Source of the DNA: Anaerobacillus sp. CMMVII
Lineage (GTDB): Bacteria > Bacillota > Bacilli > Bacillales > Anaerobacillaceae
Direction of reading: 5' to 3'
Assembly (NCBI RefSeq): GCF_025377685.1
Contig: NZ_JACEHK010000002.1
Coordinates: 587,619-651,618, forward strand
DNA: 64,000 nucleotides
Below, piece by piece: positions 1-64,000 of this stretch (within the stretch, counting starts at the first letter, position 1; every line of letters starts with the position of its first letter). Position numbers and translations under genes: made by a program. The notes below the pieces were generated by a model. It was given only the letters and a program-made list of their open reading frames with translations. It did not search any database and had not been told where the DNA came from.

Positions 1-1
1 T

Positions 2-466
2 ATGGCCAAAGGATCAGTAAGATAATGTCGTTGACAGTCTTAAAGCAAATGGGGCGTTCGGACTTACGATTTCGATATTCATGTGACCTTTCCAGAGAGG
101 CACACCTATTGATGGTCCTTCTGCAGGTATTTCAATGGCCACAGCTATATATTCTGCTGCAATTCATGGGATCAAAGTAGATAATTCTCTAGCGATGACA
201 GGTGAATTAAGTATACATGGAACGGTAAAACCGATAGGTGGTGTGGTTGTTAGGTCGAAGCAGCAAAACAAGCGGGAGCAAAAAGAGTAATCGTACCTAA
301 GGAAAATTACCAGTCACTCTTTAAAGATGAAACTGAAATTGAGGTCATTGCAGTTCGAACACTACAAGAAGTATTTGATCTCTCCTTTGTTTATGAAGAA
401 AGCACATCAGAGGAGGAAGTTATCCCTGCAAGTATCGGCGCCTTTAATGAACCAACGCCAATCTAA
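2..466 (+). pseudogene. lonB: LonB-type ATP-dependent protease, C-terminal fragment (window edge, frame-broken)
   Basis: This is the 3' end of a Lon-family serine protease, cut by the window start. The peptidase domain is visible: [11 protein letters not shown] holds the catalytic Ser (about position 120) and [16 protein letters not shown] leads to the catalytic Lys region. The acidic tail ends in NEPTPI at the stop. Position before lonA matches the lonB-lonA order of Bacillus, where LonB acts in the forespore. The reading frame is broken at least three times (near 25, 62-104 and 250); each break is explained by one missing or extra base. The high density close to the sequence edge suggests poor sequence quality rather than true decay, but a decayed gene cannot be excluded. 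Confidence 0.75.
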
Positions 467-471
467 TTTAC

Positions 472-502
472 TATAGAAGGGGCCAATAAAGCCCCTTCTA
501 TA
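472..502 (+). terminator. Perfect 12-bp hairpin after lonB, probable terminator
   Basis: TATAGAAGGGGC and GCCCCTTCTATA pair perfectly around a 7-base loop, six bases after the lonB stop. It is followed by an A-run, not a T-run, so it is an imperfect intrinsic terminator; it may rather protect the lonB mRNA end. Confidence 0.55.
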
Positions 503-628
503 AAAAAATGTAAAGAATTGTTTATGTTTGTTTCCCTCATTCATTAATAAAATCAGTTATATTAGACAAAGATGGGACTATAGGATAAAATTGTACAATA
601 TTAACGTTTTACTACTTGTTATTTTTAG

Positions 629-656
629 TTGACAACAATGAATCGGCATATATAAA
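629..656 (+). promoter_or_regulatory. Sigma-A-like promoter for lonA-ysxC
   Basis: TTGACA (629-634) and TATAAA (651-656) with a 16-bp spacer, about 95 bases before the lonA start. No clear CtsR or CIRCE heat-shock operator was recognised in the leader. Confidence 0.5.
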
Positions 657-750
657 GGATTCTTATTGCTTAAGGGAAAGACTAAAGCTAATACAGGTAA
701 AGGTAGCATCATTCTATCGAATTAGAGATGTTATATGGAGGTGTGTACAT

Positions 751-3070
751 ATGGAGAAAGAGATTATTGTTATTCCGCTTTTGCCATTGCGAGGAATACT
801 TGTGTATCCGACAATGGTATTGCACTTAGATGTTGGCCGAAACAAATCCGTCCAAGCATTAGAAATGTTATGGTAAATGATCATAATATATTTCTTGCTA
901 CACAACGAGAAATTGCGATAGATGAGCCTTCTGAGGATGAAATCTATACAATTGGAACTCTTGCAAAAGTGAAGCAAATGTTAAAACTTCCAAACGGGAC
1001 AATTCGTGTACTGGTTGAAGGTTTGCAACGTGCTCGAGTCGAAAGGTTTCTCGAGAACGATGAGTTTTTTGAAGTAGAGATGACACTCATTGAAGATGAA
1101 ACTAGCGGAGATGCTGAAGAACAGGCGTTAATGAGGAATGTTTTACTTCAATTTGACCAATATATAAACTTTCTAAGAAGATTTCAGCTGAGACTTTAGC
1201 ATCAGTTGCTGATATTGTTGAACCAGGGCGTCTAGCAGATGTAGTTGCTTCCCATTTGCCATTAAAAATTGTTCAAAAGCAAGAAATATTAGAAACTGTT
1301 TCAGTCAAGGAACGCTTAAGTAAAATAATCGAAATCTTAAATAATGAAAAAGAAGTTCTTGGTCTTGAAAAGAAAATTGGTCAACGTGTAAAAAAATCAA
1401 TGGAACGCACGCAAAAGGAATACTACCTAAGAGAGCAAATGAAAGCCATTCAAAAAGAACTTGGAGATAAAGAAGGCAAGGAATCTGAGCTTGAATTATT
1501 TAAAGAGCGCATTGAACAAGCGGGTATGCCAGAAGCCATTGAAGAAAAAGCATATAAAGAGCTTGATCGCTACGAAAAAATGCCAGCTACTTCTGCGGAA
1601 AGCTCAGTCATTCGTAATTATTTAGAATGGTTAACAAATCTACCTTGGCATAAGGAAACAAAAGATGTTTTAGATATTAATCGAACAGAAACGATATTAA
1701 ACGAAGATCATTATGGACTTGAAAAAGTAAAAGAACGCGTTCTTGAGTATTTAGCTGTCCAACAACTAACAAATCAATTAAAAGGACCTATCCTTTGCTT
1801 AGCTGGACCACCTGGGGTTGGAAAAACATCCTTAGCTAGGTCAATTGCACGTTCTTTGGATCGTAATTTTGTTCGTATTTCATTAGGTGGTGTCCGCGAT
1901 GAAGCAGAAATCCGTGGCCATCGTCGTACGTACGTTGGAGCAATGCCTGGCCGAGTAATTCAAGGAATGAAAAAAGCTGGCACAATTAATCCTGTATTTT
2001 TATTAGATGAAATTGATAAAATGGCCAGTGACTTCCGTGGTGATCCATCATCAGCGTTATTAGAAGTACTTGATCCAGAACAAAATAATACGTTTAGTGA
2101 TCATTTTATCGAAGAGCCATATGATTTATCTAAGGTAATGTTTATAACAACTGCTAATAATGTTGGAACAATTCCTGGACCACTATTGGATAGAATGGAG
2201 ATCATTCATATACCAGGATATACCGAAGTGGAAAAACTTCATATTGCAAAGGATTATTTACTTCCAAAGCAAACGAAAAATCACGGACTTGATAAAGGGA
2301 AAATTCAGGTTAAAGATGATGCGCTTCTAAAAGTCATTCGTTATTACACAAGAGAAGCTGGTGTAAGGAATCTTGAGCGTCAAATGGCCACTCTTTGCAG
2401 AAAAGCAGCAAAGATCATTGTCTCTAATGAGAAAAAACGAGTGATTGTTACAACCAATACGATTGAACAAATGTTAGGTAAGCCGAGATTCCGCTACGGT
2501 ATAGCTGAAGAGGAAGATCAAGTGGGAGCAGCAACAGGCTTAGCTTACACAACAGCTGGAGGTGACACTCTCTCGATTGAAGTGTCTCTTGCACCAGGAA
2601 AAGGGAAATTAACCTTAACGGGTAAACTGGGCGATGTCATGAAAGAATCAGCTCAAGCTGCATTTTCTTACATTCGTTCCCGTTCGGCTGAATTGGATAT
2701 CGACCCAACGTTCCATGAAACGAACGATATTCATATTCATGTGCCAGAGGGTGCTACTCCTAAGGATGGTCCTTCTGCAGGGATTACAATGGCAACGGCA
2801 CTTATTTCTGCTTTAACAGGCCGTGCAGTACGTAAAGAAGTTGGTATGACTGGAGAAATTACTTTAAGAGGACGTGTTTTACCAATTGGCGGATTAAAAG
2901 AAAAGTCAATGAGTGCTCACAGGGCCGGTTTAAAAGTTATTATTCTTCCTAAAGATAATGAGAAAGATATAGATGATATTCCGGAAAGTGTACGTAAAGA
3001 TTTAACGTTTATACCAGTATCGCACTTGGATGAGGTATTGAAGCATGCGTTAGTAGGAGAGAAAAAATGA
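751..3070 (+). CDS. lonA: ATP-dependent protease LonA (two apparent frameshifts)
   Basis: LonA is a cytosolic AAA+ serine protease that degrades damaged and regulatory proteins. Domains in order: N-terminal substrate domain ([15 protein letters not shown] near the start), coiled-coil linker, AAA+ module with Walker A GPPGVGKT (about residue 352) and Walker [10 protein letters not shown], then the S16 peptidase domain with catalytic Ser in [11 protein letters not shown] (about 675) and Lys in GGLKEK (about 718). Start ATG at 751 follows GGAGGT by eight bases and gives the normal N-terminus. The frame breaks near 865 (GAAAT for GAAAAT) and near 1174 (ATAAAC for ATAAAAC); one restored A at each gives 773 codons, the usual family length. 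The stop overlaps the ysxC start (ATGA), so the two are co-translated. Confidence 0.93.
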
Positions 3071-3671
3071 AAGTAACACAATCAGATATAGTAATAAGTG
3101 CAGTTAAACCAGAGCAATATCCAGCCACAGGGTTTCCTGAGGTTGCCCTTGCTGGACGCTCTAATGTAGGTAAATCATCTTTTATTAATAAGATGATTAA
3201 CCGAAAAAATTTAGCCCGAACATCTTCCAAACCAGGTAAGACACAAACGTTAAACTTTTATATTATTAATGAAATGATGTATTTCGTGGATGTCCCAGGT
3301 TACGGTTTTGCTAAAGTACCAAAAGCGAAAGAGATGCTTGGGGAAGAATGATTGAAACCTACGTTACTGCTCGTGAAACCTTAAAGGCAGTTATTCTGCT
3401 CATTGATATTCGTCATGAACCATCAAAAGATGATGTTGCAATGTATGAGTGGTTAAAACACATGGGTAAACCCGTGATTATTATCGCAACCAAGGCTGAT
3501 AAAATTCCTAAAGGGAAATGGCAAAAGCATGAAAAAGTGATTAAAGAAGTACTTAATAAAGATCCAAATGACCCTATCGTTGTATTTTCATCTGAGACTG
3601 CTATGGGGAAGGAAAAAGCATGGAGTACCATTGAGTCATATTTATTTAGACCTAAAGAAAAAGATCTTTAG
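3067..3671 (+). CDS. ysxC: Ribosome-biogenesis GTPase YsxC/EngB (one apparent frameshift)
   Basis: This essential GTPase acts in assembly of the 50S ribosomal subunit. G-motifs are visible: G1 [10 protein letters not shown]3 DVPGYG, G4 ATKADK and G5-like FSSE near the end. The frame changes at about 3333: the first part ends in KEMLGEE-stop while the family sequence WGRMIETY continues in the next frame. One missing G (ATGCT for ATGGCT) restores 201 codons, the normal length. It starts inside the lonA stop, the conserved lonA-ysxC pair of Bacilli. The downstream terminator overlaps its stop codon. Confidence 0.92.
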
Positions 3672-3682
3672 GTCTTTTTTTT
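3648..3682 (+). terminator. Intrinsic terminator of lonA-ysxC
   Basis: AGACCTAAAGA pairs with TCTTTAGGTCT (11 bp, 6-base loop) and is followed by seven or more T residues; the stem includes the ysxC stop codon. Confidence 0.9.
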
Positions 3683-3767
3683 AGGCAAAAGATAAGAATT
3701 TATAAATCTTTCAGGTTGTGTTAGCGTAAACCGACTACACCACAACTAATGGTATTAATTATAATGC

Positions 3768-4574
3768 CTACCTATTTTCCAAAAGCCAAATTGCTAAAAC
3801 CTTTGAGTTCTCCTGAGTGGCTTCAAAAGAAATCGTGAAACTACCTAATTCATATATATAAGTAACGATGTCTTCTATTTCAGAGTACTGAATCGAAGTA
3901 GGTTTTCCTAGTTCTTTTGACACATCCTTTAAAAGGCTAGCAATCCTATTTCCAGGCATGTTTATAGCAATTACATTTAACTCATCATCAAGCACATAAG
4001 CCATGTCGTTGTAAGAATATAAAATCCCACCATAATACCAGTCTGTTACGACCGGTTGACCAAGGAAATTAATTACCTCTTCACTACTCATTCCTAGTTT
4101 GATTTGTGAGGTAGGGAGGTGTCCTTGCATACCGGCATCTAAAAATTCTTTACTCAATGGAAGATCATGATAACTTAAAAAAAATGAATCAATTTCATTC
4201 CAAAGACCTAAGTAAAACTGTCCGTTTTCTATACCTTGATTCATCATTTGATCATTAAACTCACTTGTATCAATTAGTTCAATTGAATCTACTGTTTTTT
4301 TCCAAGTGAAAAATTGAATACTGTACTCTGTTTCGGTCAGTTCTTCAATTACGCCTTGGTAAATACCTCTTTTAATTTCCTTAACGTTTTTTATTCTTTC
4401 TAAATGGGATCGTAAAAAGGATTCATTTTCACTAGTCGTAAAATCTAATAGTTCTTCGGAACTAATAAGGGGAGTTTCTGTATAAAGAGTTTCAATCGAT
4501 CCTTGATTGTAGTTTTCAGTGACATTGCAGCCCATTAAAATCCAAAAGACTAAGATAAAAATAATTCGCTTCAT
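3768..4574 (-). CDS. Putative lipoprotein, DUF4309-like
   Basis: The encoded protein of 268 residues starts with a lysine pair, a hydrophobic stretch and the lipobox ILMGC (Cys about residue 16), so it should be a membrane-anchored lipoprotein on the outer face. The ATG at 4574 is chosen because AAAGGAGCC lies just upstream and because the longer open frame puts the signal peptide inside. The C-terminal half has a GMSSEEVINFLGQPVVTDW stretch followed by alternating strands, reminiscent of DUF4309/YjgB-type lipoproteins; this assignment is by eye and uncertain. It is convergent with ysxC and monocistronic. No function is known. Confidence 0.7.
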   Translation of the reverse strand: MKRIIFILVFWILMGCNVTENYNQGSIETLYTETPLISSEELLDFTTSENESFLRSHLERIKNVKEIKRGIYQGVIEELTETEYSIQFFTWKKTVDSIELIDTSEFNDQMMNQGIENGQFYLGLWNEIDSFFLSYHDLPLSKEFLDAGMQGHLPTSQIKLGMSSEEVINFLGQPVVTDWYYGGILYSYNDMAYVLDDELNVIAINMPGNRIASLLKDVSKELGKPTSIQYSEIEDIVTYIYELGSFTISFEATQENSKVLAIWLLENR

Positions 4575-4776
4575 TATAAGGCTCCTTTCCGTTCTTGATA
4601 AGTTCCTACATTCGTTGTAGTAGAAAGAAAACCCTAGTTTCAATTAGAAATACTTTCCGACTAATTGTTTTATAAAATTACAATTCAAATAAGAAGGAAC
4701 AAGAATTTTCGTTAATCATATCTTTTTTTTACGAAATTGCCCGGCTAATGATGCAGAGAATGTTGAAATAAGGGAA

Positions 4777-4817
4777 ATGAAAGAACCTTGTGAATTTACT
4801 TCACAAGGTTCTTTCAT
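4777..4817. terminator. 18-bp perfect hairpin between two minus-strand genes
   Basis: ATGAAAGAACCTTGTGAA and TTCACAAGGTTCTTTCAT form an uninterrupted 18-bp stem around a 5-base loop (4795-4799). It lies just past the stop of the minus-strand membrane protein gene and before the lipoprotein gene, so it probably terminates the former, although no strong U-run follows on either strand. Confidence 0.6.
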
Positions 4818-4846
4818 AATTACTAATTATTAATTAATAGCATGCA

Positions 4847-5322
4847 CTATTTTTTAAAAAACAGCAGATAAATACCAGCCCCAATTAACGCAACTGGCCA
4901 AAAGCTTTCTACATAGGTGTATAAAGATCCAAATATCTCGACGAATTCTATGTACAAAAATGACACTAAGGAAACCAATAATAAGATAACACCAGGTATA
5001 AGGCCGTCTTTTTTTGTCTTACTATAACGAAACAAAAGGATACACTGATGATCAACGTGAACATTGCCCAGTGGTCTGGCCAAAATGAAAAGAGTTGCAA
5101 TCCGTGAAAATGGATGCCTAACCCGACCAACAAGACACCAGTAAAGATAGAATGATAGTCTTTTCCTATGTAAGCTTGAAAAAGGAAAGCTAGACCAATA
5201 ATAACGAGGATAGATGGCCAAGAAAAAATATAGTTAACAAAAGGAATACCATAGTTTTGTAGTAAGAAAATCAACCCGACACTAACAAGTAAGACTCCCG
5301 GAAAAATACCTTGTCGCTTCAC
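4847..5322 (-). CDS. LiaI/LiaF-like (DUF5668-type) membrane protein, one apparent frameshift
   Basis: The protein shows three copies of a hydrophobic unit beginning with GIFPGVLLVSVGLIFLL, HSIFTGVLLVGLGIHF and DGLIPGVILLLVSLVSFL, each followed by a second membrane stretch (WPSILVIIGLAFLF, WPVALIGAGIYLLF). This repeated pattern is that of LiaI/LiaF-like transmembrane domains found in cell-envelope stress proteins. The start is GTG at 5322 after a GGGGG ribosome site. The frame breaks near 5023; one extra T (TTTTG to TTTTTG) joins both halves into 158 codons. Function is unknown; an envelope-stress role is only family inference. Confidence 0.72.
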
Positions 5323-5687
5323 TTTAATCCCCCTAAAATGTGATATATCTCTTAAAATCAAAACACATTCCTTTTCTTTTGACAACCTTTATGTTGAAAT
5401 AGGTATAACGGTAAGGAAATAGGAAAAAATTCTACATTCTTACAATGTAATTATCTTAATTTCATGTTAGAATGGTGAATGAAAGTTAGACAAGTCAGAC
5501 ATGATACAATAAAAGGCGCTCAAACCAATAACTGTAATTTGTGATCTAATTTATTCACAGTGATTTCACGCCTTGTTCACATTCTAATTTTTGTACAAGA
5601 TATTCTACATGTTATAATATGTTCTAGATATATTTTCTCGCACGTGAAAAGTATGGCTTAAGAAACCATTTATGGGGGTGAAAAAAC
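5323..5687. other. Divergent intergenic region between membrane gene and hemA
   Basis: This AT-rich spacer must carry promoters for the minus-strand membrane gene and for the hem operon. Only the hemA promoter candidate is convincing. B. subtilis hemA is PerR-controlled, but no good PerR box was seen here. Confidence 0.5.
5591..5618 (+). promoter_or_regulatory. Candidate promoter of the hem operon
   Basis: TTGTAC (5591-5596) and a perfect TATAAT (5613-5618) with a 16-bp spacer, about 70 bases before the hemA start. Confidence 0.6.
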
Positions 5688-7049
5688 GTGCACATCCTAG
5701 TTACTAGTTTAAATTATAAGTCAACGCCTGTTGAAATACGCGAAAAGTTTACGTTCCAAGGGGAGGAGCGTACTAACGCAATTCATAGGCTGAAAAATAC
5801 AAAAAGCATCTTAGAGGGTGTAATCGTTTCAACTTGCAATCGGACAGAGATCTACGCGGTTGTAGATCAGTTGCATACTGGAAAGTACTATTTGAAAAAC
5901 TTCTTATCCGAATGGTTTGATCTCCCAATTGATGAGTTTGTGGAGTATCTAGATATATATGAAAATGACCGTGCCATTGAACACCTATTACGCGTGACTT
6001 GTGGGCTCAATTCAATGGTTGTTGGTGAAACACAGATATTAGGCCAAATTAAAGAGAGTTTTCTATTTGCACAGGAACAACAAGCTACAGGCACGGTTTT
6101 TAATCAATTATTTAAGCAAGCCGTCACACTAGCGAAACGTGCACATTCGGAAACATCTATTGGTGAAAATGCGGTGTCTGTTAGTTATGCTGCTGTGGAA
6201 TTAGGGAAGAAGATTTTTGGTGACTTTAAAAATAAACATGTCCTAATTTTTGGTGCTGGAAAAATGAGTGAACTTACAGGGAAACATCTCCACGCGAATG
6301 GCGTTGGTAAGGTGACTGTAATCAATCGAACAATGTCAAAAGCTATTGAGCTTGCTGATAAGTTTTTAGGTGAAGCAAGACCTTTAAATGAATTAACAGA
6401 AGCACTAGTTGAGGCTGATATTTTAATTAGTTCTACTGGTGCGAAGGATTATGTAGTAACAAAAGATATGGTGGCCTCTATTATAAAGAAACGTAAAGGG
6501 CGCCCATTGTTTATGGTCGATATTGCAGTACCACGTGATATTGAGCCATCTTTGAGTGAATTAGAGAGTGTTTATTTATATGATATTGATGATTTAGAAG
6601 GGATTGTTGCGGCAAATCTTGATGAGCGTAAACGTGAAGCAGAAAAGATCGAGATTATGATCGACAACGAAATGGTGGAATTCAAAAATTGGTTAAGTAC
6701 GTTAGGAGTGGTTCCGATTATTTCTTCATTACGTTCAAAAGCTCTTTCAGTTCAAGAAGAAACAATGGCTAGCCTCGAGCGGAAATTACCTAACCTATCA
6801 GATAGAGATAAGAAAGTCCTTAGTAAGCACATGAAGAGTATTGTTAATCAGCTTTTACGTGATCCGATTGTGGCTGCAAAGGAATTAGCAGCAGAACCAG
6901 ACGCCGAAGAATCATTAGCTTTATTCACGAGAATTTTTAATCTTGAGGTTGAAGCTGAAGAAACGGAAACTCTCTATCGGGTAGAGGAAAAGGCAAAAGC
7001 AAAGCTTGAAGTTGTTGCTTATCAAAAAGATGTTGTAGTTCGCTCCTAA
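5688..7049 (+). CDS. hemA: Glutamyl-tRNA reductase
   Basis: HemA reduces glutamyl-tRNA to glutamate-1-semialdehyde, the first committed step of C5-pathway tetrapyrrole synthesis. The catalytic Cys lies in STCNRTE (about residue 50), followed by the [11 protein letters not shown] signature, a Rossmann NADPH domain with GAGKMSE (about 190) and the C-terminal dimerisation helices. Length of 453 residues is typical. The start is GTG ([12 protein letters not shown]) seven bases after GGGGGTG, as in B. subtilis. It is the first gene of hemAXCDBL. Confidence 0.97.
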
Positions 7050-7066
7050 GAGGGGAGTTTACCTTA

Positions 7067-7885
7067 ATGTTAAACTTTTTATATATTTTTACTGTAATTT
7101 TATATTGTTTAAGTGTTTTAGGGTATTTTATCGATTTCTTAAACAACAACCAGAAGGTTAATCGTATTTCCTTCTGGTTGCTTTCTATTGTCTGGGTCCT
7201 TCAGACAATCTTCTTTATATTACGTATGATTGAATACAATCGGCTTCCAATTATGACTTCTTTTGAAGGATTGTTCTTCTTTGCTTGGATTATTGTTAGT
7301 GTCTCTTTAGTCATCAATTGGTTCTTTAAAGTTGATTTATTTGTATTTTTTACGAATATTTTTGGATTTGCGATTATGACATTTAGTGTTTTTGTTCCAA
7401 CAGGAGATGTTCCGCCAGCATTGCAAGAATTATTAATTTTTGAATTGTTATTCATTCATGTGACTCTTGTTTTACTATCTTATGGTGCGTTTACATTTGC
7501 TTTTATATTCTCAATCATGTATTACTACCAACACCAAATGCTTAAAAAGAAACGTTGGAGTAAGCTATTGTTCAGATTTGGAGATTTGTCTAAGTCAGAA
7601 CATCTAGCATTCATGTTTACTATATTAGGCTTTCCACTACTGTTAATGGGCATTATCTTGGGGATCATTTGGGCTGCTGTAGCTTTAGACCAAATTCCGT
7701 GGGCTGATGCAAAGGTTATTACTTCAGTTTTAGTATTGCTTGTTTATGGTTATTATTTGTATAAAAGAGTTGTTAAGAAGATACGGGGCTATTCATTGGT
7801 TTTACTAAATATCGCAGGCTTCCTACTTATCTTAATAAATTACTTTCTATCAGGAACACTTTCAAAGTTTCATTTATGGTACTAA
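7067..7885 (+). CDS. hemX: HemX, integral membrane protein of the CcsA family
   Basis: The 272-residue protein is almost wholly hydrophobic with about eight predicted membrane segments and a WAAVALDQIPWAD segment in the place of the tryptophan-rich heme-handling motif of CcsA/CcmC proteins. HemX lies after hemA in Bacilli and negatively affects HemA levels in B. subtilis. The gene starts 17 bases after hemA with an AGGGGAG ribosome site, so it belongs to the same transcript. Whether it binds heme cannot be told from sequence. Confidence 0.9.
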   Translation: MLNFLYIFTVILYCLSVLGYFIDFLNNNQKVNRISFWLLSIVWVLQTIFFILRMIEYNRLPIMTSFEGLFFFAWIIVSVSLVINWFFKVDLFVFFTNIFGFAIMTFSVFVPTGDVPPALQELLIFELLFIHVTLVLLSYGAFTFAFIFSIMYYYQHQMLKKKRWSKLLFRFGDLSKSEHLAFMFTILGFPLLLMGIILGIIWAAVALDQIPWADAKVITSVLVLLVYGYYLYKRVVKKIRGYSLVLLNIAGFLLILINYFLSGTLSKFHLWY

Positions 7886-7987
7886 TTATAGTTTATAGTT
7901 TAGAGTGTATAGTGTAGAGTTATGAAAGCTTCTCAAGAAGAAGCCCTCAGAAACTCTTAACTCTAAACTTTAAACTCTACACTTAAA
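7886..7987. repeat. Heptad-arm inverted repeat element 1 (hemX-hemC)
   Basis: The left arm is a run of 7-base units (GTTTATA, GTTTAGA, GTGTATA, GTGTAGA, GTTATGA), the core is AAGCTTCTCAAGAAGAAGCC, and the right arm is the reverse complement type (GTGTAGA, GTTTAAA, GTTTAGA, GTTAAGA read on the minus strand). The arms can pair into a long stem. It sits inside the hem operon, so it should be in the mRNA. Confidence 0.85.
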
Positions 7988-8001
7988 AATGGGGGTTTAT
8001 C

Positions 8002-8933
8002 ATGAGAAAATTATTGTGGGTTCTAGAAAAAGTCAGCTTGCGTTAACTCAAACGAACTGGGTCATTGACCAGCTAAAAAAGCTTGGCGGTCCTTTTGAAT
8101 TCGAAGTAAAAAAAATCGTAACAAAAGGGGACCAAATCCTAGATGTTACGTTATCTAAAGTGGGCGGTAAAGGCTTATTTGTAAAAGAAATTGAGCAAGC
8201 AATGATGGATAAGGACATCGATATGGCGGTTCATAGTATGAAAGACATGCCAGCAGTTCTTCAAGAAGGACTTACGATCGGGTGTGTTCCGAAACGTGTT
8301 GACCCACGTGACGCTCTAATTTCAAACAGTGGTAAAGGTCTAATGGATCTTGAGCCAGGGACAGTTCTTGGAACAAGTAGTTTACGACGCTCAGCTCAAA
8401 TTTTGGCAAAACGACCAGACTTAGAAATTAAATGGATTCGCGGTAATATTGATTCTCGTATAAAAAAATGTAGAGATGGCGAGTACGACGCAATTATCTT
8501 AGCTGCTGCTGGACTTGAGCGTATGGGCTGGAGTGCAGATGTTGTAACTGAATATATATCTTCTGAATTATGTGTGCCAGCGGTAGGTCAAGGTGCGCTA
8601 GGAATTGAATGTCGTACTGATGATGCCGAATTAAGAGAACTTCTCGCTAAATTTACAGATGAAGTTACAGAGCGTTGTGTGACTGCAGAACGTGCTTTCC
8701 TTCATAAGATTGAAGGAGGTTGTCAAGTTCCAATCGCAGGTTATGCTGAGCTAAACGACAACGGTGAAATCGTCTTAGTTGGTCTTGTAGGATCACCTGA
8801 TGGAAATACAATTTTGCATGAAACATTGGTAGGAACAGATGCCAAAAGGTTAGGGGAAGAAGTAGCTGTAAAGCTCCTTGAAAAGGGTGCAAAAGATATT
8901 CTAGATGCTGTTAAAGCAGAGTTAGATAAATAA
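8002..8933 (+). CDS. hemC: Porphobilinogen deaminase (hydroxymethylbilane synthase), probable frameshift at the 5' end
   Basis: HemC joins four porphobilinogen molecules into hydroxymethylbilane. Visible are [11 protein letters not shown] at the N-terminus, the catalytic Asp region HSMKDMPA, the arginine-rich SSLRRSAQ, and the dipyrromethane cofactor Cys in [11 protein letters not shown] (about residue 240). The ATG at 8002, eight bases after GGGGG, would give the family start [11 protein letters not shown] only if one A is restored in GAGAAAATT (8007-8010). The in-frame alternative ATG at 7989 overlaps the ribosome site and gives an atypical N-terminus. With the repair the product has 310 residues, the usual length. 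Confidence 0.93.
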
Positions 8934-9705
8934 TGACACTCCAAGGAAAGAAAATATTAGTGACGAGGGCAAAGGCACAAGCCTCTGCTCTCTCGTCACA
9001 AATAGAGATAAATGGTGGAATTCCAATTGAGGTGCCACTGATTGTTTGTAGAGAAATGAATGATAAAACGGCAATTCACAACTGCATTAAACTAATACAT
9101 ACATATCATTGGATTGTTTTTACAAGTAAGAATGGTATTGATTTTTTTTACAAGAGTACCAAAAACTAATGGGCAATTTACAACTACCATGCAAAATCGC
9201 AGTTGTGGGTAATAAGACAGAAGATGCATTAGAAACTTATGGTTTAAACGCGGACTTATTACCGGAACTCTTTGTGGCAGAAAGCTTAGCAGAGAGTTTA
9301 GTTAAAGTGTTGAAAAAATCAGAATGTGTCTTAATTCCTCGCGGAAATTTAGCAAGAAATGTAATACCTAAGAAGCTTCGAGAGCATGATATCTATGTAA
9401 AAGAATTAGATGTCTATGAAACGGTCATTGATGAAAAATCAAAAGATCAGCTATATAAGGCGATTAAAAATCAGGAGATTGATGTCGTTACTTTTACGAG
9501 CTCCTCAACAGTCGATAACTTTGTTGAACTATTAGCAGGAACAAATTTTCGAAATTACCTCGAACCAATTATTTTTGCTTCGATTGGACCAATTACAACT
9601 AGAACAATGATGAAACATGATTTACCTGTACATGTACAACCTAAAGAATATACGATAGAAGCCATGCTAAATGGTGTTATGGAAAAGCTAAGGGAGGATA
9701 AATAA
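8933..9705 (+). CDS. hemD: Uroporphyrinogen-III synthase (one apparent frameshift)
   Basis: HemD closes and isomerises hydroxymethylbilane to uroporphyrinogen III. The two-lobed fold is suggested by GKKILVTRAKAQ at the start, WIVFTSKNGIDFF near residue 70, and DVVTFTSSSTVDNF in the second half, the usual landmarks of this poorly conserved family. The start overlaps the hemC stop by one base. The frame breaks in the T8 run at 9142-9149; a ninth T restores FFLQEYQKLMGN and one 257-residue protein of normal length. Confidence 0.9.
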
Positions 9706-10677
9706 ATGATAGAATTTAAAAGACATCGTCGCCTACGTCATACGGCAAATCTACGCTCAATGGTTAGAGAAACAGTGTTGAAGAAAGAGGATTTAATTTA
9801 TCCAATTTTTGTCATTGAAGGAGAAACAAATAAGAAAAATGAGGTTGCTTCAATGCCTGGAGTATACCAAATTTCTCTAGATTTATTAGAAGAAGAAATT
9901 AAGACGATTACAGAACTAGGAATAGTCTCAGTGATCGTGTTTGGAGTACCAAAAGAGAAAGATGAAGTTGGTACATCTGCTTATTGCGAAACAGGAATTG
10001 TTCAACAAGCAATTAAAAAGATTAAAGAACTAAATCATGAGTTAGTGGTCATTGCCGATACTTGTCTTTGTCAGTTTACGAACCACGGACATTGTGGTGT
10101 CATTGAAAATAATATGATCTTAAATGACCCTACTCTTGACTTATTAGCTAAGACTGCAGTTTCTCAAGCAAAAGCAGGTGCAGACGTTATTGCTCCTTCA
10201 AACATGATGGATGGGTTTGTAGCGGCTATTCGTCACGGTTTAGATGAAGCAGGCTTCGCACATGTTCCTATCATGTCTTATGCAGTGAAATATTCGTCAT
10301 CGTTCTATGGGCCGTTTCGTGATGCTGCACATAGTGCACCATCATTTGGTGACCGTAAAACATATCAAATGGATCCAGCTAACCGTTTAGAAGCTCTTCG
10401 CGAAGCTGAAAGTGATGTTCTTGAAGGTGCGGACTTTTTAATTGTAAAACCTGCTCTTTCTTACCTAGATATTATTCGTGAAGTAAAGGATCATTTTTCG
10501 TATCCTGTAGTTGCGTATAACGTGAGTGGTGAATACTCAATGATTAAAGCTGCGAGTTTAAATGGTTGGATTGATGAAAAAGCGGTTGTAATGGAAAAGC
10601 TACTAAGTATGAAGCGTGCTGGTGCAGATTTAATTATTACGTATTTTGCCAAAGACGTTGCTAAGTGGTTAAGTTAG
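9706..10677 (+). CDS. hemB: Delta-aminolevulinic acid dehydratase (porphobilinogen synthase)
   Basis: HemB condenses two 5-aminolevulinate molecules to porphobilinogen. The zinc-binding cysteines are seen in [14 protein letters not shown] (about residues 120-132), and the two Schiff-base lysines in [16 protein letters not shown] (about 195) and [11 protein letters not shown] (about 250). Length of 323 residues is standard. It starts directly after the hemD stop with the AGGGAGG ribosome site inside hemD. Confidence 0.97.
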
Positions 10678-10780
10678 TTTAGAGTTTATAGTGTAGAATT
10701 TAAAGTTGTTTTAGAGAATGCTTCGAGGCAAAACTTACAAACTCTACACTGTACACTTTACACTTTAAACTATAAGGGGG
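10678..10780. repeat. Heptad-arm inverted repeat element 2 (hemB-hemL)
   Basis: Left arm GTTTAGA, GTTTATA, GTGTAGA and related units, core ATGCTTCGAGGCAA, right arm of complementary units (CTCTACA, CTGTACA, CTTTACA, CTTTAAA). Same type and same 7-base period as the element before hemC; again between two hem genes of one operon. Confidence 0.85.
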
Positions 10781-10786
10781 ATTAAA

Positions 10787-12067
10787 ATGAGATCATTTGA
10801 AAAGTCTAGCGCTGCTTTTGCCAAAGCAAAGGAGTTAATGCCAGGTGGGGTAAATAGCCCTGTTCGCGCTTTTAAATCCGTTAAGATGGATCCTGTTTTT
10901 ATGGAACGTGGGAAGGGTTCAAAAATTTATGATATTGATGGCAATGAATACATAGATTACGTCCTTTCTTGGGGACCACTAGTACTTGGACATGCTGATG
11001 AGCAAGTGATTGAGGCATTGAAGAAATCAGCTGAATTAGGTACAAGCTTTGGGGCGCCAAGTGAACTAGAAACGAAGATGGCAGAACTAGTGATTGAACG
11101 AGTCCCGTCTGTGGAAGTTGTCCGAATGGTCAACTCTGGGACAGAAGCTACGATGAGTGCTTTGCGTTTGGCTCGTGGGTATACGAAGCGTAATAAAATT
11201 CTAAAGTTTGAAGGTTGTTACCATGGACATGGTGATTCACTACTAATTAAGGCTGGCTCTGGTGTTGCAACACTCGGTTTACCAGATAGTCCTGGAGTTC
11301 CTGAAGCTGTTGCGATGAATACTTTGACGGTTCCTTATAACGATTTAGAGAGCTTACGTTTTGCGTTTGAACAATACGGTGATGATATTGCGGCTGTCAT
11401 TCTTGAACCTGTTGCTGGAAATATGGGCGTGGTCCTTCCACAACCAGGATTTTTAGAGACGGTTCGTGAAATCACAGAGCAAAACGGAACATTACTTATT
11501 TTTGACGAAGTAATGACAGGTTTTCGCGTAGGCTATCATTGTGCTCAAGGTGTGTTAGGAGTAACACCTGACCTTACATGTTTAGGCAAAGTAATCGGTG
11601 GAGGCCTACCAGTTGGCGCTTACGGAGGTAAACGAGAAATCATGGAAATGATTGCTCCAAGCGGCCCGATTTATCAGGCAGGGACGTTGTCTGGAAATCC
11701 GTTAGCAATGACAGCAGGTTACGAAACTCTTTCACAATTGACTCCAGAACATTATGCTGAGTTTAATCGTCTCGGGAAAAAGCTAGCTACTGGGTTATCT
11801 GAAGCAGCTACCAAATATGGGATTGCTCACAGCACAAGTCAGGCTGGTTCCATGATAGGATTCTTCTTTACCGATGAAGAAGTAACAAATTACGAGAAAG
11901 CAAAAACATCTGATCTAGACCGATTTGCTACTTATTTCCGTTACATGCTAGAAGAAGGTGTGTCATTACCACCTTCGCAATTTGAAGGTATGTTCCTATC
12001 AACCAAGCATACAGATGAAGACATCGAAAAACAATTGCTGCCGCTGACAAGGCGTTTGCTAAATTAG
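10787..12067 (+). CDS. hemL: Glutamate-1-semialdehyde 2,1-aminomutase
   Basis: HemL converts glutamate-1-semialdehyde to 5-aminolevulinate, a PLP enzyme of aminotransferase class III. Seen are the N-terminal [11 protein letters not shown] signature, [17 protein letters not shown], and the PLP lysine in [18 protein letters not shown] (about residue 265). Length of 426 residues is typical. The start follows an AAGGGGG ribosome site. It is the last hem gene before a large terminator-like structure. Confidence 0.97.
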
Positions 12068-12087
12068 TTAAATAATAGGAAATATAA

Positions 12088-12191
12088 AGACTGACCAAAA
12101 AAGTCGCCTACCTTGAATGGAACTTATTCATTTTTTGAATGAGATTTGATTAGTTGGGGTATAGGATACTAATTACGGTCAGTTTTTTTGT
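12088..12191 (+). terminator. Probable terminator of the hem operon
   Basis: ACTGACC (about 12091) and GGTCAGT (about 12178) close a stem-loop with an inner hairpin (TTCATTTTTTGAA), followed by TTTTTTT. The branched shape and long loop are unusual, so the exact fold is uncertain. Confidence 0.5.
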
Positions 12192-12337
12192 GGAAATTTC
12201 TTGATGCGAATATCGAAAAAAGCGCGTATTTTGTCTAAAGGTAGGTAAAAAGTCATGTAAAGTTATGGCAAAACGGTGCATAACTTGTAAAAAATGAGCG
12301 TTTTTAACTAAATATAGCTTTTAACAAAGCAGTAAGC

Positions 12338-12346
12338 TGATATAAT
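12338..12346 (+). promoter_or_regulatory. Extended -10 promoter of the pilus cluster
   Basis: TGATATAAT fits the extended -10 consensus TGNTATAAT about 60 bases before the pilin start; no good -35 is seen. The rest of the 12192-12406 gap shows no gene. Confidence 0.55.
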
Positions 12347-12406
12347 AAGTTGTAAAGCTTAGAAAGTCTCGAAAAATATTAAAACAAAAGGGAGAGGTAA
12401 TAAAAC

Positions 12407-12766
12407 ATGTTTAAAGCACTTATTCAACGTCTTAGAAAAGATCAACGTGGATTAACACTCATCGAGTTATTAGTAGTTATTGTTATTTTAGGGATTATTG
12501 CAGCGATTGCAATTCCGATGGTGATGGGGAATCAACAAACTGCTAATGCTAACACTAATGCGCAAAATAGAGCAATTCTTCAAGATGCTGTAAATAGGTA
12601 TAAAGTAATTAATAACGTAACTACTCTACCTTCTACAGGTATAGATTTAACTGCAGATGTTGATGGTGGTCCTTATATTGAAGCAATTCCTACATGTGCA
12701 GAAAATGCAACTCCATTTGTAGTGGCTGATACTGTAATAATCCCTTCAGGTTGTCTTGCACCATAA
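12407..12766 (+). CDS. Major type IV pilin (ComGC/PilA-like)
   Basis: The 119-residue protein has a short basic leader and the class III prepilin cleavage site QRG^LTLIELLVVI with Glu at +5, followed by a long hydrophobic helix that packs in the pilus core. The C-terminal part is small and has a DVDGGPYIEAIP turn and two cysteines (TCAE and SGC) that could form the closing disulfide. A strong GGGAGAGG ribosome site and its own terminator downstream suggest the highest expression of the cluster, as expected for the major subunit. It begins the pilus cluster. Confidence 0.9.
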   Translation: MFKALIQRLRKDQRGLTLIELLVVIVILGIIAAIAIPMVMGNQQTANANTNAQNRAILQDAVNRYKVINNVTTLPSTGIDLTADVDGGPYIEAIPTCAENATPFVVADTVIIPSGCLAP

Positions 12767-12775
12767 GTATTTATT

Positions 12776-12813
12776 AAAAGCTGTCGCTACGCTTAGATAG
12801 CGGCAGCTTTTTT
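12776..12813 (+). terminator. Hairpin terminator after the major pilin
   Basis: AAAAGCTGTCGCTA pairs with TAGCGGCAGCTTTT around an 8-base loop and is followed by T residues. It may let some transcription pass to pilD and the minor pilins, which would set pilin excess. Confidence 0.85.
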
Positions 12814-12850
12814 AAAATTAGTCCGAATCGAGAAAGAAAGGAAGAACATT

Positions 12851-13603
12851 ATGCTACTCATTGATATCTATGTCATCGTATTAGGATTACTATTAGGTAG
12901 TTTTTTTAATGTTGTTGCTATTCGATTGTTAAAAAATCAATCGGTCTCCTTTCCGCCTTCTCATTGTCCAAGCTGTAAGCATAAACTTTCCGTTTTTGAT
13001 TTATTTCCGGTAGTAAGCTATCTACTCTTACGTGGGAAATGTCGATATTGTAAAACGAAAATTTCCTCGCTTTATCCAGTTGGTGAAATGCTAACAGCTA
13101 CCTCAATTTTTGTCGTGTATAAGGTTGTCGGTTTGACACCTGAATTAATTCCTGCACTGATTTTAACGATTGTACTAATACTAGCTGTCTTAACAGATAT
13201 TCGCGAGAAACTAATCTTAGATGTGATCACATTTCCTGCTTTAGCTATTTTGCTCATTTTGCGATTTTTCATTGGCAGTGAGCCTTTTTGGTTTTATTTA
13301 GTTGGAGGAGTCGTTGGATTTTCTTTGCTCCTACTAATTGCAATTGTCAGTAAAGGAGGCATGGGCGGCGGAGATATTAAGCTCTATGCAGCCATCGGTG
13401 TCGCACTTGGACCATGGATGACGATCATGAGTCTCGTCCTTGCGTCCTTTGTTGGAACAATTGTAGGGATTACATTAATTGCCATAGGGGTATTAAAGCG
13501 TAAAGAACCTATTGCATTCGGCCCATTTATTTTTATCGGAACACTTGCCGCTTATTTGGTCGGTGAGGAAATATGGTATTGGTATATGAGTTTTATTTGG
13601 TAG
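12851..13603 (+). CDS. pilD: Prepilin peptidase (PilD/ComC type)
   Basis: An integral membrane aspartic protease that cleaves and N-methylates prepilins. It has the N-terminal zinc domain with two CxxC pairs (HCPSCKHKL and CRYCKTK), the first catalytic Asp in LTDIREKLILD, and the second in GGGDIKLYAAIG, with about seven membrane segments; 250 residues is the usual length. In B. subtilis the orthologue comC lies between folC and spoIIB; here that place is empty and the peptidase is inside the pilus cluster. Confidence 0.93.
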   Translation: MLLIDIYVIVLGLLLGSFFNVVAIRLLKNQSVSFPPSHCPSCKHKLSVFDLFPVVSYLLLRGKCRYCKTKISSLYPVGEMLTATSIFVVYKVVGLTPELIPALILTIVLILAVLTDIREKLILDVITFPALAILLILRFFIGSEPFWFYLVGGVVGFSLLLLIAIVSKGGMGGGDIKLYAAIGVALGPWMTIMSLVLASFVGTIVGITLIAIGVLKRKEPIAFGPFIFIGTLAAYLVGEEIWYWYMSFIW

Positions 13604-13614
13604 GAGTGAGGAAA

Positions 13615-14061
13615 TTGAAGAATGAAAAAGGTGTTACCCTCATAGAACTCTTAGTCTCTATCGTATTGTTAGGCATGATTATTGTCCCATTGCTTATGAT
13701 CATGACGGGGACCTCAACTCGTACTGTCACACAGGAGAGAGAAACAGGTAATTCATATATTGCCCAAGAGGTAATGGAGAAAGTTAGAAGTGGAAACGTT
13801 CGTTATCTTCTTCCTAATGGTCACTACTGTGCTAGTAATACTAGTGCATGCCAGGATCTTTTACCACTTCCGTTTGCTACAGAATTAGGTTTAGGGGATT
13901 ATCAGATCGTTGAGGTAGTAGTTGAAACATATTCAGATAATACGTCCTTTCATGAAGTTACAGTTATTGTCAGAAATGATGACAGGATTTCCTATGGTAC
14001 TGGAGACTTAGTTGAAAAGGAAAACCGTATTGAACTGATAACGGTGGTGAAACAAAAATGA
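13615..14061 (+). CDS. Minor pilin-like protein (PilV/GspI-like)
   Basis: Starts with TTG at 13615, five bases after GGAGTGAGG, giving MKNEKG^VTLIELLVSIVLLG, a clear prepilin signal with Glu +5. Longer frames upstream overlap pilD and hide this signal. The remaining domain contains EVMEKVRSGN and a pair of cysteines about residues 77 and 84. Overlap of its stop with the next start (ATGA) indicates translational coupling. The precise minor-pilin type is inferred from order only. Confidence 0.82.
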   Translation: MKNEKGVTLIELLVSIVLLGMIIVPLLMIMTGTSTRTVTQERETGNSYIAQEVMEKVRSGNVRYLLPNGHYCASNTSACQDLLPLPFATELGLGDYQIVEVVVETYSDNTSFHEVTVIVRNDDRISYGTGDLVEKENRIELITVVKQK

Positions 14062-14513
14062 AATTTAACAATAGAGGAATCACGTTAGTTGAACTACTCA
14101 TTACGATAACTCTAATGGCAGTTGTTTTGTCTCCTATTACGATGATTGTTATTTATACCTTGAAAACCGAACAACAAGTATCTACTAAAAATGAAGTACA
14201 GCGTGAAGCAAGGTTTATTATGGAGTATATGACAGAAAAAATGCGTGATAAAGATGTGTATTGGATAGAGAGTGGTCAAAATTTACATTTATGCTTATTT
14301 AACGGCAGCTCATGTACAGAAATATATTTAATCTATAATGAAAGTAATCAGCAAATGATTTTAGCCGATACAGGGCATGTCCTTTCTGAACACGTAACAA
14401 TAGAAGTGGAAACAGGAACGAATCCACCCAATCCTGCTGAGGTCATTTTAACGATTGATAAGTCAGGTGAAGTACTAGAATTAAAGAGTCATATTTATTA
14501 TAACCGCTTTTAA
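14058..14513 (+). CDS. Minor pilin-like protein (PilW/GspJ-like)
   Basis: 151 residues with the prepilin signal NNRG^ITLVELLITITLMAV, Glu at +5, and a variable domain rich in beta strands (EVQREARFIMEYM follows the helix, as in GspJ/PilW proteins). The start overlaps the previous stop by four bases. It is likely a priming-complex subunit of the pilus; the exact role is inference. Confidence 0.82.
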   Translation: MKFNNRGITLVELLITITLMAVVLSPITMIVIYTLKTEQQVSTKNEVQREARFIMEYMTEKMRDKDVYWIESGQNLHLCLFNGSSCTEIYLIYNESNQQMILADTGHVLSEHVTIEVETGTNPPNPAEVILTIDKSGEVLELKSHIYYNRF

Positions 14514-14531
14514 AGAGGAGATATAAAAACG

Positions 14532-15689
14532 ATGATTAATAAATATATTCAATCACAAACAGGTGGATCGCTAATCTTGGTTTTATTTATTATGTTATTT
14601 CTCTCCATCATTGGAACCATGTTGTTAAATCAAACGTTCTATAGTCAGCAAACAATCACTAAAAATGCAGTGGTCCAAGCTGAGTTTTACAAAGCGGAAG
14701 GTGCAATCGATTTAATGATAGATGAAATGAATAATTTTGTTGAAAACCCACCAGTTCAGTTTCTTGAATACGCCGACGGTACGCCGGTTTTAGATAATAA
14801 CAATGAACGAATTCCAATAGTCCGAAGTGGCCCCTTTTATTACTTGTATTATGGAGAGCCAAGAGTTAGGGAATTTACCATTGGTGGCGACACTATTGAG
14901 GTTGCAATCGTAGACATTGTATCGGAAGGTCTAAGTGATGAACGAAAAAAATATGATTACACGTTGGTTGCCAGTTTAAAATCCTCACCTGAAGTGAATG
15001 TAACGAGAGAAGTAACAATGACGACGGTTGTGGAAGACAAAACTGGAATCATTCGTATTATTAAAGAAGGGGATGAGGAGTTTATTTATCCTACGTTCCC
15101 TGGAAATCTTGGCGAGCGAATAAATTATCTTGTTTCGAGAAATTTGGCCAATAACACACCAAATTGGGAGCAAAATAGTAAAAAACCTAATGACCCAACT
15201 GTTACATTAGCTGACTTTCTTACTTTTTATGGTTTGAAAAGTATTCCTAATAACCTACCAAATTATCCAAACAATCCTCTTGTATATAATCCGGAAGGAA
15301 CAATTCGGTTATATAATGAGCTAACCGGAAGTGGGGGTAACCTAAATTTAGTTATCAAGCCAGGCAATTTGACTTACGCAAATAAGGTTGAATTTACAGG
15401 GTGTGGAAATAGTACAGTCGAAATAAGTGGAGTACTAATTGCAAACGAAGTCATTTTTCAAGGTAGTTGTAATTATAAAATATCAGGTGGCATCATTGCG
15501 AATCAATTTAAAATAGGAAGTGCAGAAAGCTCAACTAAGTTAATCACAGCTGGTGGTGGATTTGATGGTGGGGGCGGTGCTGGAGGCTATAAACATGTAT
15601 TTGACCCTATCTATGATAACTATACAGAAGCAGATTATCAATGGAGCTCAAAAGTGGACGAAGTTCTGAATTATGAAACCAAAAGATAA
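14532..15689 (+). CDS. PilX-like pilus assembly protein with beta-helix-like C-terminus
   Basis: The N-terminus has a polar leader QSQTGGSLILVLFIMLFL and one hydrophobic helix, similar to PilX/GspK proteins, but without the Glu +5 prepilin signature (GspK-type subunits also lack it). The last 110 residues look like a right-handed beta solenoid (repeated short strands NLTYANKVEFTG, VEISGVLIANEV, YKISGGIIANQF) ending in a Gly-rich turn. At 385 residues it is the largest candidate minor subunit and could sit at the pilus tip. This role is inference from family and order. Confidence 0.7.
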   Translation: MINKYIQSQTGGSLILVLFIMLFLSIIGTMLLNQTFYSQQTITKNAVVQAEFYKAEGAIDLMIDEMNNFVENPPVQFLEYADGTPVLDNNNERIPIVRSGPFYYLYYGEPRVREFTIGGDTIEVAIVDIVSEGLSDERKKYDYTLVASLKSSPEVNVTREVTMTTVVEDKTGIIRIIKEGDEEFIYPTFPGNLGERINYLVSRNLANNTPNWEQNSKKPNDPTVTLADFLTFYGLKSIPNNLPNYPNNPLVYNPEGTIRLYNELTGSGGNLNLVIKPGNLTYANKVEFTGCGNSTVEISGVLIANEVIFQGSCNYKISGGIIANQFKIGSAESSTKLITAGGGFDGGGGAGGYKHVFDPIYDNYTEADYQWSSKVDEVLNYETKR

Positions 15690-15716
15690 TAATATGACAG
15701 AGATTGAGGTGACTTC

Positions 15717-16891
15717 ATGTTTCTTTCTAATAAATACTCGGGAGTAGACTTTCGTGAACGGAAAATCGCATTTGCTACTATGAAATTGGACAAGGACCTT
15801 CCGATGGTACTTAGTCTGACGACAATTGATTCTAATCATAAAATCATTGATGGTGGGCGTTTAACTCATAGTGAGACTACAACTTCTGATCTTCGGAAAA
15901 TTTTGAGTAATAAGGATGTTTCAAAACTCTTGCACATCGCAATTCCAACACAATTTACACTTGTCCGAAAGATTAATTCACTACCAGATTTGGGAGAGGT
16001 TGAACTTTCTAGGCTTTTGCAATTTCAAATTGGTGAGAGTATCCACCTGCCATTTGAAGAGCCTGTTTATGATTTTGTCAAAATTGGTTCTATTCAACCG
16101 GAAAAAACGCAGGATGAGGATTTAGAATCCTTAGCGGGTGCAACCGATGCCAATCTAAAGGGGCCAAGAAGTGAAATTTTATTTTTGCAACCTCTAAGTC
16201 GCTTGCTGAAGATTTATCAAACGCTTGTCAAAATGCTGGGTTCAAACCAAAGTCTGCGGAGATACGTGGACTAGCCCTTCAAAGATTACTAATGTATGCT
16301 CAGCCTAATTGGTTAACCGGAACTGAAATGGTCGTTGATGTTTCGGAGGAGTCAATTGATTTACACATTTTTAAAGATGAGCTGATTATTTTTACTAGAA
16401 CAATGCCAATTGATCGAAGTCAATACTATAGAACCTTTACAAGCCCTGTAAGTGAGGACAATTTCGAAGCGACGTCGTTAGTACTAGAGACTACCTTATC
16501 ATTTCAGGAGGTTGACTTTGAGGATGTTGCAGCTACAACAGACGCCGCTAAAGGGGTCAGTGGCGGAACAACGGACATAACGAATTTGAGTTATGATGAA
16601 GCATCGTATTTAAGTGATCTCGTCAATGAAATTGAAAGAGCACAGAACTTCTTTCGCTATTCGTTAGATCAACGTGACAGTGAGTTTAAGCGAATTATTA
16701 TAACGGGCGAAGGGACGGAACGAGTCTTTAGCGAACTTAAGGAAAGGATGAACACTGAGGTATGTCGGATTGACTACAGTGCTATCATCCCCCCAGACTT
16801 TAATCAACTTGAATTATTAGATACTTGTAGTGTAGCCATTGGTCTAGCCATGCGAGCAAATGAGAAGAATGAAAGAACCAAGAAGAAATAA
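15717..16891 (+). CDS. pilM: PilM-like actin-fold pilus protein (one apparent frameshift)
   Basis: PilM is a cytoplasmic actin-like ATP-binding protein that binds the N-terminus of PilN. The start region FLSNKYSGVDFRERKIAFA is the first phosphate-loop strand, and MVVDVSEESIDLHIF with RIIITGEG later correspond to the other actin-fold strands. The frame breaks at about 16200 (AAGTCG for AAGTTCG); adding one T gives LSSLAEDLSNAC and a single protein of 391 codons, close to the family size. It is followed by pilN and pilO, the conserved order. Confidence 0.85.
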
Positions 16892-16931
16892 TGCCATCAT
16901 GTGACGGTTTCGTTAGATTGGAGTGAGGACA

Positions 16932-17486
16932 TTGAAAATTAGCATCAACTTACTACCAAATATAGAAAAAGAAAAAAGTTCAAATTTATTACTACTTCCG
17001 ATCGCTGGCCTAATTTTGATCATTGCGGCTTCAGCGGTTTTATTGTACTCATATATTAACTTATCCAAGGAAGTTGATCGGTTAGAACAAACGATCGCTT
17101 CAAGCATTGAAACCAAAAACGAGTTACAGCAAGCTTTTTCCATAAAGACCACAGGAATTACTGAACATAATATTATCGATCAGTACCAAAATGTAAATGA
17201 CTTTATTAATTCTATTTATAATGACACTGTTGGTTTGAAAACAAATGTTTATCAATTATTACCAGACAATGCGAACGTTGAAAGCTATGTTTTTACCATT
17301 GATGGTGATCTTCTTGTGACTGTAACGTTCCATTCAAAAGGAGACACGGCAATCTATCTTCATCGTCTCTTACAAGCTGATTTTGTAACGAGCGCCTTAG
17401 TCACTTCAATCAAAAGTGATATAGAGGATGCAAGTTACACTTCGCTTTTTGAGGTGAAGCTTAAAACGATGGAAGGTGAAGAATAA
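16932..17486 (+). CDS. pilN: PilN-like inner membrane pilus protein
   Basis: Short cytoplasmic start ISINLLPN, the conserved PilM-binding motif, then one membrane segment (LLLLPIAGLILIIAASAVLLY) and a coiled coil with a small ferredoxin-like domain. The TTG at 16932 is chosen because GGAGTGAGG lies just before it, the same arrangement as at 13615; a GTG at 16923 lies inside that site. PilN joins PilM and PilO in the alignment subcomplex. Confidence 0.87.
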   Translation: MKISINLLPNIEKEKSSNLLLLPIAGLILIIAASAVLLYSYINLSKEVDRLEQTIASSIETKNELQQAFSIKTTGITEHNIIDQYQNVNDFINSIYNDTVGLKTNVYQLLPDNANVESYVFTIDGDLLVTVTFHSKGDTAIYLHRLLQADFVTSALVTSIKSDIEDASYTSLFEVKLKTMEGEE

Positions 17487-18877
17487 TGGGTGAGTGGATG
17501 AAAGTTAATCAGAAATTATTACTATATCTTTTTATTATCCTAATTTTAAGTCTATTAGCCTTATATATGAATGTAATTAGACCTGTGTCTTTAGCGAAAG
17601 TAGAAAAAGAAACAGAATTAAATTCAATTGAAAACGAAATTCAAACATTCCAAATGATGATTGACAATCTTGAGCCACAAGACTTAACAGGTCAAGAACA
17701 AGCGAGTTTGTTAAAAAGTATTCCGATCCATCCCAATGTTGAACAAGTCATTGCTGATTTGGAGAAAACAGAACTTCAAACTAGAGTAGCGATTGATAGT
17801 ATTGCTATTGGCCTCGCACCGAATCCTATGACTTTAGTAAATGCTGAGCAAAGTCAAAGTTCCGAAATTACCGAGCAATGGCGGCATATTTTCCCTGAAG
17901 CTGTCTATCAAATTTTAAGTGAGAGAATCAACCCCGTCAGAGATGTTAAATTATCTTTTGTTGAGTTTACAGTAGCAGTCAATGGATTTGAGGAAGATGT
18001 TGATGTTTTTGTAAGTGAGCTAGAAAAACTTGATCGTACAGTTCATATTCAAAGTTATTTACTCAAAGAAAGTACCGAGTATCTAGAAGGAGTCAATGCA
18101 GAAATCATTTTCCGGGCATTTTATTGTGAAGATTTTGCGGCTTTTTTTGAAGGCGGGACTGGTTTTGAACTTGATTATACCTTTGACCCAAGTTTAATTA
18201 ATCGCTTTAAACCATCAATTGAAGACCCTACTGAACAAGAGGAAATGGTTGATCGTAATGATATTAATCCTGATCATTTTGATCATGATGAAACATCCAT
18301 GGATGATAATTACAAACATGACACAATTCGTAATGAAGGGGATAAGGTTTTTTACATTGTTCAAACTGGTGCCTATACAAACGTCTATTATTTAAATTAT
18401 GCTTTACAAACGTTGGTAAACAAAGGATTTCATCCAAAGGTTCTTGAGGGAAGAATGAATCTGATCTATACAGCAATTGATGTAAATGAGGCAGCCGCGA
18501 TTCGGAAAGCAGAGCACTTAACCAATTCGGGCTTTGCTTCATTTGCATTTACCTTCCCATTTAAAGCTGAACAGTCAGTCATTGACGAAGCATACGATGT
18601 TGTTGCTGCCATTTCAGAAGTCGGTAGAGAAGCACACTTACCAAGTGAGAGATTAACTGAAATTACAACAAAGATTGCAACCTATCTAACAAAAGCAGAC
18701 CAATTGTTGACTACAGCAAACCATAGCCGTAAAGTAACGCTTGAAAAGACAATGACCTCTCTAGTACAAGCAGAAGTTGTCCTTACTAATTATCAAACAA
18801 GTCAAGACCCCTCCTTATTATGGGAAGTTGAAGGTCTAATATTAGATTTCGTCTTACTATTGAACAGCAGTCATTAA
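17486..18877 (+). CDS. pilO: PilO-like pilus protein with a C-terminal SPOR domain
   Basis: A membrane segment near the start (LLLYLFIILILSLLALYM) is followed by a coiled coil and a PilO-like domain to about residue 245, then an acidic linker with DNDINPDHFDHDE-like composition and a SPOR-type domain (VFYIVQTGAYTNVYYLNYA, about 288-365), and a helical tail. SPOR domains bind denuded peptidoglycan at septa. At 463 residues it is about twice the length of PilO. The start overlaps the pilN stop by one base. The fusion would tie the pilus machine to the cell wall. Confidence 0.82.
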   Translation: MGEWMKVNQKLLLYLFIILILSLLALYMNVIRPVSLAKVEKETELNSIENEIQTFQMMIDNLEPQDLTGQEQASLLKSIPIHPNVEQVIADLEKTELQTRVAIDSIAIGLAPNPMTLVNAEQSQSSEITEQWRHIFPEAVYQILSERINPVRDVKLSFVEFTVAVNGFEEDVDVFVSELEKLDRTVHIQSYLLKESTEYLEGVNAEIIFRAFYCEDFAAFFEGGTGFELDYTFDPSLINRFKPSIEDPTEQEEMVDRNDINPDHFDHDETSMDDNYKHDTIRNEGDKVFYIVQTGAYTNVYYLNYALQTLVNKGFHPKVLEGRMNLIYTAIDVNEAAAIRKAEHLTNSGFASFAFTFPFKAEQSVIDEAYDVVAAISEVGREAHLPSERLTEITTKIATYLTKADQLLTTANHSRKVTLEKTMTSLVQAEVVLTNYQTSQDPSLLWEVEGLILDFVLLLNSSH

Positions 18878-18945
18878 GACAAAAGGTCCACAGATATACG
18901 TGCATTCCCATTTGGGAAAAACGTAAAGGAAGGAGCGAAAAGCGA

Positions 18946-20616
18946 ATGGCTCAAAAGCAACGGAAGCGTTTAGGTGATTTATTAGTTGAAGCGGGAGTAA
19001 TTTCAGAGGCACAGCTAATGACAGCGTTAGCTGAGCAAAAAAAGACGAAAAATCGTCTTGGTGATCAGTTAGCTGCGATGAATTTAGTTAGTGAGCAACA
19101 AATTATTGAAGTATTGGAGTTTCAGTTAGGTATCCCTCATGTTAATTTGTATAAACAAAAAATTGATCCGAATTTAATTAATGTAATTAGTGATGAAATG
19201 GCCCGTCGCTATCAAATGATTCCGATACGAAAAGAAGGGAATATTCTAGTTGTCGCCATGGCTGATCCGCTTGATTACTTTGCCTTAGACGATCTTCGAT
19301 TAAGTACCGGTTTTGATATTCAACCTGCGATTGCCAAGAAGCAGGAACTCCAACTGGCGATCAATCGTTATTATGGAATGCAAAAATCAATTGAACAGAT
19401 GTTAAAGGATATTCCGACTGACGAAGATGATCAGGCCTATATTGAAGCGCAGCAATCTGATGATTCACCGGTTGCTAGAATGGTAAACCAGTTACTTCAA
19501 CAAGCAGTTCAAATTGGGGCTAGTGATATTCATATTGATCCACATGAATATGAGACACATATTCGGTTTCGAGTAGACGGTGTCTTACGAACGGAAAAAA
19601 CTGTCCCAAAAACGATGCAAAACATTCTTGTTTCGCGGATTAAAATCATGTCAAACCTGAATATTGCTGAAAAACGCTTACCACAAGACGGCCGATTTAA
19701 AATCGATGTGGATTTTCGGAAGATTGATCTTCGTGTTTCCTGCTTACCGACGATTTTTGGCGAGAAAATCGTGATGAGGCTGTTAGATACAGGAACAGTA
19801 TCATTAGGGATTGAACATTTGGCTTTTTCAGGAGAAAATGAGGAAAACGTTCGAAAAATGATCAAAAGTGCTTATGGAATCATTCTTGTAACAGGGCCTA
19901 CTGGAAGTGGAAAATCTACGACCCTCTATACAGCACTACAGGAAATCAATACTGATTTTGTTAATATTATTACGGTTGAGGATCCTGTTGAGTATCAAGT
20001 TAAGGGGATCAATCAGGTTCAAGTAAATACAGCTATCGGCATGAGCTTCGCTGCTGGATTACGTTCAATTTTACGGCAAGATCCTGATATCGTCATGGTC
20101 GGAGAAATTCGGGATACTGAAACAGCTGAAATTGCCCTACGTGCTGCTTTAACAGGTCACTTAGTATTAAGTACACTTCATACGAACGATGCGATTAGTG
20201 CGATTAGCAGGCTTATTGATATGGGTATTGAACCATTTCTTGTCTCTTCTGCTTTACTTGGGGTAATTGGCCAACGATTAGTGCGTCGAGTCTGCCCAGC
20301 ATGTGCGACTACGCATAAGCTTGCATATGAGGAGGAAGAATTATTCATTTCCCGGGGGCTTAGTGTCAACCATATTGTTAAAGGGGAAGGCTGTGCCGCT
20401 TGTAACAGTACGGGATACAGAGGTCGTATTGGCCTACACGAAACCGTTCTAGCTGATGACAAGCTTCGTGAGATGATTACCCACAAACTTCCAGCTGCTC
20501 AATTTCTTAAGCATGCTCAGGAAAAGGGGTTTAAATCGATGTATGAAGATGGCTTAATCAAGGTATCTGAAGGTAAGACTACCCTTGAAGAAGTATATCG
20601 TGTAACAATGGAATAA
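18946..20616 (+). CDS. pilB: Type IV pilus assembly ATPase PilB
   Basis: GspE/PilB family hexameric ATPase powering pilus extension. An N-terminal MshEN-type domain (KRLGDLLVEAGVISEAQLM and KNRLGDQLAAMNLVSEQQI, two repeats; such domains often bind c-di-GMP) precedes the ATPase with Walker A GPTGSGKSTTLY (about residue 320), Asp box, Walker B DPDIVMVGEIRD, and the zinc tetracysteine CPAC...CAAC near 447-487. Length of 556 is typical. Confidence 0.95.
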   Translation: MAQKQRKRLGDLLVEAGVISEAQLMTALAEQKKTKNRLGDQLAAMNLVSEQQIIEVLEFQLGIPHVNLYKQKIDPNLINVISDEMARRYQMIPIRKEGNILVVAMADPLDYFALDDLRLSTGFDIQPAIAKKQELQLAINRYYGMQKSIEQMLKDIPTDEDDQAYIEAQQSDDSPVARMVNQLLQQAVQIGASDIHIDPHEYETHIRFRVDGVLRTEKTVPKTMQNILVSRIKIMSNLNIAEKRLPQDGRFKIDVDFRKIDLRVSCLPTIFGEKIVMRLLDTGTVSLGIEHLAFSGENEENVRKMIKSAYGIILVTGPTGSGKSTTLYTALQEINTDFVNIITVEDPVEYQVKGINQVQVNTAIGMSFAAGLRSILRQDPDIVMVGEIRDTETAEIALRAALTGHLVLSTLHTNDAISAISRLIDMGIEPFLVSSALLGVIGQRLVRRVCPACATTHKLAYEEEELFISRGLSVNHIVKGEGCAACNSTGYRGRIGLHETVLADDKLREMITHKLPAAQFLKHAQEKGFKSMYEDGLIKVSEGKTTLEEVYRVTME

Positions 20617-20631
20617 AGGTGGTTATTGGTA

Positions 20632-21669
20632 ATGAATATGGCACAACTGCTAAACTTTGCGTTTCAAAACGGAGCATCAGACCTCCACATTACGATTGAT
20701 ACTACACCAATTGTTCGGATCAATGGAAAATTAAAAAAGATCGGAAGTACTCAGTTAACACCAGCGATGACGGAGTCCTTCGCAAAAGAAATTACTACTG
20801 CTGAACAATATAATTTGTTTCAAACTCAAGGAGAGCTGGATTTTTCCTTCGCGTTAGAGGACGTTTGCCGCTTTCGTGTTAATGTCTTTAAACAAAAAAA
20901 TGCAGTTAGCATCGTTTGTCGTGTCATCAATAGCAAAATTCCAACCTTTGAAGAATTAAGATTACCTGAGGTTTGTAGACATTTTGCAAAACAAACTCAA
21001 GGGCTACTGTTAGTAACAGGCCCGACAGGTAGTGGTAAATCTACTACTTTAGCAGCGATGATTGATTATATCAATCAGACGATGAACAAGCATATTCTTA
21101 CACTTGAAGATCCAATCGAGTACTTACACCAACATAATCGAAGTATTGTTAATCAACGAGAAGTGGGTAGTGATAGCCACTCGTTTTCAACCGGTCTACG
21201 TGCTGCGCTCCGTCAAGATCCGGATATTATCCTGGTCGGGGAAATGCGTGATGTTGAAACGATTTCAACTGCATTAACAGCCGCTGAAACAGGGCACTTA
21301 GTCCTTGCAACACTTCATACAACAGGTGCAGCCCAAACGGTAGATCGGATTATTGATGTGTTTCCAGGCGATCAACAACAGCAAATACGCACCCAACTAG
21401 CGGTGGCGCTATCCGGAGTGATTTCACAGCGTCTGTTGCCAATGCCTGGTGACCGCGGCCGTGTTGCGGCTATGGAAATACTAGTGAATGTTCCAGCAAC
21501 TGCTAATCTAATTAGATCAGATAAAGTTCATCAAATATTAACAGTATTAGAAACGTCAAAATCGCTTGGGATGCAAACGATGAGCATGGCAGTTGAAAAT
21601 TTAGTAAACCAAGGCCTTGTTACTAGACAAGATGCAGATGAATTTGTTCCTAACTGGAACAAACGGTAG
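20632..21669 (+). CDS. pilT: Type IV pilus retraction ATPase PilT
   Basis: PilT drives pilus retraction and twitching motility. Visible are the N-terminal GASDLHIT motif, Walker A GPTGSGKSTTLA (about residue 134), Walker B DPDIILVGEMRD, and a C-terminal ATANLIRSDKVHQI that corresponds to the AIRNLIRE motif needed for retraction. ATG at 20632 is eight bases after AAAGGTGG. It lacks the zinc cysteines of PilB, supporting PilT. Confidence 0.94.
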   Translation: MNMAQLLNFAFQNGASDLHITIDTTPIVRINGKLKKIGSTQLTPAMTESFAKEITTAEQYNLFQTQGELDFSFALEDVCRFRVNVFKQKNAVSIVCRVINSKIPTFEELRLPEVCRHFAKQTQGLLLVTGPTGSGKSTTLAAMIDYINQTMNKHILTLEDPIEYLHQHNRSIVNQREVGSDSHSFSTGLRAALRQDPDIILVGEMRDVETISTALTAAETGHLVLATLHTTGAAQTVDRIIDVFPGDQQQQIRTQLAVALSGVISQRLLPMPGDRGRVAAMEILVNVPATANLIRSDKVHQILTVLETSKSLGMQTMSMAVENLVNQGLVTRQDADEFVPNWNKR

Positions 21670-21698
21670 TGAAATTTTAATGAAGGGGAGAGAATCGT

Positions 21699-22910
21699 AT
21701 GCTCTTTCTTTATAAGGCAATCGATGCAAAAACAGGTAAAGAAATTTCCGGGAAATTAAATGCCCCTTCTAAAGATGTAGCAGCTTCTGAGCTTAAGGGA
21801 AAAGGGCTCTATGTAGCTGAGCTGAAAGAGCAAAAGGAAAGCATATTAACAGTTGACCTAAACTTAGTGATCGGTCCGCCTGTAAGTAATAAAGATTTCG
21901 TTATTTTTTGCCGTCAATTAGCAACATTAATTAAAGCTGGGACATCGATTTTAGACTCGGTTCGGCTCTTAGGAGATCAGGTGTCTTCAAAGCCTTTCCA
22001 AAAAGCGCTAGATGGAATTTACGAAGAATTACGTTCCGGTAATCCTCTTTCAGAAGCTTGTATGAAACACCCCAAGATATTTGATAAAGTTTTTATTAAT
22101 ATGGTTCGAGCAGGGGAGACAAGTGGTGATTTAGAAGGTGTTTTAGATAGGATGGCAACTTTCTATGAGAAAGGCCACAAAGTGAAGGAAAAGGTGAAAT
22201 CTGCCTTGATGTACCCAATTGTGGTTTCGATTGTAGCTGTCATTGTCGTCGTTATTTTATTAACACAGGTTTTACCGAGTCTCTTAAATAATTTAACAGC
22301 AATGGGTGGAGAAATTCCTGTTCCTACAAAGGTTGTTATGGCTTTATCTAACTTTCTAGTTGCCCAGTGGTATCTAGCTGCTTTGATCGTGATCTTTTTC
22401 GTATTAGTTTTTATCGCAATAAAACAGAACCCTAAAGGAAAGTATATGTTGGATTATGCAACATTAAAAATACCAATTTTCGGTGTACTCATCCAAAAAC
22501 AAATGATTGCACGGATAACAAGAACAATGGCATCGATGTTTAAAAGTTCAGTTCCCGTGCTTCAAACTTTGACGATGAGTGCTGAAATCTCAAATAATGT
22601 CGTAGTCGCTAAAGTTCTAAATGAAGCGAAAGAGTCATTACGAAGTGGTGAAAGTCTATCAGCCCCATTAGCAAAGAGTTGGCTTTTTCCAAAAATGGTG
22701 ACTCATATGATTAAGGTTGGCGAAGAAACAGGGCAAATGGATACAATGCTTGAAAAGATTGCAGACTTTTATGAGGATGAAGTTGAACAGATGGCTAGTC
22801 GTTTAAGTTCAATCATTGAACCTTTAATGATTGCTATACTAGGGATTATTGTCGGTACCATTGTTCTTGCTGCCATGCTCCCAATGTTTTCAATCTATCA
22901 ACAAATATAG
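21699..22910 (+). CDS. pilC: Type IV pilus inner membrane platform protein PilC
   Basis: GspF/PilC family with two homologous halves: FCRQLATLIKAGTSILDSVRLL (about residue 70) and RTMASMFKSSVPVLQTL (about 280), each followed by a KVGEETGQ/RAGETSGD motif, and three membrane segments. It is the platform on which PilB and PilT act. 403 residues is standard. It ends the pilus cluster. Confidence 0.95.
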   Translation: MLFLYKAIDAKTGKEISGKLNAPSKDVAASELKGKGLYVAELKEQKESILTVDLNLVIGPPVSNKDFVIFCRQLATLIKAGTSILDSVRLLGDQVSSKPFQKALDGIYEELRSGNPLSEACMKHPKIFDKVFINMVRAGETSGDLEGVLDRMATFYEKGHKVKEKVKSALMYPIVVSIVAVIVVVILLTQVLPSLLNNLTAMGGEIPVPTKVVMALSNFLVAQWYLAALIVIFFVLVFIAIKQNPKGKYMLDYATLKIPIFGVLIQKQMIARITRTMASMFKSSVPVLQTLTMSAEISNNVVVAKVLNEAKESLRSGESLSAPLAKSWLFPKMVTHMIKVGEETGQMDTMLEKIADFYEDEVEQMASRLSSIIEPLMIAILGIIVGTIVLAAMLPMFSIYQQI

Positions 22911-22921
22911 TAATAAATTAG

Positions 22922-22970
22922 AGGGCTGTCCCATAAGTTAGAGTAACTGACTTATAGGCAGTCCTTTTTG
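22922..22970 (+). terminator. Terminator of the pilus cluster
   Basis: GGCTGTCCCATAAGTTA pairs with TGACTTATAGGCAGTCC, with a small bulge, followed by TTTTT. Confidence 0.8.
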
Positions 22971-23207
22971 GTATTCAACTGCTGTAAGTTTTTAGCTACA
23001 AAACTAAACAAAACATTAATACTTTTCATGTTACGTTTTGAGAATGGCCAAGCAGCTCTCAAAGATTTTAAACGTATTATTGGAAAAGATTCATATTTTC
23101 AGATATCTTGTCATACATCTGTAACGTATTGGTATAAGTCCGTTTAACAGGACGTGTTCCTTATGTTTACGGAAGCAACTAAAATTATAATAGAGGAGGA
23201 GAGGTAG
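22971..23207. other. Intergenic region before spoVID
   Basis: No gene is seen. It must hold the spoVID promoter; a sigma-E type would be expected for this coat gene, but no motif pair was convincing by eye. A strong GGAGGAGAGG ribosome site ends the region. Confidence 0.4.
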
Positions 23208-24424
23208 TTGACACAAGATCATTCATCAAAGCTATCATTTTCCATTGAAGAATCAGTGTGGCTCAATAAAGGTCAGGAAGTAGCCGAAATCGTATCTTTA
23301 TCATTAGATCCTGAAATTACAGTACAAGAACATGGGGAATATGTACTTATTCGTGGGGGTTTAAAGTTAACAGGAGAGTACCGTTCATCAGGTAACAGTA
23401 CCGTTTCTGAGGAGGACAATGAGTCACTTTCAACGCAAGTTGCATTTCGATCAATCGAAGAAGTAACGTTAAATGAAGATGGGACAGGTGAAATCAGACA
23501 TCACTTTCCAATCGACGTCACCATTCCACAAGAGAGAATTAGAAGTTTAGACGATATATATGTAATTGTAGATTCGTTTGATTATGATTTACCAGAACGT
23601 GGATGTATCCAATTAACAGCAGATGTCTCGATAACCGGTATGTCAACTGGTAAAGTGAACAGAGATATTACGGAAGCTGATGTAGAGGCAGAACAAGAAG
23701 ACCGTACGTTCCATTATGAGGCTTATGATCAGGAACGTTTTGAACATGATGAAACAATCGTTGAGTTCCCAACTGCTCCATCTTTAGAACAAGAGGAAGA
23801 AGTTGAGGTTGAAGAAGAAGAAGAAGAAGTAGAAGTAGAAGAAGTGGAAGTCCAAGTAGTAGCAGAACATAGAGAAGAGTTAGCTAGTCGTAGTGAAGAA
23901 AGTGAAGAAGTGGCAGAAATTTCTGAAGAGGTTGAAGCCATTGCGGAAGGCACGGAAGAGGTCTTGGAAGTAGAGGTAGAGGTAAAGAGATAAAATCTCC
24001 TGCGATCGCTTTTGGGGTGGTAAAAGAGCGTCCTAAGACCGAAACGGCTGTTGAAACAACAGAACAACCTCAAGCTACAAAGGAAGTATTTAGTGTTGCA
24101 AAAAGTTTTACAGGTGAAAGAAAACAAAAGCAGCAGCAAGAAACACCAAGAAGTGAAGGAGAAGTTTCTGAAGTTGAGGAAAACCAAGAAAATGAAGTGA
24201 AAAAACATCGGGAAGAAAATGCCTTATATTTAACGAAAATGCTTACCAAAGGGGAAGAAGAGCAGTTTAAGAAATTGAAGCTTTGTATTATTCGGGAGAA
24301 TGAGACACTTGAAACAATTGCCTCCCGATATGAAATAAACCAAAGTACACTAATTAGGGTAAATCGTTTAAACGATGCGAATGTATCAGAGGGACAGATT
24401 TTATATATTCCTGTTACAAAATAA
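23208..24424 (+). CDS. spoVID: Stage VI sporulation protein D, spore coat morphogenesis (one apparent frameshift)
   Basis: SpoVID is needed for encasement of the spore by coat proteins, and works with SafA and SpoIVA in the mother cell. The N-terminal encasement domain (LSFSIEESVWLNKGQEVAEI...DYLRE-like, to about residue 150), a very Glu-rich middle and a C-terminal LysM domain (CIIRENETLETIASRYEIN, about 355-402) match the family. Start is TTG at 23208 after GGAGGAGAGG. The frame breaks near 23980 in GAGGTAAAG; one extra G gives EGKEIKSPAIAFG and joins both parts to 405 residues. Repetitive GAAGAAGA coding in the acid part makes length variation likely. Confidence 0.9.
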
Positions 24425-24448
24425 AGCTATAGGATAGGGTGCAATAAA

Positions 24449-25375
24449 ATGGATATGTTACGTCGGGTGAAAATGGAATATGGCTTATCGGAACTGAAGT
24501 GGGTTAACGCTAATCAAATCTTTCAAAGTGAAAGTGGAATGAAGCGAATCCGAATTTGGAAGGATAAGCAATTGTTGCAGTGGCACATTAAATGGCGTGA
24601 TGAAATTAGTAAACAGTCGGGCATATTGTTAGATCGGATGATACGAACAAAGAATGGAGAGCCATTTTTCATTTGTGATAAAGGCTGGGCAACTATTCAT
24701 GACGAGATTGAGGAGTCTTATCCTTCAAAGGGAAAAGAAAAGGATTGGGGAAGGCTTTTCGGAACGGCGTTAGCATTTGGGCTAAAACAAAGTGATGAGT
24801 GTCAGCGTTTTAGGAAAATGCAAGACCAACCTTTAAATGAAATCAAAGAAACAATATCTAAGCTAAAAACATTAGATCCGATGGCAAAACTCGTGTTAGA
24901 GCGTAGTTACTTTGAAGCGATTAAGAGAAGAAGAAAAGCGCTCGATTTGAGAGAACGTATCCAAATAAATAAGCTCCCTATCTTAACTCCTTTTATAACT
25001 TTAGCTGATGCCAAAGAAGTATTTTTCAATCTGTTTTGGGTATGTGGTGAAGAGCAACCAATCAAGGGATATGATCCTATGCGGAAATTACTTGAAGAAT
25101 GGTATATCAAAAATGGTGAAGCCTCTACTATTGATTTACTTAATTCAATCAATAATTATTTTTCTTTAAAAGGAGATCATGGTGTTCAACTTTTAGCGGA
25201 ATGTTTGGTACCATCAGAACTAGGACGTACAGTTTCACAGCTAGAAACGAAGACTGACAAAGAAACGGCTAATGTCATGAATCAATTTTTTAATAGTTGG
25301 GAAACATCTAGAAAACTCGTCATACTCCTTGGCAATTGGATTGAGGAAGACAGAGAAAAGGTGGTGGCAAAATGA
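24449..25375 (+). CDS. Uncharacterised protein in the spoVID-ysxE operon
   Basis: 308 residues (possibly starting at the second ATG, two codons in), not recognised as a named family. No signal peptide or membrane segment is seen. The first part (MLRRVKMEYGLSELKWVNANQIFQ, then IRIWKDKQLLQWHIKWRD) has the lysine-bearing beta-strand look of the N-lobe of the degenerate kinase-like CotS/YutH coat proteins, but no catalytic HxD loop follows; this is only an impression. The stop overlaps the ysxE start (ATGA), so the two are coupled and a role in the spore coat is likely. Confidence 0.75.
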   Translation: MDMLRRVKMEYGLSELKWVNANQIFQSESGMKRIRIWKDKQLLQWHIKWRDEISKQSGILLDRMIRTKNGEPFFICDKGWATIHDEIEESYPSKGKEKDWGRLFGTALAFGLKQSDECQRFRKMQDQPLNEIKETISKLKTLDPMAKLVLERSYFEAIKRRRKALDLRERIQINKLPILTPFITLADAKEVFFNLFWVCGEEQPIKGYDPMRKLLEEWYIKNGEASTIDLLNSINNYFSLKGDHGVQLLAECLVPSELGRTVSQLETKTDKETANVMNQFFNSWETSRKLVILLGNWIEEDREKVVAK

Positions 25376-26394
25376 TAACTAATAATGCCCCACGAAACTC
25401 TATCGGGCATATTCTTTTTCAATACGATTTATATCCAGAGAAAATTGAGCAATTTGGCAAGGTGAAAAAAATAGTCTCACCAAGGGGGACCTTTGCCCTA
25501 AAAGAGTCTTCAATGAGTAGAGACCAAGCTCAATGGTTTTCACATGTGATGAACAGGTTAGAGAAGCTAAATTACAAACAATTACTGCCTCTAATACCGA
25601 CGAAATATGGAGACTTAACAATTAATTATGGGGATAAAACGTACTATTTACAGCCTTGGTTCCAGGAAGATGCGCAAATTCCTGATGATAATAAAGAAAA
25701 GAAATTGTTCAAACAGATGGGAAAGCTTCATGGCCTAACTGTGAAACATCAGGAATTTTCAGAGGAAACCATCAAGAAGTCATATCAGGATTTAATTAAC
25801 CGCTGGGAAAAAAGGCGTCTTGAAATGGAGTATTTTGCGGAGGAAGCAGAAAGAAAAACGTACATGTCTCCTTTTGAGCTCACCTTTCTTACCCATTACA
25901 GTAGGCTCGATATGATGGCCAAAAGTGCTAGCAATTATTTAAAAGAGTGGCACGATGAATGTCTTGAAAAAAAGAGCTTTCGAGCAGTTCTCTGCCACGG
26001 GAAATTAGACCGTACCCATATTTTTTATCATCCCAATGGCTATGGTTATTTATTTAATTTTGAAAAAGCAGTCCTTGATACACCTGCAAGAGATTTAGCT
26101 ATCTCGTTTCGAAAGTCATTTCAGTATACATTATGGAATGAAGATCAGGGGGCCGATTGGTTAGAAAACTACCAGCAGTTTCTACTGCTTGAGGAGGAAG
26201 AGAAAAAATTATTTGCGAGTTATATAATTTACCCTGAACTCATCTTCCATTGTCTAGATTTATATAAAAAAAGAGATGGTAGTATCACAGAGCTCCAATA
26301 TGTCCAGCTATTAGAGAAGAGAATTATTACAATGACAAGAGTCAACCATTTTATTCATAAAACATTATTGAATCAAGAAAGCAGTCAACCTTAG
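25372..26394 (+). CDS. ysxE: Spore coat-associated kinase-like protein YsxE (CotS family)
   Basis: 340-residue member of the CotS-related aminoglycoside-phosphotransferase-like fold found in spore coats. The conserved pocket is VLCHGKLDRTHIFYH (about 205-218), where kinases have HGDLxxxN, followed by GYLFNFEKAVLDTPARDLA in place of the DFG/IDW region with D to F/N changes, so it may be a pseudokinase. N-lobe lysine could be TFALKESSM. In B. subtilis ysxE follows spoVID directly; here one gene lies between. A terminator overlaps its stop. Confidence 0.87.
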   Translation: MITNNAPRNSIGHILFQYDLYPEKIEQFGKVKKIVSPRGTFALKESSMSRDQAQWFSHVMNRLEKLNYKQLLPLIPTKYGDLTINYGDKTYYLQPWFQEDAQIPDDNKEKKLFKQMGKLHGLTVKHQEFSEETIKKSYQDLINRWEKRRLEMEYFAEEAERKTYMSPFELTFLTHYSRLDMMAKSASNYLKEWHDECLEKKSFRAVLCHGKLDRTHIFYHPNGYGYLFNFEKAVLDTPARDLAISFRKSFQYTLWNEDQGADWLENYQQFLLLEEEEKKLFASYIIYPELIFHCLDLYKKRDGSITELQYVQLLEKRIITMTRVNHFIHKTLLNQESSQP

Positions 26395-26418
26395 GTTATA
26401 AGGTTACTGCTTTTTTTT
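26380..26418 (+). terminator. Terminator of spoVID-ysxE
   Basis: AGCAGTCAACCTT pairs with AAGGTTACTGCT (one bulge), then eight T residues; the ysxE stop codon is in the stem. Confidence 0.9.
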
Positions 26419-26437
26419 AGTTAGGCTTTATAGCAAA

Positions 26438-26626
26438 CTAAAATAAACCAACAACATAGGATAGATAAAGAACGACAAGAATGGCTAACAGGACAACATC
26501 TATAGTTGTTGGAAATAAAATTGTTCGTAAAAGCTGAAACATGGTCAATGGGATTAAAAATTGATAGCCAATATCACGAACTCTCCGTAACCAAAGAGGA
26601 AGCCGGTATTTACCTTTTTTAAACAC
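26438..26626 (-). CDS. Small membrane protein, unknown
   Basis: 61 residues beginning with a basic segment (FKKGKYRLPLWLRRVR) and two hydrophobic stretches (FLIPLTMFQLLRTILF and DVVLLAILVVLYLSYVVGLF). Start GTG at 26626 follows a strong AGGAGG about nine bases upstream, which is the main reason to accept it. Basic start and positive-inside rule place the N-terminus in the cytoplasm. No family recognised. Confidence 0.65.
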   Translation of the reverse strand: MFKKGKYRLPLWLRRVRDIGYQFLIPLTMFQLLRTILFPTTIDVVLLAILVVLYLSYVVGLF

Positions 26627-26739
26627 ACAAAGGACCTCCTTTTTCTCCTATTCATGTATTATCTTATGCACCCTTCCATAGGCCTGTGAATAAGTTTTGC
26701 ACAAACGTGTAAGATAAGGAAAAAGAAGGAAGTGAGACT

Positions 26740-26844
26740 GTGAATCAAATCTTTGTCATGTATGAGGTTTTGTGGGGAATTGTTTGTCTTTGGCTTATTT
26801 GGTTTATTATTCGTGTCGTCTTAAGTAAAGAAAATGACCAATAA
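26740..26844 (+). CDS. 34-residue single-span membrane protein
   Basis: GTG start seven bases after GAAGGAAGTGAG encodes NQIFVMYEVLWGIVCLWLIW then FIIRVVLSKENDQ: one hydrophobic helix and a short charged tail, N-out by the positive-inside rule. The stop lies just before the ABC permease gene, suggesting co-expression and perhaps an accessory subunit of that transporter. Too short to compare reliably. Confidence 0.55.
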   Translation: MNQIFVMYEVLWGIVCLWLIWFIIRVVLSKENDQ

Positions 26845-26858
26845 TAGGGGTGCCTATT

Positions 26859-28073
26859 TTGTTAATAATGATGCAAATTGCTTGGAAAATCATAAAGGAA
26901 AAGCGTCATAGAGCATTTTTGCTTGGTGGTAGTACTGCGATTGCAGCTTTTTTACTTTTTACTAGTTATTTTTTTATACATTCTTTAAATGCAAGTATGA
27001 TTGCTGTTGATGGAAGGCTTGGTGCGGACCTAATTGTTGTCCCAAAAGGAATGGGGGCGTATGCTGGAGATAATATTATCTCCGGGGCGGTTAATGAGCT
27101 TTACTTTGATGAGCACGTCGCCATGGAGAAGCTATCATCAATGAAAGATATCACTGAGTTAGCGCCACAACTTTTTCTCCAGACTGTTTCAACCTCATGT
27201 TGTGGGACAATGGGCGATTTTCCGGTTGTTGCATTTGATCCTGAACGTGACTTCACATTAAAAGCGTTTATGCCAGGGGTTCAAAACCTTGGTGAAAATG
27301 AAATTGTCATAGGAATAAACGCTGGAGGTGAACGATTTTTATATCATTACGACGATGACTATATAAAGGAAAAAGTCATGCTGTTTTTACAACCATTTAT
27401 CGTAAAAAATGCCTTATTTCCAACTGGGACAGGTGCAGATGAAACAATCTTTATGAGATTGGATACTGCAAGAACACTAGTTCAAAAAGTGCCTTCACTC
27501 ATGCATATTCCCCCTAAGGCAATCTCTGCCATTTATATCAATACTGCGCCACATTCTGAAACCTTTGTAAAGCAACAAATTGAAATGGAATTAAAGGATG
27601 TAGACGTAGTCGTAGGAACAAGACTAAAAGAAAAGTTGAACCAGCAAGTATTCCCCCTGAAACTATTAAGCTACGTTATGATTGCTGGCGCCCTTATCTT
27701 AACACTACTACAAGTAGGGACTCTTTTTTCAGCATTAATTCGCGAACGCCAAAAGGAAATAGGCATCTTATTTGCCCTAGGGGTACTAAAACGATATGTC
27801 TACCAACTTATATTATTAGAAGCAGCGCTTATTTCATTCTTGGGTAGTATTGTCGGTGTCTTGTTTTCTTTGAGTATTTTGTATGACAGACAAACATTAC
27901 TGTATATGATATTTCAGTTGCCACTTATATTTCCCGATTTCCAAACAACTGTCATTATAAGCGTGGCAACAATTATCGCTATTGTTTTAGCAACAATGAT
28001 TGCAGCTTTTATTCCAATCCATTCGTTTTTTTCTAGAGAACCTTATGAGGTAATAAGAGAAGGTGATAGTTAA
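26859..28073 (+). CDS. FtsX/MacB-like ABC transporter permease
   Basis: About 404 residues with four membrane segments: one near the start (AFLLGGSTAIAAFLLFTSYFF), a large extracellular domain of about 210 residues, then three at the end (YVMIAGALILTLLQVGTLFSALI; LLEAALISFLGSIVGVLFSLSIL; TTVIISVATIIAIVLATMIAAFIP), with RERQKEIGILFALG, the FtsX coupling signature. The extracellular part has a vicinal cysteine pair (STSCCGTMGDF). Start TTG at 26859 is eight bases after AGGGGT; GTG 26850 and ATG 26868 are alternatives. The next ATPase gene overlaps its stop. Substrate unknown. Confidence 0.8.
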   Translation: MLIMMQIAWKIIKEKRHRAFLLGGSTAIAAFLLFTSYFFIHSLNASMIAVDGRLGADLIVVPKGMGAYAGDNIISGAVNELYFDEHVAMEKLSSMKDITELAPQLFLQTVSTSCCGTMGDFPVVAFDPERDFTLKAFMPGVQNLGENEIVIGINAGGERFLYHYDDDYIKEKVMLFLQPFIVKNALFPTGTGADETIFMRLDTARTLVQKVPSLMHIPPKAISAIYINTAPHSETFVKQQIEMELKDVDVVVGTRLKEKLNQQVFPLKLLSYVMIAGALILTLLQVGTLFSALIRERQKEIGILFALGVLKRYVYQLILLEAALISFLGSIVGVLFSLSILYDRQTLLYMIFQLPLIFPDFQTTVIISVATIIAIVLATMIAAFIPIHSFFSREPYEVIREGDS

Positions 28074-28750
28074 TGATACTTTTCGAGGACGTTTCAAAAG
28101 AATATTATCTTAGTAGATCAAGGTCAATTGTAGCTTTAAAAAATATAAATATTAAAATAGATAAAGGCGAGTTTGTTGCAATTATCGGTCCATCTGGTAG
28201 TGGCAAATCAACCTTTCTTGCATTAGCTAGCCTGTTAGATAAACAAACGAGTGGAGAGGTTTATTTAGCTGGAAATAAAATCTCGAATATAAAAGATAAG
28301 GAAAGAACAAAATTACGGTTCAAGTTATGCAGTTTTATTTTCCAGTTTGCAAGCCTAACCCCCGCTCTTCCGGTTATCGATAACGTCATGCTTCCCCTTT
28401 TACTAATGGGTGAAAAACGGGAAGCGATAGAAGAAAAGGCGAAGCAATTATTAATGGATGTTGGGATAAAGAAAGAATATATCAATCATCTCCCATATCA
28501 ATTAAGTGGTGGGGAACAACGTCGTGTGGCAGTGGCACGGGCATTAATAAAACAACCTCAAATTTTGTTTGCAGACGAGCCAACGTCAGCCCTTGATGAA
28601 GGCACAGCTCAAGAAATTATTCAGTACTTTCACCAATTACATCAACAAGGAACAACGATTATCATGGTAACTCATGATAAACAGTTAGCACGAGAGGGAA
28701 CAACGTTAGTTAAGATTACCGATGGAATGATTGATAACAATAAGGCTTAA
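28073..28750 (+). CDS. ABC transporter ATP-binding protein (LolD/MacB type)
   Basis: 225-residue ATPase with Walker A GPSGSGKSTF (about residue 40), Q-loop, signature LSGGEQRRVAVARAL, Walker [14 protein letters not shown] and the H-loop VTHD. LolD/MacB-like ATPases pair with FtsX-type permeases and use a mechanotransmission mechanism rather than transport across the membrane. It overlaps the permease stop by one base, so the two form one transporter. Confidence 0.93.
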   Translation: MILFEDVSKEYYLSRSRSIVALKNINIKIDKGEFVAIIGPSGSGKSTFLALASLLDKQTSGEVYLAGNKISNIKDKERTKLRFKLCSFIFQFASLTPALPVIDNVMLPLLLMGEKREAIEEKAKQLLMDVGIKKEYINHLPYQLSGGEQRRVAVARALIKQPQILFADEPTSALDEGTAQEIIQYFHQLHQQGTTIIMVTHDKQLAREGTTLVKITDGMIDNNKA

Positions 28751-28829
28751 ATGATAAGTTTGTACATGGTTGATTTGAATAAATTTAATAAAATGGGCAA
28801 TACTTTTAGTAAATTTTTCTTGGTGACTA

Positions 28830-28859
28830 TTGACGAGTTTTGATTATTCCATGTAAAAT
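28830..28859 (+). promoter_or_regulatory. Sigma-A-like promoter of the valS leader
   Basis: TTGACG (28830-28835) and TAAAAT (28854-28859), spacer 18 bp, just upstream of the T-box leader. Confidence 0.6.
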
Positions 28860-28889
28860 GTTAGTACATATTTTAATATAATATACATG

Positions 28890-29226
28890 CTTTGATTGGG
28901 AAGAGTACATCTGTAATGCCAATAGAGAGAAAAATCATGTTTTTAGTTGGGCTAAATATCAGCTAAAACCATTGCTGAAAGATTTTTTTGGAGCTAAAGA
29001 TGGAAGGTCGCCCAGGAGCAGCTTAATTGAAAGTAAAGCTTTGCAGGGAAAAGCACTACACTTTTTCCTAGGTCACTTACGCTTTTCGGAGTAGATTAAG
29101 CCGGTTAAGTAACCGTTATAAGAATGAAGTGTGCTCTCGATAAAGGTATGACTATCGATTGCAAACAAAGGTGGTACCGCGAATATACTCTCTTCGTCCT
29201 TTGAGGATGGAGGGAGTTTTTTTATT
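28890..29226 (+). ncRNA. T-box riboswitch leader of valS
   Basis: The T-box AAAGGTGGTACCGCG (29167-29181) is diagnostic of tRNA-sensing leaders. Stem I features are seen: AGAGTACA near 28901, AGAGAGA near 28924, TGCTGAAAG near 28974 and a candidate valine specifier GTC in AAGGTCGCC near 29007. A stem-III-like hairpin CGATA...TATCG precedes the T-box, and the terminator ACTCTCTTCGTCCT/AGGATGGAGGGAGT with T7 (29187-29224) follows. Uncharged tRNA-Val should stabilise the antiterminator. The middle part (about 29012-29100) holds sequence shared with a genomic repeat (see that entry). Confidence 0.92.
29040..29092 (+). repeat. Repeat segment inside the T-box leader
   Basis: CAGGGAAAAGCACTACACTTTTTCC... 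then AGGTCACTTACGCTTTTC closely matches 48991-49038 (CAGGGAAAAAGCACACTATA, CTTTTTCCTAGGGCGCTTGC). It is the 3' half of the GTCTAGCTCC/GGCGCTTGCGC repeat family and lies between stem I and the stem III of the valS leader. Confidence 0.7.
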
Positions 29227-29229
29227 TTA

Positions 29230-29326
29230 GTTATGAGTTATGAGTGTTGAGTTATGAGTTGTTAAGTAATTCTACGAAGCAAATCCTATATTAACTCAAA
29301 ACTCAAAACTCAACACTGCATTTAAG
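29230..29326. repeat. Heptad-arm inverted repeat element 3 (valS leader)
   Basis: Left arm GTTATGA, GTTATGA, GTGTTGA, GTTATGA, GTTGTTA; core ATTCTACGAAGCAAA; right arm of complementary ACTCAAA, ACTCAAA, ACTCAAC units. It is placed between the T-box terminator and the valS ribosome site. Confidence 0.85.
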
Positions 29327-29340
29327 GGAGGAAATAAGAG

Positions 29341-31983
29341 ATGGCAAATCAAGAGATATCAATGCCAACCAAGTATGATCCGAAGAGTACGGAAGCCAAA
29401 TGGTACCCATACTGGCTAGATGGAAAGTTTTTTGAAGCAAAAGGTGATGAAGGGAAGAAGCCTTATACAATTGTAATTCCCCCACCAAACGTAACAGGAA
29501 AACTGCACTTAGGGCATGCATGGGATACAACTTTACAAGATATTTTAATTCGTACAAAGAGAATGCAAGGTTATGATGCTTTGTGGTTACCAGGTATGGA
29601 TCATGCTGGTATTGCAACTCAAGCAAAAGTAGAAGGAAAGCTTCGAGAAGAAGGTTTAAGTCGTTACGATTTAGGTCGTGAGAAGTTCCTAGAAAAATCT
29701 TGGGAATGGAAAAGTGAATACGCTGATTTTATTCGTAATCAATGGTCGAAATTAGGTCTATCATTAGATTACTCACGTGAACGTTTTACTTTAGATGAAG
29801 GTCTATCAAAAGCAGTTCGTGAAGTTTTCGTAAAGCTATATGAAAAAGGGTTAATTTATCGTGGTGAGTACATCATCAACTGGGATCCACAAACAAAGAC
29901 TGCCCTCTCGGATATTGAAGTTATCTATAAAGATGTTCAAGGTGGATTTTATCATATGAGATATCCGCTGGTTGATGGTAGTGGTTCTATTGAAGTAGCA
30001 ACAACTCGTCCCGAAACGATGCTTGGAGATACTGCTGTGGCCGTTCACCCTGAAGATGAGCGTTATAAACATTTAATCGGTAAAAAGGTAAAACTTCCTA
30101 TCGTAGGTCGCGAAATTGAGATTGTTGCAGATGACTATGTTGATATGGAATTTGGTTCAGGAGCTGTTAAAATCACACCTGCACATGATCCTAATGACTT
30201 CGAAATAGGGAATAGACATAATTTAGAACGTGTTCTTGTGATGGATGAATCAGGGAAAATGAACGGAAATGCCGGTAAGTATCAGGGAATGGATCGTTTT
30301 GAGTGTCGAAAACAAATTGTTAAAGATCTTCAAGAGGAAGGCGTTCTCTTCAAAATTGAAGAGCATATGCATTCAGTTGGACATTCTGAGCGTAGTGGGG
30401 CAGTTGTTGAACCATACTTATCTACTCAATGGTTTGTTAAGATGGGACCACTTGCTGAAGAAGCAATCAAATTACAGCAAAAAGAAGAAAAGGTTAACTT
30501 TGTTCCAGAACGTTTTGAAAAAACATATTTACATTGGATTGAAAATATTCGTGATTGGTGTATTTCCAGGCAGCTGTGGTGGGGACACCGAATACCAGCT
30601 TGGTACCATAATGAGACAGGCGAAATTTATGTAGGACATGATGAGCCAAAAGATATTGAAAATTGGTCACAAGATGAGGATGTTCTCGATACTTGGTTTT
30701 CGTCAGCATTATGGCCGTTTTCAACGATGGGGTGGCCAGATCAAAACTCAGCTGACTTCAAACGGTATTATTCAACAGACGTTCTAGTAACCGGGTATGA
30801 CATTATTTATTTCTGGGTTGCTCGAATGATCTTCCAAGGCTTAGAATTCACAGGTGAACGTCCGTTTAAGGATGTATTAATTCATGGATTAGTTCGTGAT
30901 TCCGAAGGGCGAAAAATGAGTAAGTCCCTAGGTAACGGGGTTGATCCGATGGATGTTATTGATAAGTACGGCGCAGATGCGCTACGCTTCTTCCTTTCAA
31001 CTGGCAGTTCCCCGGGAAATGATTTACGCTTCTATTGGGAAAAAGTCGAGTCGACTTGGAACTTTGGAAATAAGATTTGGAACGCTTCACGATTTGCTCT
31101 CATGAACATGGAGGGAATGACTTATGATGAAATTGATCTGTCTGGCAAAAAATCAATTGCGGATCAGTGGATCTTAACTAGACTTCAAGAAACAATTGAC
31201 GATGTAACTCGTCTAATTGATGATTATGAATTTGGTGAAGTTGGTCGTCTTTTATATAACTTTATCTGGGATGATTTCTGTGATTGGTATATTGAGATGG
31301 CGAAATTACCATTGTATGGTGAAGATGAAGAAGCGAAAAAAATGACAAGGTCGATTTTAGCTCACGTATTAGATCAAACAATGAAACTGTTACATCCATT
31401 TATGCCGTTTATTACGGAAGAAATTTGGCAGCATTTACCTCACCAAGGTGAATCAATTACTGTTGCCCCTTGGCCAGTGAAAAATAATGAATTACTGTTC
31501 CCGGAAGCAACAAAGAAAATGAACTTACTAAAAGAAATTATCAGATCTGTTCGTAATACAAGAGCAGAGTTGAATGTTCCAATGAGTAAAAAAATTGAAC
31601 TTCTCATCAAGACAAAAGATCAGACTGTTTTAAGCAACCTTGAAGAAGGTCGTAGCTACTTGGAGAAGTTCTGTAACCCAGAACAACTCAAATTAGGTAT
31701 TGAGTTACAAGCTCCTGAAAAGTCGATGTCTTCAATCCTAACGGGTGTGGAACTTTATTTACCACTTGCAGGATTACTAGATATTGATGCAGAAATTGCT
31801 CGTTTAGAAAAAGAAGTGAAACGACTCGATAGCGAAGTAGAACGTGTGCAAAAGAAACTAAGCAACCAAGGCTTTGTAGCAAAAGCACCTGCAGCAGTTA
31901 TAGAAGAAGAAAAAGCAAAAGAGCAAGATTATCTTGAAAAACGTGCGACTGTTCAAGGCAGAATTGATGAACTAAGAGCATAA
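29341..31983 (+). CDS. valS: Valyl-tRNA synthetase
   Basis: Class Ia synthetase that charges tRNA-Val and edits threonine. The HIGH motif is seen as [15 protein letters not shown] (about residue 45), KMSKS in [11 protein letters not shown] (about 523), the editing domain with [19 protein letters not shown], the [15 protein letters not shown] block, and a C-terminal coiled-coil arm (about 815-880). 880 residues is the usual length. ATG follows GGGAGG. Regulated by the upstream T-box. Confidence 0.98.
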
Positions 31984-31990
31984 TAAAACG

Positions 31991-32023
31991 AAAACGTCAA
32001 AACACCTAGTGTTTTGACGTTTT
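31991..32023. terminator. Terminator after valS, possibly bidirectional
   Basis: AAAACGTCAAAACAC and GTGTTTTGACGTTTT form a perfect 15-bp stem with a 3-base loop and flanking T/A runs on both sides; it can also end the convergent minus-strand gene. Confidence 0.92.
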
Positions 32024-32034
32024 TCTATGGTTAT

Positions 32035-32355
32035 TTACCTATCTGTTTCTTGAAACGAGATTGATTTAAACTGATTTGTATTTATTTCGAATTCGACATT
32101 AACAAAAACGCCGAATTCTTTTTTGTCATGACGAAGCCAAAGTTTAAATTTTTCTACAGCTATTCCATCGCCTTTTTCTTCTCTGCCAATATGCAGATAG
32201 TCGACAACATCTGCATAAGGATATTTCTTAATTGTTTCTGTTACTGCGATATTGCCCCATTTTGCATATGCTGGAGCATCATTTTCAGCCGTCGTTTCAA
32301 CAGGCAGACCTAACGCCATTACCAAAAGGAAGGCGAAAACTATGAGTTTTTTCAT
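32035..32355 (-). CDS. Secreted DUF3889-type protein
   Basis: 106 residues with a signal peptide (KKLIVFAFLLVMALGLPVETTAE) and a compact domain AYAKWGNIAVTETIKKYP, ADVVDYLHIGREE and LWLRHDKKEFGVFVNVEF that fits the DUF3889 family of Bacilli. The start follows AAAAAGGGTG. Function is unknown; the family is small, secreted, and often found in spore formers. Confidence 0.8.
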   Translation of the reverse strand: MKKLIVFAFLLVMALGLPVETTAENDAPAYAKWGNIAVTETIKKYPYADVVDYLHIGREEKGDGIAVEKFKLWLRHDKKEFGVFVNVEFEINTNQFKSISFQETDR

Positions 32356-32406
32356 TTCTTACACACCCTTTTTAAAGTTAGTATGTGCTAATCAATTGGA
32401 AAAACT

Positions 32407-33279
32407 CTAAATTGCTCGTAACCTTTTTAATACAAACTCTAAATAGAGCTTCACAATGTTTACATTAGAATTAGCATAAAGTGTTCGCGAACCAGCTACA
32501 TCTTCAATTTCATTAAAAACAAATGAACCATCTTTTGAAAACAAAAAGTCTATGCCTACAAAACCTAAATCACCGTTAAATTGGTCGATGACTTTGTTTA
32601 CCAGTTCTTTTTCCTTTTTCGAGAGCTCATAGAGTCTTGCATTTCCACCTAATGAGTAATTCGCTCGAAAATCATCATCCGAGTATCGCAGTATTGCTGC
32701 CTGAATTTCATTTCCAACGACGAAAACGCGAACGTCTCTTCCAGGAACTTCTCCCATCTCTTGAATAATTAATTCTTTTGAATGAATTGTCTCAAGAAGC
32801 TTTTCAAGCTCTTGTACGGAACTTACAGCAAATACTTCGTTCCCACCTTTACCAGCGACTTCCTTGACAACAACAGGGTATGTAAATGGGAGGGAGTTAG
32901 GGGTAAACTCAGTTCGGTTAATAAAAGCAGTATTTAGCATGGGAATACCTTTTCCTGCTAAATACTGATGTGTTTTTCCTTTATGATTGCTAATTTCAGA
33001 TGTAAAAGCTGAATTGAATAACATGATCCCTAGATTTTCAATTTGTTTACTAAGTAACGGATCATTATTTCTCATAATGACAAAATCAGGAAATGTTATT
33101 TTTTTATTTTTATGTAAAATGTATAATTCATCGTTTATAATACCGTAACTAAGATTTTCTTTTAGTAAGAGATGAAGCTCAATATTTAGATTTACTGCTT
33201 CTTCCATGAACCAAGTGATAAAGCCTTGATTGATTTCTGCCATTTCCTGATTGTAAATTAGCCATCCTATTTTTTTCAT
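32407..33279 (-). CDS. RimK-like ATP-grasp ligase
   Basis: 290 residues with the ATP-grasp order: pre-ATP-grasp domain, KGKTHQYLAGKGIPMLNT, ATP-lysine strand YPVVVKEVAGKGGNEVF (about 135-150), LIIQEMGEVPGRDVRVFVVG, and the metal-binding VGIDFLFSKDGSFVFNEIEDVAGS (about 237-260). This is the RimK-type glutamate ligase superfamily; the substrate cannot be predicted from these motifs. It is alone on the minus strand, with a MITE-like element in its upstream region. Confidence 0.85.
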   Translation of the reverse strand: MKKIGWLIYNQEMAEINQGFITWFMEEAVNLNIELHLLLKENLSYGIINDELYILHKNKKITFPDFVIMRNNDPLLSKQIENLGIMLFNSAFTSEISNHKGKTHQYLAGKGIPMLNTAFINRTEFTPNSLPFTYPVVVKEVAGKGGNEVFAVSSVQELEKLLETIHSKELIIQEMGEVPGRDVRVFVVGNEIQAAILRYSDDDFRANYSLGGNARLYELSKKEKELVNKVIDQFNGDLGFVGIDFLFSKDGSFVFNEIEDVAGSRTLYANSNVNIVKLYLEFVLKRLRAI

Positions 33280-33643
33280 ATTATTAAAACCTACCTTTTC
33301 ATAGAGCTAGTCCAACGAAAACGATCAAAGCCTACATTTTGAGCTGTTTTGGGCACCTCTATTTGTGATTTTCTTGATGAAACTTCCTTCATATTATACA
33401 CTACTAAATAGTATAAGGCTGTATTCGCAAAATTTGTTGCTTTCGTAAAAATCCCAAAAGCCGGATTTTTACACAAAATACTAAGAATTGACCACTTATT
33501 TAGTAAGTAGTGCTCTTTTCTAACTTAATTTATTGGGTGATATCTTCATCTAAGTTATTTTTCCGAATATTTTAGGTTGAAAAGTAACAAAGTTTACGAA
33601 AAGAGCCTAGTATAAAGTTGACGAGAAAAAAGGAGTTTTTTTC
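33280..33643. other. Intergenic region before folC, mostly filled by a MITE-like element
   Basis: Divergent spacer between the ATP-grasp gene and folC. It contains the element at 33417-33607 with its duplicated target; the remaining bases hold no gene. folC has a good AAAAGGAG ribosome site. Confidence 0.6.
33417..33607. mobile_element. MITE-like element 1 with 8-bp target duplication
   Basis: The left end GGCTGTATTCGCAAAATTTG and right end (read inward) GGCTCTTTTCGTAAACTTTG are imperfect terminal inverted repeats of about 24 bp. The 8-bp sequence TAGTATAA is directly repeated on both sides (33409-33416 and 33608-33615). No transposase is encoded in 191 bp, so it is non-autonomous. An inner hairpin GTAAAAATCC/GGATTTTTAC is present. 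Confidence 0.85.
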
Positions 33644-34912
33644 ATGATTTCTTATGAAGAAGCATGTGACATAGTATTTTCAGCAAAAAAATTTGGCATT
33701 TCTTTAGGGCTTGATCGGATGGAATTAATGCTAGGAGAGTTAGGGAATCCAGAACAAAGAATCCCCGCTATCCACATTGCAGGTACAAATGGAAAAGGCT
33801 CGACGTTAACGTATCTAGCCTCTATTTTTATGGAAGCAGGCTACAGAGTTGGTACCTATACATCTCCTGCAATCAATAAATTAAATGACAAAATAAAAAT
33901 AGATGGTATCGAAATTTCTAATCAAGAATTCTCATTAATTATTGAGCAATTGAAGCCTATCATTGAAAAAGTTAGTGGGTCGCAGTTTGGCCCGCCAACA
34001 GAATTTGAATTGTTGACAGCTGTGGCTTTTCAATATTTTGCAACAGTTACCAAGCCGGATATTATTATTATCGAAACTGGGCTTGGTGGAAGACTTGATT
34101 CCACAAATATAGTTACTCCTATTGTTTCAATCATTACGAATATTGGCCATGACCATATGGATCTCCTTGGGAACACCATTAAAGAGGTTGCATTCGAAAA
34201 AGCGGGTATTATTAAAGAAGGTATTCCGATTGTCTCAGGATGTAAGCAACCAGAAGCGATTGGTGTGATGATAGAACGTTCAAATCAGCTTTCGGCGCCT
34301 TTTTTTCAATTAGGGCAAGACTTTCTTTGTGAATCTAACCAGAGCATGTTTTCGTTTCAATGGAAGGATATTCATTATTCGAATCTGAAAACAGGTATGC
34401 TTGGTAAACACCAACAAGAAAACGCTGCATTAGCTCTAATGACTATACAAGAATTACAGGATTATGCTATATCAGAACTCGCAATTCGTAATGGTTTAAT
34501 GAAAGCCAAAATTGCTAACCGGATTGAAATGATTAAAAATGAGCCAACCGTTATTTTAGACGGTGGTCATAATCCTGAGGGAATGGAAGCACTAGCTAAT
34601 ACACTAAAAGTAAATTTTTCAGGAAGGAAAATAAAAGTTCTTTTTTGTGCGATGAAGGATAAGGATATCAAAGGGATGTTACAACCACTAAGTGAGGTTG
34701 CGACTGAGATTGTGTTAACTAGTTTTTCATACGATCGTGTCATGGATCCAAAAGAGGTAAATTTAGCGTTTCCACTACCAAACGCAATGGTGATTGAAAA
34801 TTGGTTAGTGGCGTACCGCTTGATAGAAAAAAACCTAAAGGCGGATGACGTTTTTGTCATTACTGGTTCACTTTACTTCTTAAGCCATGTGCGGAATGAA
34901 TTGAAAATATAA
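33644..34912 (+). CDS. folC: Folylpolyglutamate synthase / dihydrofolate synthase
   Basis: FolC adds glutamates to folates and, in many Bacilli, makes dihydrofolate from dihydropteroate. Seen are the P-loop HIAGTNGKGST (about residue 45), the Mur-ligase landmark IIETGLGGRLDSTN, TNIGHDHMDLLGNT, and ILDGGHNPEGM (about 307). 422 residues is typical. It follows valS as in B. subtilis, although two minus-strand genes lie between here. Confidence 0.96.
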   Translation: MISYEEACDIVFSAKKFGISLGLDRMELMLGELGNPEQRIPAIHIAGTNGKGSTLTYLASIFMEAGYRVGTYTSPAINKLNDKIKIDGIEISNQEFSLIIEQLKPIIEKVSGSQFGPPTEFELLTAVAFQYFATVTKPDIIIIETGLGGRLDSTNIVTPIVSIITNIGHDHMDLLGNTIKEVAFEKAGIIKEGIPIVSGCKQPEAIGVMIERSNQLSAPFFQLGQDFLCESNQSMFSFQWKDIHYSNLKTGMLGKHQQENAALALMTIQELQDYAISELAIRNGLMKAKIANRIEMIKNEPTVILDGGHNPEGMEALANTLKVNFSGRKIKVLFCAMKDKDIKGMLQPLSEVATEIVLTSFSYDRVMDPKEVNLAFPLPNAMVIENWLVAYRLIEKNLKADDVFVITGSLYFLSHVRNELKI

Positions 34913-35574
34913 TAATTTATATTTTAATCACTTTGGCAACTTAATCGAAATCTCAAAATAGATACAAAGTAGGGGAGTTAGGATAGTAGCACTGAGACGT
35001 TAGTATTTTCACGGCTGTTACTCAATGATTGGAAACAACGATCTATGCAAAAATACCATTAGAGATAAATAAACTCTGTTTCAGATTACTAAAATAAGGT
35101 AAAATGATTAGTAATAAGATTATATTTATAATAAATACTCTATTAAAAACAACAAGACCGTCAAAACGTCTTGTTGTTTTTTTCTCACACATGGCACTAG
35201 ATTATAGAGTCTTGGGAATATTTAGTTTATTTTCTCACTAGCCTAAGTCTAGATACAAACATTCTACATTCTATTATTTAATTTTTTATAAGACATTCAC
35301 TTGAATACAACTTCAACAGCTCTAACAAGATTCCTTTAGAAAGACTGTTATCTCAAAGATTGTTGCTTTTAAAATAGCTAGTAATGACAAGTCATATTAA
35401 GGGTAAGGACATCTTTTCCAACATTCGAACGTTGTAAACTCAGTAGAATGGATCCCACCTAAAGCCAAAATGTTTACGAATTTTATTTTCTTTTCTTACA
35501 TAATTCTAGTTCTATCTATCAATCTATATTAATAGACTATAGTAAATTGAAAAATAGAGAGGAGCTGGCAATGG
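34913..35574. other. 660-bp gap between folC and spoIIB
   Basis: No coding region is seen. A terminator lies at 35145-35183, and a weak MITE-end-like segment (GACTGTTATCTCAAAGATTG) at 35341. In B. subtilis comC lies here; nothing resembling it is left. The spoIIB promoter must be in the last 150 bases. Confidence 0.55.
35145..35183 (+). terminator. Hairpin terminator in the folC-spoIIB gap
   Basis: AAAAACAACAAGAC pairs with GTCTTGTTGTTTTT around CGTCAAAAC, followed by further T residues. It is 230 bases after folC, so it ends either a long folC 3' region or a small RNA. Confidence 0.85.
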
Positions 35575-36666
35575 ATGGACAATACGAAGAAGAATGACCG
35601 GCGAATTTCAATCGTGCTAAATGGAAAAGAGAAATTATACGAAGAGCTAGTGAAGGACAAGCAGGTATATGAAGAAATATTAAATGAAGAGATTTCGGCA
35701 ATGAAGGAAGAAGAAAGTTCCGAGGAATTTGAATGGATCCTTCCTGAACCCTCTGAAAATCAATCATCACCTAAGGTTGTTGACTTAGGAGAACGGCGCC
35801 GTGATAAAAAGAAGCTTGGTGGTCCATATTGGGATGATGGTAAAAGTGATACCTCACCAAAACTTCCACATATAAAAAGAAAAAAGAGACGTAGATTTGA
35901 TATTAAATCATTACCTTTAGGTATAATTGGAATTGTTTTTTCAGCTATTATTGTAGGTTTAAGCTTTGGCTTTATGATGATTACTATATTTACTGGGGAT
36001 AAGACTGATCAGATCGTGGCTCAGCCGACAGTAGTGGGTACTTCTCCGACAGAAGCACCTGTTTCCGTTACACCAGGACAAATTCCAATCCTCGGTGTTG
36101 AAGTAGTGCAAGGTGGGGCTTATACGGTCATCGAAAAGGGAAATGAAAAAGTTAATGAAATCCAGGCTGATGGATATGCGGCAACCCTTACAACCTCAAC
36201 AGAACCAGCATTTCTATTTATCGGAATTGGTTTAGACCGTGAACAGGCGTCAATTATCGGAGATGTCTATAAGGATAAAGGACAAGAAATTTACTTAAAA
36301 CCGTACGCAATTACCTCCAATGGAATGGTTGAAAATCAGAATCAAGCCATTTTTTTAGAGACAGCTATAGACTTATATCAACAACTGACTCTTTTATCGG
36401 TGAATGGACTAGCTAACGGAGGGACTTTACTCACAGAAGAAACGTTAAGTGAATTAAGTACAAAACATGAGAAATTAACTACTACTCCATTTGAAGGAAA
36501 TGAAACTCAAGAGCAAAAGGTACTTGTTTTTCAGAATGCTATAACAAATGCTTACGAAAAGATGCAAGCCTATGCAAACTCAAAAGATGCTACTGAGCTA
36601 TGGAAAATTCAGCAGTTTTTACTAAATGGATTAGTCGCATATGAAGAACTTACAAAAACATTTTAA
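35575..36666 (+). CDS. spoIIB: Stage II sporulation protein B (SPOR-domain protein)
   Basis: 363 residues: an acidic cytoplasmic N-terminal half starting DNTKKNDRRISIVLNGKEK, a basic stop (KRKKRRR), one membrane segment (LGIIGIVFSAIIVGLSFGFMM, about 115-138), and an external SPOR-like domain (VEVVQGGAYTVIEKGNEKV, about 178-240). SpoIIB locates to the polar septum and helps engulfment. It lies before maf, as in B. subtilis. ATG at 35575 is chosen; the ATG four bases earlier is in another frame. Confidence 0.85.
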   Translation: MDNTKKNDRRISIVLNGKEKLYEELVKDKQVYEEILNEEISAMKEEESSEEFEWILPEPSENQSSPKVVDLGERRRDKKKLGGPYWDDGKSDTSPKLPHIKRKKRRRFDIKSLPLGIIGIVFSAIIVGLSFGFMMITIFTGDKTDQIVAQPTVVGTSPTEAPVSVTPGQIPILGVEVVQGGAYTVIEKGNEKVNEIQADGYAATLTTSTEPAFLFIGIGLDREQASIIGDVYKDKGQEIYLKPYAITSNGMVENQNQAIFLETAIDLYQQLTLLSVNGLANGGTLLTEETLSELSTKHEKLTTTPFEGNETQEQKVLVFQNAITNAYEKMQAYANSKDATELWKIQQFLLNGLVAYEELTKTF

Positions 36667-36675
36667 GAAGCAGAG

Positions 36676-36706
36676 GACTAACGTTATCGTTCGTTAGTCT
36701 TTTTTC
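36676..36706 (+). terminator. Terminator of spoIIB
   Basis: GACTAACG pairs with CGTTAGTC and is followed by seven T residues. Confidence 0.85.
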
Positions 36707-36711
36707 TATTA

Positions 36712-36892
36712 CGCTCTTTTCTAAGATTGTTGCTATTAGCTTTTAGGTCGTAACCAAGCGAATGCTTGGTTCTTCACGCTTTGCGTGAAGCTTTTGAGAA
36801 TAAATAAGCCATTGGGACAAATAAATTTGTCCCAAAAAGCTTATTAATTCTCAAAAGACGACCTAAAAGCAACAAAGTTTACGAAAACAGCC
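36712..36892. mobile_element. MITE-like element 2 with 8-bp target duplication and three inner hairpins
   Basis: Ends: left CGCTCTTTTCTAAGATTGTTGC, right (inward) GGCTGTTTTCGTAAACTTTG. TTCTATTA is directly repeated at 36704-36711 and 36893-36900. Inside are ACCAAGCGAATGCTTGGT, CTTCACGCTTTGCGTGAAG and a longer stem starting GAGAATAAATAAGCC, so nearly the whole element can fold. No coding capacity. A nearly identical copy in the opposite orientation starts at 46619. Confidence 0.87.
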
Positions 36893-36927
36893 TTCTATTA
36901 AGATAAGAAAGCACAACCGTTTTTAGT

Positions 36928-37232
36928 ACTTAATGTCTAGCACCAGGCGCCATCTACTGGGTTAAATAGACCATGCATACGGTCCTATAAGAATGTCCAC
37001 CGTAGGTTCGGAAAACTTTTCTGAATATAACCGTGGAGTATTCCGAACATGGACTAAGTTCTGAATACTTTACTAGATTTCAACTTGAGCCATTTCGGAA
37101 CTTCAACCACATTCGATTTGCAGAACGAAACGTAGTTAGTATAGTGGGCTTAGAAAAAAGATAATGAGTAATTTTGTTATTCTGACAACATTTGCATGTC
37201 GCCGTTAGGCGGGGGACTTGGGCTTTTCTTAT
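36928..37232. repeat. Degenerate GTCTAGCTCC-type repeat
   Basis: Starts AATGTCTAGCACCAGGCGCC and ends with GGGGGACTTGGGCTTTTCTTA, which are diverged versions of the two ends of the repeat at 37267-37391; the inner 250 bases are unlike it. Confidence 0.55.
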
Positions 37233-37266
37233 AGTTTAAGTAAGCATAAAATTTCAACGTAAAAAC

Positions 37267-37391
37267 TGTCTAGCTCCAGCGCCCAGCCCCTCGAGGTCAA
37301 ATGTTCTTCGAGAATAAAAGTGAAAGAGCACACTATTTTCTCGAAGAACATTTGCTTGTCGGGGCAAAGCAGGGCGCTTGCGCTTTTCTTA
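37267..37391. repeat. GTCTAGCTCCAGCGCC...GGCGCTTGCGCTTTTC repeat
   Basis: The ends are GTCTAGCTCCAGCGCCCAGC and AGGGCGCTTGCGCTTTTCTT. Inside, AATGTTCTTCGAGAA and TTCTCGAAGAACATT are perfectly complementary, and CCCCTCGA faces TCGGGGC, so the whole can fold into one long stem. Repeats of this kind are common in intergenic DNA of Bacillaceae. Confidence 0.75.
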
Positions 37392-37520
37392 TTTTTACTA
37401 TATATGCTTTGACATTTCCATCTTTAATATTTATAACTATTAATGAAGTACATAATAATTAGAGAGAAAAAAGTCTTTTAACCTTTTTTAGTACAAACTG
37501 TGGCATTGTTATTTATATTT

Positions 37521-37591
37521 GGTTGTTTTCGAAGATTGTTGTTTTTTGCAACCGATTTGTTTTTATCGCAACAATGGTTACGAAAAGCGCC
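37521..37591. mobile_element. Short (71-bp) MITE-like element
   Basis: Left end GGTTGTTTTCGAAGATTGTTG and right end (inward) GGCGCTTTTCGTAACCATTG are related to the ends of elements 1 and 2. Flanking octamers do not match, so the target duplication is lost or never existed. Confidence 0.6.
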
Positions 37592-37632
37592 TAGATTTTT
37601 GACAAGCCTAAAAGAGAGATGGAGGGTTACTT

Positions 37633-39051
37633 ATGTCACAAGTTCGAATTGAACGAGACTTAATGGGAGAAAAGGAAATACCACAAGATGCGTATTACGG
37701 AATTCAAACTGCCAGGGCCATTGAGAATTTCCCAATTACAGGAATTCCGCCACACAAAGAATTGATACGCGCATTTGCATACGTAAAAAAAGCGGCGGCA
37801 ATGGCAAATAGTGATGTCGGTGTATTAAATAAAAAAATTGCTCATGCAATCGCTCAAGCAAGTGATGAGATCATTTCAGGGGCATTAAGCGATCAATTTG
37901 TAGTTGATTCAATTCAAGGTGGAGCTGGAACTTCTTTTAATATGAATGCTAATGAAGTAATTGCAAACCGAGCCATTGAGATCCTAGGTGGAAAAAAAGG
38001 AGATTATATGATGGTGAGCCCTAACACTCATGTGAATATGGCTCAATCAACAAATGATACCTTTCCAACAGCAATCCATATAGCATGTTTGCATTTGGCA
38101 GAAGGTTTAACCACTTCTTTAGAGGAACTAATAGGTGCAATGGATCAAAAAGCGAATGAGTTTGACCAAGTAATCAAGATGGGGCGTACTCACTTACAAG
38201 ACGCAGTACCAATTCGTCTTGGGCAAGAATTTGGAGCTTACAAAAAAGTACTTACTCGTGACTTAAATCGTGTGAAAAATTCGGTAGATCACTTATTTGA
38301 AATTAATATGGGAGCAACTGCAGTTGGAACTGGATTAAATGCTTTACCAGAGTATATAACTCTTGTTGTAAAATATCTTGCAGAGCATACTGGCATGCCG
38401 TTTAAAAATGCTGAAGACCTTATTGACGCTACACAAAACACGGATGCTTATACAGAGCTCTCAAGTGCTTTAAAAATATTAGCGATTAATCTATCAAAAA
38501 TTGCCAATGACTTAAGGCTCATGAGCTCTGGTCCTTTGACTGGAATTAATGAAATTAATCTCCCGCCACGTCAAGCGGGTTCATCAATTATGCCTGGAAA
38601 AGTAAACCCAGTAATGGCTGAAGTAATAAACCAAATTTCTTTTCAAGTTATTGGAAATGATCATACGATTTCACTTGCTTCAGAAGCAGGGCAATTAGAG
38701 TTAAATGTAATGGAACCAGTATTGGTTTTTAATTTATTACAATCTTTATCAATTCTTCAAAATGGGATAAGGGTTTTTAAACAATTTTGTATTGAAGGTA
38801 TTACAGCAAATATTGAACGCTGTCGTGAAATGGTTGAGCATAGTGTTGGCATTATTACCGCCATTAACCCTCATGTAGGTTACGAAGTTGCTGCACGGAT
38901 TGCTAAAGAGGCAATTCAAACAAGGCGACCTGTACGTGAGATCTGTATTGAAAAAGGAATTTTATCGGAAGAAGAATTAAATGTAATCCTAGATCCTAAT
39001 GAAATGACTGCACCAGGGATTGCAGGATCAGATTTATTATTCGGAAAGTAA
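37633..39051 (+). CDS. aspA: Aspartate ammonia-lyase (aspartase)
   Basis: 472-residue member of the fumarase/aspartase family. RIERDLMGEKEIPQDAYYG at the start favours aspartase over fumarase; the mobile catalytic loop is GSSIMPGKVNPVMAE (about 318-332) and the substrate motif GRTHLQDAVPI (about 185). It converts aspartate to fumarate and ammonia. It stands alone between spoIIB and maf, which are adjacent in B. subtilis, so it is an insertion into the conserved order. Confidence 0.92.
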   Translation: MSQVRIERDLMGEKEIPQDAYYGIQTARAIENFPITGIPPHKELIRAFAYVKKAAAMANSDVGVLNKKIAHAIAQASDEIISGALSDQFVVDSIQGGAGTSFNMNANEVIANRAIEILGGKKGDYMMVSPNTHVNMAQSTNDTFPTAIHIACLHLAEGLTTSLEELIGAMDQKANEFDQVIKMGRTHLQDAVPIRLGQEFGAYKKVLTRDLNRVKNSVDHLFEINMGATAVGTGLNALPEYITLVVKYLAEHTGMPFKNAEDLIDATQNTDAYTELSSALKILAINLSKIANDLRLMSSGPLTGINEINLPPRQAGSSIMPGKVNPVMAEVINQISFQVIGNDHTISLASEAGQLELNVMEPVLVFNLLQSLSILQNGIRVFKQFCIEGITANIERCREMVEHSVGIITAINPHVGYEVAARIAKEAIQTRRPVREICIEKGILSEEELNVILDPNEMTAPGIAGSDLLFGK

Positions 39052-39298
39052 ATTTTTTTATAGCTTCTTTAACAAAAAAGAATTGGAATTTTTGAACAAA
39101 TTTTGCTATTCTAGTAGTAACCTTTGGAAAAAATTTCTTTTCTTTTTTGTCTATTGAATGAATTTCATAATTAGTCAAGCTATATCAAACTATATGTAGG
39201 TGAATGTCTTTTACTCAACTGCATAAGATCATAGCGAAAATAAAGAATGATGAAATACATTAGATTGAAAAGAATTTATTTTACAAAGGAGAATCTCC

Positions 39299-39868
39299 GT
39301 GAAAAAACTCATTTTAGCCTCCGGCTCACCTCGCCGTAAACAGCTGCTCGAACAAGCGCAGCTACAATTTTCTATTTCCACAAGTACCGTTGAGGAAACA
39401 ATCACTGAAACCTTGTCTCCCTATGAACTAGTAGAACAACTTGCGCTCAAAAAAGCTAACGATGTGCTTAGCCGTAATGACGATTCAATAATCATTGGTG
39501 CTGATACAATTGTTTCAATAAATGGAACGGTTTTAGGAAAGCCTAATAACGAAGCAGAGGCCTTCCGAATGCTAGAACAATTAGCAGGCAATGATCATGA
39601 AGTCTATACTGGAGTGGCGATCATCGCGAAAGAAAAAACGGTTGTCTTTCATGAAAAAACGATCGTTACTTTTTGGCAACTTACTTCAAAAGAAATTGAA
39701 GACTATATTGCAAGTGGCGAGCCGTTTGATAAGGCTGGCTCTTATGGAATTCAAGGACTTGGTGCGCTATTTGTAAAAAAGATTATAGGTGACTACTTTA
39801 ACGTTGTTGGCTTACCGTTAGCGAGGACAGTGAGAGAATTAAAAAACTTTCAACATGTGATTTCGTAA
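39299..39868 (+). CDS. maf: Maf nucleotide pyrophosphatase
   Basis: Starts with GTG after AAAGGAG. The 189-residue protein has [14 protein letters not shown] (substrate-binding SxRR motif, residues 6-14), the catalytic Asp in [12 protein letters not shown] (about 68) and [16 protein letters not shown] near 155. Maf hydrolyses dTTP/UTP and related non-canonical nucleotides and affects septation in Bacillus. Precedes radC as in B. subtilis. Confidence 0.95.
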
Positions 39869-39901
39869 TCGGGAGTAGCACAACCGCGATGCTCCTCCCG
39901 T
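39869..39901 (+). other. Hairpin between maf and radC
   Basis: CGGGAGTAGCA and TGCTCCTCCCG are complementary with one mismatch around an 8-base loop; an A-run follows, so it is not a normal terminator. It may shape the radC ribosome site that follows. Confidence 0.5.
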
Positions 39902-39920
39902 AAAAAAAGGAGGAGTAGTG

Positions 39921-40610
39921 ATGGAAGGGAAGCCATTAATGATTCGTGATGTTCCATATTGTGAAAGACCGAGGGAACGTTTAATTTCAGAAGGAGCTCA
40001 CGTGTTATCGAATCAAGAACTAATCGCAATTATATTAGGAACAGGTACAAAGCAAGAATCAGTTTTACAATTAGCACAAAGAATTTTGCACCATTTCCAT
40101 GGGTTACGACTATTAAAGGATTCCTCGGCAACAGAATTAAAAGAAATAAAGGGGATTGGTAACTCGAAGGCAGTACAATTGTTAGCAGCATTAGAGTTAG
40201 GCAGCCGTGTACATAAGCTTCAGCAAGAAAATCGAATAATCATTCGTTCTCCTGAGGATGTCTCGCGGTTTATGATGGAGGAAATGCGTTTTCTAACACA
40301 AGAGCATTTCGTAGCATTATACTTAAATACGAAAAATCATGTGATCCATAAAAAGACAATTTTTATAGGTAGTTTAAATGCTTCCATTGTTCACCCACGT
40401 GAAATCTATAAAGAAGCTTTTCGTCACTCAGCAGCTTCAATTATCTGTCTTCATAATCATCCAAGTGGAGATCCTTCTCCCAGTAAAGAAGACATTGAAG
40501 TAACAAAGCGTCTAGTCGAGAGTGGTAAAGTCATTGGCATTGAATTATTAGATCACATCATTATTGGTGATAAGAAATTTATTAGTTTGAAGGAGAAAGG
40601 CTACGTTTAA
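39921..40610 (+). CDS. radC: RadC-family JAMM protein
   Basis: About 230 residues: a helix-hairpin-helix region (LKEIKGIGNSKAVQLLAALELG) and the JAMM/MPN+ metal site HNHPSGDPSPSKED (about 175-188). The family is widespread but its function is unsettled, and a repair role has not been confirmed. ATG at 39921 follows AAGGAGGAG; a GTG three bases earlier is possible. Confidence 0.93.
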   Translation: MEGKPLMIRDVPYCERPRERLISEGAHVLSNQELIAIILGTGTKQESVLQLAQRILHHFHGLRLLKDSSATELKEIKGIGNSKAVQLLAALELGSRVHKLQQENRIIIRSPEDVSRFMMEEMRFLTQEHFVALYLNTKNHVIHKKTIFIGSLNASIVHPREIYKEAFRHSAASIICLHNHPSGDPSPSKEDIEVTKRLVESGKVIGIELLDHIIIGDKKFISLKEKGYV

Positions 40611-40725
40611 GTTATGAGTTATGAGTTATGAGTTATGAGTGATAAGTTGTTTTTTGGTAAGACTTCAAAGCGCTACAAATAAAAACTCAACACTCAAAAC
40701 TCAATACTCATAACTTAACACTATC
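40610..40725. repeat. Heptad-arm inverted repeat element 4 (radC-mreB)
   Basis: Left arm has four near-perfect GTTATGA units then GTGATAA; core GACTTCAAAGCGC; right arm complementary units (AACTCAA, CACTCAA, AACTCAA, TACTCAT, AACTTAA). It is the most regular copy in the window. Confidence 0.87.
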
Positions 40726-40744
40726 ATTTTTTATTTTTTTTCAG

Positions 40745-40750
40745 TATAAT
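40745..40750 (+). promoter_or_regulatory. Candidate -10 box of the mreB operon
   Basis: A perfect TATAAT about 80 bases before mreB, just after the heptad element; the -35 is not clear. Confidence 0.45.
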
Positions 40751-40831
40751 AAAGGTTATGGATTTTCATTACTACAACTAGAAATTACTTAAATAGCGTT
40801 TTACGCTTTCCATTGAAGGGAGATTACATAG

Positions 40832-41869
40832 ATGTTTGGTGGTTTTTCAAAAGACTTAGGAATTGATTTAGGTACAGCTAATACGCTGGTGTATGTGAAG
40901 GGGAAAGGTGTTATTGTTCGTGAACCTTCTGTAGTTGCGATTAGAACAGATACAGGAACAATTGAGGCAGTTGGAAATGATGCGAAAAATATGATTGGTC
41001 GTACGCCAGGAAATATTGTAGCAGTTCGCCCAATGAAAGATGGAGTTATTGCTGATTTTGATACTACGGCAACCATGATGAAATATTTTATAAGACAAGC
41101 CCTACGAAATCGTTCGATTTTCACACGTAAACCTAATGTAATGGTTTGTGTTCCATCAGGAATTACTGCTGTTGAAAAAAGAGCAGTTGAGGATGCTACA
41201 AAGCAAGCTGGTGCAAGAGAGGCCTATACTATTGAAGAGCCGTTTGCTGCAGCAATTGGAGCTGATCTACCTGTTTGGGAGCCAACAGGAAGCATGGTTG
41301 TTGACATTGGCGGTGGTACGACAGAAGTTGCGATAATATCGCTTGGAGGAATTGTCACGAGTCAGTCAATTCGTGTGGCAGGTGATGAAATGGATGATGC
41401 TATTATCCATTACATCAAGAAAACATATAACTTAATGATTGGGGAACGAACTGCAGAGGCTGTTAAATTTGAAATCGGTTCAGCTGGAACTCCTGAAGGC
41501 ATTGAGGATATGGATATTCGCGGTCGTGACCTAGTGACAGGCTTACCAAAAACAATAACAATTACGGCTAGTGAAATAGCTGAAGCACTTGAGGATACAG
41601 TTACCACAATTATTGAAGCAGTGAAAAGTACGTTAGAAAAATCACCACCTGAATTAGCTGCTGATATTATGGATCGTGGAATTGTTCTTACAGGCGGTGG
41701 TGGATTATTACGTAATCTTGATCGCGTTTTAGCTGATCAAACTCATATGCCTGTCTTAGTAGCAGAAAATCCGTTAGATTGTGTAGCCTTAGGAACAGGA
41801 AGAGCGTTAGAAAATCTTCACTTATTCCGATCAAAGGCTGGGATTACAGTTCGTTCAAATCGTAAGTAA
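40832..41869 (+). CDS. mreB: Rod shape-determining protein MreB
   Basis: Actin-like filament protein directing lateral wall synthesis. 345 residues with phosphate-1 loop [14 protein letters not shown], phosphate-2 [14 protein letters not shown] (about 155-170) and the adenosine motif [13 protein letters not shown] (about 288). The N-terminal MFGGFSKD is an amphipathic membrane-binding start. First gene of mreBCD-minCD. Confidence 0.98.
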
Positions 41870-41882
41870 GTAGGTGTGATGA

Positions 41883-42761
41883 ATGCCCCAATTTTTTTCA
41901 AATAAGAGACTAATAGTGCTTCTCGTTAGTATAATTCTTTTGGTGGCATTAATTGGCTATTCCATGAGTGATCGAAGAAGCCTAACATGGCCGGAACAGT
42001 TTATGAAAGACTCTGTAGGATGGGTCCAACAAGTATTTAAACAACCCGCTCTTTATGTAGCGGGTTTCTTTGAGAATATTAATGAATTGAGCAACTTATA
42101 CGAAGAAAATCGAGTGTTAAAAGCTCATTTAGATGAATATGCACAAATTGCTGTTGAAGTAAATGTGCTACGTCGGCAAAATGAACATTTAAAAGAAGCA
42201 TTAGATATTAAAGAAAGTTTATATAACTATAGCCTGACCCCTGCCTTAGTTATCCATCGTTCCCCAGATCGTTGGAATGAATATATTGGAATTAACAAGG
42301 GCGAACAAGATGGGATCGAACGAGATATGGCTGTTATCACCTCTAAAGGACTAGTTGGTAAGGTCTTACATGTTTCGCAATTTACAGCAACTGTTCAACT
42401 GCTCCGCGATCATGATCGTACCAACAGGATTTCAGCGATGGTTGATGCTGAGGATGTAGAAGTTTTTGGCTTTATTGAGGGCTTCGATGAACAAACAGGT
42501 GCTTTAATGCTCAGAAAGATTGAAGCTGATGCAGAGATCGAAGTAGGTCAAACAGTGGTAACCTCAGGATTAGGTGGTGTTTTCCCACAAGGACTTTTAA
42601 TAGGCAAAGTCATTGAGATCGAGGCAGATGAATATGGGCTAACAAAGAATGCTTACGTTGAGCCCTCGGCTAGTTTTCATCATTTAGATTATGTGATGAT
42701 CATTAATCGAACTGCTGCAGTAATTGATGAAAGCATAATAGAGGAAGGGGATGAGAATTAG
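41883..42761 (+). CDS. mreC: Rod shape-determining protein MreC
   Basis: 292 residues: one membrane segment (LIVLLVSIILLVALIGYSM), a coiled coil (about 65-110) and the two beta-barrel domains with DRWNEYIGINKGEQDGIERDM and VVTSGLGGVFPQGLLIGKV, both family landmarks. MreC links MreB to cell wall synthases outside the membrane. Starts 13 bases after mreB. Confidence 0.96.
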   Translation: MPQFFSNKRLIVLLVSIILLVALIGYSMSDRRSLTWPEQFMKDSVGWVQQVFKQPALYVAGFFENINELSNLYEENRVLKAHLDEYAQIAVEVNVLRRQNEHLKEALDIKESLYNYSLTPALVIHRSPDRWNEYIGINKGEQDGIERDMAVITSKGLVGKVLHVSQFTATVQLLRDHDRTNRISAMVDAEDVEVFGFIEGFDEQTGALMLRKIEADAEIEVGQTVVTSGLGGVFPQGLLIGKVIEIEADEYGLTKNAYVEPSASFHHLDYVMIINRTAAVIDESIIEEGDEN

Positions 42762-42763
42762 CG

Positions 42764-43324
42764 ATGTTACGATTTCTCCTTCCCTCTATTATATTTATTC
42801 TCTTTATTATCGAAGGAACAGTCATGCAAGTGATTGCCCCTGACCGATTTGGTTCAGAGTTCATCATAATCCCTCGTTTTGCTTTCGTCGTTGTGATTGT
42901 AATAGCTATCTTTTTGGGGAGAACTACAGGTACAATTTATGCTCTCTTTCTTGGACTATTTCAAGATATTATTTATACTCACGTTTTGGGTGTCTATATT
43001 TTTAGTATGGCTCTTATTACATATTTACTTGGATTTTCGTACAAGATTTTTCAGAAGAACTTATCATTACTCTTTATTACTACGATCGTCGGTACGATTC
43101 TCCTTGAATATTTAGTTTATGGAATTTACTCTATGGTTAATATTACAAATCTTCTTCATGAAAACTTCTTTTATGAACGACTTTTGCCAAGCTTACTCGT
43201 AAATAGTGTGTTTTTAATCATATTTGCGTATCCTTTACGAAAATTATTAGTCTTTTTACAAAATAAAGACGATATTGAAGAAAAAATCAATAAAAGAAAA
43301 AAGGATTTTAGATGGCAACGTTGA
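42764..43324 (+). CDS. mreD: Rod shape-determining protein MreD
   Basis: 186-residue integral membrane protein with about five hydrophobic segments and the inner motif GLFQDIIYTHVLGVYIF typical of MreD. It follows mreC after two bases, and works with MreC. Confidence 0.94.
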   Translation: MLRFLLPSIIFILFIIEGTVMQVIAPDRFGSEFIIIPRFAFVVVIVIAIFLGRTTGTIYALFLGLFQDIIYTHVLGVYIFSMALITYLLGFSYKIFQKNLSLLFITTIVGTILLEYLVYGIYSMVNITNLLHENFFYERLLPSLLVNSVFLIIFAYPLRKLLVFLQNKDDIEEKINKRKKDFRWQR

Positions 43325-43354
43325 ATAAAAGAAAGTTAGAGGTGAACTTTGGCC

Positions 43355-44035
43355 ATGTTAAAAACAAACTATGTAACAATTCGAGGAACCAAAGAAGGCC
43401 TAATCTTATATTTGGACGACGAGTGTTCGTTTTCTGAACTTGTCAGTGAGCTTGAAGAGAAGCTTTCCTCAAATTATCCACAAATTTCAGAAGGGCCAGC
43501 TGTACATGTAAAAGTTTCGGTTGGGAATCGTTATCTTTCAGAGCCCCAAAAGGAACAATTAATATCAATTATTAGTGATCAGCAAAAGCTTGTAATAAAC
43601 CAAATAGAATCGAACATTATCACGAAACAAGAGGCAGAAAATTTACAAAAAGAAGCCCAAACTGCTACGATTATAAGAGTTATTCGTTCTGGTCAGGTGT
43701 TAGAAGTCAAAGGGAATCTACTCCTACTAGGAGATGTTAACCCTGGTGGAACAGTTGTTGCTACGGGAAACATTTATATTTTGGGTGTCTTACGTGGGAT
43801 TGCTCATGCAGGAAGTGAGGGTGATTCCGAAGCCGTGATTGCTGCTTCAAAAATGGAACCATCACAATTGCGTATCGCAGAAATTGTTAGCCGGTCACCT
43901 GATACGAAAGACAATGAAAGCCATGACATGGAATGTGCTTATGTTGGTTACGATAATAAAATTGCCATAGAGAGAATACAACAAATGGGTAAAATACGCC
44001 CAGGAATAACAAACGTTACAAGTTTTGAGTTATGA
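43355..44035 (+). CDS. minC: Septum site-determining protein MinC
   Basis: FtsZ-assembly inhibitor. N-terminal domain (YVTIRGTKEGLILYLDDEC) and C-terminal beta-helix domain with GDVNPGGTVVATGNIYILGVLRGIAHAG (about 125-150) are clear. ATG at 43355 lies nine bases after AGAGGTGA; an in-frame TTG at 43349 is too close to it. About 226 residues, usual length. Confidence 0.96.
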   Translation: MLKTNYVTIRGTKEGLILYLDDECSFSELVSELEEKLSSNYPQISEGPAVHVKVSVGNRYLSEPQKEQLISIISDQQKLVINQIESNIITKQEAENLQKEAQTATIIRVIRSGQVLEVKGNLLLLGDVNPGGTVVATGNIYILGVLRGIAHAGSEGDSEAVIAASKMEPSQLRIAEIVSRSPDTKDNESHDMECAYVGYDNKIAIERIQQMGKIRPGITNVTSFEL

Positions 44036-44130
44036 GTTATGAGTTGTGAGTTAGTTTTGGTAGGGTTCCGAAGCTTTGCTATTAAATAACTCTAAACTCA
44101 ACCCTCAAAACTTAAAACTCAATTAGAAAG
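44028..44130. repeat. Heptad-arm inverted repeat element 5 (minC-minD)
   Basis: GTTATGA, GTTATGA, GTTGTGA, then core TTCCGAAGCTTTG and right-arm units CTCTAAA, CTCAACC, CTCAAAA, CTTAAAA, CTCAATT. The left arm begins inside the minC stop (the last codons encode FEL-stop), so the element has been accepted at the gene end. Confidence 0.85.
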
Positions 44131-44141
44131 GGGAGTTTCGC

Positions 44142-44939
44142 ATGGGAGAGGCGATTGTAATTACTTCTGGTAAAGGCGGCGTTGGAAAAACGACTACATC
44201 TGCAAATATTGGTACTGCCCTTGCGCTTTCAGGGAAAAAAGTATGCTTAGTAGATACAGATATTGGTTTACGTAACCTTGATGTTGTAATGGGTTTAGAA
44301 AACCGAATCATATATGATATTGTTGATGTAGTTGAAGAACGTTGTAGGTTGCAACAAGCACTTATTAAGGACAAGCGTTTTGAGTGTCTTATGCTTTTGC
44401 CAGCAGCACAAACAAAAGATAAATTAGCCGTAAATCCAGAACAAATGAAAGTAATCATTAAAGAATTAAAAGAAGACTTTGATTATGTTATTATTGATTG
44501 TCCTGCAGGAATTGAGCAAGGTTTTAAAAACGCTGTCGCTGGTGCTGATAAAGCAGTTGTTGTAACGACACCTGAAACGTCGGCAGTTCGAGATGCAGAT
44601 CGCATTATTGGGTTGCTAGAGCAAGAAAATATTGAGCCCCCTAAACTTGTCGTAAATAGAATTCGCAGCCATATGATGAAAAATGGTGATATGCTAGATG
44701 TAGACGAGATTGTTTCAATTTTAGCAATTGAGCTATTAGGAATTGTTGCAGATGATGATGATGTCATAAAAGCTTCTAATAAAGGTGAGCCGATTGCATT
44801 CCAACCGACGAGTCGAGCATCTATTGCCTACCGAAATATAGCTAGACGTATTTTAGGCGAATCTGTTCCTTTGATGTCTTTAGAAGATAACAAGGGCATG
44901 TTCACAAAAATGAAAAAGTTTTTTGGGATTAGGGCTTAA
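44142..44939 (+). CDS. minD: Septum site-determining ATPase MinD
   Basis: ParA-family ATPase that recruits MinC to the membrane. Deviant Walker A SGKGGVGKTT (residues 9-18), LVDTDIGLRNLD switch, VIIDCPAGIE, and the C-terminal amphipathic membrane helix FTKMKKFFGIRA. 265 residues, standard. ATG follows AAAGGGGAG. Confidence 0.98.
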   Translation: MGEAIVITSGKGGVGKTTTSANIGTALALSGKKVCLVDTDIGLRNLDVVMGLENRIIYDIVDVVEERCRLQQALIKDKRFECLMLLPAAQTKDKLAVNPEQMKVIIKELKEDFDYVIIDCPAGIEQGFKNAVAGADKAVVVTTPETSAVRDADRIIGLLEQENIEPPKLVVNRIRSHMMKNGDMLDVDEIVSILAIELLGIVADDDDVIKASNKGEPIAFQPTSRASIAYRNIARRILGESVPLMSLEDNKGMFTKMKKFFGIRA

Positions 44940-44960
44940 ATTGTTATAATCCAATCTTTC

Positions 44961-44992
44961 AAAGTTAGCGAGCAAGTCTTGCTAACTTTTTT
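44961..44992 (+). terminator. Terminator of mreBCD-minCD
   Basis: AAAGTTAGC pairs with GCTAACTTT, followed by T residues; the 11-base loop can pair further (GAGCAAG/CTT). Confidence 0.8.
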
Positions 44993-45009
44993 ATCATTTT
45001 TGGCCAGAA

Positions 45010-45046
45010 GACCCCCACTCCAAGGAGTTTACGAGTAAGTGGGGGA
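45010..45046. other. Isolated strong hairpin between minD and the IS element
   Basis: CCCCCACTC and GAGTAAGTGGGGG form a GC-rich stem with a loop near CAAGGAGTTTAC. It has no T-run. Such hairpins resemble the subterminal palindromes of IS200/IS605-type elements, but no tnpA or tnpB remnant is near. Confidence 0.4.
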
Positions 45047-45066
45047 TGAATGGTTACTTTTTAAAA

Positions 45067-45101
45067 GGCTGTTTTCGCAAAGTTTGTTGCTTTCGTAAAA
45101 A
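45067..45101. mobile_element. Left part of a MITE-like element split by the IS
   Basis: GGCTGTTTTCGCAAAGTTTG followed by TTGCTTTCGTAAAAA is nearly identical to the start of element 1 (33417). The copy continues on the other side of the IS at 46511 with CGTAAAAATCCCAAAAGCC. Confidence 0.85.
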
Positions 45102-45219
45102 GATGGTATAAAATATTTTGTGTAAGACATAAATGGCCAAAATTTGGAGTCTCCAAAAAATAAAAAAGTAGGGTATCCTCGGAATTGCGACATCCCAAAC
45201 AGAGAGGAAAAACCCTACT

Positions 45220-46386
45220 ATGAAATCTATTATACCTGCTAACGAATTTACGAATCAACTTGAAGATTTAGTAAAAAACTTTTTAAAAGATAAAATGGAG
45301 CTATACTTAAAAGAAGAAATTAAGAATTTTATTGAAGTAGAGAAACCTGATCAAGGGCTTCAACGTAACGGTTACTATGAAAGGTCATTGGACACAAAAT
45401 ACGGTAAAATTGAGGATATTTCTGTACCTCGTGACCGCCAAGGAGAATATAAGACTCAATTATTTGAGCCTTACAAGCGTAGAGATGGTTGGTTAGAAGA
45501 AGCCATTATTCGTATGTACCAAACTGGGATGAGCACCCGTGATGTTGGTAAGTTTGTAGAAAGAATGGTCGGCTCAACTTACTCCGCGACAACGATTAGT
45601 AATATAACGGAAGTTGTGCATCAAGATATTGAAGCTTGGCAAAAACGTCCGTTAAATAAGAGATATTCTGTACTATATTTAGATGGAATGTATATTAAAG
45701 TTCGCCGAGATACGGTGGATAAAGAAGTTGTCTATGTTGTCATGGGGGTAAATGAAGATGGTCACCGTGAAATTCTAGCCTTTTACGTAGGGGGACGTGA
45801 GAGTTCAACTGGATGGCATACTATTTTAGCAGATTTGTATACGCGAGGTTTAAGAGAAGTTTTATTAGGAGTTTTTGATGGATTAAGCGGCCTCGAAGAG
45901 GCTTTCCTAGCTGTGTATCCTAAAGCTGATGTACAGCGTTGTGTGGTTCACAAAGTAAGAAATACCTTAAACCAAGTACGAAAAAAAGACCAAGTTGACA
46001 TATCTGAAGGATTGAAGTTAGTTTATAAATCTCCAACAAGAGAAATCGCTCAAATTCAATTTGAGAAGTTTAAAGAAGAATGGTCTAAAAAGTATCCAAA
46101 AGAAGTTCAATCCTGGGAACAGGATCTGCCAGTGTTATTGACGTTTATGAAATATCCTATGGATATCCGATCTGGTATTTATACAACTAATTGGATTGAA
46201 AGAACAATAAAAGAGTTTCGAAAACGTGTAAAACCAATGAATAGCCTACCTGATATTAAAGCAGCTGAGAAGATCTTGTATCTAACAGTTAAATCGATGA
46301 ATGACAAATGGTCAACTAGAATATCTGCTGGATTTGCACAATCAAAATCAAAGTTACAAGAAATGTTTACTGAACGATATAACTAA
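45220..46386 (+). CDS. IS256-family transposase, intact
   Basis: 388-residue DDE transposase. Visible are the family motifs GYYERSLDTKYGKIEDISVPRD-like start (about 45-70), first catalytic Asp in LYLDGMYIKVR (about 155), second Asp in LLGVFDGLSGLEEAF (about 222) and the Glu in TTNWIERTIKEFRKR (about 330), with CVVHKVRN between. ATG follows GAGAGGAA. No frameshift, so the element may still move. Confidence 0.96.
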   Translation: MKSIIPANEFTNQLEDLVKNFLKDKMELYLKEEIKNFIEVEKPDQGLQRNGYYERSLDTKYGKIEDISVPRDRQGEYKTQLFEPYKRRDGWLEEAIIRMYQTGMSTRDVGKFVERMVGSTYSATTISNITEVVHQDIEAWQKRPLNKRYSVLYLDGMYIKVRRDTVDKEVVYVVMGVNEDGHREILAFYVGGRESSTGWHTILADLYTRGLREVLLGVFDGLSGLEEAFLAVYPKADVQRCVVHKVRNTLNQVRKKDQVDISEGLKLVYKSPTREIAQIQFEKFKEEWSKKYPKEVQSWEQDLPVLLTFMKYPMDIRSGIYTTNWIERTIKEFRKRVKPMNSLPDIKAAEKILYLTVKSMNDKWSTRISAGFAQSKSKLQEMFTERYN

Positions 46387-46396
46387 AAAATGGAAA

Positions 46397-46443
46397 AATT
46401 TTCAGTCATGTACGGGCTCCCCTGCCATACATGACTGAAAATT
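46397..46443 (+). terminator. Strong hairpin after the transposase, inside the IS
   Basis: AATTTTCAGTCATGTA pairs perfectly over 16 bp with TACATGACTGAAAATT around a 15-base loop. It may stop transcription or block read-through into the transposase from the flank. Confidence 0.7.
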
Positions 46444-46510
46444 CAGAAAATAACTAAAGTAATTCATAGGGCCCTACTTTTAATGCTTACACAAAATACT
46501 TGACGCTACC

Positions 46511-46618
46511 CGTAAAAATCCCAAAAGCCTGATTTTTACACATAAACACTAAGATAGCAGGATAAATCTTATAAAAATTTTGAGAGATTAAACATGATTG
46601 TTTTGTTTCTTTTTTATT
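46511..46618. mobile_element. Right part of the IS-split MITE-like element
   Basis: Continues the copy from 45067: GTAAAAATCCCAAAAGCC and GATTTTTACACATAAACACT match element 1 for about 50 bases and then diverge. The right terminal repeat is not seen, so the copy is decayed or truncated. Confidence 0.7.
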
Positions 46619-46790
46619 GGCTGTTTACGTAAACTTTGTTGCTTTTAGGTCGTCTTTTGAGAATAAATAAGCCATTGGGAAAAATTTATTTGTCTCAATG
46701 GCTTATTTATTCTCAAAAGCTTCACGCAAAGCGTGAAGAACCAAGCATTCGCTTGGTTACGACCTAAAAGCTAATAGCAACAATCTTCTC
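46619..46790. mobile_element. MITE-like element 3, inverted copy of element 2
   Basis: GGCTGTTTACGTAAACTTTG at the left and AGCTAATAGCAACAATCTT at the right; the body is the reverse complement of 36712-36892 with only scattered differences, including both small hairpins. The right tip has diverged and no target duplication is seen. Confidence 0.82.
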
Positions 46791-46800
46791 TTAAGAAGGT

Positions 46801-47066
46801 GCTTCGAAGCCTCTTTTGATCATTCTCGAGTACCACAGAACTTTAACCTCTACACTTTAAACTAATTAGCATATCCTACCCGGACAAGTCATATCTATTA
46901 ATTAATGAATTATGAATTGCTTGAAGTTGCTTCAAGGCTAAGATTACTCAATGAAAATCATAAAAAATTACTTTTAAGAGCTATCTACAAAATTGGATTT
47001 TACGCTACTTTACATCTTCGAGTAACTCGCAAAACTTTACACTTTAAATTTTACACTCTACACTAA
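46801..47066. repeat. Decayed compound heptad-arm element 6 (before spoIVFA)
   Basis: A perfect core GCTTCGAAGC (46801-46810) is followed by arm units CTCTACA, CTTTAAA (46848-46861), and a second set CTTTACA, CTTTAAA, TTTTACA, CTCTACA (47033-47062). A TTGCTTCAAGGC core is at 46927. It looks like two merged copies of the GTNTAGA type. Confidence 0.65.
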
Positions 47067-47084
47067 AAAAGGGGATGAATATAG

Positions 47085-47873
47085 ATGGCGAACAGGGTCG
47101 ATGAAATTCGTCGAAAAATTCAAGCAAGACGAAGAAAGATTAGTAGTGAAATAGGTAGAAAAGAGCGTTCACAACCGCAATACTATCCTAGTCATAGTGA
47201 ATCAAGAGATGACACGGATTATTATTTTCCTAGTAGTGCAAAAGGAGCAGGAGAACCAGAAGAGAAATTGTTTCGAAAAGATATTTTAATGTTTCAAATC
47301 TTAACAGCCGTTTGCCTGTTTTTAATTGTTGGAATATTATTCAGAACGCAAATACCACAACTTGAGGGGGCAAGGCAATTTGTAAAAAATTCATTTGAAC
47401 AAGAATTTCAATTTGCGACTGTTGCCAATTGGTATGAGGATCAATTTGGAAAGCCGTTAGCTTTACTTCCGACGACAAGAGATGTAGCATTAGAAAATCT
47501 TGAAGGAGAAGAATTAAATGTAGCTTATGCAGTACCCGCCACTGGTCGAGTGACAAAAAGCTTTGATCAGGATGGGAAAGGTGTAATCATCGAGACTGTA
47601 TCAAATTCAAATGTAGAAGCTGCCAAAAGTGGCATGGTACGTTTTGTTGCTGAAGAGGAAACGCTAGGTAAAACAGTAATTATTGCTCATTATGATGGTG
47701 GAGAGTCATGGTATGCAATGCTCGATAAGGTTGAAGTCAATCTCTATGATCACATTGAGGCTGGTAAAAAAATCGGAACAGTTTCATTAAATGACAATAA
47801 AGGTTTCTATTATTTTGCGTTAAAAGAAGGAGAAACATTTATCAATCCTCTTGAAGTGATTTCCTTTGATTAA
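47085..47873 (+). CDS. spoIVFA: Stage IV sporulation protein FA
   Basis: 262 residues: basic cytoplasmic start, one membrane segment (MFQILTAVCLFLIVGILF, about 68-86) and an external LytM/M23-like domain (GRVTKSFDQDGKGVIIETV to the end) that lacks the metal-binding His/Asp set. SpoIVFA holds SpoIVFB inactive in the mother-cell membrane until SpoIVB cleaves it. ATG follows AAAGGGGATG. Its end overlaps or abuts spoIVFB. Confidence 0.93.
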   Translation: MANRVDEIRRKIQARRRKISSEIGRKERSQPQYYPSHSESRDDTDYYFPSSAKGAGEPEEKLFRKDILMFQILTAVCLFLIVGILFRTQIPQLEGARQFVKNSFEQEFQFATVANWYEDQFGKPLALLPTTRDVALENLEGEELNVAYAVPATGRVTKSFDQDGKGVIIETVSNSNVEAAKSGMVRFVAEEETLGKTVIIAHYDGGESWYAMLDKVEVNLYDHIEAGKKIGTVSLNDNKGFYYFALKEGETFINPLEVISFD

Positions 47874-47874
47874 T

Positions 47875-48732
47875 ATGATTTCATTATTAAAAAAAATAAA
47901 AATAAATCCTCTTTTTTGGTTTGTTATTGGTATAGGTGTTTTAACTGGATACTTTCGAGAAGTAATTATGGTATTTAGTATCGTTTTTATACATGAAATG
48001 GGTCATAGCGTAGCGGCCCATTTTTTTCAGTGGCGGATTCGTAAGATCGAATTATTACCTTTCGGAGGAGTCGCTGAGGTTGAAGAATATGGAAATCGAC
48101 CTTTAAAAGAGGAATTTATCGTCATCATTTCAGGCCCAATCCAACATATCTGGCTAATCGCCTTGTCTTATCTTTTACTTCCTTTTGAATTTTGGACAAT
48201 CAATGACCACCAAATGTTTATTATGCATAATTTGATGATTTTATTATTTAATTTATTACCCATTTGGCCTTTAGATGGAGGGAAGCTTTTGTTTTTATAT
48301 TTTTCAACGAAGCTACCGTTTCAAAAAAGCCTTGATAAAACACTAAAGAGCTCGCTATTTTTATTATTTCTATTTACAGTCGTAAGTATTTATTTGTTTC
48401 CATTTCACCTAAATCTTTGGATAGTTATTTTGTTCCTACTTTTTAGTCATTATTTTGAATGGAAGCAACGAAGCTACGCTTATATGCGTTTTCTAATGGA
48501 GCGTTACTATAAAACGGAAAAACCCTTCGCTGCAACCGTGCCAATTGTTGTTTCGGCACACCTAACAGTGCAAGATGTATTAAAAACATTTAGACGTGGC
48601 GTTAAACATAAGATTGTTATTAAAAATGATTCAATAGCACCTAGAAAAATACTTTATGAGAAAACAGTTTTAAAAGCATTTTTTGAACAAAAAAAAGCAA
48701 ATAAGCCAATAAGTAGTCTTCCGTATCAGTAA
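47875..48732 (+). CDS. spoIVFB: Intramembrane metalloprotease SpoIVFB (pro-sigma-K processing)
   Basis: Site-2 protease family. HEMGH metal motif lies in VFIHEMGHSVAAHFF (about residue 40), the third ligand in NLLPIWPLDGGKLLF (about 133) and the C-terminal CBS-like domain covers the last 80 residues. ATG at 47875 gives a start like B. subtilis; an in-frame TTG at 47866 overlapping spoIVFA is possible, and neither has a strong ribosome site, which suggests coupling to spoIVFA. It activates sigma-K. Confidence 0.95.
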   Translation: MISLLKKIKINPLFWFVIGIGVLTGYFREVIMVFSIVFIHEMGHSVAAHFFQWRIRKIELLPFGGVAEVEEYGNRPLKEEFIVIISGPIQHIWLIALSYLLLPFEFWTINDHQMFIMHNLMILLFNLLPIWPLDGGKLLFLYFSTKLPFQKSLDKTLKSSLFLLFLFTVVSIYLFPFHLNLWIVILFLLFSHYFEWKQRSYAYMRFLMERYYKTEKPFAATVPIVVSAHLTVQDVLKTFRRGVKHKIVIKNDSIAPRKILYEKTVLKAFFEQKKANKPISSLPYQ

Positions 48733-48782
48733 AACTTTGGTATTTTAACAAATAATGTTATAATTATATAATGTAAATCGAG

Positions 48783-48811
48783 ACCAGCCAAAGTAAAACG
48801 GCTGGTTTTTT
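48783..48811 (+). terminator. Terminator of spoIVFAB
   Basis: ACCAGCC pairs with GGCTGGT, with a 10-base loop and T6. Confidence 0.88.
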
Positions 48812-48844
48812 CTTAGAAGATATCAATTAATAAATATCTTAGGT

Positions 48845-49041
48845 GATGTCTACCGCAAGCACCTAAGTTCCACGAGGTCAAAAACACGTGATCACTTAAA
48901 CGCTGCCTCTGTGGTCCGGTATGTGCTCGAGGCAAAGCTGCATGTAGTAACATTAGAAGGAACACATGCTGTGACCAGTTCAGTAGCTTTTACAGGGAAA
49001 AAGCACACTATACTTTTTCCTAGGGCGCTTGCGCTTTTCTT
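48845..49041. repeat. GTCTAGCTCC-type repeat copy before rng
   Basis: Starts GATGTCTACCGCAAGCACC..CCACGAGGTC and ends CCTAGGGCGCTTGCGCTTTT, the ends of the family seen at 37267-37391. Inside, GAGGTCAAAAACACGTGATCACT, and AACACATGCTGTGACCAG are loosely complementary. The 3' half is shared with the valS leader. Confidence 0.7.
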
Positions 49042-49067
49042 ATTATGGTTTAGAAGAAGGGATACAC

Positions 49068-50551
49068 ATGAAAACATTCATCTTTAATATGCTAACTAAT
49101 GAACGACGGCTTGCAATTTTAGAAAATAAAAAGGTAGTTGAGATATTAATTGAAAGACCTGATATTAACAAGATAGTTGGAAATGTCTATAAAGGGAAAG
49201 TGGTAAATGTACTTCCTGGGATGCAAGCAGCCTTCGTAGATATTGGTCTTGATAAGAATGGGTTTTTGTACCGTGACGAGTTAGTAAGCTTCCAGCGCTC
49301 GATAGAAGCAGACGAATCAAAAAAGGAGCGCTCAATCTCTCAATTCCTCACAGTAGGACAAGAAGTATTAGTCCAAGTTACGAAAGAAGGCTTTGGAAAG
49401 AAAGGACCAAGACTCACTGAAGTCGTTTCGTTTCCTGGTAAATACATTGTCTACATGCCTAATGCTGGTTATGTAGGAGTATCAAAAAGAATGCAAAAAG
49501 AAGAAGTACGAGAACATTGGCGAACGATTGGAATAGAGCTTTGTCAAGGTGAAGAGGGAATGATCATTCGAACAGCTACTGAAGGATTAACAAAGGAAAA
49601 GGTCGCTCAAGATTTATTTTCCTTAGGAAACTTTGGGAGGACGTTTGGAAAGAAGGAAAGAGTCTTAAACCGCCGCAACTCATTCATGAAGACAACTCAA
49701 TTTTAGAAAAGGTAGTCCGTGATATTAACTTTGATGAAGTAGAAGAAATTTATATTGATACAATGAAGGATTACTTGCTGTTAAAGGAAATGTTTACTCC
49801 ATTTCCTGAGCTACTAGAGAAACTTCATTTTTATCAGAAACGTGAAAACATATTTTCACACTTCCATATTGAGGCGGAGCTAGATAAAGCAATGCGTCGG
49901 CAAGTGTGGTTAAAGAGTGGTGCGTATTTAGTCATTGATCAAACAGAAGCGTTAACCGTTTTTGATGTAAATACAGGCAAATTTACAGGGAAATTAGATC
50001 TACAAGATACGATAGTTAAAACAAATATTGAAGCAGCCAAAGAAATTGCTAGACAATTGCGCTTGCGAGATATTGGTGGAATTATTGTCATAGATTTTAT
50101 TGATATGAAGCAGGATAAAGACAAAGAAACAGTGATGAGTGTTCTTACAACGTTATTGAAAAACGATCGAACCAAAACAAATATTCTTGGATTTACTGGA
50201 TTAGGATTATTAGAAATGACCCGAAAGAAAGCACGTCAAAACCTACAGGATAGTGTATCAACAGTTTGTCCGACATGCCTAGGTAAGGGGAAAGTCCTTT
50301 CTGATGAGGCGGTAGCACATAAGGTTGAAAGAGCACTATGGGAATATAAAGGGATGGATAGTGATGCGCTACTTGTTGAGGTACCACCGAATGTCGTGTC
50401 ACTTCTAAAGGGCGAAAAGAACGAACATATAAGTCGGTTAGAAAAAGCCCTCCATTATCAGATTTTCGTTAAAGCCAGCCAATCGCTTACTCCAAACGAA
50501 TTTGCCATCCGTTTTGTCGGTAGTGTAGATGAAGTTCAGTCTAGAGTTTAG
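49068..50551 (+). CDS. rng: Ribonuclease G/E family endoribonuclease (one apparent frameshift)
   Basis: N-terminal S1 RNA-binding domain (KIVGNVYKGKVVNVLPGMQAAFVDIG), then the DNase I-like catalytic part with metal Asp residues in ALTVFDVNTGKFTG and IGGIIVIDFIDMKQ, and the Zn-link CPTCLGKG. It cuts AU-rich RNA, including rRNA precursors. The frame breaks at about 49635 (TTAGGAAACTT); one extra base gives LGKLWEDVWKEGKSLKPPQL and 494 codons, normal for RNase G. ATG 49068 follows AGAAGGG. B. subtilis 168 has no RNase G/E at this site. Confidence 0.92.
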
Positions 50552-50552
50552 T

Positions 50553-50638
50553 GTTATGTGTGTTGAGTTAAGAGTTAAGTGTGATAAAGCTTCGAAGCAA
50601 TTCTTTTAAACATCTCAAAACTCAAAACTCAAAACATC
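50553..50638. repeat. Heptad-arm inverted repeat element 7 (rng-rplU)
   Basis: Left arm GTTATGT, GTGTTGA, GTTAAGA, GTTAAGT, core AAGCTTCGAAGCAATT, right arm CTCAAAA x3. It lies just upstream of the rplU promoter, so unlike other copies it ends the rng transcript. Confidence 0.82.
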
Positions 50639-50639
50639 A

Positions 50640-50668
50640 TTGACTCTACTCAAGAAAAATGGTAAGAT
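50640..50668 (+). promoter_or_regulatory. Sigma-A promoter of rplU-prp-rpmA
   Basis: TTGACT (50640-50645), 17-bp spacer, TAAGAT (50663-50668). Confidence 0.8.
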
Positions 50669-50684
50669 ATTTTTTGTTAGTTAT

Positions 50685-50790
50685 TTGGATAACCTCCAAA
50701 GAGCTATAACCGCTCTTAAAAGGGTTAAAGATTTTATCCAAGGGATTTCCTTAGGTAAAACACCCTCATTGGCGAGTCTGAGTATAATAA
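50685..50790 (+). ncRNA. L21 leader (ribosomal autoregulatory leader)
   Basis: The 5' region before rplU has GGATAACCTCC and GGGTTAAAG, GATTTTATCC with complementary stretches and a sequence GCGAGTCTGAGTATAATAAG before the Shine-Dalgarno site. The layout agrees with the L21 leader known upstream of rplU in Firmicutes, thought to bind L21 or its partner; the fold was judged by eye. Confidence 0.65.
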
Positions 50791-50804
50791 GGAGGTGCAC
50801 GTAA

Positions 50805-51113
50805 ATGTACGCAATTATTGAAACTGGTGGAAAGCAAATCAAAGTTCAAGAAGGTCAAGAGATCTACATTGAGAAGTTAGATGCTGAAGTTGGTGAAACA
50901 GTAAGCTTCGACAACGTATTATTAGTTGGTGGAGACTCTGTTAAAGTAGGAGCTCCATTCGTAGAAGGAGCAACTGTAACAGCTAAAGTTGAAAAAGTAG
51001 GTCGCGCGAAGAAAATCTTAGTTTATAAGTACAAAGCTAAGAAGAACTACCGTCGTAAGCAAGGTCATCGTCAACCTTACACTAAAGTTGTTATCGAAAA
51101 GATCAACGCGTAA
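50805..51113 (+). CDS. rplU: 50S ribosomal protein L21
   Basis: 102 residues; [24 protein letters not shown] at the start and the basic C-terminal [17 protein letters not shown] are family hallmarks. It binds 23S rRNA together with L20. ATG follows AAGGAGGTG. Confidence 0.99.
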
Positions 51114-51121
51114 GGTATCGT

Positions 51122-51454
51122 ATGATTACGGTAAAAGTTGTTCGCGAATCTGACAACAACATTCGTTCTTTCGAAATGAGTGGTCATGCCAATAGCGGAC
51201 CACATGGACAAGATATTGTTTGTGCTGGAGCTTCAGCCGTTTCATTTGGAACTGTTAACGCAATCGATACATTATGTAATGTTCAGCTTGAAGTTGATAT
51301 GGACAACGATGGTGGCTTTCTCCGCTGCACAGTTCCAACCGATTTGGACGTGCAAACATATGAGAAAGTACAGCTTCTATTAGAAGCAATGGTTGTATCA
51401 CTCACTTCTATTGCTGAGCAGTACGCTAAACATATTAAAATTAGGGAAACCTAG
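51122..51454 (+). CDS. prp: Ribosomal-processing cysteine protease Prp
   Basis: 110 residues with the catalytic His in MSGHANSGP (about residue 22) and Cys in DIVCAGASAVSFG (about 34). Prp (YsxB in B. subtilis) removes the N-terminal extension of L27 before ribosome assembly. It lies between rplU and rpmA, and the matching substrate motif is present in the next gene. Confidence 0.95.
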   Translation: MITVKVVRESDNNIRSFEMSGHANSGPHGQDIVCAGASAVSFGTVNAIDTLCNVQLEVDMDNDGGFLRCTVPTDLDVQTYEKVQLLLEAMVVSLTSIAEQYAKHIKIRET

Positions 51455-51467
51455 GAGGTGAATTCAC

Positions 51468-51758
51468 ATGTTAAAAATGAACCTTCAATTTTTCGCATCG
51501 AAAAAAGGGGTAGGTAGTACAAAGAACGGTCGAGACTCAATGTCAAAACGTCTTGGTACAAAGCGTGCTGACGGTCAAACTGTAACTGGCGGATCTATTT
51601 TAGTTCGTCAACGCGGTACACGTATTTACCCAGGTGTAAACGTAGGTAGAGGTGGAGACGACACTTTATTTGCTAAAGTTGACGGCGTGGTTAAGTTTGA
51701 ACGCGTTGGTCGTGACAGAAAGCAAGTAAGTGTTTACCCAGCAGCTCAAGAAGCATAA
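51468..51758 (+). CDS. rpmA: 50S ribosomal protein L27 with cleavable extension
   Basis: 96 residues. The start MLKMNLQFF^ASKKGVGS has the Prp cleavage motif after FF that Firmicutes use, so mature L27 begins at ASKKG. The central [20 protein letters not shown] is typical. Follows AGGAGGTG. Confidence 0.98.
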
Positions 51759-51768
51759 TCTCTAAAAT

Positions 51769-51799
51769 AAAGTCCTAGCCATTTGGTTAGGACTTTTTT
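51769..51799 (+). terminator. Terminator of rplU-prp-rpmA
   Basis: AAAGTCCTAGCC pairs with GGTTAGGACTTT (one G-U pair), 4-base loop, then T6. Confidence 0.93.
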
Positions 51800-51810
51800 G
51801 CATATAATAA

Positions 51811-51866
51811 TGTAGAGTTTAAAGTTTGTGAAAGCTTCCCTAAGATGCCAAAAATGACTCTTCACT
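51811..51866. repeat. Short decayed heptad-arm element 8
   Basis: GTAGAGTTTAAAGTTTGTGA, core AAGCTTCCCTAAG, then only one right-arm unit (GACTCTTCACT) before the next ribosome site. A truncated member of the GTNTAGA type. Confidence 0.6.
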
Positions 51867-51888
51867 AAAAAAAGGAGGTACAGCACAT

Positions 51889-52623
51889 ATGAAACTAACA
51901 GTAATCGGTCACTGGGGGGCTTACCCAAAAGCAGGGAATGCTACGTCTTGTTATCTACTAGAGCGTGATGGCTTTAGATTATTGGTTGATTGTGGCAGTG
52001 GAGCTCTTTCACAGTTACAGCATTATTGTTCTTTAGCAGAGATTGATGCAGTGATTATATCTCATTACCATCATGACCATATTGCGGATATTGGCTCACT
52101 TCAATATAGTCGCCTCATTGATTTTCAGTTAAATAATACCAATAAAGCACTCTCTATTTACGGACATCCTTATGATCAAGCTGAATTTCAAAAGTTGGCA
52201 AAACCACCACATGTATTATCTTTTATTTATAACGAGGTTCATGACTCAAAAATTGGCCCATTTCGAATTACATATTTAGAAACAGACCATAAAGTCCGCT
52301 GCTATGCGATGCGATTTGAAGCGGAAGGGAAATCCATTGTCTATACGGCAGACAGTAGCTATAAAGAAGAATTTCACTCTTTCGCTAAAGATGCTGACAT
52401 ACTGATCTGTGAAACAAGTTTTTACGCACATCAAGATGGTAAGCCCTATGGTCATATGAATAGTACAGAGGCAGCCTTGATTGCTAGAGATGCGGGTGTG
52501 AAAAAACTGATCCTCACACACTTGCCTCATTTTGGAGATCCAGTACAACTAGTTAATGAAGCAAAATCTATTTTTAATGGTGAGGTCACATTAGCTCAGA
52601 AAGGTTTAAGATTCGACGTATAG
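51889..52623 (+). CDS. Metallo-beta-lactamase-fold hydrolase (YhfI-like, RNase Z superfamily)
   Basis: 244 residues with the metal motif SHYHHDHIADIG (about residues 63-74), YTADSSYKEEF (about 155), and the later His in LTHLPHFGD (about 207). The lack of an exosite arm and the length fit the small YhfI-like hydrolases rather than tRNase Z itself. ATG follows AAAGGAGG. Substrate unknown. In B. subtilis spo0B and obg follow rpmA; here this gene does. Confidence 0.87.
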   Translation: MKLTVIGHWGAYPKAGNATSCYLLERDGFRLLVDCGSGALSQLQHYCSLAEIDAVIISHYHHDHIADIGSLQYSRLIDFQLNNTNKALSIYGHPYDQAEFQKLAKPPHVLSFIYNEVHDSKIGPFRITYLETDHKVRCYAMRFEAEGKSIVYTADSSYKEEFHSFAKDADILICETSFYAHQDGKPYGHMNSTEAALIARDAGVKKLILTHLPHFGDPVQLVNEAKSIFNGEVTLAQKGLRFDV

Positions 52624-52657
52624 AAAAGCTCATGGCCAAGTTGGTCTTGAGCTTTTT
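52624..52657 (+). terminator. Terminator of the hydrolase gene
   Basis: AAAAGCTCATGGCC pairs with GGTCTTGAGCTTTT (G-U and one mismatch) with a 5-base loop, then T residues. Confidence 0.85.
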
Positions 52658-52774
52658 CTTTTGTTAACGCCCTTCTAAGTTCATTTCAATTATCAATTTT
52701 CCTGAGTGAGAAATGCAATTGTAAATTTTTAAAAGAGGAAATCCCGGTATTTTACGGGGGTCAATTTTTAAAAC

Positions 52775-52811
52775 TTTACAATCACTGAAAAGTATTTACA
52801 ATTTCTTTACG
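52775..52811 (+). promoter_or_regulatory. Candidate Pho box (PhoP-binding repeats) upstream of pstS
   Basis: TTTACA at 52775, TTTACA at 52795 and TTTACG at 52806 are spaced by about two and one helical turns, resembling the TTAACA-like direct repeats bound by PhoP in Bacilli. The pst operon is the expected target, under phosphate starvation. The -10 is not clear. Confidence 0.5.
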
Positions 52812-52927
52812 CTACGTTCATTCCAGCTTTAAATTTGAGGAGTAAATTAGAACTTGTAAAGGAGATTTGTAGTTTAAGAGACTATATCTTCTAAAAAACG
52901 AAAACATTTTCGGGAGGAAAATACCAA

Positions 52928-53926
52928 ATGAAAAAGTTCAAACGTTCTATGTTAGCATTAACAGTTGCAACAGTATTAGCAGTGGCTACTGCATGTGGGA
53001 GTGGGGAGCAGGCTACTAAGGATAACACTCAAACTGCAAGTAGCTCTCCTCAAACTAATGGGCAAAAAGAAGAAAAACAGGAAGAAAAGCTTTCTGGAAC
53101 AATTGCTATTGATGGATCTTCAACAGTTTTCCCAATTCTTGAAGCTGTATCAGAAGAATATAACAAAGTTCAACCGGATGTAAAAGCTCCTGTAGGTGTT
53201 TCTGGTACAGGTGGTGGCTTTAAGCGTTTCGTAATCGGTGAAACAGATTTTAGTAATGCATCTCGCCCAATCAAAGACGAAGAAGCTGCGCTAGCTGCAG
53301 ATAATGGCGTTGAATATATCGAGTTAAAACTAGCATTTGATGGTTTATCAGTAGTGGTAAGTAAAGATAACGACTTTGTAGATTACTTAACTGTCGAAGA
53401 ACTTACAAAAATGTGGGTAGACGGTTCGGAAGTTGTCACTTGGAAAGATGTTCGTCCAGAATGGCCAGAAATTAAAATTGAATTCTTCAGCCCAGGACAT
53501 GACTCTGGAACATATGACTACTGGAATGAAGTAATTCTAAATAAAACAGATATTCGTAAAGATGCTCAACTTTCAGAAGACGACAATGTTCTAGTAATGG
53601 GTGTTGCTGGTGGTCAAGGTGGTCTTGGTTACTTTGGTTATGCTTACTATTATGAAAACCAAGATAAATTAAAAGTAGTGCCTATTGACAATGGAAAGGG
53701 TCCAATCGTACCAACAGAAGAAACAATTAACGATGGCACATACGCGCCACTATCAAGACCAATGTACATGTATGTTAATAAAGAGTCGTTAAAACGTCTT
53801 GAAGTTTTAGACTACTTAACGTTCTTAAATACACATGTAGGTGAATTAGCACTAGAAGTTGGCTATATTAACTTGCAACAAGCGGATTATGACAATAATG
53901 CAGAAATCATCAATAGTGCTAAATAG
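52928..53926 (+). CDS. pstS: Phosphate-binding lipoprotein PstS
   Basis: 332 residues. Signal peptide and lipobox AVATAC at residue 23, a Gln/Ser/Lys-rich linker, then the phosphate-binding domain with [14 protein letters not shown] (about 62), [11 protein letters not shown] (about 95) and [12 protein letters not shown] (about 192), the residues that form the phosphate pocket. It delivers phosphate to PstCA. ATG follows GGGAGG. Confidence 0.97.
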
Positions 53927-53947
53927 TTTTTGATAAATAGAAAAGGG

Positions 53948-53974
53948 AAGGGGTGGACAATACGTCACCCCTAC
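53948..53974 (+). promoter_or_regulatory. Hairpin between pstS and pstC
   Basis: AGGGGTG and CACCCCT form a 7-bp GC-rich stem with a 10-base loop. Such a structure could partly end transcription or protect the pstS mRNA, giving more PstS than PstCAB, as common in pst operons. Confidence 0.6.
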
Positions 53975-54007
53975 CACTCTATGTTTTACGCAATAAGGGG
54001 GATGGAA

Positions 54008-54943
54008 ATGAATAGAGACATTAAATCAGTAAGTGAACTAATTGCTGAAAATCATTCAAAAAGGTCTTTGTTAAAATTTACAGAGAATGCAGTTCCAAGA
54101 TTTCTACTTGTTTGTGCCATTATTTCTATATTAACAACAATTGGAATTGTATTCACATTATTATTTGAAACATTTACATTTTTCAAGACAGTTTCATTTG
54201 TTGAATTTATTACTAGTAAAGAGTGGCATCCAATGCATTCTAGTCCAAACTTTGGAATTTTACCTTTAGTTACCGGTACATTATTAGTAACAGCGATCGC
54301 GATAACAGTGGCAATTCCAATAGGTTTAGGGGCAGCGATTTATTTAAGTGAGTATGCATCAGATAAAATGCGAAGAGTCATTAAACCAGTCTTAGAAGTT
54401 TTAGCAGGTGTTCCAACAATTGTTTATGGATTTTTTGCTTTAACATTTGTGACACCACTACTACGTCAATTTGTACCAGATTTATCAATTTATAATGCTT
54501 TAAGTCCAGGGATTGTGGTAGGAATTATGATTATTCCAATGATTGCCTCACTTTCTGAAGATGCGATGAGTTCTGTACCTAATTCAATTAGGCAGGGAGC
54601 ATATGCATTAGGAGCTACCAAGTTAGAGGTAGCGATTAAAGTTGTTTTACCAGCAGCTCTATCAGGGGTTATTGCATCGTTTGTCCTTGCGATGTCAAGA
54701 GCGATTGGTGAAACGATGATTGTAACTGTAGCAGGTGGAGCAAATCCAACAACAGCCATCGATGTTACAAGTGCAATTCAAACCATGACAGCTTATATTG
54801 TTCAAGTAAGTTTAGGAGACGCAACGTATGGCTCAACTGTCTATTATAGTATTTATGCAGTAGGGATGACACTTTTTGTCTTTACACTTGTTATGAATAT
54901 ATTAGCTTTCTTTATCTCACGAAAATTCAGGGAGGAATATTAA
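54008..54943 (+). CDS. pstC: Phosphate ABC transporter permease PstC
   Basis: About 311 residues, six membrane segments, with the permease coupling loop EDAMSSVPNSIRQGAYALGATKLE (about 190) typical of PstC. ATG 54008 lies six bases after AAGGGGG; longer frames upstream overlap the pstS-pstC hairpin and are unlikely to be used. Confidence 0.95.
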   Translation: MNRDIKSVSELIAENHSKRSLLKFTENAVPRFLLVCAIISILTTIGIVFTLLFETFTFFKTVSFVEFITSKEWHPMHSSPNFGILPLVTGTLLVTAIAITVAIPIGLGAAIYLSEYASDKMRRVIKPVLEVLAGVPTIVYGFFALTFVTPLLRQFVPDLSIYNALSPGIVVGIMIIPMIASLSEDAMSSVPNSIRQGAYALGATKLEVAIKVVLPAALSGVIASFVLAMSRAIGETMIVTVAGGANPTTAIDVTSAIQTMTAYIVQVSLGDATYGSTVYYSIYAVGMTLFVFTLVMNILAFFISRKFREEY

Positions 54944-54946
54944 AAG

Positions 54947-55825
54947 ATGGAAGTAATTAAGCAAAATCAAATGGTCAAAAATATTCCTACTCGTTTACTA
55001 AAAAATAAATTTTTCACCGTTTTATTTTTACTAGCAACACTTACTGGATTACTAGTTTTAGCAATCCTTTTATATCGAATTTTTTCTCAAGGAATAGGTT
55101 ACATCAATTGGGATTTCTTAACGAGCTTCGCTTCAAGGCGTCCAAGCGATGCGGGAATTAAAGCAGCGATTTACGGAACGGTTTGGATGATGGGAGTAAC
55201 GGCACCAATTGCGTTTACATTAGGTGTAGGAACAGCGTTATATCTTGAAGAGTATGCAAGTAAAAATCTAGTTACGAAGATTATCCAAATGAATATTTCT
55301 AACTTAGCAGGTGTTCCATCAATTGTATTTGGTTTGTTAGGTTTAACATTGTTTGTACGTGGATTAGGGTTAGATCGCAGTGTTTTAGCAGGTGGCTTAA
55401 CGATGGCATTATTAATTTTACCAATTATCGTCGTCGCCTCTCAAGAAGCAATTCGCGCAGTACCAAAAGAATTAAAGGAAGCGTCATTTGGTATGGGTGC
55501 AACGAAATGGCAAACGATCCGTCGTGTTGTTTTACCTGTTGCGATACCGGGAATTTTGACTGGAAATATCCTTGCTCTTTCAAGAGCAATTGGTGAGACT
55601 GCACCATTAATTATGATTGGGGCATTAACGTATATTGCCTTCGTCCCTGAAAACTTAATGAGTCAGTTTACAGTTATGCCAATTCAAATTTTTAACTGGA
55701 CAGGGCGACCGCAGGAAGAATTCCAATTTGTTGCAGCAGCTGGAATTATTGTCTTGTTAGCGATGCTATTAATCATGAATTCAATTGCTGTTTTAATTCG
55801 AAATAAATTTCAGAAGCGTTATTAA
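54947..55825 (+). CDS. pstA: Phosphate ABC transporter permease PstA
   Basis: 292 residues, six membrane segments and the EAA-type loop QEAIRAVPKELKEASFGMGATKWQ (about 165-188). It pairs with PstC, three bases downstream; ribosome site GGGAGG inside the pstC end. Confidence 0.96.
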   Translation: MEVIKQNQMVKNIPTRLLKNKFFTVLFLLATLTGLLVLAILLYRIFSQGIGYINWDFLTSFASRRPSDAGIKAAIYGTVWMMGVTAPIAFTLGVGTALYLEEYASKNLVTKIIQMNISNLAGVPSIVFGLLGLTLFVRGLGLDRSVLAGGLTMALLILPIIVVASQEAIRAVPKELKEASFGMGATKWQTIRRVVLPVAIPGILTGNILALSRAIGETAPLIMIGALTYIAFVPENLMSQFTVMPIQIFNWTGRPQEEFQFVAAAGIIVLLAMLLIMNSIAVLIRNKFQKRY

Positions 55826-55844
55826 ATTTTAAGGGGGATGTTTT

Positions 55845-56666
55845 ATGAGTGTTGCAGTTCAACCTAAAATAATTCAAAAAAATAATGAAGATAAAATTGT
55901 AAAAGTAGATAAAAAGAAAGTATATGAAGTAAATCAATTAAACTTATGGTACGGGAAAGAACAAGCATTAAAGCAAATTCAACTAGACTTCTTTGAAAAT
56001 GATGTCACTGCAATTATTGGCCCTTCTGGTTGTGGGAAATCAACATTCATTAAAACTTTAAACCGCATGGTTGAAATGGTCCAAGGGGTAAAGACGTCTG
56101 GGAGTATTATCTATCAAGGAAGAGATATTTTTGATCCGAAGTTTCATGTTGAAGAACTAAGAACAAAAGTTGGAATGGTTTTTCAAAAGCCAAACCCATT
56201 CCCAAAATCAATTTATGAAAATATTGTTTATGGACCAAGAATTCACGGCATTAAAAACAAAAAGATCCTAGACCAAGTGGTAGAAAAAAGTTTACGTGGC
56301 GCTGCGCTTTGGGATGAAGTAAAAGATAGACTCCATGAAAATGCTTATAGTCTTTCAGGTGGCCAACAACAACGTTTATGTATTGCCCGTTGTCTGGCAG
56401 TGGAACCACAGGTTATCTTAATGGATGAGCCTACTAGTGCACTTGATCCGAAATCTACACTGAAAGTAGAAGAGTTAATGGAAGAGTTAAAAAAACAGTA
56501 CTCTATTATTATTGTTACTCACAATATGCAACAAGCTGCGAGAATATCAGATAAAACAAGTTTCTTCCTAAATGGAGAGGTTGTTGAGTATGACCAAACA
56601 GATCGCATTTTTTCCAATCCAAAAGACAAGCGTACAGAAGACTATATCACAGGAAGATTTGGATAA
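55845..56666 (+). CDS. pstB: Phosphate ABC transporter ATPase PstB
   Basis: 273 residues: Walker [18 protein letters not shown] (about 57), the PstB-specific [14 protein letters not shown], signature [16 protein letters not shown], and Walker [14 protein letters not shown]. An N-terminal extension of about 25 basic residues precedes the ATPase core. Confidence 0.98.
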
Positions 56667-56674
56667 GGAGCGAT

Positions 56675-57337
56675 ATGACCATGCATACTAGAGAAACATT
56701 TCATTCAGGAATAGCAAGTCTAAAAGAAGCCATCGTAGCTTTAGGAAGTCAAGTTAATGTTGCTTTTAACGAATCGATGGTGGCATTTATAAATAATGAT
56801 ATAAAAAAATATGCTAGCATCCAAGAAAACGATTTACAGATCAATCAGCAAGAACTAGCAATTAATGAAAAAGCAACTTTGCTCATTGCAAGGCAACAGC
56901 CAGTTGCCTCAGATCTTCGTAAAATTATTGTGGCTTTTAAGATTTCAAGTGATTTGGAACGCATTGGTGATTTGGCTGTAGATATCTCAAAGGCTGCTCA
57001 AAGAATACCAATGAGCGAAGTAAAAATCGATACAACACTCTTATTACAGATGGCAAACAAGGCAAGTGAAATGTTATCAAGAGTACTCGTAGCTTATGAA
57101 AATGGAAACATATTAGAAGCTCAACAAATTGCTAGTGTAGATGACGAAGTTGATGAAATGTATGCTCAGTTCGTGAAGATAATCTTTAATTTTGTCATTT
57201 CTGAGCAATTAAAAATAGAGCAGGTAACCCAGCTAGCGTTTATCTCACGCTATATAGAACGAATTGCAGACTATGCAACGAACATTGCTGAGCTAATCAT
57301 CTATGAAGTGAACGGTCAGTATTTTGATTTAAACTAA
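56675..57337 (+). CDS. phoU: Phosphate-transport regulator PhoU
   Basis: 220 residues; two helical three-helix bundles with the PhoU metal motifs KIIVAFKISSDLERIGDLAVDI (about 85) and ISRYIERIADYATNIAELI (about 190). It regulates Pst activity and phosphate signalling. ATG at 56675 or 56681; the ribosome site AAGGAG at 56665 is near both. Confidence 0.96.
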   Translation: MTMHTRETFHSGIASLKEAIVALGSQVNVAFNESMVAFINNDIKKYASIQENDLQINQQELAINEKATLLIARQQPVASDLRKIIVAFKISSDLERIGDLAVDISKAAQRIPMSEVKIDTTLLLQMANKASEMLSRVLVAYENGNILEAQQIASVDDEVDEMYAQFVKIIFNFVISEQLKIEQVTQLAFISRYIERIADYATNIAELIIYEVNGQYFDLN

Positions 57338-57353
57338 ATATTCTTAGGGACCA

Positions 57354-57376
57354 GGCGATACGAACCGTGTATCGTC
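57354..57376 (+). terminator. Weak terminator of the pst operon
   Basis: GGCGATAC pairs with GTATCGTC (one G-U pair) and is followed by TTTT. The remaining 57377-57560 gap shows nothing else. Confidence 0.5.
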
Positions 57377-57566
57377 TTTTAAGTTTAATGAAAGAAATGA
57401 TACTCCCTTAAGGCATTTTCCATAATTTTGATTATCTTTACTTCCTTGTTGAGATTTAATGTTTGGTAGTGTTAAAATAAGATAAGAACATACATTCTAG
57501 TGACGACGGTATATTTATATAATTCTTTTTAGAGTCCCCTTGTACTTCAATTACAGTGGGAATTGT

Positions 57567-57575
57567 TGGTATAAT
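57567..57575 (+). promoter_or_regulatory. Extended -10 promoter of the addB-like gene
   Basis: TGGTATAAT fits TGNTATAAT, 32 bases before the start codon; no clear -35. Confidence 0.5.
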
Positions 57576-57606
57576 GAACTTATTTCCGTTATCAAGGAGG
57601 TTGCAC

Positions 57607-60551
57607 ATGCTAGTTGTAAAAACATCACCAATAACAGAGGTTGCAAATAGTGATCGACTTTTAGAGTGCTTCAACAAGCAAAAAGAAGTTGGAAAACCAA
57701 TCTATTACATATTACCTTCTAATAAATATCTTCAAGAAGCCAGAAAACGAAAAGCTGGCATCGCTTTTAAAACGTTTGATGATTTGGCTGATTTAGTTTT
57801 GAAAAAAGCAAATGTTGATTTTTTCGCTGTGTCTGAAAGCGAACGAACATTGTTTTTTCAAGAATTAATTGCTAGGGATAAAAAGCGATTTTTACAAAAT
57901 CCAGAAGAACTCCGGCACAAAGCCAAAGCATACGCCCAGACATATGGGCAGTTGAAACGTGTTGGATTAACTATTAACGATTTGCCACCACAGTTCAAGC
58001 AAATGGAAGCTGTCTTTTCGGAGTATGAGACAGAGTGGGTTACAAAACAACGTCTTCTAGATCCAGAAAACCGAATTCATAAAGCGGTATCTTTAAAAAA
58101 GCAAACCAACTTAAATCTTGGTGGGATTGTGATCGATGGCTATTTAGACTTCAGTACGCTTCAATATATGGTGATTAATTACTTCGTCTCCCTTGGATTT
58201 GATATTACTGTATATTTACCATTGCTTGAAGGAGCGGAGATTCTAGAAGAGACAAAATCCACGCTTCAAAAGATAGGCTTTCAAATTGCAGACAATGAAG
58301 TGTTATCAATACAGACGGAACCAGACATTACAGTTTCTTCCGCCACAACTATAGAAGAAGAAATCTATGGAGTTCTAGAAGAAATTGCAGAAAAAGACAA
58401 AGCATTGGTTTTTTCAGAGGTAGGATTGTTGTTAGCAGATGAAGCAAAGTATTTAGAAAGTGTAATTAAAGTTGCAAAGGAGAAACATATCCCAATAAAA
58501 CGACCTGAAAAAAAGTTGGTGAATGAATCTTTACTTTTCCAATTTATCTATCATGCATTACTAAACCACAATGGTAGATTTTCAAATAGATGGGATGCTA
58601 TAGACCTCCTAGATTCTTTACTTAGACTTCAATTTCTCCCAAGTTTTGAGTATATGACGAAAAAGAGATCGTATATTGAAACTGGATTTCTTGAGAAAGA
58701 TCTGAAAGAATACATCGATTTATTCGTTGATTTTCGAACATCCCTTCCTAAAAAGGCAAGCTTGGTATCTTATTTAACCTGGATGAGAGATTTGCTAGAA
58801 AAAAGTCAATTCCCTGTTATATGGAAAGAAAGACTACAATCTCTGACAAAGACAAACAAACTTCAACAGATTCGTTTTGAATGGAAGTCATATGATTTTC
58901 TCCTGGATTTTCTTACTAAAAAAATTGAATTGATAGATAAGCAAGGACTACAAGAGCTTGAGGTTCATTATCATATTTTTGTTGAGTGGTTAAATGATGG
59001 AATCCAAACGGGCTCAATTTATGTAGAGAGGGCTCCGAATAAAGGAGTTCAAATATTTACATTCCGCGATATAGCTTTATTTAAAGGGAAACAGATTTAT
59101 GTCATGGGGATGAATGAAGGAACATTTCCAAAGGGCCACAAGCTCAGTGGTTATTTCCAAGAAAGTGATTTAAGAAACCTACCAATCCCGTTTGCGGCAC
59201 CAACTCGAAGGTTATTTCGACAAAAAGATGATGCTTTTTTCCAGCAGTTGTTTTCATTAGCGAAAACATTGTCTTTTTCCTATGTCGTAGGTGTAGATCC
59301 GCATAACCCGCTACTCCCTTCTGGTTATTTAGAACGATGGAAGAAGCAAATTCTAGAAAGAAAGTACAGTACAGCCACTCGGTATGCCAATCGAGTATCT
59401 CGTTCAATGCAAGACTATCAGGAGAAACTTGCTTTTCATGTTGGGATAGGAAAAAAAGTGCAGAGTTTACCTAAAGAGCTAGAGAAAATGACTGCAACCC
59501 TAGACTACTTAGAGGAAGGCAAAGAAATAGTCTCCTCTCATTGGCATGAGCAGTTGCGGCGGGACAAGTTATCGGTCACAATGCTTGAAAGCTATGCGAT
59601 GTGTCCATTTAAATATGCTCTTGAGCGAATTCTAAACATTAAAGAACCTTCCGAGAAAAGGACATCAATCGATTTCAGAGATGTAGGCTCAATGCTTCAT
59701 ACGATTATAGAAAAGTTTTATAAACAACTAATGTTAGTTGGCAAACCTTTCTCTGCATTTTCAGAGGAAATGAAAGAAACGGCTGAAACGATTTTATTAG
59801 AAATCTTTGAGGAAGAATGGGCAGTTGTCGAGGGGCGTCATCTTGATTTTTCAAAGTTACAACTGTCAATCGAAAAAGAAGAATGGCAGAAAAAGCTTCG
59901 CAAATGGTGGCTTGCCGAGAAACAGCATTTTTGGGAAAATAAACAACTCCAGGGGATGCACCTATTCCGACTAGAGGAAGCAATTGAACTTGATTTAAAA
60001 ATCGATGAAACAACAACGATTACCTTGTCGGGAAAAATTGATCGAATTGATATTGATGAGAATGGCTTTGTTATATACGACTACAAATCTGGACTAGCAT
60101 CATTAAATTTTGAAAAAGAAGTTCGTCCTGGTCTTAAGCTTCAATTACCACTATATTTAGTTGCGATGGAAAACAGGTTGACAACTGGGCATTATCAGCT
60201 CGATTTATCAGGGATATTTGAAGAAACACCAGAAAAATTAACGGCTCACGGTGCATCGTATATATCATTAAGAGATCCGTTGAAACGTGCCGGAAACAGT
60301 GTTTGGCGCGAGGAACATTTCGGGAAAAACAATCCCTTTTCTGTTCATGCCAAAGCTACAAAGAAGAAACACTTGAGGCAGAAATGTTGTTAGCCAAATA
60401 TGAGTTGAAACAGCGTTTGAAGGAGCTGTGGGAGGGGAGTACTCAAAACTTTTCTGTAAAGCCACTAAAATGTATCAATAGCTGTATCTACAAATCAGTA
60501 TGTCGAGTCACCCAAGATCAAATTGAAGAAGGCGAGGGGGAGTGGAAGTGA
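57607..60551 (+). CDS. AddB-like PD-(D/E)XK nuclease subunit (one apparent frameshift)
   Basis: About 981 residues. The start at 57607 follows AAGGAGG by six bases. The C-terminal RecB-like nuclease is clear: MLHTIIEKFYKQ, GKIDRIDIDENGFVIYDYKSG and QLPLYL. A cysteine in AMCPFKYALERIL plus the three in KCINSCIYKSVC near the end have the spacing of the AddB iron-sulfur cluster. Unlike classical AddB there is no GxSGSGKT P-loop at the N-terminus, and it is about 185 residues shorter than B. subtilis AddB. The frame breaks near 60357 (CCAAAGC for CCAAAAGC). It overlaps the helicase gene after it. Confidence 0.83.
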
Positions 60552-63500
60552 ATTTTAATCCAGAGCAAGAAACAGCGATTTTCAGTGAAAAGCCACTAGT
60601 TGTTATCTCAGCTGGAGCTGGTTCAGGGAAAACTCGTGTTTTAACCGAACGGTATGTCCATCTTTGCGAACAAAAGCTTCAAGAAAAGCTCGGAAATCCC
60701 TCTTCAGCCGTTGCAGCAGCGGTAGAGGAAATCGTTGCCATTACATTTACCGAAAAAGCTGCTCGAGAGATGAAGGATCGAATTCGTGGTCGTATTGAAG
60801 AAAAACGCTCTTCTGTCGATAAACTATACCAGAAACATGAACAAGAGCTTGCCGGTCAGTTTTGGCAGGAGCAAAAGGAAGCTTTGGATGGTGCCTTAAT
60901 CACTACGTTTCATAGCTTTTGTCATAAATTGTTACATGAATACGCATTCGAAGCGGATATTACGCCCAATTTTACGGTCCTTGATGACGTTCAAGCGAAG
61001 CTTATCCAAATTGATATCTTTGAAGAAATGTATGATTCACCTGAATATCATCAAGTATGGAGACCGCTGTACAATTTTTACACGCGAAACCAACTGAGCG
61101 AATCAATCAAGGCGGTTTACGGTCAAATGAAAGAAATTATTACGTCGGTTTCCTCTATTGAGTCCTTTTTGATAGTGAGGAGATTGTTGCGATACAATTA
61201 GCCTCAATTATGGAAGAGCGTAAAAAAGCAATCGAACACTTTTATCAAAATGCTAAGCCTCTTGTCTTAGAGTTAGATGATCAGGACAAAGCCCAGAGCA
61301 AGATTATTGAACATTTTTCGTTGTTGAGCGAAAAAGGGGATTATTCTGAGACTTTATATGATGAATTAGTTGATGCCATGCCGAAGAAAGTAAGCAATGC
61401 TTGGAAAGAAAGTAATCCGCCTTTATTTGAGTTATATGATCGATTATTTAAACCATTAAAAGAAGTATGGAAGAACCTGAAAGGACCTTCAGAAGCTGAA
61501 CAGGAAGAAATTAAAGAGGTTATCAGACTTTTTGTTCACATGCTTTCAGTGTTTCATGAAAAATTTGATGCAGCCAAACGAGAACGAGCAGCTCTCGATT
61601 TCTCTGACCTACAACAAAAGGCTATTGCCCTTCTCGAAATCGAAGCGGTCCAGGTAGCTTCTCGGCAAAAATTTAAGCATATGATGATTGATGAGTTTCA
61701 AGATACAAACCAACTTCAGATGAATATGTTGAAGTTTATTCAACCTCCATATCAATTCGTAGTTGGAGATGGAAAGCAATCAATTTACCGCTTTCGAGGA
61801 GCCGATGTAAGCCTAATGAAGGAGCTGGTTGAACATTCGAAACAGGATGCGAATAGTGATTTTATCAATATGAGCACCAATTATCGAACGTGTGATAGTA
61901 TTATTCAGTTTGTAAATCAGGCTTTTGAAGAAATAATGGGAGGCGAAGAAGCAAGCTCAGACCTCTCCTATAAAATTAATTACACAACAATTAACAGTCA
62001 TCGAAACGGAGAAGAAGAACAAAAGCGTCGTGTTGAATTGATTACAATCCCTTCTCAAGAAGAAACAGAAGATGAAGAAGAATCAGATGGGCAGCTATCA
62101 GAATACGAAGTCATTGCGAACCGAATGCTTGGGCTTATGGAAGCTCAGGAAGCGATAGTGGCAGAGAAAAATACATGGCGCGGACCAATGTGGCGTGATT
62201 TTGCCATTCTCATCCAGGCTCGTACTAAGTTAACGAAACTAGAGAAAGCTTTAAAGGACAAAGGAATTCCTTATGTCGTTTATGGAGGCATTGGCTTTAT
62301 GAAAAACAAGAGGTAAGGGACATGCTATCCCTACTACAATGGTTAAATCGCCCTTGGGAACCATTGTATATATTATCATTACTAAGAAGTCCTTTATTCG
62401 GCGTTACGGTCGAAGGTTTTCTTACCATTGACCAGTGTCTTGAAGAAGAGATAAGTCTTGCTTCCTATATTTACGAAGGATTGTTTTTGCAGGATGAGAG
62501 TCTTGATGAACCTTTGAAGAGCGCATTAACAAAATTAAAAGAGTTCTATGAAAGTTGGGTTCCATATACACCACAAAAATCTATGAATGCTTATCTATAT
62601 GACCTTTTTACCGCTTCAGGCTTAAAGGCAATGTTATTACTGCAGCGAAATAACATTCAGCTAATTAAAAATGTTGAGAAATTAATTGACGTCTTAGCCC
62701 AATTTAAAACATCCTCGTTAGATGAATTATTAAAACAAATAAAACAGCTTGCAGTTTTGTCTGATAAAGAAGGAGAAGCCGAAGTTGAACTAGCTGAAGG
62801 GAATATGGTCCATATCATGACAGTTCATGCATCTAAAGGGCTAGAATTTCCGATCGTTTTCTTGCCAGACTTAGCCAAAGGTCCTCGGGGAGACACTGGG
62901 AGTATCAGGTTTGATAAGGATGTACGTCTCGCAGTGCAATACAAAAAAGAAATTGATCTCCTAAAGAAACCAGTAGAAAAATCTTCACCGGCTTTTAATG
63001 CAATCAAAGCCAGATCTAAAGATCAAGCCGTTGAAGAAGCCAAGCGACTCTTTTATGTTGCGGTTACCCGTGCGAAAGATTATTTAGTCTTATCTACGGT
63101 AGCTAAGGCAGCTAATGATTCTTGGTATGATATGCTTCTTAATGCTATGGAAGACAATGGTTTTTTACAAACGTATATAGAAGAGTGTCTAGAAGTACCA
63201 GAATACGAAAAGTGGGAAGACAGTGGTGAGGAGTATCAAGCTCCAGTGTTAAATGAGGAAAATCTAAACCAAATGAGTTTCTCAGTGTCGGAAATCATGA
63301 CGTTTATCAATGATCCTCTAAAATATTTTGATAAATATATTGTGAAAATTGAAGATCATTGGCTCGAGGAAAAAACAAATCAAGTACAAACTGGTGATAA
63401 CTATGATATCGTATCTGGGGCAACACTTGGAACAATCGTTCATCGAGCCTGTGAATTATTTGACCACGGCTACGAGCTTGACGAAGCAAAGGCAGAAGCA

Positions 63501-63986
63501 TTAGCAATCATTGATGATGAGATTGAAAAGAGTCGCTTTGAGCAAGCGATGGAAGGTTTAATGAATAATTACCGTCAGTTAGAGGAATTAAACTTAGGTA
63601 AGGCAGTTGAAAACGAATGGCCATTTACTGTTGAAATTGAGGGTGTTCAAATCATTGGTGAGATTGATAAGATTGTCGAAAAAAATGGTCTCTTCCATCT
63701 GATTGATTTAAAAACAAATAAATCGAAAGATTTGGATAAGTTAACAGATTACTATTCACCCCAGCTCTACTTATACAAAATGGCTTTTGAGAAAGAGTAC
63801 CAGCAAAAGGTAGACTGTTTGTCCTTATTTTTTATGAGAGCTGGGAAAGCCGGTTTTCGCTCGGTAGCTTTTCATCCCGACGTTGAAAAAGAAATGAGTG
63901 AAGTTATTAAAGCGATGGCAAATCTAAAACAAAACGATGCTGGAAAAAGTGAGTATATCAACTATTACAAAAAAAGTAAAAAATAA
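60548..63986 (+). CDS. AddA-like UvrD/RecB-type helicase-nuclease (two apparent frameshifts)
   Basis: About 1146 residues. Helicase motifs: Walker A SAGAGSGKTRVLTERYVHL (about 20-40), ITFTEKAAREMKDRI, FHSFCHKLLHEY, Walker B MMIDEFQDTNQLQ (about 385), GDGKQSIYRFRGAD, NYRT, MTVHASKGLEFPIVF and RLFYVAVTRAKD. The end has a RecB-like nuclease with GTIVHRACELF and GEIDKIVEKNGLFHLIDLKTNK. Start GTG at 60548 is seven bases after GGGGGA; GTG 60542 is too close. Frame breaks are near 61165 (T5 for T6) and 62297 (T3 for T4). With the AddB-like protein it should repair double-strand breaks. Confidence 0.87.
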
Positions 63987-64000
63987 ATGTTTACAACAAG

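Follow-up and report, generated by a model that had tools for sequence, protein, structure and literature searches.

The stretch analysed here, 64,000 nucleotides of Anaerobacillus sp. CMMVII DNA referred to as the window, carries genes for RadC, MreB, MinC, a MinD-type ATPase, an M23 peptidase, an RNase E/G and L27, all named from the analysis of the window itself. An Rfam search at gathering score matched a T-box and an L21 leader and nothing else, both lying clear of the elements described below. The names hem, valS, spoIVFA, rplU and rng are those we take from standard gene order, and the M23-peptidase gene at 47085 presumably occupies the spoIVFA position. An earlier note on this DNA attributed one common hairpin design to eight spacers of the window. 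Six of them indeed contain a complete element, about 98 nt long, in which about five 7-base units lead into a core around GCTTCGAAGC followed by the complementary units, and the other two contain pieces of the element and a short relic, respectively (Table 1). The covariance model used to search the window and the genus was derived from 18 copies, of which the window contributed two.

Table 1. Heptad elements of the window, with their folding z score and the match to the covariance model
Element	Position	Context	z	Covariance model
Full, TA subtype (AGTKTAG)	7890-7983	hemX-hemC spacer	-5.1	7890-7983
Full, TA subtype	10676-10771	hemB-hemL spacer; start overlapped by hemB stop codon	-3.8	10676-10771
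Full, ATG subtype	29229-29324	between T-box leader (28883-29204) and valS start	-5.0	29229-29324
Full, ATG subtype, six units per arm	40610-40722	begins at radC stop codon	-6.7	40617-40715
Full, ATG subtype	44021-44119	minC-minD spacer; minC terminates within its units	-7.1	44021-44119
Cluster of half-core and right-arm pieces, nine right units	46801-47066	5' of M23-peptidase gene at 47085		no match; by reading
Full but degenerate	50545-50645	between RNase E/G gene and L21 leader (50698-50789)	-2.4	50545-50645
Short relic, two left units, right arm absent	51811-51866	between L27 gene and next gene		no match; by reading

The heptad hairpins were confirmed as real. In 247 kb of the same genome, a set enriched because it joins the window to stretches picked around BLAST hits, search rules biased by construction toward AGT and ARTKWWR motifs turned up runs of three or more heptads 56 times for AGT and 51 times for ACT. 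Five first-order Markov resamplings yielded 4, 0, 0, 1 and 0 runs with both kinds summed. The single design and the strict 7-base period stated in the note are right. In the same stretches the AGT run is the left-hand member of 40 strict pairs; among the runs listed, the reverse arm order at pair distance is confined to adjacent members of a tandem array in one stretch (L015). Ten tested copies fold with z scores of -2.4 to -8.8, and half-elements and core inserts are also seen among the copies. In this genome and its close relatives the hairpins are numerous, measure about 100 bases and lie mostly right at gene ends. Because a spot filled by one hairpin can be filled in a sister species by a hairpin of different sequence, the set gives the impression of a family of small intergenic elements that has no name yet.

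The two arms of a copy belong to the same subtype, as had been proposed. Once duplicates were dropped (61 to 58 copies), arm subtype, scored as TA versus other, agreed in 55 of 58 distinct copies of the own genome (Fisher 8e-13). Complementarity of the arms, another of the initial claims, holds at this level and is not supported beyond it. The covariation put forward as a check was absent: a unit resembles its in-register partner no more closely than it resembles units out of register and, in 109 copies, exchanging right arms between copies of one genome and subtype gives slightly better folding than the native arms, while swapped core halves fold no worse. Compensatory covariation between arms was rejected on these grounds. 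The suggestion that each copy homogenises itself is likewise not required, although length changes in 7-base steps are seen directly; subfamily descent together with whole-element replacement would account for the subtypes.

The position of the elements follows a simple pattern. Among the copies in tandem (same-direction) spacers, 47 of 61 begin no more than 15 nt from the upstream stop codon and 23 supply or overlap it, with gene ends taken from a simple ORF finder and some copies counted twice, as are some in the sample-pair and spacer-class counts, owing to overlapping stretches or tandem arrays. Of the 34 copies whose spacer leaves 30 nt or more of room, 17 lie in its first tenth, six past nine tenths and none between 0.30 and 0.93. 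The view that the elements sit mostly inside operons is correct insofar as they mostly separate genes of the same direction, but this is no enrichment, for 61 of 75 classified copies lie in tandem spacers versus 503 of 604 background spacers. Closeness to the stop codon, and not spacer type, is the distinguishing positional feature. No border motif beyond A/T richness was found in 95 copies. In those copies a U-tract 3' of the right arm is also absent (positions +1 to +6, T 22-34%, A 43-58%), so the hairpin is not an intrinsic terminator. Every one of the 32 ARTKWWR heptads includes a stop codon when repeated in tandem. A three-frame stop cassette was nevertheless rejected as the reason for the heptad, the observed shares being close to column-shuffled ones.

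This placement, the strong folding of the tested copies, the lack of a terminator tract and the use of the same spacers by relatives would all suit a functional RNA hairpin at gene ends (a 3'-UTR or intercistronic insulator, stabiliser or coupling element) selected at each operon junction. That explanation is nonetheless unlikely, as it is opposed by the missing compensatory pairing described above and by the near absence of the element, by the model, in two of seven congeners whose gene order in the region compared is unchanged.

Evenly spaced sampling, limited to 400 kb in each of two genomes, gave 8 pairs per 400 kb in the own genome and 8 in a relative (G003); this density, about 20 pairs per Mb, corresponds to roughly 100 copies per genome. 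With at most 150 candidates scored per genome and both strands counted, the covariance model divided the seven genus genomes into five rich ones (the own genome, G001, G003, G005 and G006) and two almost empty ones (G002 and G004) among the candidates scored, and the 149 matches of the own genome represent at least about 75 loci. The Anaerobacillus regions contained 32 period-7 arrays, one place entering the count twice, versus none in 77 other hem loci. In a separate pattern scan the reversed control also matched in 2 of 398 genomes. In one relative (G002), AGTRGAA arrays were seen by eye within hairpins of another design.

Comparison of orthologous sites reveals both presence differences and replacement. 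In G002 the hemX-hemC spacer is empty at 27 nt versus 118-121 nt when filled, and the minC-minD spacer at 18 nt versus 109-115 nt; a third site measures 130 nt without the element versus 228-235 nt with it, and a further spacer holds elements in G003 and only 41 nt in G001. In relatives the same spacer is often occupied as well, by an element whose heptads are of another type and whose core differs; other orthologous copies are conserved, differing by 7-base steps. At eight sites compared between G005 and G006, five are conserved orthologues, two hold unrelated elements (with the same borders demonstrated for one of the two) and one is ambiguous. Different elements at one site could reflect in-place rewriting, conversion or independent insertion at a preferred site. 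The gaps between orthologues, of 7, 7 and 28 nt, and the long uniform arrays are what would be expected from slippage and hairpin template switching alone, with arrays expanding and one arm copied into the other in the absence of any mobile step. According to PMC4679880, 7-nt repeats outnumber other long simple repeats in most genomes and are tentatively ascribed to polymerase slippage (Mrazek 2007 cited therein). Slippage as the sole cause is quite improbable, because by itself it accounts neither for units and a core common to many unlinked loci, nor for the full change of arms and core at one site, nor for like heptads in unrelated viral contigs.

With about even confidence, the elements are regarded as a high-copy family of non-autonomous palindromic intergenic elements of MITE/REP-like behaviour, sited at gene ends. 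The evidence counted in its favour comprises the subfamilies, arm concordance, short element-free spacers, presence differences, other types at the same site, the gaps of 7, 7 and 28 nt between orthologues, stop-codon adjacency, and the half-elements and core inserts. The family would spread by copying, each copy arriving entire as a member of a single subfamily, or displacing an older copy in the same way, and for this reason both arms would share a subtype. Copies sit at gene 3' ends, either on the stop codon or at most a few bases from it, or else just 5' of the next ribosome-binding site. After arrival the heptad arms would lengthen or shorten by 7-base steps and the halves mutate independently, and a newer subfamily, probably AGT, may take over the sites of another (AAT) where it is spreading. 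In the mRNA the hairpin would lie between the stop codon and the next gene, where it presumably does no harm and perhaps insulates or stabilises the message upstream of it.

Terminal inverted repeats are present, as in a MITE of a DDE transposase. In 120 copies direct flank repeats of 2-9 nt are no commoner than with shuffled partners, which led to the rejection of TA or any other target duplication. No larger copy with its own enzyme was seen in the stretches read, which cover part of each genome; these contain 24 arm pairs with gaps of 62-679 nt, and the seven inspected by eye showed no transposase. A search with one copy returned no near-identical counterpart of full length from the rest of the own genome (next best, 78%), and near-identical copies were seen only in tandem (L015), so no recent burst is apparent. 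Against the whole-element interpretation, a generic transposon leaves the stop-codon placement unexplained.

Mobilisation of REP-like elements by a Y1 (RAYT or IS200) transposase could be considered, given that REPs are, according to PMC3733652, high-copy extragenic palindromes mostly downstream of coding regions and that the own genome has seven Y1_Tnp matches, three of them RAYT-like by score and length. According to the same text, REPs span 20-40 bp and bear a GTAG/CGTC motif at one end, the GTAG type being tied to RAYTs; as a hallmark of the class this motif is unpaired. The Anaerobacillus elements, by contrast, are about 98 nt long and their ATG-subtype units (AGTTATG, AGTTTTG) contain neither GTAG nor CGTC. 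GTAG is present within AGTGTAG units. Neither flanking by nor co-occurrence with RAYTs was found: by eye, the three RAYT-like loci bear other palindromes, G005 (80% complete) combines 102 model matches over two strands with no Y1_Tnp match, and G004 has 17 Y1_Tnp matches versus 2 model matches among the candidates scored. These palindromes and the genome-wise mismatch of counts lend no support to Y1 or RAYT mobilisation, which is very improbable.

Like heptad hairpins, including some with AATTACG units, occur in viral contigs of 40-63% GC. As AATTACG units in tandem contain no stop codon at all, a stop cassette can be no general cause. The TA-type hairpin pattern had no match in the viral contigs, nor did one viral hairpin stretch in a phage collection, and the gene-end position of the viral arrays is only suggestive because an ORF running into such an array ends there by itself. 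A widespread and so far unrecognised class of heptad-armed palindromes across unrelated bacteria and phages, targeted to stop codons and spreading or exchanging in place without target duplication through a new machinery, is a rather doubtful extension. If the viral hairpins did belong to the same class, it would be far wider than the published examples compared here.

Intergenic heptamer repeats of bacteria have long been noted and their mechanism is unsettled. With about 100 copies per genome, subfamilies, filled and empty sites, rich and poor relatives and a stop-codon rule, this genus offers a tractable case in which the spread of such repeats and their action in mRNA are directly testable. 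Works by Mazel (1990) and by Jackman and Mulligan (1995) reportedly deal with the cyanobacterial 7-bp repeats (STRRs), both standing in the reference list of the STRR paper considered below. Six heptad unit strings had no match in the literature text searched, itself part of the literature, and an Rfam search of ten further loci (E up to 0.1) returned RNase P and two sub-threshold mir-1303 matches on copies of one locus (L003), which were taken as chance. Compared by description, bcr1-bcr3 of Bacillus cereus are also Bacilli intergenic repeats that show MITE-like features and frequently lie in UTRs or operon spacers, but they are other families of another group, described without heptads in the available part of PMC3446304. 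BrickBuilt of Porphyromonas gingivalis is a MITE-like intergenic element with a tandem repeat that differs, in the accessible text of PMC4596501, by its 23-nt repeat body, small inverted ends, location at least 49 nt from genes and promoter activity. The TAACTGA repeats found in Beggiatoaceae, in Bacteroidetes and in some cyanobacteria (MacGregor 2015, PMC4679880, in the portion available) resemble the present elements as intergenic heptamers, patchy over phyla, that carry stops in all three frames and in some cases overlap the upstream stop codon; unlike them, they are direct repeats of another unit, mostly just 5' of start codons; that genome has one inverted set only, and the description includes no core. 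The likeness to cyanobacterial heptameric repeats that had been pointed out holds well: the STRRs are, in the available part of PMC2670836, tandem 7-bp units of intergenic DNA said to form hairpins, as at hupS-hupL and hoxW of Nostoc/Anabaena, with a suggested action in transcript stability or translational coupling. Inverted pairing of arms is thus not peculiar to Anaerobacillus, contrary to what had been supposed. Set beside that description from another phylum, the Anaerobacillus elements stand apart: they are defined units of about 98 nt with a core in common, they fall into subfamilies and are placed at stop codons, and relatives can have different elements at one site. On the best reading they would appear akin in kind to the cyanobacterial heptamer hairpins.

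The intergenic heptad elements form a real and abundant family. A full element consists of about five 7-base units (AGTKTAG in the TA subtype, AGTTATG and kin in the ATG subtype), a core around GCTTCGAAGC and complementary units on the right. Eight spacers of the window had been credited with this single design in the earlier note, and the full element was indeed found in six of them, the other two holding a half-element cluster and a relic, respectively (see the table). The best core match to GCTTCGAAGC comprised 10 letters in 44 copies and 9 in 41 (raw counts from 118 copies of five genomes, with cores 18-45 nt long). Nearly no heptad runs appeared in Markov-resampled sequence. In evenly spaced samples, 8 pairs per 400 kb were counted both in the window's own genome (G000) and in its congener G003, and unpartnered runs were common, with 17 left and 15 right runs versus 8 pairs in the G000 sample.

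At the level of arm pairing, it was confirmed that the two arms of one copy agree in subtype, as observed in 55 of 58 distinct G000 copies (57 of 61 before duplicate removal) and in 116 of 120 over five genomes. Covariation of the arms in register, and the further idea that they are kept complementary within each copy, were not supported. In-register agreement was 0.739 versus 0.738-0.757 one or two steps off, and exchanging the right arm for one from a different copy (same genome, same subtype) produced a slightly better fold (-33.7 vs -32.3 kcal/mol; 109 copies, p 0.002), while swapping core halves caused no significant difference in folding (-5.7 vs -5.4, p 0.12). Since neither the register test nor the arm and core swaps reveal a copy-specific fit, arm pairing follows from the subfamily consensus, and copy-by-copy upkeep is not visible.

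A striking feature of the heptad elements is their placement at stop codons. The spacers of 82 copies were tandem in 61 cases, convergent in 8 and divergent in 6, the remaining 7 lying at stretch ends (background spacers: 503 of 604 tandem). Among the tandem copies, the element begins no more than 15 nt from the upstream stop codon in 47 and finishes no more than 25 nt from the next start in 31, both being true of 26; in 23 of the 61 the element overlaps or supplies the stop codon itself. For the 34 tandem copies whose spacers left 30 nt or more free, 17 sat in the first tenth of this room and 6 beyond nine tenths, and the interval from 0.30 to 0.93 was empty (Kolmogorov-Smirnov p 2e-9). At one site with a C-terminus common to four genomes, the G002 gene ends in TGA and those of G000, G003 and G001 in a TAG or TAA to which the first unit contributes; this comparison shows that the stop at the element is there the natural gene end.

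The covariance model (E up to 0.01, both strands) found at least 149 matches in G000, 124 in G003, 102 in G005, 97 in G006 and 71 in G001, versus 2 in G004 and 1 in G002 among the candidates scored, of which there were no more than 150 per genome. In an order-wide draw of 199 genomes, matches at 1e-4 were restricted to six, namely the five element-rich Anaerobacillus and a further genome whose three matches are weak, the single one read having a heptad hairpin. Gapless heptad arrays were present in 5 of 398 Bacillota genomes (19 matches in G000, five in all in the four others, at places that look like direct arrays), and the backwards control pattern matched in two of the 398. G002 has a distinct array type, AGTRGAA, with 29 forward and 28 reverse matches. 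Those located (L151-L180) are on the + strand as far as 1.30 Mb, apart from one at 482 kb, and on the - strand from 1.47 Mb onwards, a layout that seems to reflect the orientation of the chromosome or of the genes.

Comparison of the same spacers in the window region showed that the six with an element in G000 all carry heptad arms in G003 as well, strictly paired in four and interrupted or without strict pairing in two. Of five testable spacers, every one has arms in G001 (strict pairs in two, lone arms or remnants in three) and every one is paired in G005; G005 hemX-hemC also holds an element (locus L037). G004 had no pair in five testable element spacers, minC-minD carrying two right-type units, and G002 had no ARTKWWR (degenerate heptad) units in five tested; its hemB-hemL spacer contains, as judged by eye, a hairpin of AGTTGGA units. 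Other spacers of this region had no pair in any genome compared. Six spacers of a second region are paired in G000, four of them also in G003 and four also in G001; these two genomes each have one paired spacer that lacks a pair in G000, and no spacer is paired in G002.

The heptad type at minC-minD is AGTTATG in G000, AATGTAG in G003 and G001, AATTTAA in G005 and AGTTTTG in G006. G005 and G006 share 81-90% identity in long alignments, and eight of their sites were tried: five held clear orthologues, two (minC-minD and hemX-hemC) held unrelated elements in a shared spacer, and the eighth could not be anchored. Orthologous copies differ by, among others, gaps of 7, 7 and 28 nt, and one array is far longer in G006. 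The unrelated elements, a striking feature in sister species, have identical borders at minC-minD; those at hemX-hemC come from a separate comparison and were unanchored in that of the borders. This pattern is read as probable whole-element replacement atop ordinary inheritance and slippage, and independent insertion at a preferred site may instead explain unrelated elements at one site. Stacked half-elements of both AGT and AAT types were seen in the G005 radC-mreB and rng-rplU spacers and give the impression that elements invaded or displaced each other at the core. Other DNA, too, seems drawn to the core (see the table), which yields half-elements, and the core may be an insertion hot spot.

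Features of the window and core inserts at individual loci
Feature	Location	Description
Half-element cluster	46801-47066	spacer of window
Relic	51811	spacer of window
Second palindromic family	36791-36857; 46654-46719	CTTTTGAGAATAAATAAGCCATTGGG arms, 85% and 94% complementary
hemC start	8002-8010	about one base short vs congeners
hemD 5' part	9140-9170	about one base short vs congeners
RNase E/G gene	49706-49763	about one base short vs congeners
Core inserts	L257 14970-15260; L194 9000-9410	foreign DNA flanked on each side by a CTTCGAAG or GCTTCGAAGC-like core stretch
Core insert	L268 4600-4910	other DNA inside heptad hairpin core

Four G006 MAG contigs (L243, L249, L250, L251) have an end no more than about 300 bases from an element, as though assembly had broken off at that point. 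The second palindromes of the window adjoin GCTTCACGC/GCGTGAAG-type letters. The hemC, hemD and RNase E/G frames look broken, whether by sequencing error or in reality.

Hairpins were also found in viral contigs, with GAGTT arms in 2 stretches and GAATT arms in 9, some of which share a contig or sample; neither the TA-type hairpin pattern nor the GAATT pattern of reversed polarity was found there. Exact triple arrays of AGTTATG occur in 15 viral stretches and those of TA type in 3. GC content is 40-63% at the 11 hairpin loci, whose cores do not resemble GCTTCGAAGC. Some visibly sit between a stop codon and the following start, and 12 of 21 viral arrays lie within 15 nt of an ORF stop codon, a count in which the array itself can terminate the ORF, versus one that lies as close to a gene start.

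Copies of the element showed no target duplication, and their borders no motif beyond A/T richness. The distribution of Y1 transposases across genomes does not follow that of the elements. RAYT-like Y1 genes have palindromes of other kinds nearby (L033, L034, L035; classes GTGTCTGACACC, GGGGTCTGACCCC and GTGGGGACGGTTCT, judged by eye), that of L033 being flanked by two copies of another ORF that closely resemble each other. The searches made yielded no name for the family. The elements behave like MITE/REP sequences, although the tested defining features of REP/RAYT systems are absent. Like the heptamer repeats of cyanobacteria they are intergenic hairpins built from heptamers, and it is with these that they are best filed, as a new variant.
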